Part shown: positions 1-64,000 of the stretch, in pieces
Layout: each line of letters starts with the position of its first letter
Position numbering within the stretch: the first letter of the stretch is position 1
From: Anagrus nilaparvatae
Taxonomy: Eukaryota; Arthropoda; Insecta; Hymenoptera; Mymaridae
Assembly (NCBI GenBank): GCA_022575985.1
Contig: JAKSXM010000263.1
Span: 11,016,001 to 11,080,000, forward strand
Length of the DNA stretch: 64,000 nucleotides
Direction of reading: 5' to 3'
Translations under genes and position numbers: made by a program
Notes under the pieces: model-generated
What the model was told of the DNA's origin: nothing
Database searches by the model: none
The model's input: the letters and a program-made list of their open reading frames with translations, nothing else

Positions 1-965
1 CAAGATGGAGCGATTTTCTGGAAGGGCTACGGAACTTGCAGGTGCCAAAATACCTGTGAAAAATCATCAACAGGTACCTGAGCGATCAAGAAATAATCTT
101 TGAAACTGCATAAGGAATGAGGAAAGTAAGAGTGAGGAAAGTAACTGCAATTGCAGTTCAAGGATCGGCCCTTGGACCGGATCTATAGAACATTATGTAC
201 GACCAGGTACTTAGGCTTCCAATGCCAGTTGATACTTTTACTGTAGGATACGCAGATGACCTGGTCCTAGTTATCACGGCAAAAGATAAAAAAATTGCCG
301 AGGAGAAATTGAATCAGGCAATGCATTGGGTCAATTACTGAATGGAAGACCACAGCCTAAAGTTTTCAACAGCGAAGACTGATATTGTCCTATTCACCCG
401 TAAGCATATTGAGACCATCATCCCAAAATGTATTGGGGAGGATAGGTAGAAACAAAATATAATTTAAAGTACTTAGGAGTGCTGTTAGACACGAAAATGA
501 CCTTCATGGCGCAGATTCGGAGAAGCACGGAGAAAGCTGCAAGGCTCACTACTGCCTTAAGCAGGCTAATGAGAATCACTTGCTGACCTAAGACTGGAAA
601 GTGCAGGCTTTTTATGTCCGTCACCCATCCCATACTCCTGTATGTTGCAGAAGTATTGGCAGACTGCATAATGAAGGTCACTTATGCGCCTAAGCTTACG
701 AGCGTCCCTAGGCAAGGAGCCCTGCGAATCTCCTGTGCCTATCGCACAGTGTCCTTGGAGGCAGCTCTAGTCATCGCCGGGGAAATCTCAATAGATCTGC
801 TGTCTCTTGAAAGAAAGTATATCTATCTGAACAAAGAGAGGGAAGACATTGACCACGCAAAAGCCACTTCGCGTTAGATCAGACTAAGCGAGTGGCAGGA
901 CCGTAGGACTGACTACTCGGAGAGCAAGAGGTCGATAGGAGAGATATCACCTGGGATAAATAAAG
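1..965 (+). pseudogene. R1-clade non-LTR retrotransposon reverse transcriptase, 3' fragment
   Basis: The window opens inside the RT domain of a LINE. GSALGPDL is readable near 150-175 and the catalytic GYADDLVLVI at about 246-275. The thumb and C-terminal region follow, including an open 614-877 stretch with ILLYVAEVLAD, QGALRISCAYRTVS and LLSLERK. This block order (YADD, then LLYGAE-like, then AYRTVS, then LALERK) is typical of R1/TRAS-type insect LINEs. The reading is broken by a TAG where the Trp of GPDLWN belongs, another stop near 340 and frameshifts around 440-610. The 5' end lies outside the window. This is a dead copy with no sign of current function. Confidence 0.85.
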
Positions 966-1917
966 GGCATGAAATATTAATTTTTTTTTACTCAATTCTT
1001 AAGTGGACATGGGCTTTTTTGCTCCTACTTCTTTCGAACCCAGAAGATGAATAGAACTGAATGTATATACTGCTCTGGTAAACAAGACTTTTATTATCCA
1101 ATCCAATCCGCTCCACGGAATATAATTTTATTAATCTTGATTTTATAAATTTAACACCATTATTGAGTGATTTAATATCTTTAATAAAATGTAAATTTTG
1201 AAGTAGATAAACCCAAACCAATCCAAATCAATAGAATTAATAAAAGTTAAACAAGATTTTTTACTGAAATCGAATCAGTCATAATTGAATGATTTAATTT
1301 CATTAAATAAGTTAATTTTTATTTTTTATGTAACATTACATAAAAAACGTTAAACATAAGACATGAAACTATACAATTTTAATATATTAGAATCTTTATC
1401 TAACGATTTCCAAATTTTCATAATTTTCGGTTTTCTTGATTTGTGTATTAATTGAAGAATCTAAAGAGGTCAACGAGCTTGTATGAAAATACGTGCTACC
1501 TTACTAAATTGAAATTTACCCTATATATGCACATTAACCTATCACCATAAATTTAAATCAATTAATTGCTTAGGAAAAATACCCTTAGAGACGCAGATGG
1601 ATTCTATTTGATCTGACATGTACTACAAAAACTGGTCATTTTAACGGATGTTCCTATAGCCAAAAAAGGACATCAACTGAGTCTGTTATTAAATATAAAA
1701 TTATCAACATGAGTGTTTAAAAAGTAGTATTTTGTTCAAAGGAAATAATATTAATAATTAATTAACAACAAATAATTTTATATACATATTTATTGATACA
1801 TATATTGATAATGCGTGATATGTATATCACCGTGTACGACAGACTGATATATCTGTCGTTATGTAAGCATGGGGTGGTGCCGACGTATGCTGAATGTAGT
1901 CTCACTCTTTCTCATTA

Positions 1918-1950
<33 letters not shown>
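966..1950. other. AT-rich intergenic, no gene seen
   Basis: I see no coding signal. The stretch ends in an (ATA)n microsatellite at about 1919-1948. A slightly GC-richer patch at 1810-1905 has no recognised identity. Confidence 0.5.
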
Positions 1951-2193
1951 TTATAACTGATTTATTTGATCCAGTTTACAATGAGGCGATTTTAAATATT
2001 TCAAAACTTTTACAGTTAGTTTAGATAACAAAAAGGCAGCACTAAGTTCTAACTTAGGGATAGTTAAAAAAGGTTTAATGAGTGATACTTCCCTGCAATA
2101 AGCGTACGGTACCTTGGCCATTAACTGTGACTTACAGGTATACAAAGGCTGCATACGCTTTTTTTGACACTTCCGAAAAACCGAAAAATTCAT
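1951..2193 (-). pseudogene. BEL/Pao LTR-retrotransposon pol fragment (A17 peptidase region)
   Basis: The minus-strand reading contains CKSQLMAKVPYA followed by LTIPKLELSAAFLLSKL. This matches the conserved pattern of the Pao peptidase/RNase H region (KSRVAPLK, then LTIPRLELxAALLLAKL). Only about 80 residues are open. No LTRs, RT or integrase are visible nearby, so this is an isolated fragment. The assignment rests on this single block. Confidence 0.65.
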
Positions 2194-2983
2194 ATATTAA
2201 GTTAGTAAAGTATAACCAATCTATCTAGGTATTTTTAATTTATTTAAAAAAGATAAGATGTTGTACAATTCTAAAATTTAAATTTTAAGTTATAAAATAA
2301 AATATCTTCCCTTTTTAGCCTTGCCAGCCAAACGTTATCATAACCAGAGCAAACTATCCTAAAGGGCCAAAGTGTTTTTAAATAATTGATACGACCATTT
2401 GTTTGGTAATGGGTTTTTTAATATCATCTAATTTAATTTTAAAAGAAAAATAATAATCTAATAATGAGAGACCTCTATCATACTACAAAGTTATTTATTA
2501 TGAGACTCGCGGTTGGATGAATTTAATAATAATAATAATACGAATGGATTAATTTAATAATAATAATATTGTACTTCCTTTTCTTACACCACGTACTTAG
2601 AGGGGATCCGTAGGGGTAATCGATAGCACGAATATAAATTACCCCTACTATGACGGGAAATCAAGAGGCTTATGATTAAAAATATAATATATAAATTATT
2701 TTATAAAAAGTACTAATAAATTCATGCGAACTTACCCATATATAAAAAGGTTTAAGTTTTACAAAATAAAAATAAAGATACAAGATGATTATTAAGTATA
2801 ATTTAAATATTTATTAATAATTCTGGGATTTTTAAGTAAGAAGTAATTATAAATTATTTACAATGAACTTAAACAATTAATTCAAACTTGAATAGATAAT
2901 AAGTACTTGAAGGTGAAGCTGTATTTATTGCTTATTTCATTATATTTACTTTAATTTCTGCAACAGTATTATTATCGCTAAAC
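2194..2983. other. AT-rich intergenic with ATA microsatellites
   Basis: No gene is visible. Short (AAT)n runs occur near 2525-2570. A patch at 2600-2645 carries a near-palindromic 'aggggtaat'/'attacccct' pair. Confidence 0.4.
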
Positions 2984-3835
2984 TATATATATGTTACCGT
3001 TAGAGTCCGCTCTCCCGATAAAGTTAACATTAACCAGTTAAAGTTAACCTTAGCGAAGCGTTTTCGTTAAAGTCCATGAAGACGATTAAAATGAATAAAA
3101 ATATAACATTAGCGGCATCATGTTCGTTAAAGTTAACTTTAACCAATCCTTGTTAGTTAAAGTCCATGAAAGCGGTTTCATATAAGAGTTCGAGTTTGTA
3201 TTATATTTTATATACGACTCTCGCTATAAGGTACTCTCAGGGCTTAGGTTAAGCTCATAAAGATATTGTGAAACATCTCTATGGTTAGGCTACTCTTTTA
3301 AAAATGCATTTCTTAGGATCAGTAACCAATCCTAGTTATAAGACACCCCAAGGGTTAGGTTAGGCTATTTTTTTTAAAGGCATTGTCACAGTATTGTTTA
3401 CAAATTTGCGCATGGGTTCTTAAGCCCACCTTGTCCTAATTCTAGGGAATGCCTTACTGCGTGAAAATGCCTTTAAAAAAAAATAGCCTAACCTAACCCT
3501 AGGGGCGTGTTATAACTAGGATTGATTACTGGTCCCAAGAAATGAATTTTTAAAAAAGTAGCCTAACCTAAATCCTTGGGTGCCTTATAGCCAGAGTCGT
3601 ATATAATATATTATAATACAAATTTTTTTTAGTATGCTAAACCGCTTTCATGGACTTTAACTGACAAGGATTGGTTAAAGTTAACTTAATCGTATACACA
3701 CCCGTTAATGTTGTATTTTTATTCATTTTAATCGTCTTCGTGGACTTTAACGAAAACGCTTCGCTAAAGTTAACTTTAACTGGTTAATGTTAACATTATC
3801 GGGAGAGCGGACTTTAACGGTAACATATATATATA
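2984..3835. mobile_element. Foldback/MITE-like element with arms of about 400 bp
   Basis: The left arm begins at 2991 with atgttaccgttagagtccgc and reappears inverted, ending at 3826 with gcggactttaacggtaacat. Matching continues inward through gttaacattaacc, gcgaagcgttttcg, gacgattaaaatgaat and a gggttaggttaggc block to a centre near 3415. Termini lie in TA-repeat tracts, so a TA target duplication is plausible but cannot be delimited. The arms differ by scattered substitutions and small indels. There is no ORF, so the element is non-autonomous. Confidence 0.85.
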
Positions 3836-4549
3836 TATACTATCTAATCTTGTACATACATATATTTACTATAAATAAATGAACTATTTTTACTATGTTT
3901 ACTGTATTATATTTACTAAAGGTTTTTTTTTTTTTTTTTTAATTATTACAGTGTCCGATAGGACGCGTGACTAAGTTAAATCCAAACTTAGAAGCACTAA
4001 TATACAGGAATTTTAAGTTTCTCTCTCTATTTTAGCTTTCTCTCTCTAATTTGACATCGAATATTTATCGAATATGTCGAATTGCGATGTTTTTATCGAA
4101 TTACGATTTTTTTATCGAATTCCGATCTTTTTGATCGAATTTCGATTTTTTTGTCGAAGATTGGCGTGTTTATTTTTTACACATATAATAAAAATTTACA
4201 TTACACATACACATATAATAAAAATATAGCGTCTGCTCTCGCCCGGTACAAGATATATTATTCAGATATAATTAAAAAAAATAAATGGTCAACTGGAGAA
4301 GAAACAAAGCGTGTTTATAGCTTTTCTATTCTATCTATCTATTATTTAAAAAGAAATAGCTGTTACAAAAAAATAGTGTATATATATTAAAAAAAAAGAG
4401 TGTATATTAGAATTAATCCATTTATTAAAAAAAAAAAACTGTATAAACTACATGGCTAAAAAGAATTTTGTTTTTAATTAAAGTTTAGTAAGAGAAATGC
4501 AAAGCGAGAGCAAAAGTTTTTTAAATAAAATGTACCATATTAGCAGAAT
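3836..4549. repeat. AT-rich spacer with an 'atcgaattncgattttttt' short tandem repeat
   Basis: Between about 4048 and 4160 a unit of roughly 20 bp (atcgaattncgattttttt) repeats 4-6 times. The rest is low-complexity AT with poly-A and poly-T runs. The open frame at 4082-4390 arises from this repeat and is not considered a gene. Confidence 0.5.
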
Positions 4550-6165
4550 AACCTAATAAACCTGCTGAAGTGATTACTTTTTTTTCTACTTCTTATATTG
4601 GTGAATACCAAACTGTATTTTAATTTAAAACCAGCTTCTGAAGCAGGTCTAACTTATGTAAACACAAAAGTTTATTGGGAATTCATCGATATGGTTTATT
4701 ACCAATAGTTCTAGATCTTTGTACGAGAAAGAATCATGAGCCATGAAATCATCCTGTTTGCATAATTGAAAATTATTTGATAAATAAAATCCAAACTAGA
4801 ATGTATAATCAAATTTGGACCTAAAAAAATATAAAATCCATGTAATTAGTATTTTACATATATTACAAGTATAGTTTCATTGATGCGATCTCTAAAAGCT
4901 TTGGAAAGCTATTACTGAATTTTATATACAGTTTGGGTCCAAATTTGATAAAATTCTAATTTAAATCTACTTTGTTAAGTAGTTTTCATTTATTTAAGCA
5001 GGCCTAATTCATTGCTTCTGATTCTTACACATAAAAACATCCAGGATTTTAGAAAGAGCCATTACGATATATGAATTCCCAATAAACCTGTTCAAGTGAC
5101 TACTGTTTTTTCTACTTCTGTATTAGTGAAAACCAAATTGCATATTAATTTAAAACCAACTTCTAAAGAGGTTCTAACTTATGTAAATTTAAAAGTTTTT
5201 AGGTTTTCAACGATATGGTTTATTACCAAGTTCTGGATGTTTGTACGAGTAAGAATCATAAGCCTTGAATTCATCCTGTTTGCATAATTGAAAATTATTT
5301 GATAAATAAAACCAAACTAGAATGTATAATCAAATTTGGACCTAAAAAAATATAAAATCTATGTAATAAGTATTTTACAAGTAGTTTCATTGATGCATTC
5401 TTAAAAAGCCTTGGAAAGCCATTACTGGATTTTATATACAGTTTGGGTCCAAATTTTATAAAATTCTAATTTAAATATACTTTGTCAAGTAGTTTTCATT
5501 TATATAAGCAGGCTTAATTCTTTGCTTCTAATTCTTACCCATAAAGATTTTAGAAAGAGCCATTACGATGAATTAATTCATCTATTACATAAAGATTCTA
5601 ACTTCCTAAAGTAGGTTTAGTCAATAACACAGATTACTCTAAGTTCCTCAATCCAGATCCCAGAAACCTGTTAAAGTGATTACTGTTTTTTCTATTTATT
5701 TATTGGTGAATACTAAATTGCATATTAATTTAAAACCAGCTTCTAAAGAGGGTCTAACTTATGTAAACATAAAAGTTTATTGGAAATTCAACGATATGGA
5801 TTATTACCAAGTTCTGGATGTTTGTACGAGTAAAAATCATAAGCCATGAAATTCACCAATTCACCCTGTTTGCATAATTGAAAATTATTTGATAAATAAA
5901 ATCCAAACTAGAATGTATAAACAAATTTGGACCTAATAAAATCCAACTAATTAGTATTTTACAAGTATAGTTTAATTGATGCATTCTCAAAAAGCTTTGG
6001 GAAGCTATTACTGGACTTTATATACAGTTTGGGTCCAAATTTTATAAATTTCTAATTTAAATCTAATTTATCAAGTACTTTTCATTTATGTAAGCAGGCT
6101 TAATTCATTTCTTCTGATTCTCACCCATAATAACATCCAGTAGGTTTTTAGAAAGAGCTATTACA
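4550..6165. repeat. Three tandem copies of a unit of about 540-570 bp
   Basis: Copies start near 4550, 5085 and 5660. Each contains in order: 'taaacctg(c/t)t...agtgattactgttttttctac', 'ttaatttaaaaccagcttct', 'gtaaacataaaagtttattgg', 'catcctgtttgcataattg', 'gataaataaaatccaaacta' and 'tatacagtttgggtccaaat'. Copies differ by many substitutions and small indels. A degraded coding origin is possible but I do not recognise it. Confidence 0.8.
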
Positions 6166-6659
6166 ATGAAATTTTTTTTTTTTTAATATAGCACTAATTA
6201 GCACGTAAGGAATTGGCCCTATAGGGATTCGTAACATAGTCAGGGGCATTATAGAAGAGGAATAAATAAATTACTAATGTAAAAGGTAATTACCGAGGAT
6301 ATAAATGGACTCTGGAGGTAAAAAATGGCTTCCACATGATAAAATAAATACCAACTGATAGAATTAGTTATGAAGGGGCTCATTGGGCCCGACCAGAAAA
6401 AAATGAGATCTCGCTGTACAAATCGATTTCCAGGGAAAAAAATGGACTATAAGGGTAAAATATGGGTTCAGCAGGAAAAAATGTGATCCCGCTGTATAAA
6501 TCGATTCCCAGGGATAAAAATGGACTATAGGGGTAAAAAATGTGTCCAGCAGGCAAATAAATGGTAAAGAGGCACCTGTGTATTTAAAGTTTATTCTTCT
6601 GCAAATATATGTTCATATGTAAATTAAATCGTTGGACCAAATTTTCTTTTTTTCATAAA
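6166..6659. repeat. Spacer with two tandem units of about 75 bp
   Basis: At about 6400-6555 the block 'gatc(t/c)cgctgta(c/t)aaatcgatt(t/c)ccaggga' followed by 'aatggactata(a/g)gggtaaaa' occurs twice, with a partial upstream copy near 6300. No gene is visible. Confidence 0.55.
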
Positions 6660-7640
6660 TTTTTTCTTACCGTATTATTTATAAATATGTTATAACTTTT
6701 GGGCCATAAATATTTTGAGATGAAATTTTATGGCCTAAGCTAAGTAAAAATTTAATTTCAGTAAAAGTACATTTCAAAATACTGATACTGATTAAATTAA
6801 TGTTTTTAAAACTTTAATAAATTAAAGTACAATTAAAACTAAGTTAAGTCTTGTTGTTTCCTAAACACAAGTTATATTATAAGTTTTGGGCCAAAAATGT
6901 TGTGAGATGAAATTACATGGCCTAAGCTAAGTAAATTTTTATTTCAGCAAAAGTATAAACTCCTAATAAATATCTTATAACTTTTGGGTCCTAAATGTTG
7001 TGAGATGAAATTTTATGGCCTAAGCTAAGTAAAAATTTAATTTCAGTAAAAGTACATTTCAAAATACATACATATAACCTAATGTATATAATAATATTGT
7101 TACTATATTGTATTATAATTTCTGTTGACGAAAGGCCCATGTACAGACTAATAGTCTCTACGGGGTTGTGGTATTCAAATAATTTACCATAATATGTATA
7201 TATTGTACACCTGATATGAATAAATAAATAAATAAAAAAATAAATAAATAAATAAAAAAATACTGATACTCATTAAATTAATGTTTTTAAAACTTTAATA
7301 AATTAAAGTATAATTAAAATTAAGTTAAGTCTTGTTGTTTCCTAATCACAAGTTATATTTTAAGTTTTGGGCCAAAAATGTTGTGAGATCAAATTACATG
7401 GCCTAAGCTAAGTAAATTTTTATTTCAGCAAAAGTTTACAGTAAACAGATAATTTTTCTTATACAGATTTATCACATTGGGCTCACAGGCTGTACTTTAA
7501 ATATAATTAGCTGTGATTAGGAAACAACAAGACTTAACTTAGTTTTAAATATACTTTAATTTATTAAAGTTTTAAAAACATTAATTTAATCAGTATCAGA
7601 ATTTTGAAATGTACTTTTACTGAAATTAAATTTTTACTTA
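6660..7640. repeat. Dispersed repeat: direct copies plus one inverted copy
   Basis: The block 'cttttgggcc(a/t)...atgttgtgagatgaaat', 'tggcctaagctaagtaaa' and 'aagttaagtcttgttgtttcc' occurs at about 6690-6960, 6970-7070 and 7260-7440. The same sequence is inverted at about 7505-7645 (ggaaacaacaagacttaact onward). The arrangement suggests a decayed inverted-repeat element split by a LINE tail at 7085-7262. Confidence 0.7.
7085..7262 (+). mobile_element. LINE 3' end with (TAAA)n tail
   Basis: This sequence interrupts the surrounding repeat. It includes 'gacgaaaggcccatgtacag', 'agtctctacggggttgtggt' and ends in a variable AATA/TAAA tail from about 7218. Sequence of this kind followed by a short-unit tail is typical of the 3' terminus of Jockey/I-type LINEs. 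No coding part is present, so the family is inferred only from the shape of the end. Confidence 0.5.
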
Positions 7641-7825
7641 GCTTAGTCCATATTGTATATACTGAAATATATTTACTGATGTTGACTAATTTTAATTTAT
7701 TAAAATATTTTATTTTATTTATATTATTTACATTTAATTAATTAATTGACTTTGTAAAACAAAAGTGCGCCATTTTGTGTATTTAACAAATAAATAAAAT
7801 AATAATAATAATAATAATAATAAAC
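7641..7825. other. AT-rich spacer ending in (TAA)n
   Basis: A short non-coding stretch. A (TAA)n microsatellite at about 7797-7825 abuts the 5'-truncated LINE that follows. Confidence 0.4.
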
Positions 7826-8770
7826 TACTAAAAGATTACCTACGGGACCGGAGACTGCTCTACGATCGCTCGATGGCAGGCGTAAAAAGGTTTTAAGTGC
7901 AGTCAGCGCGCAAGGTTCGGTTCTCTGACCGGACCTGTGGAATGCCATTTACGATGGCTTGTTGCGCGTCCATCTCCCGGAAAGAGTTTCCCTGATCGGG
8001 TACGCCGACGATGTGGCCCTGATCATAACTGGCAGGGACATGGAAGTGACCCAGGAGAGGTTGAATCTAGTCATGACACGGATCAACCTCTGGATGGGCG
8101 AGCACGGGCTCCAGCTTGCGATCCCAAAAACAGAGATCGTACTGCTGACCCATCGAAATCTTCCGAAATCCGAACCAGAACGTCGGTGAAATACCTGGGA
8201 GTTCAGCTTGATAACAAGCTGACCTTCTGCGAACAATTTCAGAGTTAATGTGAAAAGGCAGCGTCGGTCGCATCCTCCCTATCAAGGCTCATGGCCAACA
8301 TAGGGGGGCCCAAACCAGGAAAGCGAAGGCTCCTGATGTCAGTCGTCAACTCTGTTCTGCTCTACGGATCGGAAATTTGGGCGAAAACTACGAAATTTTC
8401 CAAGTACAGGTACAAAATATCGTTTGTACAGAGGCAATTGGCACTGAGGATCGCCTGCGCATACCACACGGTATCCCTAAAGGCGATCCAGGTTGCCTCG
8501 TTGATACCCATCAACCTGTTAGCATTGGAGCGGAAATTCATCTACAAAAGCGTAGATGAGCACGAATTGGCATCCACTCGCGCCCGCTCTAGCTCTATCG
8601 AAGAATGGCAGAAACGATGGGAACAAGACGAAGAAGAAAATGCCCGATGGACGCGTACACTGATTTCAAATCTGCAGGCATAGATGGGACGACAGCATAG
8701 GGAGGTAGATTTCTTCCTTACCCAATTTTTAACTGGCCACCCCATGCACCCCCCCCCCCCCCCCCCCCCA
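7826..8770 (+). pseudogene. R1-clade LINE, 5'-truncated RT C-terminal half
   Basis: Starting inside RT, the sequence reads AQGSVL, PDLWNAIYDGLLRV, GYADDVALIITG and HGLQLAIPKTEIVLL. After a frame change it gives VKYLGVQLDNKLTF, then an open 8291-8683 stretch with LLMSVVNSVLLYGSEIWA, RIACAYHTVSLKA and LLALERKFIYK. The end, WTRTLISNLQA, TAG, then GRQHREVDFFLTQFLTGH, matches the C terminus of R1/TRAS-like elements. At least two frameshifts and two stops break it. GC content is clearly higher than the surroundings, as expected of a recent insert. It ends in a poly-C run (about 8749-8769). It is a different, better-preserved copy than the one at the window start. Confidence 0.9.
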
Positions 8771-9405
8771 AACGAGATATAAAAATTTTTATTACAAAAA
8801 CTAAAATTGAATATGTATTGTTATGTTTTCTGAGGCGCTAAAACCAAGGATGAATATAAATACCCTGCCAACTAGCTGGCACTAAGGTTCCTCAAAAAAT
8901 GAGCTTAAGGATGTTACTCACCTTTTTTGTTTGAGTACAGATTTTAATAAAAGTTGGTATATAACAAGAAAGCATATTAAAAAATACATGTTTAAAATTA
9001 GAAGACCCTAGGGTGACTCCTTCATTATTAAATAATTAAAAATAATTTTGCTTCTCCGAGCATCTTATACACGTGATTCTTATGGGACGACATTTTACAA
9101 TAAAAAATTTAAGTATTTTTTGAGTACAGTTTTTGATAAAAAAATTATAACATATAAAAAACATATCTAAGGATATAATTATTCAATTTATTTTAGACTA
9201 GGGTGGTTTGTTTATAACGAAAATTTTATTTATTTAACAATGCTATCGTATAGTTGTGCGCGCGCAAGGTTCTCGCTTGTATAGTAATATGATAGAAAGA
9301 GAGAGTAATAGTTTCTTATGTCTATTATCCCCAGCTTGGTAGTTATCATCCTTAATACATTAATATGCCACTCATATATCACCGATTACAACCATGCAAT
9401 CATAC
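8771..9405. other. AT-rich intergenic, no gene seen
   Basis: No coding signal. A patch near 9245-9290 (tcgtatagttgtgcgcgcg) is GC-richer but unassigned. Confidence 0.4.
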
Positions 9406-9409
9406 ATGC

Positions 9410-10110
9410 ATTTCTCTCTTAATTCCATAATGGTTATGAAATATCACCGGTTGCAATATTTCAGATATTAGTACTTTCATGGAATTAAATGAGGTATTAC
9501 ATCCAGAATAAAAAAAAAAAGTAGTTTGAGATTTTTTTATAAAAATATTTATGGAAAAAAAAATTAGGTCTTAATTCAATAATGCTTGTAAAATATCACC
9601 GGGTACAATATTTTCAGATATTAGTACTTTCATGGAATTAAATGAGGTATTACACCAAAAAAAAAATAATATTGCAGGTTTTTTATTTTTTTGTTTTTTT
9701 AAATTTGCAAAAAATTTTTGAAAAAATTCGGTATCAGATCGAAAAAATGACTAAAAAAGAACTTTCTAAAACCAGTAATTTCATAGAAATAAATTAGGTA
9801 CTACGTTAAAAAAAAAAAAAAAAAATTGGTGTTTTTTAAATTTTTTCGTGAAAAAAATTTTGGGAAAAAAATTTTTAAAAAATTAAGTATAAGATTCGAG
9901 ATATAGAGTAAAATCCATACATTCAAATATAAGTACTTTCGTGGAAAAAAATGAGGTATTACATCCAAATTAAAAAAAAAAAAGTACCTCGAGCTTTTTT
10001 GGTGAAAAAATTTTTGAAAAAAAAATTAGGTCTTAACTCCATAATGTTTGTGAAATATCATCGATTACATACCATTTTAAGATATGAAGTGATTAAAATG
10101 ACTTTCTTTT
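9410..10110. repeat. Degenerate tandem array, unit about 150-165 bp
   Basis: Four to five units share 'taattccataatg', 'gaaatatcaccgg', 'atattagtactttcatgga' and 'aaatgaggtattacatcca' followed by a poly-A run (copies near 9418, 9572, 9760, 9895 and 10032). An inverted relative lies at about 57165-57300. The end of the array carries 'attttaagatatgaagtgat', also present at 19107 and inverted near 58650. Confidence 0.75.
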
Positions 10111-10139
10111 GTGATGAATGACAATTCTTTGCATGACGA

Positions 10140-10935
10140 GTCTCTTTTCACATGCATTAATTTTTTGTCAGGTTAAACTATTTTTTAATAGTTTCAGTGT
10201 CCAAAAAAATAAGAATACACTTTGAGTTTTAATTTTTGTAATTAAAATATTCTCAACTCTTTTGGGGGTAGGTGGGTGAAAGGGGGCACTGGGGTGGTCT
10301 AAAGGGCCAAGCATTGTTTAAAAAAATGTTTAATATTCATCTTTAGACTTAGCGTCTCAAAAAACATAAGAATACACATTGAGTTTGAATTTTCCTCATA
10401 AAAATATTTTTAACCCGTTCAGGGGGGGGCTGGTCTACAGGGCCAAGCATTGGTTAAAAACATTTTTTATATGCATCTTTGGTTACAGCGTCTCAAAAAA
10501 CATAAGAATACACATTGAGTTTTAGTTTTTGTAATAAAAATTTTTATATTTCGTTTGGGGGGGGGGGGGGGTGCATGGGCCACTGGGGTGGTTTACAGGG
10601 CCGAACATTAGTAGAAAAAATTTTTTATATTCATTTTTGGTTTCACCGTCCCAAAAAATATAAGAATTCATATTAAGTTTTAATTTTTGTAATAAACATA
10701 TTTTTACGGCACTGGGGTCGTTTACAGGGCCAAACGTTGGTTAAAAACATTTTTTGTTTACATTTTTGGTATAAGCATCCCAAAAAACATGAGTATATAG
10801 TTCAATTTTCATTTTTCAAAAAAAATATTTTTTTACTTTTTGGGGGGGCATATGGGGGCGCTGGGAGCAAATTGGCTAGTTAAAATGCATTTCTATGGCC
10901 ATATTCGGTTTTAGCACCACCAAAAACCCATATTC
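10140..10935. repeat. Tandem array of about five units of 135-160 bp
   Basis: Each unit contains 'ccaaaaaacataagaatacac', a run of 6-13 G and 'cagggccaagcattggtt'. Copies of the first motif lie near 10200, 10357, 10495, 10650 and 10787. G runs of different length mark each unit. No coding potential is seen. Confidence 0.8.
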
Positions 10936-11040
10936 CATGGGGTCAATCATATCAAAATATAAAAAAATTAATGCACAAGAGTTTTTATTTGGTTAACGTT
11001 TAATTTGCGAGGCCTTCTTACGGTCACCATTTTCAAAACG

Positions 11041-11170
11041 AAAGGGACAACCAGCCAGATGGCCGTTGTTTACCTCCTGGAAGCGGACGCTTTACGCCTG
11101 GCCAAAAAGGATAAAATCAAGATTGGCTGGACATCGAGTAGGGTGTGCCACTCACTGTATCACTCTTAAA
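11041..11170 (+). pseudogene. LINE ORF1 (gag-like) fragment
   Basis: The plus strand reads AVVYLLEADALRLAKKDK then IKIGWTSSRV. It resembles the segment just before the CCHC zinc knuckles of R1/Jockey-type ORF1 proteins (KIGWxxCRV). The knuckle cysteines are absent or diverged. It is GC-richer than its surroundings. Confidence 0.55.
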
Positions 11171-11574
11171 AATACATTAACAAAAAAGTTATAAAATCGT
11201 CAAATAGAATTTAAAATTTTTAACATTTTTATTACAGTCAATTGTTTTTATTAATAAGTCATAAAAGCATATAATAAATAAAAAAAAGATAAGCCTCTTT
11301 TGATATTTTTGAATTTTTAATAAAATAAACAACTGAAACAATAACGTAGTAAACTGCACTATAGGCATAGGTGTGATTTATGTGGGATTTATTACTTTCC
11401 TCTCTTTTTAATTTTACTTATTTTTTCGGGTCCTATGTTTCATGTTATGTTATACTATCATTACATAATAAATAATGCAGTATTGATTGCAACCTGTTAC
11501 AGGAAAGAGCTTAGATCAATTTTTTTTTCAAATCAGGTTGAAGTAATATTTTTTCATTTGAAATTCTTTTCATA
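11171..11574. other. AT-rich leader upstream of the hAT-like ORF
   Basis: No gene is visible. It could contain the left end of the hAT-like element below, but I could not find a convincing terminal inverted repeat. Confidence 0.35.
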
Positions 11575-14009
11575 ATGAGTCTTAAAAGAAAAGTTGATTT
11601 CGGATACCCCATTCTTACAAAGTGGTTTAAAAAAAGTAACTCTTCGCCAAATATTAATGATGCTGAGCTAGAAGAGATTTCTGAGGAGATTTCTAAAAAA
11701 AATGATGACATTTCTTATTTTGAGAGTGACAGTGACACGCGTGATTCAGGTTATGTCTGTGATAATAGTGATAATGAGATTAATGAAAATAAGGAAACAG
11801 AAAGAAGCATGGACAATTTTACAAATAATAAAGTAGTTGATGAAAAAGTATTCTATTATTTTCGAAAAGATCGCCGACGTTATGTTAGATGCATTCCATG
11901 CTTTGAACAAAAATTGGTTATGTTAAGATTTTCAAGGAAAAGTAAAATGCCAGCAATAGCTCAAGAAGATGGTACAAAGTATCGTCAAGATGTTGTCCAA
12001 GATCATTTAAATAAAGATTATCATAAGGAAGCCGTGAAAGCATACAAAATTTCATCTCTTCCATCTGTCATCGCAGCGCAAACAGGACCGATTCCAACAA
12101 GCCTTATGAAAATGACAAGTGAGTGTGGGTTAAAAATTGGAAGATTAATGATTCATGCGTACGGAGATGGAAAAAAATTAACTTTGAGTGAAAATAGTTT
12201 CCTTGCCAGAATAGCCATTACTCAGATTGCCGCAAAGTTTTCATTAGAAACGCCTAATAAAATTAATGAAAAAACATTGGACTTACAATACGCCAATCAA
12301 AGAGCACATCAAGAAATTTTGAAAACCATAGTTGATGCAGATCAGAGTCGGTTGTGCGAAAAATTAAGAAATAACGTTTTGGCGCTATCATTAAGATGCG
12401 ATGGTTCCGTCGACAAAACTCAAGTGGATAAAATTTTCACTATGGCCAAAATCGTGACTAAATCTGGAGAAGTAGAGAATATATTTTTGGGAGCTTTTGA
12501 GCCTACGAGCCGAGGAGCCGTGGGAGTTTTTTCAGCTATGAAAGTAGGCTGTAATAATATTCTTGGTGAGCAAGTCATGTCAGAAATATTTAAGAACGCT
12601 TCTTCAATAGTAACCGATGGAACTGCATTAAATAGTGGCGAAAATAATGGTCTTTGGGAGATTTATGATCAATGTCAAGAACGTGCAGATAGTAGTATTC
12701 CTTTACTAAAAATTTGGTGTGCAGCCCATCGCACTAATTTAGCTTGGAAAAATACTACAACTGATATTCGAGAATTGAGCCATATACTTCAAGAACTGGC
12801 ATCTATTTGCTCATTTTTTTATGTATCTGCGGTCAGAACAAGAGAACTTCGAGAACTTGCCAAGGAAAATAATTTAACATTGCTTTCTTTACCCGAAGTT
12901 CACGAAGTTAGATGGTGCGAATTCACGTTAAATTTAACAGAATCAATTTTAAGATCATGGAAAGCTCTAGTTACTTATTTCCAAAAGTCTAAAGAAAAAG
13001 CAAGTAAGGGCTTTTTTTCTTATTTGACAGATAGCGAGAAATTGCAATTAATCGCTTATACTGCTAATGTACTTACAGTTTTCAGTAGATATCAAAAAAG
13101 TATTCAAAGTGACAATGTAACATTAGTAGATGTATTCGAAAAAACATAGAATGTTAAAAATAATATGCTAGAGATTCAAAACAAGCCACTTCTTGGTGGC
13201 TGGATTGAAGCTTTAAAAGATAATATTATTGTGAATAAAAGTGGCAATGAAGTTTTACATGATATAGAATTAAAAAGTGCAAAAATAAAACGACGAAAAC
13301 AGCATCATAAGTTTGTAAGTGATAAAAGATCTATACAGGCTGTTTGCTCTGAAATTTCAATGACTTTAACAAATTTGTTGGCTAATAGAATTAATATTGA
13401 TAATGATATAGTAAAAATGTTAAAACCATTCGTAAATCTTGAGCCACACACGCTGACATTCGAGGAGTATTTAATTTAATAGGAAAAGATTTAAAATAAG
13501 TAATGTAATAAGCTTAATTTAAATTAAGCTTAACAGATTTGAGTCTAGAATATAAGGAAATTCAACAAATCAGTGATATAAAAACTTTGAAACTAAGTTC
13601 ACTAGATTCAAAAGTAAAATATTTTTCAAAGTGTTCTGATTTCGATAACACGTTAATAATTTTAGCTCGAAATTTAGCAGCTAAGCCACACAGTGCTGAC
13701 TTTGAAAGATTAATCAGTGTTGATAATATTTTAAAATCTAAATTAAGATCAAAACTTTTAGTTCAAACAGAAAATACTTACCTTTATGTGTATTATAATA
13801 TGCCACCTTTGGTAGAATCGAATCCAATTCCTGCTATAAATCTTTGGTTCAAAACTAAATCACGAAGAGAAACATTTTGTGCAAAGAGTTCAGAACAAAA
13901 CCATTTCAAAGGAATTTTCAAAACAAAAAATGAAAAAAAGACAATAGCAGCAATGAAAAACCCGCGCAAAAAAAAGTTACAAAAAAGTCATTTGTTTAAA
14001 AATTTGTAA
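11575..14009 (+). pseudogene. hAT-superfamily transposase, KIAA1586-like, broken
   Basis: A 524-aa reading starts at ATG 11575, preceded by AT-rich non-coding DNA. It has an acidic N-terminal region. A BED-like finger follows (C106, C109, H144, H150), then the RNase H-like core with CDGS (D276) and TDGT (D348), the hAT-type WCAAH (C382/H385) and VRWCEF. A TAG at 13147-13149 stops it, but the same frame continues to 13479. A further frame (13539-14009) carries the hAT C-terminal dimerisation region (DFERLISVDNILKSKLRSK). Overall it is a near full-length transposase with one in-frame stop and a disrupted join before the C-terminal part. It resembles the hAT lineage related to vertebrate KIAA1586. 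Terminal repeats were not found. Confidence 0.8.
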
Positions 14010-15380
14010 TTTTTATTTTTTGTGAATCCAAAATATACTAAGTTAACTAAATATATTTTATGAAAAGTACGATCAAAATTTATAAATTTAAATTGTATTA
14101 AGTCAGATTATCAGTATTATCATAAATAAATAGATTTAAAAAAATTTACTATATATTTCTTATTTAATAAATATCCTGATATAATTAAAGGCACCTTTGC
14201 ATAAAATATATGCATATATTCCATAAACATGTAATCTTATTTAAAAAATAAAGTCAAAAATAGGAGTAGGGGAAAAAAGTAAATTTGAAAGAGTGGGGGT
14301 AAATGAAATTATTTTGTGAAGTTCTAAAAAATCCTTACCCATAACTCTGTTGGAGCGCGCAGCTTGATCGCGAAATAGGTTTGCTCGAGTATTTTTACCC
14401 TATGGGCCGGCTTATAGCCTATAAAACCGATTATAATATTAAGCTACGACATATGTATATATACACAGATATGCATTTCATATATTTTTTATAAAATTAA
14501 ATTTTTTTAAATTTTTATTAACTTTATTAATATATTTTATATTATTGAAGTCATTGAGTTCTAATCTGCTGTCAAATTCATAAAATTGAAGCTCTTTTTA
14601 TTGTTTTACTAAGAATGACGAAAGGGATCACTATCCGTTTCACATGATTCGTTAACTCTGGTTAAAGTAAGAACGGGTAAAAATAAATAAAGACAATAAT
14701 AACGTACGACAAGCTAATGACAGCTAATTAACAGCTGCCAACTAACAGTTTTATTATTTTGTTTAGAGAATATAAAATCAGCGTTCTCAAAAATATAGCG
14801 TAAAGCAAACATTATGTTTTTTTTATGTTCAAAAGGGTAATTGACAACTAATTGACAGCTTTCATCTGTCACTTTTATTAATTTGTAATAATCGATCCTT
14901 AAAAATATATATTTTTTGTATCCTAAAGTTCATCCACATTTATAAATACACTACACTTACTCATAATTACGTAGACACAACACTTACATTATTAATTACA
15001 CAAGTGCTCAGTATCCATCGCACGTCCACGTGGTTGATCCAGGGTAAAGAAGAGAACGGGTTAATGGATCGATGGGAAATTACTGGAAATTTATATGAGA
15101 TGAATCCTTTAAAACTATTGGAAATTTTCGCCATTTTAGGTAGTAAGGTGATAAAATTATTTTAATTATACCAAAATTTAGAGTGAAATTACTAGGTAAA
15201 ATTTTCGGGGTTTTAAAAATTTTTTACGTAAATTTTGTTCTTTTTTTTATTGATAGAGGTCGTTTGCCTTTTTTTTGAAAAATTGGGTAGCTTTTCTTTG
15301 GGTTTCTGAATCGATGCTTAGTCTTGCATAAGCTCTGAAGTTAATAACATCTGTTAAATTGTTATTTTATTTTTAAAAAA
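14010..15380. other. AT-rich intergenic, no gene seen
   Basis: No coding signal or clear repeat. A GC-richer patch at 14340-14440 and one at 14995-15070 are unassigned. The second half could be 5' flanking sequence of the small ORF at 15381. Confidence 0.4.
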
Positions 15381-15613
15381 ATGGGTAATAAGCTAACGAA
15401 TTGCAAAGTAAACTATAGTCAGTTTGAAAACGCAGGGGAAGACGAAGAAAGATTTTATGGACCTTATTGGAGGAGAGTTAATTGTGGCAGCGATAAATGA
15501 AGCTTCTCAAAGGACGTGTTTAACGAATTCTTTAGTTATAAGGAAAAAACAGATTCACTTGAAGATGAAAAAAAACCTTTACTAGAAAAAACTGAAAAAA
15601 TGAAAAAAAAGTG
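15381..15613 (+). pseudogene. Small ORF with N-terminal MGN and acidic dileucine, one in-frame stop
   Basis: The ORF starts MGNKLTNCKVNY at 15381. MG followed by N and a Thr at position 6 is a typical N-myristoylation context. The frame runs 39 codons to a TGA (15498-15500) and continues open for a further 37 codons to TGA 15611-15613. The second part is Lys/Glu-rich and contains EKKPLLE, which fits an acidic dileucine sorting motif. An AATAAA-like signal follows near 15640. I do not recognise a family. It sits about 1 kb upstream of the Polinton-like block and could belong to it, be an independent small gene, or be chance. Confidence 0.35.
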
Positions 15614-16660
15614 ACAATTTTTTTGTATTTAAGTTTGCAATAAAATTTTTATATTTTGTAAAAATAATGTGTTTTATTTTTTATTTGAATCTCTTTTTGT
15701 GAGATAAAAAAATGTTCATTTTTTTTTAAAATGTATTTTTCTGTTTTTGTCGAGTTGAGCTTTAAAAAAAAAAAATAAATAAATAATTAGTATGCATACA
15801 GTTATTTTATTATGACACATATATTTGGTATCGTCTTATCTTTAAGAGGTGACTTTTATGCTCTTTTCTTGTTGTAAAAAACGTTTACATTTTTTCTTTT
15901 TTTTGATGAGTTGAACTTTTAAAGGAAAAACATAAAGACATACATGAAGCAATTTTATTATAAGACAAATATATATATATATATATATATGTGTGTGTAT
16001 GTGTGTGTGTGTGCTTGTGTTTGTGAGTGTGAGTGTGTATATGTATATACTGTTTTTTGTAAAAAATTATAAATTTATAATATTTTAAATAGTTTTTTTA
16101 TCATTAAAAATTAAATATGATGAAATTTATTGAATTATTAATATAAAAATAGGAATTATTGGGTGTACACACACATACAGATACATGTATTATGGGCAAA
16201 AATTAAAAAAAATGTGATTTTATATGATGTAATTCTATAAATTTTGTAATTTTCCTAAAAATATATAAAAATTTTTTATTTGAGAACATATACTTAAAAA
16301 TTGCTCATATAGATGCAAAATTCAAAATTCATTTATGCGTGTGTGTGTGTTAGTATACATGTAAAAAAATATAATTTTTTGTTTTAATATGTTTTTTTAA
16401 CCATGTAAACCTAAAAAACTTTTTTTTTAAATTTTAAAAAAATTTAATTTTTTTGATCGAGAGCAGCCCGATTACGTCAGGAAACTATTTTAAGAAATTT
16501 TTTTTAATATTCCGTCTACTATCTCAATAAAATGAAACCCTTTTCTGAACAAATTCCAAAATTTACTTTTTGTTTATCCAAAAACCTGGAGCTGATATTT
16601 TTTTTGTCCACTTTTTTGTTTTTTTTGCCCCACTGTGCGACTGTTAATCAGCACTAGCAG
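15614..16660. other. AT-rich intergenic with (AT)n(TG)n microsatellite
   Basis: A dinucleotide repeat lies at about 15966-16045. No gene is visible. Confidence 0.45.
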
Positions 16661-16661
16661 C

Positions 16662-17063
16662 AGCAGCAACATTTATTGTCTACGGATATGGAAAAAACTG
16701 TTCTAAATCCGAGAATTTCCAGACCTGAATGCAAAGAGCAACGCTTATCAACAAGCTCTGCAACGCTTTTTAACTGCAAAATCGAGTTCACGGGCAAATT
16801 AAAATTTGGAAACAGAAAAATTGCAACACGAAGTCGACGGGCAAGAGGCATTGCGTAATTTCGATGACGAAATTATTAACACCGTACCGGCAAAATATCG
16901 CGAAAAACCCAGAAGTTTTTTGATGTTTGCGCCAAAAGTAAACAGCGTATCTTGGAACGATGCCGGAAGAGTACGCGTGCGTTGGCTTCTCCTACCTGAC
17001 TCTAGCATTGTTGACTTAGTGAACGAAAGAAATCCTCAACTGTGTCATTTCTTCCGAAAATAA
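16662..17063 (+). pseudogene. Polinton/Maverick-associated small protein, broken
   Basis: In one frame the text NAYQQALQRFLTAKS, a TAA at 16798-16800, then NLETEKLQHEVDG, VPAKYREKPRSFL, SVSWNDAGRV and SSIVDLVNERNPQ can be read to 17063. The SWNxxG...IVDLVN signature recurs in small proteins next to adenain-like proteases in arthropod Polinton-like elements. I recall this from family knowledge and did not search. The first half is rich in residues expected of a coiled coil. The in-frame stop makes this copy non-functional. Order and strand agree with the next three entries, so they probably belong to one element. Confidence 0.5.
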
Positions 17064-17080
17064 TTTGATATGCGAAATAG

Positions 17081-17626
17081 ATGCTGCTCGACAGTGCTTC
17101 ATCGACTTTAGTGGTTAATCAACTTTACAAACAGTCAGATCGGCTAGCTGTATTTTTCATAGCGAGTATGGATATACAGTTTTGCAAGGGTATCGAAGGC
17201 AAGACTTTACCAAAACAAGTCGCAATAATAGCACTAAACAACGAATCTCAGTCACACTCGATAATAAAACCTCCTTACAACTCTACAAAAATATCAAACG
17301 AGTGACAAAAAAAAATAATTGGTTAACCGACAACCAACATGGATTAAATTGGTATGAGGGAGACATAACCAATAAAATTTTGACGAGAAATTTACAATTA
17401 ATATCAAAAAAAGCAGGAAAAGTTTAAGTACGTGGTCGTGACAAGGTTCAACAGCAGTTCTGCAAAAAATCATAGCAAACGAAGTTATAAATTTAGAGTT
17501 GGAATTCGATTGTCCATATTTCCAAAATTTACCTCAGAAAAATTTGTATTGCATTCAGCATACAATAAAATTCAATCACGTGAAATACAGCTCACTCAAT
17601 ACAACTTAATAATGTTCAAAGACTAA
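17081..17626 (+). pseudogene. Polinton-like element protein of unknown function, frameshifted
   Basis: Overlapping frames (17081-17305, then 17182-17427, then a third) carry one diverged protein: CKGIEGKTLPKQVAIIAL and HSIIKPPY, then KKNNWLTDNQHGLNWYEGD, then VRGRDKVQ and VINLELEFDCPYFQNL. At least two frameshifts and a stop (17425-17427) separate the pieces. Proteins with FxPKExAI, IKPPYPF, NNWLTxxYHG and VNLExxxCPxL commonly accompany an adenovirus-type protease in arthropod genomes. Their function is not established to my knowledge, and an exonuclease-like fold is only a guess. Decayed copy. Confidence 0.5.
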
Positions 17627-17690
17627 AGGCTTGGTTAAATCAAAATTTGAAAAATCTATCTCAAGGGGAAGACACAGTAGACGCATAAAA

Positions 17691-18254
17691 ATGAACAGCT
17701 TAGAAATTTTGGGATTTCTATCTAAGATACCCTCCCACACGGTTGGGGTATTTCCAGCCAAAAAGATACCTCGACTCTGGACTCAGCCTGTAGCTTTTGT
17801 ATTCAACAGCCAAGGCAATTCACTACCTTGTCAGTATTGGGTAGCCATTTACGTTAATTGCAGAGGACATGGTTTATTTTTTGACAGCTATGGATTAGCA
17901 CCATACGTCATAAATCACGTAAGACGTTTAAGAAAAAAATGCAAGCGATTCACCTGGAATACAAGACAATTTCAAAGTTCATTATCTAACGTCTGCGATC
18001 AATTTCGCATAATGTTTCTGAATCACATGACACGTAGTTATAAAATGGAGGATTTCTTAAATAATTTTACTTCCGACTTAAAACTCAACGACAAAATCGC
18101 TGCGCCGTACGTCAACAAACTTAAGCGTAAAAGAAATCATAAAAGAAACAGCAGAAGAGAGATAAGCATTAATCATTTACAAAAGAACTTTGGTAGTGGA
18201 TCGCACACTCGCTTTCGATTACGATATTGCAACTGTAAAACTTTAGCATTTTAA
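17691..18254 (+). pseudogene. Adenain-like (C5) cysteine protease of a Polinton/Maverick
   Basis: The frame is open from ATG 17691 for 187 aa; the same frame is open upstream to 17631. The core reads AFVFNSQGNS, then QYWVAIYVNCRG, GLFFDSYGLAPY and FQSSLSNVCDQFRIMFLNH. These correspond to the adenain blocks HWVAI, xFDSYG and QSxxSxxCGxxC. Asp65, Gln95 and the nucleophile Cys102 are present. The catalytic His position holds Tyr49, and the Gly after the Cys is Asp103. In Polintons this protease processes capsid proteins. Here the frame is intact but the active site looks dead, so I score it as a decayed gene. It precedes the next entry on the same strand. Confidence 0.75.
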
Positions 18255-18313
18255 AATTCATAAAAAAATTTACATTAACGTGCAATTTACAAAATTTACA
18301 ATAAAAAATTAAA

Positions 18314-19069
18314 ATGGTAGACTCAAGCTCATATAACAGCACCGGTATGCTTCAACATTTATTACTTTCAACATTGTATGGGCACAACAGATCCTATTTC
18401 AAAAAAATCTTTATTGGGTTCGATTTAAACGATGCCGAAACAGAGCTTAAATTTGTTTTCCGGCTATGTGTCAATAATTTCAATTCTGGGTATCTAGCTC
18501 TAAATCTCAACAGCTAGAAACACCTGAAAACGTATTTCCCAAAAATTGATGAGTATCTACAAGGAAAAAATTTGAAAAACAGTGCCCAAACTTTTGAAAA
18601 CGAAGATTTTACCATAAAACTTAGTCGCAGCTAATATGATAAAGCTATAGAAATATCCAGCGAAGAAAACAAACCAGACAATAAAAATTTCAAAGTAAGA
18701 CTAGTTTTAAAAAAAGTCAGTTTCGATAATTTAAAAAATTTATCACACGAAAATGACACCAAGTTCGATCAAATGAATGCAAAAATAACCTATTTTTTTC
18801 TATTAAAAGATAAATTCATTAATTATATTACTGTAAAATTGAAAGCATCCGAAAAAAATATCATTATGCAAATCAAAATTAAAGATATTAAACTCATATG
18901 CAACGAATTTGATGAAAAAGTCACCGAAAATTTCAAACAAGAGCTAGAGCAAGAATCGCCTGAATTAGAGTCTGCAAGTCTCAACGATTCGCATCTCTTC
19001 TTAAAAGAACTTTATGCATTGAATTTTAATTATTTGATAAGTACCATATGTAATAAGCTAGATTTGTAA
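18314..19069 (+). pseudogene. Polinton-like element protein downstream of the protease
   Basis: One frame runs from ATG 18314 (MVDSSSYNSTGMLQHLLLST, YGHNRSYFKKIFIGFDL, RLCVNNFNSGYLAL) to TAA 19069, about 251 codons. It is interrupted by TAG 18515-18517 and TAA 18632-18634 but has no frameshift. The C-terminal part is Lys/Glu-rich. Position directly after the adenain-like protease and on the same strand suggests a structural or accessory protein of the same element. I cannot assign a function, and no capsid, polymerase B, ATPase or integrase block is visible in the window. Confidence 0.45.
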
Positions 19070-19374
19070 TACCTTATTTGATTGAATTCATTTTTATACA
19101 ACCCATTTTAAGATATGAAGTGATGAAAATGACCACTTTTTGAGTTTTTAAATTTTGAAGTTGTTAGCTTTAAACAGTTGTATCTCTGGACCGTGAGGTC
19201 AAGCTAAAAAAAAAGAAGTCAAATCGATAGCCATTTTTACAAGGAATAATTTGCACTAAAGCAAAATTGCAAAAATATTATTTTATTGAAAAAGTCATAT
19301 TGATTGTTCTTAATTTAAAAAATGTTTTAAATTTTATATATATATATATTATTTTCTGTTTTATATATGAAAAA
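19070..19374. repeat. Dispersed repeat R, inverted copy at 58530-58670
   Basis: The stretch 19105-19255 (ttttaagatatgaagtgatg, ttagctttaaacagttgtat, agtcaaatcgatagccattt) recurs inverted at about 58530-58670, and its first part also at about 10065-10100. It is non-coding. Confidence 0.7.
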
Positions 19375-19735
19375 TTCCAAAAAAATTCATTATATAAGAA
19401 AATGGATTTCGGCTCTCCTATACATGAAAAAATAAAAATTTCAAAAAATTATAATTTATAGATAAAGTTAAATTGATTGTCCACAATTTGAAAAACTTCT
19501 AAAAATTTCAAAATATATATTGTCGGGTGTATCGTATTTTGTATTTTTGTATTTTCGTATTTTTTATTTGTAAAAATTGTATTATCAAATATTTTAAATG
19601 ACTCTAGCAGTATTTCGTATTTTTTATTTGTAAAAATTGTATTATCAAATATTTTAAATGACTCTAGCAGATACGTCATTCTAAATTTTCTTGTAATAGG
19701 GTCATATAAATTTTGTAATAGAGTTTTATATAAAA
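19375..19735. repeat. Repeat B unit plus a perfect 60-bp tandem duplication
   Basis: The B unit (about 19375-19545: ttatataagaaaatggattt, gataaagttaaattgattgt, tattgtcgggtgtatcg) recurs at about 20865-20985 and 20998-21155, and inverted at about 63000-63150. Within 19556-19675 a 60-bp block (tattttttatttgtaaaaat onward) is repeated twice without a difference that I can see. Confidence 0.75.
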
Positions 19736-19802
19736 GTTGCAACTTAAAATATTTTTATGCGATGATAGTAATGAAATATTTTTATTTACTTTAGCAGAAA
19801 CT

Positions 19803-20022
19803 TCATTGGACGCAAGTCAAAAGATGGATTTCACGACTAGAAATAAATGGCCTTGAACCTGTCCTAAAGTAATGTGAAAACGGTCCCGGGATAGGCTCGC
19901 ATAAGCTTGGAAGGGAGTGGAGTTTTAGTGGGTAAAGGCAAGCTAAATCGAGTCCCATATATCTGTCTGTCCGGATTCTGAACAGTATGCGTAATGCATT
20001 TCTACACTTCCTACGCAAAAAA
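19803..20022 (+). mobile_element. GC-rich insert in the satellite, possible LINE/SINE 3' end
   Basis: About 220 bp of much higher GC interrupts the 115-bp satellite. It includes 'gaacctgtcctaaagtaatg', 'gtcccgggataggctcgc' and 'gagttttagtgggtaaagg', and ends with a poly-A tract (cgcaaaaaaaaac, near 20015-20025). The '...ttttagtgggta...' text resembles the 3' untranslated region of R1-type LINEs. The identity is an inference. Confidence 0.5.
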
Positions 20023-20625
20023 AAACTTTAGCAGAAACTATACGCCATTATAAATTTTTTTCTAATAGTGTCCTGTTTTATATAAAAGTTGTAATTTCAA
20101 ATATTTTTATGCAATGATAGCATTGAAATATTTATATTGACTTTAGCATAAACTATACGCCATTATAAATTTTTTTCTATTAGTTTCCTGTTTTATGAAA
20201 AAATTGTAATTTCAAATTTTTTTATGCAATGATAGCATTGAAATATTTTAATTGACTTTAGCAGAAACTATACGACATTATAAATTTTTTACTAATAGTG
20301 TCCTTTTTTTTATAAAAAATGCAACTTAAAATATTTTTATGCAATGATAGCATTGACATATTTTTATTGACTATAGTAGAAACTATGCGCCATTCTAAAT
20401 TTTTTTTCGATTAGCGTCCTGTTTTATATAAAATGTTGTACTTTCAAATATTTTTATGCAATGATAGCATTGATATATTTTTATTGACTTTAGGAGAAAC
20501 TATACGCCATTATAAATTTTTTTTCTAATAGTGTTCTTTCTTTTATAAAAGATGCAACTTAAGATATTTTTATGCAATGATTGCATTGAAATATTTTTAT
20601 TGATATTAGCAGAACTATTGAGTCT

Positions 20626-20786
20626 TCTTCCCTTCCCCACTCTAAAGAAATTTTTATCGTTCTCTCGTTGGCAAATTTAAATTCCGGACCTAAAGTTACA
20701 GATTTTCCCGTTAACATCGCTAATTTTTAACTTCTGTCATTGGTGCCAGACCTAAATTTAACCAAGGAGTGGGGAAGGGTAAGACT
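20626..20786. mobile_element. Small MITE, about 160 bp, with 21-23-bp inverted ends
   Basis: The ends gagtcttcttcccttcccca and tggggaagggtaagactc are inverted copies of each other with one mismatch or gap. The body is unlike the satellite. The flanks are satellite A sequence on both sides. No target duplication is clear. Confidence 0.7.
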
Positions 20787-21462
20787 CAAAACGCCATTAT
20801 AAATTTTTTTCTAGTAGTGTCCTGTTTTATATAAAAGTTGTAACTTCTATATTTAAAAATTCAGAAAATTTCATTATATAAGAAAATGGATTTCGGCTGT
20901 CCTAAACATGAAAAAATAAAAATTGCAAAAAATAATATTTTATAGCAAAAGTCATATTGATTGTTCTTAATTTGAAAAATGTTTGAAGAATTTGAAGAAT
21001 CCCAAAAAATTTCATTATATAGAAAAATGGATCTCGGTTGTCCTAAACATGAGAGAATAAAAATTTCAAAAAATTATAAATTATAGATAAAGTTAAATTG
21101 ATTGTCCACAATTCGAAAATTTTCAAAATATATTGTCGGGTGTATTGTATTTTGTAGTTTTGTATTTTTGTATTTTTTATTTATAAAAATTGTATTTTCA
21201 AATATTTTAAATGACTTTAGAAGAAACTATACGTCATTCTAAATTTTTTTGTAATAGTGTCCTATAAATTTTGAAACAGTGTTTTATATAAAAGTTGCTT
21301 AAACTTAAAATTTTTTATGCAATAATAGCATTGAAATATTTTTTTACTGTTGCAGAAACTATATATAAATATTTTTCTAACAGTGACCTTTTTTTATAAA
21401 AAATGCAACTTAAAATATTTTTATGCAATGATAGCAATGAAATATTTTTATTGACTTTAGCA

Positions 21463-21470
21463 GAAACTAT
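21463..21470. repeat. Target-site duplication, left (gaaactat)
   Basis: The 8 bp gaaactat directly before the left end of the giant element repeats at 54157-54164 directly after its right end. Joining the flanks at one copy restores the satellite reading gcagaaactata. Confidence 0.9.
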
Positions 21471-23138
21471 GAATCATAGTAATTTTGTTAATTTTGACTG
21501 TAGCCAGCCAATCAGAGAGCAGCCTGCCAGCCGTCAGACACTCCCCGATTCCCCTTTCTTAAACGTATTAACATATAGTATAATACGTCGCGTCGCTCAT
21601 GTTATTCCTAAGTTCTGCCAACTATACAAAGTAATGAAAATAAGCGCACGATTTTTAAATGCAGCCAAGAATCTTTTTTTTAGATTTTAATTTAAAATAA
21701 TAAAATTTAATGTTTTAACATTTCAAAATATAAATTTACTTGTTTCTGATAATCTTTTTTTTTTTTTTAATTTTTTATAAATATCAGCTTTATAAATTTG
21801 CTTATTTCATATAAAAAAATTTTGTCACAAAGGAAGGAATATCTATAATGAAATTTGATTTGAAATGAAACTAAGTGACAATTGAAACTAAGTGATAATT
21901 AAAGTTAATATTAAAGGAATGAAGAAAAATTAGATAGGTATGTATAAATAAATAATTATAATTTAAACATTCTTAAGATTGATTTTGGTTATAAGAATGA
22001 CTTTATTGGATTATGAAACATATATATATAAATGTTTAAATAATATGTATGTTTTTTTTACATGTTTATTGTTACACATAAAATAAGGATGCTATTATTA
22101 TATATATTTAATATTACTAAATAGGTAAAAGAAATAGTAAAATGATATAGGTAAAAGAAATATATATAAAGATGAATAAAAAAATACCCATTATATATAT
22201 ATGTTTTCTGTTTCTCTTCTTCGTATTACATCTAAGTGTTAAACAAAAACAAAAGGAGATTTATAAAAAAAATAGTATTTTTATTATTTTATAGTTAAAA
22301 AATAAAGTGATTTTGTGAACATTAAAAACAATTTAAAAGACTGAAGAGAGAAAGAGATTATTACTCCGGTGCTGTGCTGTAAAAATAAATAAGTTATTAA
22401 AATTACAGTCTGTGCGCTTGTGAGTTTAAAAAAATTTTAATGTGGTGAAAATAAATTCTCTACCTTTAAATAATTATAATAAAAACTTATAAAGAATTAA
22501 TAATAATAATATTAATCAGCTTCAGGCTACTGACGATAATTTTTTTAATGACAACAAAGCTTTTTTAAAACTTTTTTTATCGCAATGTTGTTATTAATGT
22601 ACTGTCAAGGCTGCTCTGTGACTTGTACATAGAATCCAATCATTCACAATTTCAAATTAACGTTAAAGCAAGAACTTTTTGAACTACAAGTTATTACACA
22701 TTTTATTTACTTTTTAATTTTTAATTATTATTATTCAATATATATATATTTTCTTTTTAGCTAATAATTTTTAACATTTTTTTTGTCTATAAGTATATAA
22801 TCATTAAGAGATTAAAATTTTTGATATAAAAAGTAAAATATTAGAAAGTGCATTTTTTTATCATACAGCACATGATAAAAAACCATAGCTAAAAGTGTAC
22901 AAATACAAAAAATTTTTGTATCGTGCAAAAATGAGATTTTTATTATTTTTAAGTATTTCATTTAAAAACTGCTTTAAATTTAAATAAAAAATTTAGCACA
23001 TTTTTCAGATAGTAACATTTTGTCCAGTTTTTAAATATAAGATTGTTAATTTAATATTAAACTTATTTAGACTATCAGTTCTAAATTACAGCAACATTTA
23101 AAAAATTAAAAAAAATTATAAAATTACATTCATGTATT
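21471..23138. repeat. Left terminal inverted repeat of the giant element
   Basis: The outer ~640 bp (21471-22115) matches 53515-54156 inverted at high identity, including a GC-rich terminal part with gtagccagccaatcagag. The repeat then resumes at about 22800-23138 against 53170-53510 inverted (for example tttttcagatagtaa and ttttgtccagttttt). Between them lies an unmatched stretch of about 665 bp. Confidence 0.88.
22130..22795. other. Sequence present only in the left terminal repeat
   Basis: This stretch has no counterpart in the right repeat, so it is an insertion here or a deletion there. It is AT-rich with a 'ctccggtgctgtgctgt' patch near 22364-22380. No ORF or terminal repeats are obvious. 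Confidence 0.6.
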
Positions 23139-23199
23139 AATATACACATACAGCACAAAACGTTTCAGAAACGTTGTTATGGCTGTATGTGTATTCATA
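23138..23199. terminator. Strong hairpin in the minus gene 3' flank, next to the left TIR
   Basis: tacacatacagc pairs with gctgtatgtgta (12 bp), with an inner stem aacgtttc/gaaacgtt. It begins about 30 nt past the minus-gene stop codon (23227) and ends where the inverted repeat match ends. A role in 3'-end formation is inferred; the fold itself is seen. Confidence 0.45.
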
Positions 23200-23226
23200 A
23201 AACTCTAATTAGTTACTACATAAATT

Positions 23227-26200
23227 TTAAATATCTAGCAATTTCACAGGTATAATTGGTCTACTGCGAGTTGTTCTAGACTTAATAGTTATATAATTTG
23301 ATTCATCATCTGCTACACAATTCTTGACTTTGGTAACTTTTATTTTTGAAGATTCTTCTGTATCTTCTGACGTAATTTTATTTCTTTTTAAAGTGTTCTA
23401 AAAAAAACATACGTATTTAATATATTTATCTATTCTAATGTAGGCAAATTGAAAATTTTATAGATATTTCGGTAATTACTTTATTTGTTTTACTTAAAAC
23501 CATTTTTTGGGATACTGAACTGTCAATTGTTAGTTGCTCTTCATTATTATCAGCCAACATATTTTCTTTAGATAATGAACTGTTAATTATAAAATGTTCA
23601 TCTTCAGCTGTTTCACATACATGAGTATCAATGTCAAAGGTTTCGTTGCTAGGTGTATCATTTTTTTTATTTAATAATATACTAGCAGAATCTAATTCGA
23701 AATTTTCTGCAAAGAATAATTATTAAAATTACATTTTATATTGAAATACATAAAGTAAAGGCAATTTGAACTTTATATTTAGGTTTTACCTGTCTCTTTA
23801 CAAGAAAGTAAAGATTTTCTTGAGCTTTCATCAGATTTTAAGCCTGTTTTTTGAATAGGATTATTCAATTTCAATGGATCTGCTGTTTCTGTAAAAAGCA
23901 TTTCTTTCAGTATTATTAAATTATCTTTTACATATTCTTGGACAGTGTTGTACTTGTAATTAAAAAAATCATTCTCTGGATCTTCATCATCGCTATCTAC
24001 AATATTTGTAATTAAGTTTTTCTTATATGTTATGTCTTCAATGACAGGGTTCAAATCAACTAAAAAATATACAATTTATACATAATTTTTCATATAAATA
24101 AGCGGGTTATAAGTAATTATATGTATCAGAATTATATTCGTAAGTATAATGTATAAAATATATTTATAATATTTTAATACTAGTGTGCAAATTTTTTTAA
24201 AAATTGGATGAAATTGGATGCCATTTACCACAAAAATGAGATCCCCAAAATGGTAGCTCATTCAAATACTTCTAAGTGCTGCCATCAAGCTTTAGAGCCC
24301 ATATATTTACTGTCAGTCCTTAGAAGTTGAAAGAGCAAAAATATAGGGGATATCATTATTTTGATACAAGCTTAGTAATTTTACCTGGAAAAAATTTAAT
24401 TCTCGTTTAAGAAAGTTAATTTGACATTTTTTTCTAAACCTTTTCGCGGAGAAGCTGTATTTTGAAAACTAATCTTTAAGAAAATTTAATTTTTGCAAAA
24501 AAATTTATAATAATTTTATTAAATTTTGAAATCAAGGTTGCATTACGTTCTAATATAATTGTTTATATTAATACAATTTGTATTTTGAATAAGATTAATT
24601 GTTATATTCAAATAATACGCTACCAACTAGCTACCACTAAATGAGGAGTGGTATCAGTTACTGTAAATTTATTATTTTGTTTAAGGGAAATGACGAGGTA
24701 AAATTTAAATTTTTCGTTCAGATAATATTATTATCTTTTATGAATTAAGTTTAATACGTTTACCTAAGTCACAAAGTTCCAAAATGTTATTATTATTTTT
24801 GTAAATAGCCATCTGTTTTAAAAATTTTTCCTCTGACCAAGGAGGTACTGAATCCACACCTTTCCATGCATCCTTTACTTTTGCATCTAGCAGTTCATTA
24901 CGGTTTTCTTTGAAGGTCCGTTTTTTTTTTATCAGCTGCTGGTTAGACGTGATATTTATACGATTCATCTCATCTGAAAACAAATCAAAATACCATGTAC
25001 ATATTATTTTTCGGCATTACAGTTGGCAAACATACGAAGGCAGGCATTGAGTATTATTAAATGCAATATTTTGGTTACTTACTAAGCAATTTATAAGTGT
25101 TTGGATAGCTCGTGATTTTGCTATTAATATACATTTCATAAAAATACCAGTAGTCATTCGTTCTTTGGATCATGTTGAAGACGCTGAAAACATTTGGTGA
25201 AATTTCTTCCATCCAATACTTTTTGAATTTTGCTAAAAATCTTTTCCATTTTTTATCATTTTCGGAATTTTCAGATACTTTATTTTCAATGATTTTCAAA
25301 CCACCTTCTATTTTATTTGCTGGCAAAAGGGCAAGATTCATGAACATTTTTACAATAATGTACGTTGGTTTTGAATAATCATCATCAACTTCTTGTGTCG
25401 CACCTCTAGGAATTATACCAAACTCTTTGGCTAACTCCACGATCTCCTGTATATAAAAAAGAAACAAACTATTAATTTTTTAATAATAAATTCAACAAAA
25501 AAGAGGAGATTGTTTTGTACTGCGAGTAAAAAAAGATTGATATCTCCGTGTTAATCTCATAAATTATTATACTTTCGTATAAATTTTATGATAATTATAA
25601 TTAGTAAATAATTGGATTAAAAATAAAAGTAAAGATTATAGTAAAGATACTTTTTTTAATTGTACTGATATATAAATTTAAAAAAAAGATAAACAATAAA
25701 ATACTACAGGTGACAATACACAATTTGACGCATACTTACTTTTCCATAATGGAATAAGCTACCGTAAACTTTAATATCATCAAAAGAATTTTTTAAAGAA
25801 TCGTGAAGCGGCGGATAATAGCTTGTTACTGCAAGTTTTGGTTTAAATGATGGAATTATTTTTTGGTAATGACTCCATAGGCACTGAAATGATTTGGTCG
25901 TTAATTTTGACATTATACTCCAACTTAGTATCGTCACCTATATATTAAACAGAAAAATACTATAGCATTTTTTACATAAATATAGGGTAATTTCATGGTT
26001 ATTTAATACGATCAGCAGGATTAGTCATCAAATAATTTTTTTCTTCTTTCATTCAAAAGCATGTGATAAAATTAAATGATCCCCATTTTGAATCCTATTT
26101 TACGAAATGTGCATCCTTTACTCGGAAAATTCAAATTTGTGGCTAAAAGTTTATTTTTTTTTCAGAAATATTTCTGACAAGTTTTTTTTCTCAAACGTCA

Positions 26201-29200
26201 CACATCAAACAAATGAAATTTTATCTCATAAACGGGTGTCAAGATATTTTTTAATAAGAAAATTAATATTTATAAATGTTGGACTTGTACATAATAATTA
26301 ATATTATAATATGTATGAGTATTTCTTTTAAAATATTCAGAGGCAATATAAACAGAATTATAAACAAAATTTATACAAGAAACTTATAAACAAAATTTTT
26401 GGTTACTTTGTATCAAAAAAAAGCAACGAAAAACCCTTGAGCACTTCATAAAGGCCTCGACAAATAAGTTAAAAATGTTGATTTTTATACCTAAGGCACC
26501 CGGTTTTATCAAATTTCTCATTTTTTATTCTATCAAAAGGCAAGATAATTCCAAAATCCAAATTACAAATGTTAAATTACCCGATAACAAAAAACTAAAA
26601 ATTTTAGTTTCGGATAAAAAATAGTCGAGGTATCGTAAAATATATAATTTCTTTACTAGCGGGCAATAATGACATATTTTAATTTTCAGAGGCCGTAAAA
26701 ATTGACCTTTATAAATAAAAAATACATTCATAAACTCATTTAGAAATATTTATTATTACCAAATACGATTACAGGAACTCGGCGCTATGCGCCTCGTACT
26801 TTTAAACCTCCGCATTTGGCAAAATAAATATTTCTACGAGCCGGTTAAGAATGTACTTTTACATAAATTGATAATAAAAAAGACACTGTTTTTTAAGATT
26901 ACTAATAATTTTTTTTAAATTCCTTATCCATTAAAATATTCAAGAAAAAAAAATAAGACGTTATTTCAGTTTTTTAGTAGAAAATTGCTAAAAGTGGTGA
27001 GAAAATAAATGAGTATAAAAGAGTTGTCGATCCAAAAATGCAATTTTTTTTTTGAAATTTGAATGACCAAAGAAAAAATGTAGGAATTTACAAAATAATC
27101 ATATGTTTTCAATAAAAATTAACAAGTAATTCATTCTTCAAGTTACAAAAACAATGTTTTTAGTATTAAAAAAAATTTAAGCTTTTTTTTTATTACAAAA
27201 TTTTGTTAAATCTTAATCTCTGTCCCGGGTAATTGTTTTCTCTAAATGAAATGTAATTTTTTCTAAATTATAATTTTCTGTTTTTTTTTCTATAATTGAA
27301 TATAAAATAAGACATTTAAAAAAACCGAATGGCTGAGGCATAAAAAATCAGCAGTTTTCACTTAAAAATGCCAAAATATAAAATAATGTACTAATATTTG
27401 TAGGGAAAAAAATATTTTATTACAACATAAAAACATAGCATCTACCAATACTCCCGGTTCTACTTGAAAATATAAAGAGTCCTATCGTTGCAGTATAAAA
27501 CTGTAAAATAATATACAAGCAAAGTAAATAATAATAATATAGGTGAATATTCAAATCAGTTATTTATTAAACAAATGAAATAAAGTTGTATTTTACCGAA
27601 TGTGAAGGGAAGTGCCGAGGGACTGTGATCGCATTTTGTTAAATATATACTTATTTCACAACTTTTATTTATAATTTTATTTAAAAAGTTCAATATAGCT
27701 GTTTTCCCGTGCGTAAATCTAGTAAAACATACTTAAAACGCATGCTGTGAAATAAAATGTATTTACGTTCCATATTCATGACCAATAATCAACTTAAAAA
27801 TATTTATACTCAAAATTACTACTCAAATATATATTATTATCTAAAATTCTTATCTATCTATTCCTTGATTTAAAGCAGCACTTTCAGCGTTAACAACTTT
27901 TTACTTTTTTAAAATGTTTTAATTTTGAATTATATAAAAATTTATTTTCTTTTATCGTGAGTGCTTATTTTAAAGGTAATAAGTTCCCAAAGACCTAATA
28001 ATCTGATAGTCAGGGAATAATCCTAAAGTACCTTAAAGGAAACTCTTTTGGAGCATATGCAAGCGTTCTGGTTAAAAAATATACTATTTGATATAATTTA
28101 AATTTTAAAATCTCGAAAACATGAAAACAGTTTGTAAAACTTAAAGTTTTGCGAAAAATGGAGTAATGAGAGGCTAAAAATTTTGCTAAATACCTATTTT
28201 TCTTTGTACTTTTGATTACGGGTATTTTCGAGTCAATTTTAAGATATGACTAGAGAACTAAGTTTACTTTAGAATATCTAATCATATAATAATTTTTAAA
28301 ATTAAACCTTGTTAAATTTGTTTATCATTAGCGTCAAAATTCCTTCAATGCCATCAATATTAGGCTTTACATTTCGATAAAGATCAATAAAAATTTCCTC
28401 AACTCCATCTAATTCTCTTATTAAATTTTTGTCATACAAAATTAAATGATGACATTTTTCCGATGATTTTTCTAGATGCGGGAATATTTCTACTTCATTT
28501 TGAGTACACTTAAATTTTAGTCGATCTCCATCTTTACACAAAGCATTTTAAAATGCTGGTATATTCGTAAACTTTTCTTTGACTCCACCGTACATCTGGT
28601 CCTTCTTTCTATTTGATGGCTTTGAGTGATTTGTTCCGATGCTTTTTGTTTTTCTATAAACCATAAATTATTTTATCATACTATATTACTTTTCATGAAA
28701 TTTTTTTACATTATATACAACATGAATATTTAAATAAAGGTTAAAAAAATTTTTTTGGATATATTGAGTACTACATACTTTTGTTTTAATACATTTTATG
28801 CACAAGCGTAATCAAGTGAAAAATTCATTATGAGCCGTGCTTAAATTGAAGAGCTGCTTTGGTTGAAAATTTTTACCAATTGGTGTAAAATTAAACCAAT
28901 TGGTTGAATTTTCAACCAAAAGCTACAATACAAAATAAAAATGATGTTATTATAATACAGAGCAAAAAAATGATTTCTGCATCCATTAAAAGTGAATTAA
29001 TTTTATAATAGATTATATAATAAGTGACTTTTTATGTATTATTACCGGCTAAATATAAAAAAAAAATTTTAAATAAATATCTACATACAATATCTGAAAC
29101 TTTACTTAAATTAACAACTATATACCTATACAATCATAATCATGTTTTTTTTTACGGATGTATATACTTTTTTTTTTTTTAATTAAAAAACAATGTACTC

Positions 29201-32119
29201 TGCTGACTGGAGCAAAAATTTTAAATTTCTCTTTTAAAAATTAATTTTTGTAAAGCATACACCAAGAATCTTACATGTAGGTATAGTTTAAATTTAAAAA
29301 ATTATGGATTCAAATTTAATTAAGTAACCTTTTTAATTAGTCATTCCTCAGCTTCTGAACCAAATGAATAATGTATAAAAAATCACAGTTATGTAATATC
29401 TTATAAAATTAATTCACTTTTAATAGATGCAGAGATCATTTTTTTTACTCTGTATATTAATATTACATCATTTTTATTTTGTATTTTAACTTTTGTTTGA
29501 CTTTTAAACCGTTATGGATGAAAATTCAACCAATTGGTTGTAAATTCATGATGAATATTTAACGAAAGCAGCTCGATCGTGTAGAAATTTTAGTTTACTA
29601 GAAACCGTTGTCCTTTCTTAAAATTTCCAAATTTTTACAGTATAAATTTATCTTACATTTTCACTTCTTCTATCTTACTTTTTACTGTAAATTTGGTCTT
29701 CAGACATTGATTTTTTTATTTAGAATGAAAAGGGTATTATTAAATATTTCTTCAAATATTTGTACGCAATGTAGGATTATATTTAAAAAAAAAAAAACAG
29801 AAAATTTATTATATCTATTATTTTTAAAGAAAATTTAAGAAAATTTATTACATTTTTGTTAAAACGTTTAAGTCTAACCAAGGTTTTCGTCAAGTAGGAA
29901 ATATATAGGTTTCAGGGTTTCGCAAATCTATTGTAAACAGCATGGAAAAGTCGATCCCTATATATTTTCCGTGATTAAATGCATATACTTATCAACAAAA
30001 TTAACACTAACGTCTGTTGCATTAAAAACCATACATTTTTTCAAGGTGAATAATTAATTTTTTTTTATCGCATTGGAACTATAAAATATATAATATAATA
30101 TTTTTAAATATTTAAATCAAGGTTTATATTTACTCATTGAACATATTCTCTTGCGTAGATAACGGTGTAGATTGATTCTTGTCAATTTTTTTTTTTTTTC
30201 TTTTAATCTCGTGATCCTTCTTATCGCATATATGATCAGGTGGATCTTGGCCAATACGAAAACTGCCATCTTCATTAAAATAGATTTTAAAGTAGCATTT
30301 TACCTTATATTTAATACAGCTCCACCTGAAAAAAATCAATCGTCTTTTTAATTATCAACCTAATTTATATCAAAAGATGAAATTGCCTTTTAAAAAAATG
30401 TCTGCAAAATATATAATTTCATTATGCCAAAATAAATCAAACATTGAAGTGGATACAAATTTTCTTTTTAAAACAATTTATTTTTATAAATTAATAAAAA
30501 TTGATCTATCAATTAAATAATTATTTTTAAAAGTTTAAATATAAAATTAGGAAAATTGTAGGTTATGCGTATTTGTTTGAAATAAAAAAATCGATATTTA
30601 CACATCTCCGTAAAATAGAATTTACAAACAATATTTTTAAATACATTTTTGGATTACATAAAATCAATGAATAATAAAATTAATAAAGTATATTAATAAA
30701 ATATATGAATAAAGTAAATTAATAAAGTATTCTATAAGTTATGAGTTTTATGAAAAAAAAGAAAAAAAAATTTTTTTAAATACCAAGATGTATTTATTTA
30801 TCAATCATGCCCTGTTAAAATAACAACGCGATAAATTTGAAATTTTTAACTAAATTTACGAAACAATTGTCAAAAATATAGTAAATATATGAATTTCCTT
30901 CGTAGATTAAAAATTTTTAGGCATTATTGGAAGTTTTTAAAATTGTATAATTTTTTGAGAATGATGTTATGATAATGTTATAAAAAATATAATCTACTTC
31001 ATAAAAAAAAAAAATGATAAAAATTGTGTAAATCATATATACTTGTGAAGTTATTTAAAGCCATTTCAATGACTCATTGCCCTATAAGAACTTTAAATAA
31101 TTTTAAAAAACTTCTTTTATATAGGAAATTTGAAGAAAGTGACCTTTAATCATCTTTTTTTTGCATTTATTGCATAAAACAAAAAAAAGGTCTATAGAAA
31201 TGAAAAGTTTATAAATCAGGTGTGAAGTAATTTCGAAAATTTCATACTAAAATAAGGGTGTGTCATAATACCAACCGCACCATAATACCCGCGTCTCCCC
31301 TAAGTTTTAAGTTATAAAAATACAAAATTATAAAATTTAATTTTATTGGCGCATTTATTTTTACTTTGCATTTTGTTACTTAAATTTTCAAATTATAAAA
31401 GTACAGTTTATCAGAGCAATTTTTTTTTTGTTTTTTTACGCATTCTTTTTTAGACACTATTATAATATATTCATTGCAGTTTGTTTCAAGCTATTGGGTT
31501 TAATATATATTAATTTTTCTTTGTCTTTTATTATATAAAATAATAAATTATAGCATATGTGTCTGAAAGTTATCCAAACGTTTATGAATTGAATTTTACG
31601 TGAAAAAATATTAATATTGTTATAGGTGAAATTTTGATTTTTTGGCATATATTTTTTTCTGAAAAATTTCCGCATAAAAAAAACAATATTTTTTTTCTTC
31701 CGAGACCTAATACTTAATTTTTTTTCTATGGAATTACTGATATCTAGAATTATTGTTTTTACTAGATAAGACCATTTAGAATATTCTGCTTAGTGCCAAT
31801 TACTTGGCAGCATTTTTTAAAAACAATTTTACGGTTTTTATTTTAATAAAGCTTTATATTGATTAAGTAACTTTAGGATAGAGATCTTTCAAATTATTAT
31901 TTGCAAAAGAAAAATATACATTAATTAAATTTACTTTAATTAAAATTAATAATTTAATGGAAAAAAATTACAAAATAGTGAAATGTATACTTACATCATT
32001 TTTTTCTTATCGTGGGAATGAAATCTGTAATCCTTATACCACAAATTACCATCTATAAAAGTCGGTATTCTTTTTTGTCTTTCAAATAGACTGTTTTGAT
32101 CAACAAGATCTTGAGACAT
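23227..32119 (-). CDS. MULE/FLYWCH-like transposase paralogue with lost active site, 9 exons, one premature stop
   Basis: Exons on the minus strand: 32119-31995, 30325-30134, 28653-28308, 25937-25740, 25446-25083, 24973-24764, 24059-23790, 23706-23480, 23397-23227. They total 2103 nt (701 codons), every join keeps frame and uses GT-AG. An in-frame TAA at 28550-28548 (codon 141) is the only break. The N-terminal FLYWCH-like finger has W43, C45, C52, H73 and C75. Exon 3 keeps a first Asp (D196). Exon 4 aligns residue for residue with the plus gene (WSIMSKLTTKS), but SDFE has become TSYY and GCVFHFCQ has become GSLFHYGK. Exon 5 has RTND where the plus gene has TTNN, and the catalytic Glu is a Tyr. 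A Ser/Asp/Glu-rich tail (exons 7-9) extends about 200 residues. A regulator or DNA-binding partner is possible; recent pseudogenisation is the alternative. Confidence 0.75.
25938..28307. other. Minus-gene intron 3, no further gene seen
   Basis: AT-rich sequence between exons 3 and 4 of the minus gene. Apart from the hairpin at 26742-26835 I see no coding or repeat structure. A GC-richer patch at 27600-27635 is unassigned. Confidence 0.4.
26742..26835. repeat. Hairpin repeat in minus-gene intron 3
   Basis: agaaatatttatt...accaaat pairs with atttgg...aataaatatttct around a slightly GC-richer loop (gaactcggcgctatgcgcctcg). It looks like a short foldback insertion. Confidence 0.5.
28848..29578. 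mobile_element. MITE of about 730 bp with inverted ends, in minus-gene intron 2
   Basis: The left side (gagctgctttggttgaaaa, aaccaattggttgaatttt, atccattaaaagtgaattaa) reappears inverted on the right (ttaattcacttttaatagat, attcaaccaattggttgtaa, cgaaagcagctc). Arms are about 150 bp, separated by AT-rich filler. No ORF. Confidence 0.7.
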
Positions 32120-32976
32120 ATTTTTTTATAACCAATTTTTTTAACAAAAAAATAAAAAATTCTTTAACAGTACTAGCATAACTCACAAAATTTCTGTTAC
32201 AAACACAAATTATTTACACTTTGAAAATTATTTTTGTTTTTCAATAAAAAATAATGTTGATTTTCATATGCCCTTGAAGTCACTTCCTAATTAACCGTGT
32301 GTAATCAATATAAATATATCCCAAGACTGCACGCATGTAAAATAGAATAAAAATTAACGCAAATAAAACAGTGGTTCAATAAAAAAAATGCTGCCTTTAA
32401 AACTTTGCTTTTAATAACTTAGAGGTTAGCAGGATTCTAACGCCACGCGTGGTCAAAATGTTAGCTAATATCTTTTATTACGATACATGTAAACATTCAC
32501 AAACGACCCGCCATATTGGGAGTTTTTCGTACACTAGCGACAAAAATGTCAAAATCTGGTAAATCCTGCTAATATATATTGAGTAAGCGCGCGCTAACAC
32601 ATGTATCGAACGCGGTAACACATATATCGATATGAAAGCTCAAATCTGCGAATGCGCACGCAGTTTATTAAACCACCCCGCGATTAAACTAAGAAGAAAA
32701 AAAATTAAGGAAATGTAGAGTTTTCATGCAGATTTATTACAGATCGGTATACTTGTGCATCGTTATTTTTATTAATAGTATAACACATTATTTTTCGAAA
32801 ATTGAAAATACTGCCGGTTTTTTTTTATAAGATATCAAAGTGTCGAATTTTTCGTTTCTTTACGAATTAGAAAATATAAACCGCGATGTGATATTAAACA
32901 AATATTTGAATGTCATCAAGAAAAGTTAATAAAATCGTTTTGACTAGCCATTATATTTTGCAAGTGATTTCAAAAA
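32120..32976. promoter_or_regulatory. Bidirectional promoter region between the divergent transposase genes
   Basis: The two ATGs (minus at 32119, plus at 32977) are 857 bp apart. A segment at about 32440-32690 is distinctly CpG-rich for this window (acgccacgcgtgg, agcgcgcgctaac, gaacgcggtaac, gaatgcgcacgcag, accccgcgatt). Short repeated strings such as 'acacatgtatcgaacgcgg' and 'acacatatatcgata' lie side by side near 32598-32630 and could be binding sites. Promoter function is inferred from position and composition. Confidence 0.55.
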
Positions 32977-35900
32977 ATGGCTAATAACGCTAATAATGAA
33001 AGTGAGAGTGTAATTTTTTTTGAAGATGGTGGAGCAAGTTACAGAAACCGAAATTATCATTTGAAAAATTCGGCAGACAAAAATACGTAAGTAAATTTTC
33101 TGCTTGTTTATTATTAAATCTTAATATTTTTATACTTTTTAATTATTGATATAATTATTTAGCTATAATTAAAACTTATGTGGTATTTCTATTACTGCGA
33201 AGTAATATTCAATAAACTTTAAATTAAAAAAACACTAAACAGAATTATTAATATGTGCACACTTAAGGACATGTTCGGTTCAGTCTCCATTGTTTTGGGG
33301 TTATGTACGGCATAGGTTACAAAAACTATATAGATCTGAATATTTTAAAACTGCACATCGACCCCCCTCTTACTTATGCTTAGGCGCTATATTTAAATAT
33401 TTTGAAATAATCACTCTACAATAAATTTTTATTAATCATTTAACAATATAATAAAAATTCTGTATATTTTATTTTGCATAAAATTTTAATTGATATCAAA
33501 AGTTTATTTTTAATTCTTAATTAGTTAGTTAGAGTATTAGAAACCGATTAATATTTGTAGCTCAACCAGTAAAAGTTGCTGCAACATTTTATTATTTATT
33601 TTATTATTAATTGTAAATTTTTTTAAAAATATATTTTATTATATAATACTTGTTTTTTAAAGTTTTTATGAAAATAATTCATATTTAAAAAACTGTTTAT
33701 TGAAATGATAAATGTGTGTGGATTATTTTTTGTTAAAAATCTACACTAGTTTATTATTAATCATTTAACAAAGTATTACAAGTTTTTTTTATATAATTTG
33801 TAATAATTTAATTTTTATTACTTTATAAGATTTTAAGTTTTCAATACGATCAATATTTATGTAACAAAGCTATTTGTAAAGATTATTACAAAGTGGTACT
33901 ATTGATCGTACTATAATATTTATAATAAAACATTTTTAATTATATTTCTACATGTGTTAGCAATGATTAATATATGCAGATGACTTAATTCAGACCTCTA
34001 CAATAGTTTATTATTAATCATTTAGCAACATGAAAAAACTTTTTTTATTAAAATATTTTTATAATGTACTTTTTATTTATACTCCAAGTACATTTTTACT
34101 TTTTAAAATTAAATTACGATTAATATTGGTAGCAAAATAGTTTTTAGAGGCTACCACAAAAGCTTAGAATTAATCGCACTATTTTATAAATTTATTTTTT
34201 AAAATAATTCAAATCTTTTAAGTTTTTGTAATGATTAATATATTTATTATTATTAATCATTTAATAAGACTTTTAATAAAATTTTCTAATAATAATTATA
34301 GTAACTGTAAAGCTTAAATTTTCATCGCCAATTCCATATTGAACTTTTCATAATTAAGACTCTTTCGTCTGATTTTAACAATCTTTCAATACTCTTCAAT
34401 GAGAGAGCATTTCCATTTTCTAAAGAGCTTTGTATACCAGTAAAAAGGTTTTATTATTTATTGAATATTTGTGAATTCAACAGTTTTGTCTCTAAGACTT
34501 ATTATAGAAAAATTTTAGAAAACTTATGCGGATTAATTTAGTAAGAAAATATTATTTTTGTTTCTTGTTCCGTAACTGTGAAATAAGCTGAACTTTACTT
34601 TCGCTATACTTCAAACTATATAATTTGCTGGTTGTTCTAAATTTGCTTCGGCATAATCACTAAATGTATTTGAAAGAACAGAAGGAGTAGCTGTAGATTT
34701 TTTAGTTGAATTTTTTTTAGATAATAATGTTGATATGTCAAAAGTAGAAGAATTTATGAAATTTTTTGAAGAACCTGAAACTTGGTTAGAAGTTGCTCAA
34801 GGAATTGTTGATGCGATCTGTTTTCAATTATTTAGGTCTTTTAAAATTTTTGCTGGTTTAAGGCATTCAGGAATTGCATTTAAGTATCTTGAAGAATATT
34901 TTTTCTCAGGGAAATTCCCTTTATTAAGAATGCTAGAGTTCAATGCAGAATATAAGGATGCTGATTGCAGTCCACTTGTACTAACACTTTATTTTATTTG
35001 CCGATTTACTTTTTCAAGAATGGTATGAGTTTGTGTACTTGTGATTAGGCTAACAGATAATAACTCTGTATAATTATTCCAAATTGCAATAATACTTGAA
35101 ATACTTCTCCACATACCTGAACCATATTTCAATAATAGCTAATGTTTTACATGGTGCATCGTCAATTCACAATTCGATAAAAAATGCTAAAGCTCCATTA
35201 ACTGTGCATTTATCTATTTTATTTGTACTGCCATGAGCTTATAAATTCCATAAAGCAGATAAAATTTAGATTCATTGCTTCTTTCCGTTGCTGCTTTAAT
35301 TAAACCAACAACTACACCGAATTCTTGCAAAGTTTATTTATTGCTACTATCTGTAAGTCATGAAAAACTTATAAGGGCACTAACTATTACTTGACGAAGA
35401 TTATCACTAGAACTTTTTAATTGAAACACCTGAAATTAAAAAAAAAAAAGTAGTTAAAATGTTTATGTTGGTCAATTTTAATCAAAATTATATCATAAAA
35501 ACAGTCCCTGATTTTAAATTAATTTTTAATTTATAATTTAATTTTTAGATTATATTCATAATTATAAATATAATTTACAAGTTATATTATTATAAATATA
35601 GTTTACCCCTTAGTGCGGTATGATGATTACAATAGACATAAATATATGGGATTCCTATACTCAGAATCTCCCATGCAACACACATAAGAAAGAGTGTATC
35701 CATTAAAAATTAAAAAACTATGCAGCAGTGATAAACCTGTACCTATAACGTAAAAAAATTAGTAAATGCTTTATTATTATTTGAACAATTTTCTAAACTT
35801 ACTTATTAACTTTATTTGTATACAGATCAGATACAAATTTCTTGTAATATAAAATCCTAAACGTTTTTTGGTTCTGGTATAGGATAATGAATATTCTTTC

Positions 35901-38900
35901 TTACTCAAAACCGATATGTTCTTTCTGCAATGGAACAGGCACAAGTGGAGCCAAAAATAGTTATGAAGTTCGTTATTAGATCCACATATTGAAGAAAACT
36001 CATAATACTGCTTTATAAAAATAAATAACTATAGTTTTTAATCCAACTTCTAATTATGAACTTGTTTCAGAATTTTTGAAATTAAAAAATAATGAAAATA
36101 CGAAGTTGAGACGAAACTGAATTATGTTGCTGCTGCATTATATTTTTTGGTATGTGATTATGTGTTGGATGTTACAATATTAGTAATGACTGTTACTATT
36201 TTCACAATTATGCGCTGTAAAAGAAAAATTTATCATAAATATATAATTACATATATAAGTATTTAAGTTTTTAAAAAAATTAGAAATTTGTATACTAATT
36301 TAATGTTAATGCTGCATAATTACTGTGTGAGAAGCAATAGTGGTAAAATTATTAGAATTAATTAGAGTTATGTGGTTGTTGAAAGTACTAGATAAGCCTA
36401 CTTCGCTAGATATCATCAAAGATTGTCACAGATTATTATATTAAGTGTGATACTGGTAGTTACACTTTTTATTATTAAAATTTAATTCACTTCTTCAACA
36501 GTTAAATAGATGCAAGCCTTAAATTTCTTCATCTCTTTTATTATTGTTAAAAATATAACTTTTTAAATTTGTTACTGAGCATATAGTATTGAGTAATCTA
36601 CAAATTATCTGGGTTGAACTTTTAACACTAAAATCGTCTGTGTACAGCAGCTTACTCATACAGTTTTTAGCATCTTTTTAAAAAAAGTACAAAAATAAAC
36701 TATCCATTTAAACATTAAGTAGGTTGAACCACGGTTAAACTGAATGCATTTTATTTAACTTCACACACAAATAATTTTCTTTTGTATTTTATTAGTAGTT
36801 TAATTTTCAACATATTTATTCTATATTGCATTTGCATTATGTTTTTTCCCGCTAAATGTAACTTAAAACAAAAAAACTATTGTATTTTTTTCCTCAGCTT
36901 TTCCTCCACGCGTGTTTACAGCCGATACTCACATAACCTACAGATGACGCTGACCTAGCATATCCTCGTAAGCTTTTGCAAAGCACGCGAAAATTTAAAA
37001 TTTTATGATTGGGAATTATAAAGGTCTATTATTTCTTGCTATTGGAAATAATATAATAATTTATATACAATGCAATCATCAGGTAAAATGCAAGAAGCAT
37101 AATTAATCAAATATTATGTTCACTAACATATTTTTAATTAGAAAATAACAAAATTCTATACAGAAAATAAAATTTTAAAATAAATAAATTTAAAATATTT
37201 TGAAGAAAAATTTTTTAAACATTCTTTTGATAAAAAAATACCGAAATATTATCAAGAAATATATATTTTGAATTTTAAACAAAATTTTACTTAATGTCAA
37301 AACCAATAAGAACGTTTCCTGAATATATTTGCCAATGATGTTATACATATAGTCATTAGTACTCAGAGATGCATTAATTGTTATGTTCAAGAAACTTCCA
37401 TTGGTTTATAAATGCAGTAAAATTTTGTTCAAAATTTAAAAAGTTTAATATTTATTCAATTTTTGAGTGAATTAATTTTCATAAATTGCATAATACATTA
37501 TTTAAATTTTTAATAAATAATAATAATAAATTTTATAATTAATTCTGCAATATATATATTGTAGGTATAGCCTTGATGGTTTACATATTATATTATTGCG
37601 GTATCTAGGGTTCAACATATAAATAGTTTACTATATTTAATTTAATATTAGTAATTAATAAAGTTATCGTTATACTCAATGAGTGATATCTTTGACAAAA
37701 TGCAAAACAAAATTTTACTATGAATCTAATTTAGAAATAATTAGGTCAGTAGTTTTCTTTGTTTTGTTAAATTATCATTTGTGTATGAATAAGTGTAATT
37801 ATTGTTTGTAATTTATTATTTTATATTTAAATTGTACATTACTTAAAAAAAATATAGGCTAAAATGTAAATAAAATAGCATACCAAATTTCTTAAAATAC
37901 ATGGTTTTTACAAAACGAATGCATATATTCTTAAATTGAAGTATTAGTCTAGACTAATGACAAGATCTTGCGGTTTAAAAAGTGTTTTATCAACCTTTAA
38001 TGTGAACTTAAAAGCTGTTGAAATGTAAGATGAATGAAAATTATTTACTCACAACAAAAACATTTTTTTTTTCATTAAAAAGCATATATTTTTAATTGTA
38101 AGTTATAGATTCAGTTTTTTTTATTTTACATAACAATTTCAAAATTTAAATTTTAATATTAATACAATAGATTTGAGAATTTTTTTAAAAGTAGGTAATC
38201 AGAAGATTTGTGCATAACATATTGTTAAGCTATAAGATTATACCTTTTCATGTATCATTAAAATTATACTTACATGAAACTAAAATACAAAAGTACACAA
38301 AAATTTAAAAATAAAAAAGTCTAAAATCAAAAAATTTATTTTTTAAATTATAAAATAAAAGTATCTTTGTAAAAGGACTTTAATTGAGTTTAGTAAGGAT
38401 AAATTGACTACGACTATATTTGGCTCATTGACTATGAAGCCTTATGTAATTATCTATTTACGCTATTCAGAAAATAAAAATAGTCATTTTATTACAATTT
38501 AAGCATACTTATGGAAATATAATCTTTTTATTAGCTTTTACCTTTCCCAAAATGCTTAGCATAAATTTTTTTCTTAACTTAAGCTAATATATTATGTCCC
38601 TTTTAAATTTACAATAATATCACGTTTCTTAATTATAATAAAATTTTTAAGCTTCATCTAATTAATTTATTGAAATTGGACTTAAGTATATTATTGAAAA
38701 TGTTCAAATACCCTTGATTGACAAACGTTTGATTCTTCAAAAACAGTATCACTAACATCATTTGCTTTCATCTTTCTGGAGGTATTCTTAAAGAACATAA
38801 AACTTTGCTATGCTGATATTGAATTCTGTGTCCAAAGTACTAACTACTGATACAACTTGATATTGTTTTGCTTTCAGTGCAGCAGCTGAAACTCATATAA

Positions 38901-41900
38901 TACTCATGGCTACTTGTTGCATTACTTTAATTATTAAGTTGTGCCATTTGTGAAGGACTATAGCTTGGATCCAATACTAACATCACTACATAACCGTTTC
39001 TTAATAATTCTACCCCCATTATTGTCTGACGACTATGGCCTAAAATAATAAAAATTCTTTCAATTATCTCAAAAGTGTAAAATAACATTTTTAACTTTAC
39101 CCTAATATTGGAGATATAAAGGAGAAGTATTTTAAAACCCATTTAAAAATTTCTAGATGACCACCATTAGGACTAGTTGGTCAACGAAAATCAATTGACA
39201 CCTTAAAATTTAATGTTAAATTATAATTTTTAAAGTAACGTTACACTTAAATAATACATACTTGATTTTTAAAGTAGAAAAAAATGTTACAACTTCAGTT
39301 GCACCAATCCATTTTCTGGTACTAATTTACTGTACATCAAATCCTTGGTCCCCAAGCCCATTCTATAATTTTTTGAATTTTTGATATTGATGGTACTGAG
39401 AAGCGTGATGAGTATCAGAAAAAATGCTACTGCCGACTAAGGTACAAATTTTATATAATACTTCATTGTACTTCGTATGATGTAATACAGATGATATTAA
39501 CATCTGAGTATTTCGGTAACCACAACCCCATTCCTTGTCTCAGTAGATAACAACATAAAGATCCACCATTAAACACATCCAAGTGTTTATAACATTACTT
39601 GAGGCTTGAATAATAGATCCTATTTTAAGAATCAACCCTGTTTAAAATTAAAGTTAGAATTAAATGAGTGATTTTTTTTTTTTATGAAATAAATTTTGAA
39701 AAAAATATACCTTAGGTACAAGAACTACCATCATTAATGCGTTTATTTTCAGCTATTTTAGGTTCTATTTATTTTTCGTAATAATCAGCTATGGACATTT
39801 CACCAGCAAATACACAGCTTTTTGCTTATTAGTTACACTTTGCCCTCTGAAATTACCTTGATTATCCATTCCATATTGAGCTTGTAGCATAACAAATTCT
39901 TTTTGTTCTTGTATCTTTCTGGCTTCTTTTTCTTGTTTTTCTATGCCTTTAGTAAGTAACTTATCACTTGATACATCTGGTGTAATTGGCGGCAATTCTT
40001 TTTTAGAAAAATGCTCTTGGGTACGAATAATTAGTACTTCACTGTTTTTAAAAGATTTACTAAAACAAATTGGGCAAGTTGGTGTTTCTTTTTCACGATT
40101 AGAAATCGCTGTTCATGATGATTTATTATTAGCAGGACTGTCAAATAAAAAAATATAATTAAATTTGAGAATAAAACGTTAAAGTTAATATTAGTATTTC
40201 AAATACCTTAAAATATCTTTGCACTAAATATTAACATGAAGCTCAAGATCTGAAGATTTAGAAAAATCAATGAAACAAAGAGGGCAGTTAAAAGTTTTAT
40301 TTTCTGCCATTTCTTTAGATGATTCTACTGAAAGCGATGAAGAAGTGAGATCAACATGTTAACGGTTAATATATTCTTCTAGTTTTAAAAGATTATCAGA
40401 ACCGAAAAGACTCGTAGGACATTCTTGAACTGGTTTTCTAAATGTTGCATGTGGTTTTAACTGTAAATTTAAACTAAAACAAAGAGGTGATCCATGATCA
40501 GCTGTGTTTTCTGGAACTTAATTAAAAAGGTTAATGTTTTTATGCACAACAATTGGTTAATGAAAAATAAATAAATTACCATGTTTTTTACTCATTATTA
40601 TTATCAAATAATGCTGGTGTGAATATGTAACGGAATTTTCTTTTTTTAAATGTTTTAATTGACTAATTGCTGTTTACCATCCATTTTGAAAATGAGAACT
40701 AAGTGACATTGATGAAATTGAAGTGCGACACTCCATTTTTTTATTTTCATCAAATGATAAATCATTATCAATAAAGGTCATAACGTAATTATCTCCTGCA
40801 TTCCATTTTTCTTTTGGTCAACGTCCATGCCAACTATTCAATTCACTAAGGCAAACTTTTCCATCATTATAAATTTAGATTTAATTTAACAGAGTGACTA
40901 CCAGTTGTTTCTAAATAAATAATAAGTCTTGACGACTAAAAACCAATTATAATTTTTAATTTCTAAAAAATTTTAAATGTTTTAATAAAATCTTACCTTT
41001 TATGGCACAAAATCTTTTAGTATTTAATTTAATAATTATCAAAATAATTAATAAATTATTCATAAGCTATTAAAAATAAATAATACTTTCAAACTTCAAC
41101 TTTGTTGAATTATTCAACAGTCACATGCACAAATAAAGTACGGGTTATGTTTTTTTTTTTTTTATAAATAAACAACTTTTGATGCGACCTCTGCAGTTGG
41201 ACATTTTAAACAGTATCGACATCTATTCTTTTATTTACTCAATTTTACTGTTTTATCTTTTCTTTTCAAATAAAAAATATTAAAAAAAAAATTGTAATAT
41301 TATTCAATTATAATAGAAGACACACCTAGATAATGATAAAACTATTTATTTCCCAAATTTTCAAACAATAAAATTCTTTACTTTTTGAGAAAGTTACTTT
41401 TTGCGTTTGATTAACGCAAAAAGTAACTTTCTCGAAAAATAAAGCATTTTATTGCTTGAAAATTTGGGAAATTAATGTTTTTATTATTTTCTAGGTGTGT
41501 CCTCTATTAGTTTTTTAATTTGATCCCAAATAATTGAAAATTTGGCCAATTTTAACCATGAGGTACAGTAGCTCCCTCTTTAACAAAAAAATCATCAATC
41601 CCAACTGAACATGGCCTTAATACTTTTCTACTCATTACATACGTAAAGTTTTTATTTAAAAAAAAAATAATATAACAAACAGAAAATAATTAAATAAATA
41701 ACGATGTTCTACAAGAGTTTCAATTCATTGATCTTTTATAGACAAGCCGCTGCGCTGGCACATTACTTAGAATTGTAATTTTTCCTGGTAACTTACTTTT
41801 ATAATATATATAACATATATTCAGGTGGCTTAAGAGATGGGATAAGAAGGGCTATTTCAGCATTAGGTTTTTATTGTATAATTTTTTTGTTTGTATAAAA

Positions 41901-44900
41901 GAATAATTTGAAGTCAATATTGAAGAAAAATTTGAAACTTGTTTAAAATGAATAATTCAATATTGTTTGCAAAAAATTTTTAAACATATGAGAATCTTTA
42001 AATATATTAATTCTTTTTTTATTTGTCAATTTAGTCTTTTTTTTTTACACAGTTCTATTTTTATTTTTTTTAAAGACATATTTCATAACAATCTTTATTG
42101 ATTTATTTATATTTTTTGACATATTCAAAATACCCTAAAAATCATATTACTGCCACATTTAATTAAAAAATAATATTATTTGTAACTTAAAATTTTTTAT
42201 AAATTTATAAAATTATGCCCATTTAACCTATGACCTTCAAAGCTATTCAAAACTTACATACTTTTCGTAAACATAGATTTTAACAATTTGACGTGGTTTT
42301 GCGAGATTTTTTTTTTTTTAATTTGAAAAAAACAAAAAAATTTTCTACATTGGAAAAACATAATAGTTTATAAATAGTCCTGTCGCCAGCAATGCTATTT
42401 AATGCCATAAAATAGCTTAAAAGTTCCATGGAAAAAAATGGGTGGTATTTATGTTTTTTGACCCGCTGAACACGAATCCGGGGTCCGTTTTGCGAATTTC
42501 GTGGTCAATTTTTTGTTATCAAGAAATTATTGCAAAATTGGCCAATAATTTGTTAATAAAAAAAAATTGACCACGAATTTTGCAAAATAGACCTCGGATT
42601 CTTGTTTAGCGGGTCAAAAAATATAAATACCACCCATTTTTTTCCATGGAACTTTTATTCTATTTTAGGATTTTATGGCATTAAATAGCATTGCTGGCGA
42701 CAGAACTAAAAAGTTCTGTTATTTTATAAGTGCCTTCAAATCATACCCCATGAATTTTTTTTTCGAAAAAAATAGGTACTTTATGGAAATTAAAAAAAAA
42801 CAACCGGAAGATAGTATTTATGGCATCGATAAATTTGCAAACAAATGTAGTTTGTTAAGTTCTATTTTTCGATTATTTAACGCATGCGCAATTTAAAACA
42901 ATTCAATTAAATGCTGATCCTTAAATGAAAATATTAGGAAAGTTTCGTATCTAAACCTACAAGAAAATATTCTGCCAGTAGGATAGTACTTTGCTTCCTC
43001 AAAGAATGTAAAAATGCGATCCATGTATTTTTTTATTTTATTCCGTATAAAAAAATGGTGAAATAAATATACCTCGAAAAAAAATGTAAAAACGACGGGG
43101 AAAAGTTGATTATTATTTTTTTTTTTTTTGTTTCTTTATTAATTTGTTATTAGAATATACCTCAATTTGACCAAAGTAAAACTAGTTTAATTTTTTTTTA
43201 CAGGAAAAAAAGATAAAAAAAAAAACAACCAAAACGTTTTCTTGAAAATTTTAAGGTAAACGTTCTAGTAGTTGAACGATCAGCAGAACTTGAACGATAG
43301 CCTTCATTTTGATTATTTTAAAATTATTCCTTAAATTTTAATAAAAAATTATTGAGCCTTTAAGCTTATTGGCCACTGATTATTTTTAAAAAAAATTTAA
43401 TTATTAACTTGTGTAATGGCTGAGAAAACTAGAATTAAAATTAAGTTTTTCAAAAAATATTGATTTTCTTAAGAATTTCTTAAGATTTCCCGTTTTAGTT
43501 TTAAGCAAATAAGAAACGATTGAACCAATGGATGTTAAAAAAAAATATATTAGTTTTTTTCAAAACCTTTTCCTCTTGAAAATTTACTAATTAAAAACTT
43601 TTTTTCATTATCCGTTTTCATACGATGTTATACATAAATTTTTCTCGCAAGTGAAATGGTTTGCAATTTCTACACTGAAAATAAATATATTTATAAAAAT
43701 ATAATTCAATTCAATTAAAACATTAGTTTTCAGACATGATACACTTACTGAAAACAAAAAACAAAAACGAAAATTCCAGGAGGCAATCTAAATATTTTAT
43801 TCATGTCGTAAACATTAATAAATTCTCATACTCAAATTCAATGAATATTAAAAAATATAGCTTCAATACAATCAAAAAAAAGATAGTTCAGAGATAGAGT
43901 TACCCATTATTTATCAAATCGTTATTTGTCACTATTTCTGTAACTAATGAGCAACTCCGGCTAATTATGATTTTAAAATTATTTTTTTTTGATTGTATTA
44001 AAGTTATTTTTTAATATGCATTTAATTTGAATATGAGAATTTATTAATGTTTACGAAATAAACAAAATATTGTACATATCTAGGGCAAAAAAAGCCTATT
44101 TTCGCTCGCTACGCTCGCTCGTGCATACAACTGCATGCAAAGCCAAAACCAGTATTTTATCCCTTATTTAATAAATAGCTATATTTTTTCAGGAAAACGG
44201 GTTTTTTCAAATAAACGCCCAGCAGCTGATATTTCAACAAATTTTACGGTTCATAAAAAAGTTATACCCAAAATAATTCAAAAATCTTTTATTATATCTA
44301 ATAGGAAAAATCGGGTCTTTTACGGAAAATGCGTTAGTGTAAGTTACTCCTTGACTATGCAAAGGTTTTAATCATTTTTTTGTGTTCAAAAAATATATAT
44401 TTTACAATGATTAAAATTTTAAACTTGTAGAGAAAAAAATAATTATTTAAGTTGGATTGCAAATCACCCGGTGATGAAAATTTACTGTTTATGTCATTTT
44501 TATAGTCAAAAACACATATTTTGAACATTCGAAATATGTTTTTTTGACTATAAAATGACTTAAACAGTAAATTTTCATCACCGGGCATTTGAAAGTTACT
44601 TAAAAGTTAAAAATAAATTTATCTTTTTCTGACAAACAATTATTTTTTTTTATTTTCATAATTGTTTTTGTGTTTCTGACTATTTGCAATCCTTTGAACA
44701 TAAAAAAAAAAATTAGTAGTGACAAGCGGAAATCCGCTTGCGGCAAATAGAAATCCGCTAGTGGCAAGCGAAATTCCGCTTGCGGATTTTTTTTTCAGTG
44801 TAATTAAGGTCTATCAATTTGACTAGTTTCTAAATGTTCTAGCAAGTTATTAATATCTATGTAAGAAATTAATCATAAATCTCAGGCTTTTTTGATTTCC

Positions 44901-47900
44901 TCGCCGTGCAGATTTAAAGCTTCCCCAGGGTGTCTCTAAGGTCAACTTTATCAAAGCTTTGGTTGCGGTATTTAAAATTTAATTTTTTTTAAATAAAATT
45001 ATTTTGCTAGTTTTTATTTTTTATACATAAAATAAAAAAAATCTTAAAAAAATTGAAAAAAATGTGGCATATTTATAAAACGATGTTAATAGTAAACTTT
45101 GAGAAGTATGTAAAATAAAAAAAAATTCTGTAAACTATATTTTGTACATTAAAGTTATTATACATTTTGAATAAACACAAGTAAAAGTATGCAAATGAGT
45201 ATATAAAAGTATGAAACATTATATTTACTTATAATAGATAAAAGTAAGAAGAAATTTTAATACGGTTTAATAGCGTGAGTTAATAACAAAAAAATTTGTT
45301 TCAGGTACATATGTATTAAAAGTACTACTTTAGGTTGCGAAGCGTCTTTTACTTATCAAGAAAATCAAGTACCAATATTAAACGGTATTCATAAATGTCC
45401 AAAGGGATCCCATAAACTCTTGGGAGCAAGAAGGATAAGAAAAGCCTGTCAAAAAAAATCTGCAGACACAGAGGGTCTTATAACTGCAAGGCAAATCTTT
45501 GACTTGGAGTGTGAAAAGTAAGTCCTTCGTTTTTTTACATATTACAATATTTAAATGTATCCAAAATCATTCGGTATATAATTATAATTGAACAAAAAGC
45601 TGTAAACAGAGAAAATTAGCATCGATTAATCGTTAAATAATTTTATGAGCTTACAAGGTCAAAATTCGAATTTTTTTTCACAAAATAAATTGTTAGTGCA
45701 AAATCATGTAATTAAAAATCATGCAAATTAATCATGCAAAATCATGTTACTGCAGGTGTCACTATGCACAAATTTTACAGCCAATAGCGTAAGATAAATT
45801 TGCAAATCAAATTTACAACAAAACGGTATAAAGGTTTCGTATTTTTACAATTAGTCGGTATTCCATAAGAAAGAGAAGATTTGCCTTTATTAATATACCA
45901 TTTAAAAATAAAAAATAAAGTTGGAAAATAAAGCTTAAAATTCAAATTATTATTGCATAAATTTAAAATGAATTTTAAGTAGGAAACTCGCTAAGCTGTC
46001 TTTGTAAGAGCAAAATTTAAGGTTTTAAAAACCTCTGTGGCTATAAATTAATGTTAATTTGGCTGCAAAGAAATCCCTAAATAATATTTAACTTATCAAT
46101 AAAATGAGCAAATAATTGAGAAATAGATCTTGGAGGTTACAAATCATAATTATATAGTACATAAATATTATTCAAAATATTTTCTAACAAAATAATTATT
46201 CCACGGCTTTCACGATAAAAATTGATTAAAAATGCGTTTCTCTATCTTGTTGGCATTTTCAATATTACCGATGATTTCTTTGTATATGCAAGTTTCACAA
46301 TATCGTATGTGCAGAAAATGTTGAGAAAATCTAAGTTGCTATTTATAAATTTTTTAAATATATGAATTTCAAAAAAAAAAAAAATAGCCGCCAGTCTAAT
46401 TTGTATATCCCATCCTAGGATATATACAAAAACTTATTTTAAATCAAGTATACGATCGTAAAAGTAGTGTAATAATGAATTTTTCATTACACGCTGCAAA
46501 AAAGGTCTACTTTCTTACTTTCGGGCGATCTTTTTTTCGCTCTTAATGAAAAACTATGTGTTGAACACGGGAAAAAATGTAGGAAATTTTACTTTCAATG
46601 CTGTCTGCACTCGTTCGCTACGCTCACTCGTTCATACAACTGCATTGAAGGCCAAATCCTACTTTTTTTCCCTTGTTGAACAAATAGATATTGTGCACTG
46701 AAAAAAAGTCTGCTTGCCATAAGCGAAAAAAATTGGCTTAAAGCAAGGGGAATTTGTTAAATTTATTAATTTTAATAAAAAATTTTTCATTTTACATGTA
46801 TTTCCTATTTAGCATGTGTCCAATTTTTTCTTTTCAGCAAACTACATTATTTTTACTTCTTTCTTAAATCTTTATTATGATGAAAGCTCTAATCTTAATC
46901 TTATTATGCGACAAGTAATTATTAAAAATTGTTACTTAATCTTTTACGAAGTAGATGTATTATTTTTTTTTGCTATAATATTTAACAATTTTACTTTTCG
47001 CAAATATATTGTGTCAATTCCCGTCAATGGCTATAACCCAATCTATTCGTCTGGAAGTATCGAAATAAAAATTTGTTTTTATTATTTAAGCTAAATCATT
47101 AGCGCACTTTCGGTCAGGCATAAAGAAAAGTAGTATACGACACGCATGCCAAAAATTGAATGCTCAACCTTGCGTGATTCGTGATTATTTCACGCAGGGG
47201 CCGGAAAATTAATTTTCGGCCCTTGTATCGTAATGTACAATTTATTCAGAAATTTCTAATCACTAATATATTGTGTACCTTTAAAAAATATATTATATAG
47301 TAAATAATAAAGTTTATTGATAGTTAATAAACAAATAATTTAGTTTATACTTTTTAGAAGTATTATAATTAATAAGAATGTTTTGTTGGCTGCTTTACCA
47401 ATGCCGTATTTTTGTAGAAAATCAAGAAAATAAAATAGAATATTTTTAAAACGGATTATTTAATATAGGAAAGAATTTAAAAAAAAAAAAGCAAAATGCA
47501 CCTACGTAGGAACAAGAAAATTATCAAAACGCAATAAAGGAGTTAAAAAACTCCTAAAATTATATACTCTAAAAAATATTTTGATTTAACTTTGTGCGCA
47601 AAGTTTAATTTTTTTCACAGGAGGGACAACTGTATAGTTAACAAAATTTTTAAATGAAAACATATTTTAAATTCGTCAGTTAAATGTATATTTTATCAAA
47701 CGCGATTAAACTTTTGCATTTGGTGTAATACAATTTTAATGTCAGTAGTTTAGAAAAATACAATATTTTCAAAAGTTGGTTAAATGTAGGTACTTACTTA
47801 CACCAATAATTTTGCACATTTTTTTTTATTATAAAAATTAAGTTAATTTTATTTTTCTATTACAAAAGTTACTTTTTTTTTTATTTTAATTTTAGATCCT

Positions 47901-50900
47901 GAAAGATTAATTTTTGCAATAATTGAAGTTTATATTAATATTCGATTTTATTGCATTTTACATGCTTTAAGACCTCTGTAATTCAAATTTTGTATTCTTA
48001 TGGAAATTCTGTGTATGTGTTGTATACTTATGTGTGGGGTGTATACGTACACAGCTAACTCGAGCTTCGAGTAAGCCATTATTTCTAAATGTTTTGGTTT
48101 CTTTATTGTCGTGTACACATCCTATAAATTAGTTATTTAATTCGATCAAATTAACAGTTTTATTTACGTAAGCTTTAATAATCAGAATACCATTTCATTA
48201 ATTTTTTGTGTTACTTTCGTAATTATTATTAATAAAGTCTTTCTTTAAAAAGTCTCTTTTTTAGTTAATAGCGTTCATCGAGTACTTATAAATTGCTGTA
48301 TATTAAACAAGGGATAAAATATTGGTTTTAGCTATGCAGACAGCATGCGAAAGTCGAACCTCATATTTTGTCACGTGTTGCAAAAAATAGTTTTACATAT
48401 AATGGGCAAAAAAGCAACCTCCCTAGGGTAGAAAATAAGCTATTTTTGCCCCAGGTATGTAAAATCCTATTCATTATTTTCTTGAAAAAATGAAAAAAAT
48501 TTTTCTGCCTTGGCCTAAATTTCGCGCGTAAAACTTTCAAAGGAATTTTCTGTGTTTGTTATACACTCAGACAGGAAAACATCGTAAGCAGCATGAGCAC
48601 AATAATTAAGAGACTTATGTGATCACTTATCACATACTTATCACTAAAATTTTGTGACCTTGATGCTTAGTATACTATATTTACCTAATCTTTAATGTGT
48701 TAGAAAATTATAAAAATTTTAATTGTTAGAGAATCATATTTTAAAATTTGTTTGTATCGTTCATTACCTATTTTTAACATCTAAAAAACGTATTAATTTT
48801 TTTTTAATCTGACGTAGTATAAAAAAGTTTCATTCACGGATTATTTGATGTATCATAAAACTTAAGATTTATTCATAAATTTATCTAAATCCAAGTGATA
48901 ATTAACATTTTACCTAATACAAAAAAGTTTTTTAGAGTAATTTATAATGTATCAGAAAACTAAAAATTGAAATTTTTGGGTTTATTTATAGATATTTTGA
49001 ATAAAAATAATATTTTTGGAATTGTCTTGGTTCGCTTAAATATGTATTTTGAATAACTAAAAATTGTAATAAATTTTTTGGTTGATATGACCTAATACAA
49101 ACTAGTTTTATATATTAACTTCATTTCGTATTATTTTGTTATGTAACAATTAAAAACAATTCACTGGTACATTCAGTGGCAAGAGAATTCCAGAAATGCA
49201 TTTTCGGGCAGCAGACGAGAAATAATTATTGCATTTCAATTAAAACTATGTTATCAGGTATTTGAATTAAAGAAATGTAATTTATTTATTTTTCTTAAAA
49301 TTATTGCAGAAATGAAGAAGATGGCTGTGAAGCATCATTTGTAAATATGCAGAAAAGTATAAGTAACGCAGGAAATGCTAAAGAATTCATGCCTATAAAA
49401 ATACCTTCTGGAATATTCCCAAACATCCAAACTTTTGCTAAACACTTGGAAGAGAATCCTGATTGCCTCAAAAGAGATAAAAATGATGAAAAATCTGCTT
49501 TAAGTTTTAAGCTATTAAAATCTGGTAGTAAAAGTTTTCACCTTATATTGTACGATAAGGAACTTATTGAAGAATTCGATGATAATAACGAAATGAATTC
49601 AGACGCAACGTTTGACATAATTCCTTCAAATATAAAAGGTGTTATGCAATTTTTTACGATTATGTCAAGCAAAAATGGTATTGTGAGTACAAATTTTATT
49701 TCTTATGTAATATTTTGCAATTTTGTAAACATATATAAACAAAAAAATTAAATTCTGTAAATTACAATATATATTAATTGTAATTTAAAAAAATTTTTTT
49801 ATATGAGTGTTAATAAAATTATTTTTTAATATGAATATAAAATATAAATAAAAGGAAGTTAACATAAATTCTCATTATTTCCGTTTTGATCCAATTTACA
49901 TTATTGGTTTTTTACAATATCATGAAATGACTTTAAAAAAATCATGAAAAAAAAAATTATTAAATCTTATTTTTATAACTTTTTCAGACAGTTCCAATCG
50001 CATGGGTGCTAATGTCAAGAAAGACTACATTAGCATATAACAGTATATGGACATTTTTAAAGAAAGAATTTCCGAATTTCATGCCAATGTTCTCAATGAG
50101 TGATTTTGAATTGGCAATTCTAAACTCTGTGGCTCAGTCTTATAATGGAATAAGAACATGCGGTTGTGTGTTTCATTTTTGTCAGGTAACTTTAAATTAA
50201 AAATGAATTTTATTATTAATTAAATTATTCTTTTTTGAATGGCATACAAATCAACACAAACTTATATAATTACTATAGAACAATTATACACTACAAAACG
50301 ATCGTAGGCCAAAAGAAATAAAAAATTGGGAAAATCACAGATAAATTACCATCCGAGTCTGTTTTTCGAGGAATTTTTATTGCGTATAAACGAAAAGTAG
50401 AATTTTCCAATTAATTAAAAAAATTTTGATTGTCTGTAAAAATTTGTGTGTATTCCATATTTTAATTCGTTTAAAATTGAAAATTAAAGCGCTATGTATA
50501 TTTTTTTAAAATAAGTGACTATCATCAGAGAAAACCTTATCTCTGCTATCATTTACAAAACGTTAAAACGTTCATATATTCATCATTGTATATTATATAT
50601 TTAAATGTAAATTAAAATGACGTCAAAACAAATAATTAAAAATTTTTCTTCCTCTTTCAGGCCGTCATAAAAAAGGCTAAAGCACTCAAAATTTTGTTAA
50701 AAAAAGATAATGCAAGAGAAAACAAAACTGGATATGACATTATCAAGAGAGTACTAGCATTACCCTATTTACCTCAGGATAAAACTCAAGAAGGTCTAAC
50801 TTATATAAAGAGTTTAGTAGATAAAGAGTTCTCTGGAAATAGGGCTTGGAGCTATTTCATTAACACATATTTTGAAAAGCAATGGATGCGAATTGCCACT

Positions 50901-52398
50901 CCAAGTAGATTTAGCGTGTTTAAAGCACCGGTCACAACAAATAACGTTGTGGAAGGATATCACAGAACTTTGAATAAAAGAATTAAAAAAAAGCCCAAGG
51001 CAAAAAAATTATTTAGTAAGTATACAAATAAATATTTTAACTTAAAATAAAGAATAAAAATAATTTTATGAAAAGTTGTTTCATATTTTTTATCATTTTA
51101 GTATAGTTATGTAGAAGCATTGTAGATTATGTTATTTAATAATTAGTCTGAGTGAAGTATGCGTTAGCATACTTTACTTAAGTTATATCCCCAAATAAAT
51201 AAATGGTAAATGACATAAGGTGAGTTAGTTTGTGCAAAACTGGCTATATCAATGTATATTAAAATATCAATAATATTAAATTTTAACGGAATGCCTTATT
51301 AAAAACCATGCCTCAGTATTATATGATTTTTTTTTATTTAAAAAAATGAAATATAATAATAAAGAAAATTGCATCCTTTTCTTGATACATCGAGTTTCAC
51401 ATAACTCTTTGGCACGTGTTAAGAGTTTTTCAGCTAAAAAAAAAATTATAAAAAAACTTTTATCCGGTTTCTGTACACACAACCAAAATGCATGGAACAT
51501 GTTTACTTACATCTGAGCATAGACACACAAATTACAATACAATTTGCTATTTTTATAATTTGTATTTACTAAAGGTTAAGATTCTAAACCCAAACTAAAA
51601 TAATTCCCTAAACGCGTATGATTCTAGGTCCCTAAATCAAAAATATCTTAAGTCCCTAAACCCGGATTATTCTAAGTCCCGAAATTAAAATTATTTTAAT
51701 TACCATTAACCTCCCCTTAAAATGAACAAATTTGACCCCACCCCTTAATTTTTAAGTTCTGAGGTACCTCCTCCTTATAAACATGTTCCATGTTAAATTT
51801 AGTACTATAGCCCTTGATGTGAATTATCAAAAAATTTAGCATAGCGAGTAATTCTCTCTAATGTACAATATCAATAATATAATAAATATCTATTTCATTA
51901 CAGAAAATGTAATATCAGTGATAAGTAGATCAAAGTTAGATTTGAAAAGGGCTGCAAAAAATTTAAAAACATCTGATGATCAAAAAAAAAAAACTAAAGA
52001 GAAAGCTTCAATAATAAAAGACTTGACAGATTTACTAGTAAATGATCTGATTGATACCAAACAATTCTTAGACAGAATTATTAAATTTGATACTGAAGAA
52101 GATCTAAGGTTTCATCTTATAGATGAAAGTACGGAAATAAAAAGATATAAATCTTAAAATATTTTTTAAATAATCGCACTATGAATATTATATTTTTTAA
52201 TAATATAATTTATTATTTCTAGTTCAAGAAGATGATAGAAATATTTACGCACGACCGGTAGATGATGAACCAGAAGAAATTATAGAAGACAGTGATGACG
52301 AAATTGTTGAAGATTTTTACGACTTGGAATTAATGGAGGTCCAAATAAATAATCAAGTCAATGAACTCAATGCAATAAGAAACCAAAATGCATGTTAA
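32977..52398 (+). CDS. FLYWCH zinc finger/MULE-type transposase, 7 exons, 549 aa, intact
   Basis: Exons: 32977-33086, 45305-45517, 49310-49682, 49988-50185, 50661-51015, 51904-52128, 52223-52398. All junctions are GT-AG, all phases agree, and the sum is 1650 nt with no internal stop. The FLYWCH-like finger spans about residues 13-70 (C40, C48, H66, C68). The MULE transposase core carries DATFDIIP (D206), VPIAWVLMSRKTTLAYN, MSDFELAI (D271), CGCVFHFCQ (291-298) and TNNVVEGYHRTLN (E396). These match the DGTF...P, xDFExA, GCxFHFxQ and NNxxEGxH signatures of the MULE DDE domain. The C-terminal exon is acidic (EDSDDEIVEDFYD). It should bind the element's inverted repeats and cut and join DNA in the nucleus. 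Intron 1 is 12.2 kb and holds the host-gene cargo. Start choice: the FLYWCH frame opens at this ATG with context caaaaaATGG. Confidence 0.85.
33410..34290. repeat. Four degenerate repeats in intron 1, spacing about 240-330 bp
   Basis: 'tttattattaatcatttaac' recurs near 33425, 33750, 34010 and 34245. It is accompanied by 'gattaatatttgtagc'-like and 'gtactattgatcgtac'-like text. Non-coding. Confidence 0.5.
34560..35429 (-). pseudogene. APC: APC-like host gene fragment (ARM repeats and beta-catenin-binding-like motif)
   Basis: Minus-strand reading starts at a preserved splice acceptor (tttaatttcag, exon from 35429). It gives SSSDNLRQVIVSAL, SFS, stop, LTDSSNK, stop, TLQEFGVVVGLIKAATERS, then in a shifted frame CTVNGALAFFIEL and APCKTLAIIE. 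These track the APC armadillo sequence (QVIxSVLRNLSWRADxxSK, TLREVGxVxxLMxxA, ICAVDGALAFLV, KTLAIIE). Further down, near 34625-34660, DYAEANLEQPANYIV resembles the DQPxxYSLKY beta-catenin-binding repeats. APC scaffolds beta-catenin destruction in Wnt signalling. This copy has several stops (Trp to stop among them) and frameshifts and cannot be functional. It lies antisense in intron 1 of the plus transposase. Confidence 0.78.
35430..38755. other. Intron-1 DNA between the APC-like and ZUP1-like fragments
   Basis: Mostly AT-rich and without clear coding signal. A candidate minus-strand exon follows an acceptor-like 'ttccattgcag' (exon from about 35921), but I could not identify it. A GC-richer patch at 36900-36995 is unassigned. 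This could be original host intergenic and intronic DNA captured together with both genes. Confidence 0.4.
38760..40880 (-). pseudogene. ZUP1: ZUP1/ZUFSP deubiquitinase host gene copy with introns retained, decayed
   Basis: In order on the minus strand: a zinc-finger remnant (PVQECPTSLFGSDNLLKL, about 40380-40440), FNCPLCFIDFSKSSDLELHV (about 40235-40295), TCPICF (about 40040-40080), and the ubiquitin-binding block EFVMLQAQYGMDNQGNFR (39846-39900). The C78 peptidase follows with EWGCGYRNTQML (39505-39533), KWIGATEVV (near 39300), HSRQTIMGVE (39006-39038), LVLDPSYSP and SKVLCSLRIPPE. Functional ZUP1 cleaves K63-linked ubiquitin chains in genome maintenance. Introns remain: GTATAT...AACAG at about 39642-39712 and GTAAAG...TTTTAG at about 39040-39101. 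So the copy came from genomic DNA, not mRNA. Stops (before DKEW, before GHSR, after INR and HVNI) show decay. The most N-terminal assignment (40560-40880) is weak. Confidence 0.85.
41320..41502. mobile_element. Palindromic foldback MITE, about 180 bp
   Basis: gacacacctagataatgata...ttactttttgcgtt is followed by its inverse aacgcaaaaagtaa...ttattttctaggtgtgtc. The spacer at the centre (near 41411) is only a few bases. Confidence 0.85.
42366..42710. mobile_element. Palindromic foldback MITE, about 345 bp
   Basis: Left arm: ctgtcgccagcaatgctatt, ttccatggaaaaaaatggg, gacccgctgaacacgaatcc. The inverse fills the right half to aatagcattgctggcgacag. The centre is near 42538. Confidence 0.88.
43788..44075. 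mobile_element. Palindromic element, about 290 bp, with an unmatched centre
   Basis: Arms: aatattttattcatgtcgta, aacattaataaattctcata and caatacaatcaaaaaa, inverted as tttttttgattgtatt, tatgagaatttattaatgtt and acgaaataaacaaaatatt. About 90 bp of non-matching sequence lies between them. Confidence 0.75.
44088..44180. repeat. Dispersed repeat with 'gctcgctacgctcgctc' core
   Basis: 'ttcgctcgctacgctcgctcg' with 'catacaactgcatgcaaagcc' here recurs as 'cactcgttcgctacgctcac' with 'catacaactgcattgaaggcc' at about 46605-46650. A partial inverted copy sits near 48308-48350 (gggataaaatattggtttta). The copies are in introns 1 and 2 of the plus gene. Confidence 0.65.
44455..44598. mobile_element. Palindromic foldback element, about 140 bp
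   Basis: caaatcacccggtgatgaaa, attttactg and catttttatagtcaaaaa are inverted as tttttgactataaaatg, cagtaaat and tttcatcaccgggcatttg, with the centre near 44523. Confidence 0.8.
45518..49309. other. Plus-gene intron 2, repeats but no gene
   Basis: AT-rich. It contains the 46560-46690 and 48305-48370 copies of the 'ctacgctc' repeat, and a GC-richer patch at 47105-47230. I found no coding signal. Confidence 0.4.
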
Positions 52399-53169
52399 AT
52401 TGTAAAATCACCATTTGCATGGCTAATAATTATAAATAGTACCAAAAATTGCAAAAAAAATTTTATTATTTTACTAAATAGCTTTTTAAATTTTTTTATT
52501 CAAATTACCAATGTTTACTTATTATGTGTAAAAAAGTCAACCAATTTTTCCACTTTTTTGTCTTAAATTTTTTGCAGCTATTCATGCTAATATGTTTGCT
52601 TCAAATTCTAGATTCGTTTAAATTTAACAAAAATTTATAATTAAATTACGAAAAATGAAGCATAAAAATAAATTCTTGAAAATGAATAATCGTCATATAA
52701 AATATAGTAAAATAAAATTTTTTTCGTAATTTTCTGTACTCAATAAGTAGGAAAACATTGGTTGATTTAATTTTAAAGTTTTTAGTTAATTTAACATTTT
52801 AAATTAATAAGTATAGTTATATGAATATTAATACAAAATCTTCATATTCAAAAATATATTAAATATGCAAAATATATATATATATATATATAATACAATT
52901 ATATGTATATTAATATAAAATATAAATAGTATTTAAAAAATTTTTTAAATATAATTTTTAAAAGATAAATATTAAAATTAGACATCTTTAAAAATATAAT
53001 AATATTATCATACTTTTTGAATAAAAAGTAAAACTAATAACTAATTTGAAATTTTAATGGCTTAAAAAAATGAGTAATAATAAAAAAATCTTAAATGTAA
53101 ATTATTTAATGTTAAAAATGAATAAAAAAATTATTAAAAATATTATGTAAACATATTTTGCTAAGTTCA
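52399..53169. other. 3' flank of the plus transposase gene
   Basis: Non-coding AT-rich DNA between the stop codon and the right inverted repeat, with an (AT)n run near 52872-52892. No counterpart of the strong hairpin found on the minus-gene side is visible. Confidence 0.45.
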
Positions 53170-54156
53170 CATGAAAGTAATTTTATAATGCTTTTTAATT
53201 TAATAAATTTTGCCGTAATTTAGAACTGGTAGCCTACATAATTTTTAATATTAAATGAATAATCTTATATTTCAAAACTGGACAAAATTTTACTATCTGA
53301 AAAATGTGCAAATTTTTTTTAAAGTATAAAATTAAAAGAGTTTTTATATGAAATGCTAAAAAATAATAAAAATCTCATTTTTGCATGATACAAACATTCA
53401 ATTGCATTTGTAAACTTTAGCTATGGTTTTTTATCATTTGGTGTATGATAAAAAAATGCACTTTATATTTTACTTTTTTTATCAATAATTTGAATCTCTA
53501 AATAGTAATATTAAGTATATATATAATAATAAAAGCATATTTATTTTATGCGTAACAATAAACATGTAAAAAAAACATACATATTATTTAAACATTTATA
53601 TATATATGTTTCATAATCCAATAAAGTCATTCTTATAACCAAAATCAATCTTAAGAATGTTTAAATTATAATTATTTATTTATACATACCTATCTAATTT
53701 TTCTTCATTCCTTTAATATTAACTTTAATTATCACTTAGTTTCAATTGTCACTTAGTTTCATTTCAAATCAAATTTCATTATAGATATTCCTTCCTTTGT
53801 GACAAAATTTTTTTATATGAAATAAGCAAATTTATAAAGCTGATATTTATAAAAAATTAAAAAAAAAAAAAAGATTATCAGAAACAAGTAAATTTATATT
53901 TTGAAATGTTAAAACATTAAATTTTATTATTTTAAATTAAAATCTAAAAAAAAGATTCTTGGCTGCATTTAAAAATCGCGCGCTTATTTTCATTACTTTG
54001 TATAGTTGGCAGAACTTAGGAATAACATGAGCGACGCGACGTATTATACTATATGTTAATACGTTTAAGAAAGGGGAATCGGGGAGTGTCTGACGGCTGG
54101 CAGGCTGCTCTCTGATTGGCTGGCTACAGTCAAAATTAATAAAATTACTATGATTC
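53170..54156. repeat. Right terminal inverted repeat of the giant element
   Basis: About 987 bp matching the left repeat inverted. The outermost 215 bp are GC-rich (gattcttggctgcatttaaa, gagcgacgcgacgtatta, gggaatcggggagtgtctga, ctgattggctggctacagtc) and nearly identical to the left copy. Confidence 0.9.
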
Positions 54157-54164
54157 GAAACTAT
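54157..54164. repeat. Target-site duplication, right (gaaactat)
   Basis: Second copy of the 8-bp duplication, followed directly by satellite text acactattataaattt. Confidence 0.9.
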
Positions 54165-54320
54165 ACACTATTATAAATTTTTTTCTAATAGTGTCCTTTT
54201 TTTTAAAAAAGTTGCAACTTAAAATATTTGTATGCAATGATTGAATGAAAATATTTTTATTGACTTTATCAGAAACCATATGCCATTATAAATTTTTTTT
54301 GATTAGTGTCCTGTTTTATA

Positions 54321-55307
54321 CACGTAAAAAAAATATAAGACAAACTAAACGTATTACGCTACTGAAATATGATTAGTATTGTAAGTTTGTTGAATGGAAA
54401 GATTAAACGTTGAATTGTCAAATAAAAACATTAAACCAACAAATACTTTGTTGATTCAAGCAAAATTAAAATTGTTAAGTTAACCACTTAAATCTTTGTT
54501 GAATCAACATAGTGTTAGATAAACCAACAACCTAGAACATTAATATGATTAATTTTAATAGTTAGGTCAATGCTTTTTCTTTTATATTAAAATATTTATT
54601 CATTCTTTCTCTTTCTATCCTTTTATATATTTAACACCGCGGCCGGCGACAAGTCGAAACCTGTTCTTCAGCAGCGCGCTTTTGTTTATATTATTATTCA
54701 ATAAAGAAATGGAATTTCCTAAAAATTTTTAATGATAGTTTTAAGTATTATTTTTAAATATTAATTTCACTGCGGGTATGCATAATTTACTTTTGCTTAT
54801 ATTATTATTCATTATTATTATAATAAAGAAATGGGATTTCCTAAAAATTATTTATGATAGTTTTAACTATTATTTTTAAATATGCATTTCGCTGGGTATG
54901 TATAATTTACTCTGCATATAATTTCGAAAATTATTATCTGTAACATATAGTACTTAAAATTTTTTTATTAAATACAACTGTCCTGTTAGCAGAATGGATA
55001 ATCACGCAGTCTCGGAAGCCGCAATACTCAGTTCGATCCCAGTAGCAGTCAAAATTTTTCTTCGGTTTTTTTTAACAGATTTTAAATTAATAAATATTAA
55101 ATAAATATAAAAAAATAATTATAAAAAAAAAAATAATTAATTTAAAAAAAAAAAAAAAAATAAAAAAAAAAATAAAAAAATAATTTTTTTTAAATAAAAT
55201 TTTCACTCTGTTTGAATCAACTAAGTAACTATGACAATTCAACAAATACTTTGTTGGCATATTTCAACAAAGTTATTTGTCAATACAACTTAGAATTTTT
55301 TTCCGTG
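54321..55307. mobile_element. 987-bp TA-flanked MITE in satellite A
   Basis: The ends cacgtaaaaaaaat and attttttttccgtg (written cacggaaaaaaaat on the other strand) are inverted copies. Comparing with uninterrupted satellite (gttttatataaaagttg) shows duplication of TA, as in Tc1/mariner-type insertion. The interior holds repeated small palindromes (caacaaatactttgttg, seen at both sides), a GC-rich patch (caccgcggccggcgac, about 54637-54652), a tRNA-like segment and a long A/T tract. There is no transposase. Confidence 0.75.
54980..55050 (+). other. tRNA-like segment (box A/box B) inside the MITE
   Basis: 'ttagcagaatgg' at 54986 fits a box A and 'gttcgatccc' at 55031 a box B, 45 bp apart as in tRNA genes. 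Acceptor and T-stem pairings are poor. I therefore read it as a tRNA-derived remnant, not a working tRNA. Confidence 0.5.
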
Positions 55308-55505
55308 TATAAAAGTTGTAATTTCAAATTTTTTTATGCAATGATTGCACCAAAATATTTTTATTTACTTTAACAGAAACTATAGCCATTATAAATTTTT
55401 TTCGATTAGTGTCGTATTTTATATAAAAGTTGTAATTTCAAATATTTCTGTTTTTTATAAAAGTTGCAACTTAAAATATTTTTATGCAATGATCCAGCCT
55501 GGTTT

Positions 55506-56455
55506 CCTTATTTCCCCAATATTGGATTTTGAAAGTATCTGAAATTTCCTGTGGCAACCGTATCCCTATTTGAGGACAATCGTACCCTTACAATACAAAA
55601 AACATAAATATCATTAAATAATCTTCTAAAATAGCTCTAAGTTACTTATAGCCTGCACGTACGTGCGTACGTACGTACCAAATACTGAAAAGCATTAATT
55701 TTGTAAATTAAATAATAATAATGGTAGCTGTAGTAAGTGCATTATGTTGAATCTAATTGCTTCTTATCAGTGTATCTGCTTTAGTTCCACTACAGAGAAT
55801 GAGGTTAAGCTCGGTGTTTTTTGCAAAAACTTGTAGAAGGATATTGAATAAATGACGTTAAATGAATATTAGCATTATCAACTTAGCTAATTAATTTATT
55901 TATTAAACAGACAAGGAAATTTTAAGTATCAATTGCGCCTTCCGAATCATTTATATATCTGTTTTGTACCTTGATTACAGAGTCCAACTGTAACTCTTTC
56001 AATTTCTACTGAGATACTCCTACATCCACGAGTTCATTTTAACCATATTTAATCACCTATTTGCTGGTTTTATAGAATTAATTTCCTCAAAATTAATTTA
56101 ATTATTCTGATTGTTGTAAAAAACTAATCATCATGTGCTAAAAGATATACGATCTGGATTTTCCTTTATAATACTGTTTGACCTGAAAATTCTGTAATAT
56201 GGTACAATTTTAAATAAGAAATGGCGTATAGAATAAATGGGGCCAGAACGTATGTGCGTGAAAGTATGCATGTTAACTGCGAAAAGCTAGTACGACTATA
56301 GTAGGAGAAATAGTTTATATGTTCTCTCCTACTCTATTTCATTCTTTTCTACCTCTTTTTATAAAAATAAAACTTGCAGACCGTTGATGGCCGAATAACT
56401 GTTAAGTCCATCATGTTTTTATGAGAATTTTATAAGTACTAGCTGATTGGCCTCG
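55506..56455. other. Intergenic, no gene seen
   Basis: Somewhat less AT-rich than the surroundings, with a (cgta)n run at about 55655-55680. Open frames are short and show no family I know. Confidence 0.4.
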
Positions 56456-57000
56456 CGATGCTCGGCTTAACCAAATAAAAACTCTTTTTTGGGTTTTTTC
56501 ATATATAAAACAGTCAACAATATAGATTGAAATTTTTTCAGTTTTTCATATTGTAGACAATAAAAATGAATTTTACTATCGAGTGAAACTTTTATAATAT
56601 TTTTTATAAACTTTTATAATTTTTATAATGTTTTCATAAATAGGACAGCCGATATCCATTATACTCTATATATGGTGAAATTTTTGAGTTTTTTCATATA
56701 TAAAACAACTAACAATATAGATTGAAATTTTTTCGGTTTTTCATATTGTAGACAATCAATATGAATTTTACTATCGAGTGAAACTTTTATAATATTTTTT
56801 ATAAACTTTTATAATTTTTATGTTTTCATAAATAGGACAGCCGATATCCATTATACTCTATATATGGTGAAATTTTTGAGTTTTTTCGTATATAAAACAA
56901 CTAACAATATAGATTGAAATTTTTTCTGTTTTTTTATATTGCAGAAAATCAATATTAATTTTACTCTAAAGTGAAATATTTATGATTTTGGTTCCTCATA
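56456..57000. repeat. Tandem repeat, about 190-bp unit, three copies
   Basis: Units near 56500, 56693 and 56886 share 'tatataaaacaactaacaat', 'gtagacaatcaatatgaatt', 'ctatcgagtgaaacttttat' and 'ataggacagccgatatcca'. The array starts at 'ctagctgattggcctcgcga', which may mark an element end. The unit is related to repeat B. Confidence 0.75.
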
Positions 57001-57930
57001 GAGGACCCATTGTTTTAGGTAAAATTTTTATTTCTGATTTTTTGACATATACGCACGTTTTGAGACTTCAGGATGCTAAAAAACCAGTTTCTAAAAAAAG
57101 TATGTATGTGTAAAAAGTATGTGTCTGTGTGTGTGTATGTATGTATGCATGTTTGTTTCACTGTAACCGGTGAAATTTCACAACCAGTAGGACATTAAGA
57201 TATATTTTTTTTATAATATTTTTTTCATCAAAAAATCTCCAGGTACTTTTTTTTTTAATTTGGATGTAATACCTCATTTTTTTCCATGCAAGTAAATTTT
57301 TGTAGTATTTTCATATTGTAAACAGCCAATATAAACTTTACTATATTTTTGAGAGTCTGATTGGAGATCTGGTATAAAACTTTTTTTGGAAAAGATGGAG
57401 TTCTTATCGAAACTGTTAAATTGAAAATTTCACATCTGCAGTTAATAATAGCTGAATTTTGAGGTTCAGACTACATTTTCAAAAAATTAAAACGATCATA
57501 CAATATAATTGAAAAAATAAAGAGGTAATGCAATTTATTCAGATTTAAACTTTTATAGAGAATAATAGCTAAAAAATTTATATTTTCTTTTATTTACAGA
57601 AATTTCTAATGATGTTACTAAACCAGCTGTAGTTTATTGATCGAAACAAAGTTTTAATAAATTGTCAATTTTTTTGTGTTTGTGTGCATTTCATTGATCT
57701 GTTAATAAAATAAAAAAATGAAGAAAATGCTAAATTTTTTAAATTTTTTTTCACCAAATGTCCGTAAATACGCCAAAAAGCAATTTTTAAGGGAAAAAAG
57801 TCGGAGCCGATGAAACATCCTGAAATATATTAATAAAACGTTTCGAAACGTTTTTCTACGGACATTTGAAACATTTTAAAGGCTTATTTCAAAAACGTTT
57901 CTAAAACTTTGGTTGTTATGTTGTATGCTT
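57001..57930. other. Intergenic with (TG/TATG)n and a copy of the 9.4-10.1 kb repeat
   Basis: A microsatellite lies at about 57108-57150. An inverted relative of the 9410-10110 unit lies at about 57160-57300 (gtaaccggtgaaatttcaca, atgtaatacctcattttttt). No gene is visible. Confidence 0.5.
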
Positions 57931-58450
57931 TTTTTACGTTAAAAGTAACGTTAAATTTAATATCGGATTTGAACGTTTAATTTAACATTAAATTTTATCG
58001 TTAAATTTAGTGTTGAATTTTAACGTTAAATTTAATGTTGAATTTTAACGTTAAATTTAGTGTTGAATTTTAATGTTGAATTTTAACGTTAAATTTAATG
58101 TTGAATTTTAACGTTAAATTTAATGTTAAATTTAATGTTAAATTTTAGCATTAAATTTAATAATAAATTTAATGTTAAATTTAATGTTAGAAGGAACATT
58201 AATTTGATCAAAAAAATTAGTTGTGAAAAAATAGCAATGATGCTAAATTTTAGAAGCATCAGGGTAATTTCCATAATAAGTACAATTGGATTAGCAAAAT
58301 TGTGAAGATTTTTTTTCTTTAATTTTCTGCGATAATTTTAACGTTAAATTTAACGTTAAATTTAACATTAAATTAACGTTAAATCTACCTTAAATTAACG
58401 TTAAAGTTACCTTAAATTAACGTTAAAATTAACGTTAAATTTAACGTTAA
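57931..58450. repeat. 'aacgttaaattta' tandem array
   Basis: Units of about 12-25 bp such as aacgttaaatttaatgttga repeat at about 57940-58200 and 58330-58450. Each unit contains the palindrome tttaacgttaaa. A non-repetitive ~120 bp separates the two blocks. Confidence 0.8.
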
Positions 58451-58529
58451 CTTTTGCACCAGGGAACTGATTTTTCTCAGGATCTAAGTAGTTTTTCGAG
58501 ACAAACTCTAGTGAAAATTATTCCTTGGA

Positions 58530-58670
58530 AAAAATGCTATCGATTTGACGTTTTTTTTTTTTAATTTGAGCTTACCGTTTAGAGTTACAACTGTTTAAAG
58601 CTAAGAAGTTCAAAATTTAAAAATTCAAAAAGTGGTCATTTCCATCACTTCATATTTTAAATTAGATTGT
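58530..58670 (-). repeat. Dispersed repeat R, inverted relative to 19105-19255
   Basis: 'atgctatcgatttgacgttt', 'acaactgtttaaagctaa' and 'tcacttcatattttaaa' are the inverse of the 19105-19255 text. Confidence 0.7.
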
Positions 58671-58794
58671 ATCAAAATGTAAAAACCCAATTGCTTTCTA
58701 TTTATTAAACAATTTTCTGAAGGAACCTTGTTTGATATTTTATATAATGCATTCATTAAAGAGAAATAGCAAAAAAACTACTTAGAACCAATTT

Positions 58795-59080
58795 TTTTTT
58801 CATACCTAGGACAACCGACATCTAAACTTTTTTTTATTTTTTTCATAAAAAGGACTGCCGACATCTAAATTATTTTTTTAATATTTTTTTTCATAAATAG
58901 GACCGCCGACATCTTAATTATTTTTTTTTTTTCAATATGAATTAGCCAACAATATCAAAGCACTGAAATTCTAAGATTATAGATTTTTTATGTTATAAAC
59001 GACCAAAATATATTTAACAACCGAATGAAATTTTTTTAATTTCTTTTTTATACTTGGGACAGCCGACATCTATATTTTAT
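58795..59080. repeat. Short tandem repeat with 'ccgacatctaaa' core
   Basis: 'ggac(a/t/c)(a/g)ccgacatct' recurs near 58810, 58852, 58902 and 59057, separated by T-rich runs. It is related to the 'ggacagccgatatcca' core of repeat B. Confidence 0.6.
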
Positions 59081-59149
59081 TTTTTTGTTTTTTTGATACG
59101 TGAAACTGCCAACAGTGTATATTCAAATTTTAGTAACTTTATCAGATTG

Positions 59150-61724
59150 CCCGTATCGAAAAATGCTGTGCAAGCGTTGTGCACAAGCTTGTGCACAAAA
59201 TCGCGAAATTTTGTGCATAAAATAGAAAAAAACTTAATTTTAATAAATATGGACGGCAAACCGAAATATAGTCCTCCAGGAGTCCAGATAATACTCAGGA
59301 AGGTATTATTAATTAAAAATATTATTTACCGAAAAAAGGGGCTAAAAGTTTTCCAATATGGCGTATCTGAAAACTCTAAAAACACCCGAAAATAAATTTT
59401 CTGCATTAGATTTGGGTTTTCAAGCTCAGGAAAGACGAATTTAAGATGCAATTTTTCATAGTTTGACTTTGCGAATACTTTTCGGTCTTCCATTATGGTG
59501 GACCGGAAAACTTAAAATACACCCGGACATCAATTTTCTGCATTAGAATTGGGTTTTTAAGATAAATGAAAACGAATATAAGATGCAAATTTTTATATTA
59601 TGACCTTGAAAATATTTTTTGTTTTTCAAATCCCAAATCTAATGCAGAAAATTGATGTTCGGGTGTCTGAAGTTTTCCGGTCCACCATATTGGAAGACCG
59701 AAAAGTATTTGCAAGGTCAAACTATGAAAAATTGCATCTTAAATTCATCTTTACTGAGCTTGAAAACCCAAATCTAATGCAGAAAATTGATTTTCGGCTG
59801 TTCCTAAAATTTCTGGATCCGCCATATTGGAAAACCGAAAAATATTTGTAAGATCCAATTGTGAAAAATTGCATCTGAAATTCATTTTTAATGAGCTTAA
59901 AAACCCACGTCTAATGCAGAAAAATGATTTTCGGGTGTTTTTGAAATTTTTGGGTCCACTATATTGGAAAACCGAAAAATATTTGCGAGGTCATAATATG
60001 AAAATTTGCATCACAAATTCGTTTTTAATTATCTTGAAAATCCAAATCTAATGCAAAAAATTGATTTTCGGGTGTTTTTGAAATTTTCGGGTCCGCCATA
60101 TTGGAAAACCGAAAAATATTTGAGAGATTATAATGTGAAAATTTGCATCTCAGATTCGTTTTTATTTATCTTGAAAACCCAAATCTAATGCAGAAAATTG
60201 ATTTTCGGGTGTTTTGAAATTTTCGGGTCCGCCATATTGGAAAACTGAAATAAATTTGCACGGTCAAATTATGAAAATTTACAACTAAAATTCGTTTTCG
60301 ATGATATTGAAAACCCAAATCTAAAGCAGAAAATTTATTTTCGGGTGTTTTTAGAGTTTTCGGATACGCCATATTAGAAAACTTTTAGCCCCTTTTTTCG
60401 GTAAATGATATTTTTAATTAATAATACCTTCTTGAGTATTATCTGGACTCCTGGAGGACTGTATTTCGGTTTGTTGTCCATATTTATTAAAATTAAGTTT
60501 TTTTCTATTACTCCAGTCAAATCGCGGTTTAGGGTGTATTTTCACTGGCCAACATGAGATTTGCTCTACTATATGTTTTTTGGGTCGCTGATCACGAAAA
60601 TCTGGGTTATTTCCGGGAGATATTTTCGGAACACCCTTAAATTTGCAAAAACTACCCCCAAAAAGGGGTTTTTTTAATATATTAGCAAACTGAGTTTCTA
60701 GATTTAGCCAAGAATTGGTCTTAGAGTGTTTTTTGGGTCGCTGAACAAGAATCTGAGGTAGTTTTTTGTGAATAATTAATATTTCACCTTTAAATTAGCA
60801 AAAATTACCCCTAAAAGGGAGTGTTTTTGCTATTTTCGCACTTTGAGCGACCAGATTAAGTCCATATCGGTTTTTTGGGTCGGTAATCAAGAATTTTAGG
60901 ATGTTTTTTAAAAATAATTAATATTTTACCCTTAAACACCCCTTTTAGGGGTTGTTTTTGCTATTTCCGCACTTTGAGCGACCAAATTAAGTCCTAATCG
61001 GTTTTTTGGGTCACTGATCAAGAGTTTTGGGGAATTTTTTATAAATAATTAATATTCCTTAAATTCCCCCAAATTCTTGATCAGCGACTCAAAAAAACCG
61101 TTAGGACATTATTTGGTCGCTCAAAGTGCGGAAATAGCAAAAACACCCCTTTTAGGGGTTGTTTCTGCTAATTTAAGGGTGAAATATTAACTATATATAT
61201 AAAATTCCCCCAAATTCTTGATTAGCGACCTAAAAAACCCATATGGACTTAATCTGGTCGCTTAAAGTGCGAAAATAGCAAAAACACCCCCTTTTAAGGG
61301 TAATTTTTGCTAATTAAGGGTGAAATATTAATTATTCACAAAAAACTACCTCAGATTCTTGTTCAGCGACCCAAAAAACCCCCTAAGACCAATTCTTGGC
61401 TAAATCTAGAAACCCAGTTTGCTAATATATCAAAAAAACCCCTTTTTGGGGGTAGTTTTTGTAAATTTAAGGGTGTTCCGAAAATATCTCCCGGAAATAA
61501 CCCCGATTTTCGTGATCAGCGACCCAAAAAACAAAGAGTAGAGCGAATCTCATGTTGGCCAGTGAAAATACACCCCCCCCCCCCGCGATTTGACTGGAGT
61601 ATATTTTATGCACGAAATTTCGCGATATTGTGCACAAACTTGTGCACAAGCTTGTGTTCAAACTTGTTTACATCTTGTGCACAACGTTGTGGACAACGCT
61701 TGCACAGGATTTTTCGATACGGGT
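59150..61724. mobile_element. 2.6-kb composite palindrome (foldback element)
   Basis: Outer arms: cccgtatcgaaaaatgctgt with acaagcttgtgcacaaaatc at 59150-59222, inverted at 61605-61724. Two palindromes sit between them. P1 has arms at about 59223-59425 and 60305-60510 (gaaaaaaggggctaaaagtt and its inverse) around a tandem array. P2 runs 60515-61605 with its centre near 61060 (actggccaacatgagattt, gggtcgctgatcacgaaaat and their inverses). A poly-C run lies at about 61571-61583. Open frames in it are by-products of the repeats. Confidence 0.8.
59400..60305. repeat. Tandem array of about 120-bp units inside the palindrome
   Basis: 'ccaaatctaatgcagaaaat', 'tgattttcgggtgtttttga' and 'cgccatattggaaaaccgaa' recur about every 115-125 bp on the plus strand (about 59640-60250). 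The first units, at about 59400-59560, are in the opposite orientation. Confidence 0.75.
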
Positions 61725-61744
61725 GTAGACAACCAATATGAATT

Positions 61745-62960
61745 TCACTATGTAGTAATAATTAATTATTTTTTCATAAAAATATTTCAATGCTATCATT
61801 GCATAAAAACATTTTAAATTACTACTTTTATATAAAACAGGAAAATAATCGAAAAAATATTTAGAATGGCGTATAGTTTCTGCTAAAGTCAATAAAAATA
61901 TTTTTATGCAAACATTGCATAAAAACATTTGAAATTGCAATTTTTATATAAAACAGGGCACTTATCGAAAATAATTTAGAATGACGTATGGTTTCTGCTG
62001 AAGTCAATAAAAATTTTTCAATGCTATCATGGCAAAAAAATATTTTAAGTTGCAAATTTTAAATAAAACAGGACACTATTAGAAAAAGATTTAGAATGAC
62101 ATATAGTTTCTGCCAAGGTCAATAAAAATATTTCAATGTTTACATTGCATAAAAATATTCGAAATACTAATTTTTATATATAACAGAGCATTATTCAAAA
62201 AAATTTAGAATGAAATACAGTTTCTGCTAAAGTCAATAATAATATTTCAATGCAATCATTGCATAAAAATATTTAAAAATACAATTTTCATATAAAACAG
62301 AAGACTGATCGCAAAAAAATTTAGAATGGCGTATAGCTTCTGCTAAAGTCAATAAAAATATTTCAATGCTATCATTGCATAAAAATTTTTGAAAATCCAA
62401 CTTTTGTATAAAACAAGACACTATTTGAAAAACATTTAAATTGACGTATAGTTTCTGCCAAAGTCAATAAAAATATTTCAATGTTAACATTGCATAAAAA
62501 TATTCGAAATCCCGATTTTTATATATAACAGAGCATTATTCAAAAAAAATTTAGAATGGAGTACAGTTTCCGATAAAGTCAGTAATAATATTTCAATGCA
62601 ATCATTGCATAAAAACATTTTAAATTACAATTTTCATATAAAACAGGATACTAATCTTAAAAAATTTAGAATGGTGTATAGTTTTTGCTAAAGTCAATAA
62701 AGATATTTCAATACAATGAAATTGAGAATAAAATACATTATTTATGCAATCATTTATGCAATATAGCATTGAAATAAATGTATTGAATTTAGCAAAATAT
62801 ACGCCATTCTAAATTTTTATCGAATAAAAGTAGCCTGTTTTATAGAACAGTTGTAATTTCAATGTTTTTATGCAATGATAGCATTAAAATATTAGTATTG
62901 ATTTTAGCAGATTATTATACACCGCAAAAATATTTTCGAATCGTATCTTGTTTTATAGAA
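61745..62960 (-). repeat. 115-bp satellite A, inverted array of about ten units
   Basis: The inverse of the satellite core (caatgctatcattgcataaa, agaatggcgtatagtttctg, ctaaagtcaataaaaatat) recurs at about 61797, 61914, 62031, 62144, 62258, 62375, 62490 and 62606, a spacing of 113-117 bp. Near 62750 the orientation flips back to plus. Confidence 0.9.
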
Positions 62961-62999
62961 ATGTTTTTCTGTACTGAGGCCCGAATGTATTTCCATTAA

Positions 63000-63230
63000 A
63001 TGAAATATTTATATTTTTTCGAAAGCTTTATTTTTTCATGTTTAAGACAGACGATATCCATTTTCTTAGTGAAATTATTTAAGCTCTTTCATATATAAAA
63101 CACCCGACAATATATATTAAAATTTTTAGAAGTTTTTCAAATTGTGGACAATCAATATGAGTTTATCTTTCTAAGTTGTTAAAAAAAAATTAAAGAGGGG
63201 TCTAGTTTTTGTTAAATTCAATACTAATAT
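63000..63230 (-). repeat. Repeat B, inverted copy, then AT-rich spacer
   Basis: 'catgtttaagacagacgata', 'cacccgacaatatatatta' and 'aaattgtggacaatcaatat' are inverse to the B units at 19375 and 20998. Confidence 0.6.
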
Positions 63231-64000
63231 TTTTTTTTTTTTTATTATTAAAGCTTTCAACTTTTACATATAAAGAAAAGTTATTTAGCTGATACATTGT
63301 TATATTACAGTTTTGTCATACAATATTTCATTTTACAATTTTATTACAAATTTACTTATTAAATACCATCTTCTCTTTTTTTTAAACATTTAAATTACAG
63401 TTTTGCAAAAAGTTAAATATTTTTTTTATAAATATGCTATTTGGTTCACATAGAAATATCTTTATGTCAAATGGAGGAAATTTGCGATATTTTGACAGCT
63501 CATTGTACAATTTTTTTCTCTGATTATTAAATAAATCACATTGCCAGAAAATGTGATTAATGTCCTGTGTATCACAGCCACAGGTGCACGCAGGACTGTC
63601 TGTAATTTTTATTTTGTAAAGTGAGGCATTTAAATTGTAATGTCCAGATCTTAATCTATTTACTGTCGTGATTAGATTTCTCAGTAATGAGCTATCAATG
63701 AACCACGGTTTCGGAGTATCTTTATAGTATATTTCAAAATAGACTTTCCCTTTCGTTTCCCCCTCTTTTTTTATTTGATCATTATTTTTGTTTTTGATTT
63801 TTTTTTTTTAAATATGCATAAAAGTCAGTATGTGGTATAAGAATATTACTAGGATTGTCTTCAGTAGCTTGCTTTGCCAATTCATCAGCCTTTTCATTGC
63901 CAGGTATACCAACATGTGCTGGTATCCATACAATTTGCAAACTTTCGTCATCAAATAGTCTTAAAAGCTCTTTTATTTTATATATATAAAAGTTGATTTT
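63231..64000 (-). pseudogene. LINE ORF2 C-terminal fragment with RNase H (I/Loa-like)
   Basis: The minus-strand reading enters at the window end and gives IVWIPAHVGIPG then NEKADELAKQATEDNPS, the C-terminal part of a LINE RNase H domain. A CCHC-like region follows (PACTCGCDTQDINHIFWQC, about 63545-63600), then FPPFDIKIFLCEPNS and a stop at 63384-63382. A 12-T run at 63798-63809 (A12 on the coding strand) shifts the frame by one base, and no other break is seen. The T tract at about 63228-63243 would be the poly-A tail. The polymerase part lies outside the window. An RNase H domain after RT separates this LINE from the R1 copies at the other end. Confidence 0.8.

Follow-up and report, generated by a model that had tools for sequence, protein, structure and literature searches.

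MuDR of maize is an autonomous MULE of about 5 kb with long terminal inverted repeats (TIRs) and two genes, the second of which, mudrB, is not a transposase paralogue. hAT transposons also make 8-bp target-site duplications and have hAT transposase domains and short TIRs; the duplication of Polinton/Maverick elements is 6 bp. For Mutator/MULE elements, target-site duplications of 8-11 bp are given in PMC6446971. According to a 2026 survey, arthropod MULEs measure 1.4-10.0 kb and mostly contain one ORF; two-ORF elements were found in six of the surveyed species, with a total transposase of 495-721 aa (PMC13359780). In that survey, each match was enlarged by 5 kb to either side and had to cover 80% of the DDE domain (PMC13359780). 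The passages of PMC5225508 that describe the Muta elements report an N-terminal FLYWCH domain in 13 of 14 families, and changes in the DDE motif of the mosquito MULE Muta1 that abolished transposition. As treated in PMC6431247, Polintons/Mavericks encode a protein-primed DNA polymerase and an integrase, DNA transposition is reported to be hampered by large cargo, and none of the Pack-MULEs of a 2004 report was larger than a full-length 7-kb element.

We analysed a 64,000-nucleotide stretch of Anagrus nilaparvatae DNA, hereafter the window (C373:11016001-11080000 of the 488.7-Mb assembly). A preliminary description had placed in it a single very large transposon of MULE type and had remarked that known animal MULEs are much smaller, which agrees with the range of the arthropod survey. 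We consider with good confidence that the window holds such an element and, in it, the two-gene system of a giant MULE lineage of the Mutator superfamily.

Boundaries and copies of the element

Positions 21471-54156 of the window form one MULE-type DNA transposon of 32,686 bp, the proposed unit being borne out by the PF10551 domain of one of its genes (gene B), by its inverted ends and by its 8-bp duplication. The left end starts with GAATCATAG at 21471 and the inverse of the same sequence terminates at 54156. The left TIR (21471-22119, plus strand) and the right TIR (53503-54156, minus strand) are long, as announced, and the alignment of the outer ~650 bp contains 644 identities in 654 columns (98%, with 5 gap columns). 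Among the inverted repeats listed for the window, the one formed by these ends is the longest (631 nt, 99%). Further inside, a block at 22795-23135 (plus strand) pairs with the inverted 53169-53511 (minus strand), with 297 of 347 positions identical (86%); on the right side this block overlaps the inner end of the TIR by a few bases. Its offset between the arms implies that the left arm contains ~675 bp that are absent from the right arm. The alignment of the arms, which had been suggested as a means of dating, shows five differences in its first 622 columns, or ~0.8%. For an insect rate of about 3e-9 mutations per site per generation, and provided that the two arms started out identical, the element may have inserted on the order of a million generations ago.

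The target-site duplication GAAACTAT is perfect and lies at 21463-21470 and 54157-54164, as established by comparison of the flanks and by alignment of the satellite junction. With the base composition of the window, a chance 8-bp match at two fixed places has a probability of 7e-5, a figure that overstates the weight of the match taken alone, since this 8-mer is itself a satellite motif, found 18 times in the window when both strands are counted. When the flanks were joined by script with one GAAACTAT, they aligned without break to the 115-bp satellite consensus through the junction, confirming that removal of the element restores the satellite reading. The cheapness of the match is answered by this continuity and by a second element that has a different perfect duplication. 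Arrays of the 115-bp satellite are located at 20025-20618 and 61776-62712, one on each side of the element and in opposite orientation.

The second element, at C1:6987715-7026829, is 39,115 bp long and contains the same two genes, A and B, in identical head-to-head order. Its ends (186 bp) are 96.8% identical to each other and ~70% identical to those of the window element, and it is flanked on both sides by the perfect 8-bp duplication AAATCTCT. The preliminary description had counted flanking 8-mers that differ between copies as a refutation; they do differ here, which refutes nothing since target duplications are expected to differ from copy to copy. Ends and duplications of both sides were verified for two elements, those of the window and of C1. 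The C1 element also shows a 3.2-kb inverted duplication of 98.6% identity (C1:6990440-6993640 and 7025063-7028264), in which the right end and 1.4 kb of outside flank sit within the left part of the element.

A decayed relative is found 1 Mb from the window element, at C373:9.97-10.02 Mb. It aligns piecewise, with 70-96% identity, often near 90%; one end was found, without the outer 10 bp, and a search of 90 kb failed to locate five of the seven gene B exons. In a genome search, ends at least 90% like those of the window element were found only in this element and in the decayed copy. The absence of any second copy, named beforehand as a refutation, is thus disproved by the C1 element and by this relative. 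Lone ends related to the TIR occur at C147:124355-124555 and C62:39665844-39665994, and no partner end was found in the 60-70 kb examined around them; the examined DNA contains no match to gene A or B around the C147 end and one weak match to gene A around the C62 end.

About a quarter of the window element is of other origin. In intron 1 of gene B, the window has two copies of TTAA, the second at 41617-41620, with 8,350 bp between them, and the decayed copy reads CACACTTAATACTTTTC across the insertion point (C373:~9.97 Mb). Since the empty site is kept in that copy, 33263-41616 (8,354 bp) is a later, nested insertion, so that the very large size described for the MULE stands for the whole unit and has to be reduced to ~24.3 kb for its core. 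The nested insertion ends in short imperfect inverted repeats, GGACATGTTCGG and GGCCATGTTCAG. It contains an open reading frame at 34657-35028, for which a PDB search gave a best E of 0.65, and at 39789-40112 a piece with 41 residues resembling the deubiquitinase ZUFSP (7oje, E 5.7e-12). Both sequences lie inside the insertion and hence arrived with it, which rules them out as cargo captured by the MULE; neither was matched in the examined regions of C1, C373, C147 and C62 (E <= 0.01).

Pfam searches with nine flanking ORFs of the window gave nothing besides one zf-RVT match below cutoff (E 0.004), in the open frame 63382-63807, which is probably a retroelement remnant. Among the flanking frames without a match at E <= 0.01 are three consecutive long plus-strand frames at 11542-14009 (535, 109 and 163 aa) and a 213-aa frame at 17613-18254, which we take to resemble the adenovirus-type cysteine proteases of Polintons.

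The two genes of the element

Gene B occupies 32977-52398 on the plus strand. Its seven exons (32977-33086, 45305-45517, 49310-49682, 49988-50185, 50661-51015, 51904-52128 and 52223-52398) have GT/AG borders and encode 549 aa in a frame that is open throughout. Pfam recognizes the MULE family PF10551 (E 6.6e-7, 30.1 bits, for a cutoff of 27.6), and the residues D, D and E align with the catalytic residues of known MULE proteins. MULE transposases are marked by a zinc finger of FLYWCH or SWIM type; for gene B, no zinc-finger family appeared at E <= 1 in the Pfam search. A PDB search with the core gave a best E of 0.23. A protein-database search gave 3 matches among 7997 candidates scored, all of which contain PF10551; one is an Aphis gossypii protein with 30% identity.

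Gene A lies on the minus strand at 23230-32119, in nine in-frame exon pieces (31997-32119, 30136-30324, 28308-28649, 25740-25937, 25084-25446, 24765-24974, 23791-24060, 23480-23707 and 23230-23397) whose splice borders were chosen by eye. An in-frame stop is present in the third piece (28548-28550); the matched C1 pieces have none. With this stop, the window copy can be called autonomous only tentatively. Both genes are thus as rich in introns as had been described. The start codons of A and B diverge from an interval of 857 bp (32120-32976), which, from its position, is presumably a shared promoter region. Gene A aligns with gene B over its full length with 25-27% identity, the aphid protein being about equally far from B. 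It is this alignment that identifies A as transposase-type, since its Pfam MULE match is below cutoff (E 0.12), as is that of its N-terminus to FLYWCH (E 0.035). No protein-database candidate out of 6555 aligned with it at E <= 0.001.

That the element carries two transposase-type genes therefore holds, with the restriction that A has no complete catalytic triad. In the A genes of the window and of C1, the first D is kept; the position of the MSDFE motif of gene B reads AVTSYY or AVTAYY, so that the second D is absent, and in place of the catalytic E there is Y or S. Of the CGC motif, gene A retains the histidine and neither of the cysteines. The second D was read in these two elements.

These properties place the element in the Mutator/MULE superfamily: it has 8-bp duplications (GAAACTAT in the window, AAATCTCT in C1), long TIRs (~650 bp in the window, 186 bp in C1) and a PF10551 match in gene B, that of gene A being below cutoff; the DDE triad is complete in B. 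We reject membership in hAT, as the Pfam match of gene B is to MULE, with none to a hAT family, and the TIR is ~650 bp long, and membership in Polinton/Maverick, as the duplication is 8 bp and not 6. The Pfam search of the element covered five chosen proteins.

Between the window and C1, gene B is 69% identical (dN/dS 0.117, 533 codons) and gene A 64% identical (dN/dS 0.199, 596 codons), the aligned C1 pieces being free of stops. The calculation passed over codons interrupted by a stop or a gap, A8 had no counterpart in C1, and the ratios are rough since dS is high (1.2-1.8). With this reservation, the value of 0.20 points to purifying selection on gene A. Comparison of gene A of the window with that of the decayed copy gives a dN/dS of 0.41 (392 codons), a weaker constraint that includes the decay of that copy; the corresponding value for gene B was discarded because its B5 match is an A exon.

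The gene pair across the genome

A genome search with exon 5 of gene A returned at least 83 matches at E <= 0.001. Among the neighbouring matches less than 60 kb apart, 22 of 28 pairs are divergent, four are (+,+), one is (-,-) and one convergent. For an expectation of one in four, this excess of divergent pairs corresponds to p 4e-9, or to p about 4e-8 when likely duplicates are removed (20/26). The pairs on C171 and at C95:21.15M were left out of the figures based on 20, since similar offsets or scores mark them as likely, though unproven, haplotig duplicates of pairs on C1; C342:18.47M and C196:15.55M are almost identical to each other and perhaps not independent, and L047 and L055, equal in sequence, may be allelic. 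The divergent pairs have 13.7-50.6 kb between their exon-5 matches.

The E motif was read in 40 matches and also in the gene pairs of the window and of C1, which covers about half of the 83; 37 of the 40 stretches were readable in frame, L042 and L050 stopping short of the motif and L068 being frameshifted. Once duplicates are set aside, 14 of the 20 divergent pairs show the E in B and not in A. Two pairs have the E in B and an A exon that ends short of the motif, one has an A without E opposite a B that is frameshifted at the motif, and for the pair at C337:3.44M the reading of the motif covers one side. The pair at C342:14.51M contradicts the difference between A and B, having the E on both sides, and the pair at C79:4.36M consists of two B-type exons. 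The convergent pair (C234:1.436/1.477M) again has the E in B and lacks it in A.

The A-like exon of the C342 pair, L071 (C342:14511104-14511367), lies opposite a B gene and reads TNYYLELYY with the E kept; it may come from an A that branched off early or from a B that has been altered. On C79, the two B-type motif stretches (4358352-4358597 and 4388591-4388836; 81 bp) have the same translation and opposite orientation and are 30 kb apart.

In a tree of exon 5 with 26 rows, the 20 A rows form one clade with 99/99 support and a long stem, to which this genome's four B rows do not belong; the root is uncertain because the two outgroups have long branches. None of the 18 A rows in the tree whose motif is readable has the E; all 21 in-frame B-type rows have it. 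Within the A clade, exon 5 gives dN/dS values of 0.16-0.29 for five closer pairs (dS 0.36-0.83) and of 0.12-0.13 for two distant pairs (dS above 1.6). No stop occurs in at least 71 of the 83 matched A exon stretches, and seven are listed with one stop. Three sets of A exons are ~99% identical (98.8-99.1%), each on different contigs, which suggests recent movement and is consistent with it without being proof.

A possible two-component transposon and its closest counterparts

We propose that gene B, as the catalytic DDE transposase, would excise the element at its inverted repeats and reinsert it with an 8-bp duplication, presumably by cut and paste. Gene A would be a diverged paralogue of this transposase: the catalytic E (and the second D, where read) disappeared from it, probably once, and selection has since retained the gene. 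It may have kept surfaces for DNA binding and assembly and act as a non-catalytic partner, and a mixed complex of A and B might draw the two distant ends together. By analogy with the DDE changes that abolished transposition of Muta1, as reported in the relevant part of PMC5225508, A should not catalyse alone; it probably has a job, since its frame and much of its sequence have been kept under selection beside B. We give roughly even odds to A being a partner in end binding and synapsis, and favour this role over that of a brake and, after it, over that of a promoter regulator. Our broader proposal is somewhat more tentative: that a giant MULE lineage of about 24-40 kb could be a two-component machine, in which a catalytic gene and its anciently inactivated, selected sister, arranged head to head, move ends that are far apart.

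One rival reading concerns the unit itself. Two separate small elements could flank unrelated genes by chance, and lone related ends, as had been foreseen, do occur on C147 and C62; they leave the two-ended cases intact, and the exact duplication with continuous satellite across the whole unit, together with a C1 element whose related ends enclose the same two genes and which has a duplication of its own, makes such a coincidence extremely improbable. We reject it on the strength of the C1 element and the satellite continuity. A more reasonable objection, which we hold to be unlikely yet not negligible, is that the size is biologically meaningless and that an ordinary MULE had its introns swollen by other repeats in a repeat-rich genome. 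The nested 8,354 bp of the window element and the 3.2-kb inverted duplication of the C1 element fit this idea, but the core still measures ~24 kb without the nested piece, and the spacing of 13.7-50.6 kb in 20 non-duplicate divergent pairs is that between exon-5 matches alone.

The role of A admits further readings. P elements have KP-type repressors, and A could likewise act as a brake encoded by the transposon itself: an inactive transposase that, bound to the ends or to B, keeps transposition down. That A has lost catalytic residues while retaining sequence and frame would suit a protein still able to bind ends or a partner; a brake should, however, be retained less consistently than an enzyme, and A stands opposite B, with the motif difference, in 14 of 20 pairs, so that we regard this reading as possible and clearly less likely than partnership. 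A regulator of transcription from the shared A/B promoter, with no direct role in cutting, would agree with the head-to-head genes 857 bp apart and with the weak, sub-cutoff FLYWCH match at the A N-terminus, but conservation in A extends beyond the N-terminal domain to most of the transposase core, and we find this role improbable. The stop codon of the window copy and the lost catalytic residues could also denote a merely decaying duplicate. Against this stand dN/dS values well below 1, both between the window and C1 and in seven A-clade pairs, the preponderance of stop-free exon stretches, and a single A clade in place of repeated losses. Decay is accordingly very unlikely, and we reject A as a plain pseudogene on the evidence of selection in dN/dS.

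The element can be set beside the systems described above. The arthropod MULEs of the survey share with it TIRs (there up to 1193 bp), target-site duplications and a DDE MULE transposase, but they are far shorter and mostly have a single ORF (PMC13359780). With its 5-kb extension and its demand for 80% DDE coverage, that survey would not capture an element so large and so rich in introns; if our reading is true, surveys that extend matches by only 5 kb overlook such MULEs of 24-39 kb. In the literature searched, with narrow terms that do not prove absence, we found neither a giant MULE from an animal nor any MULE accompanied by a conserved dead paralogue.

MuDR resembles the window element in having two genes and long TIRs and differs in the nature of mudrB and in its size of ~5 kb. 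Muta of Aedes aegypti is similar in its 8-9 bp duplications and in its transposases of 416-554 residues, several of them intron-bearing; the Muta elements differ in having one transposase each, and the sections of PMC5225508 that describe them mention no catalytically dead paralogue beside it. If our proposal is true, the gene pair would make it possible to examine in a natural system whether a transposase can cope with distant ends when it has a non-catalytic partner. In size, the element joins the tens-of-kb class of giant transposons presented in PMC6431247 (Polinton, Teratorn, large Helitrons and enlarged CACTA), all of which belong to other superfamilies.
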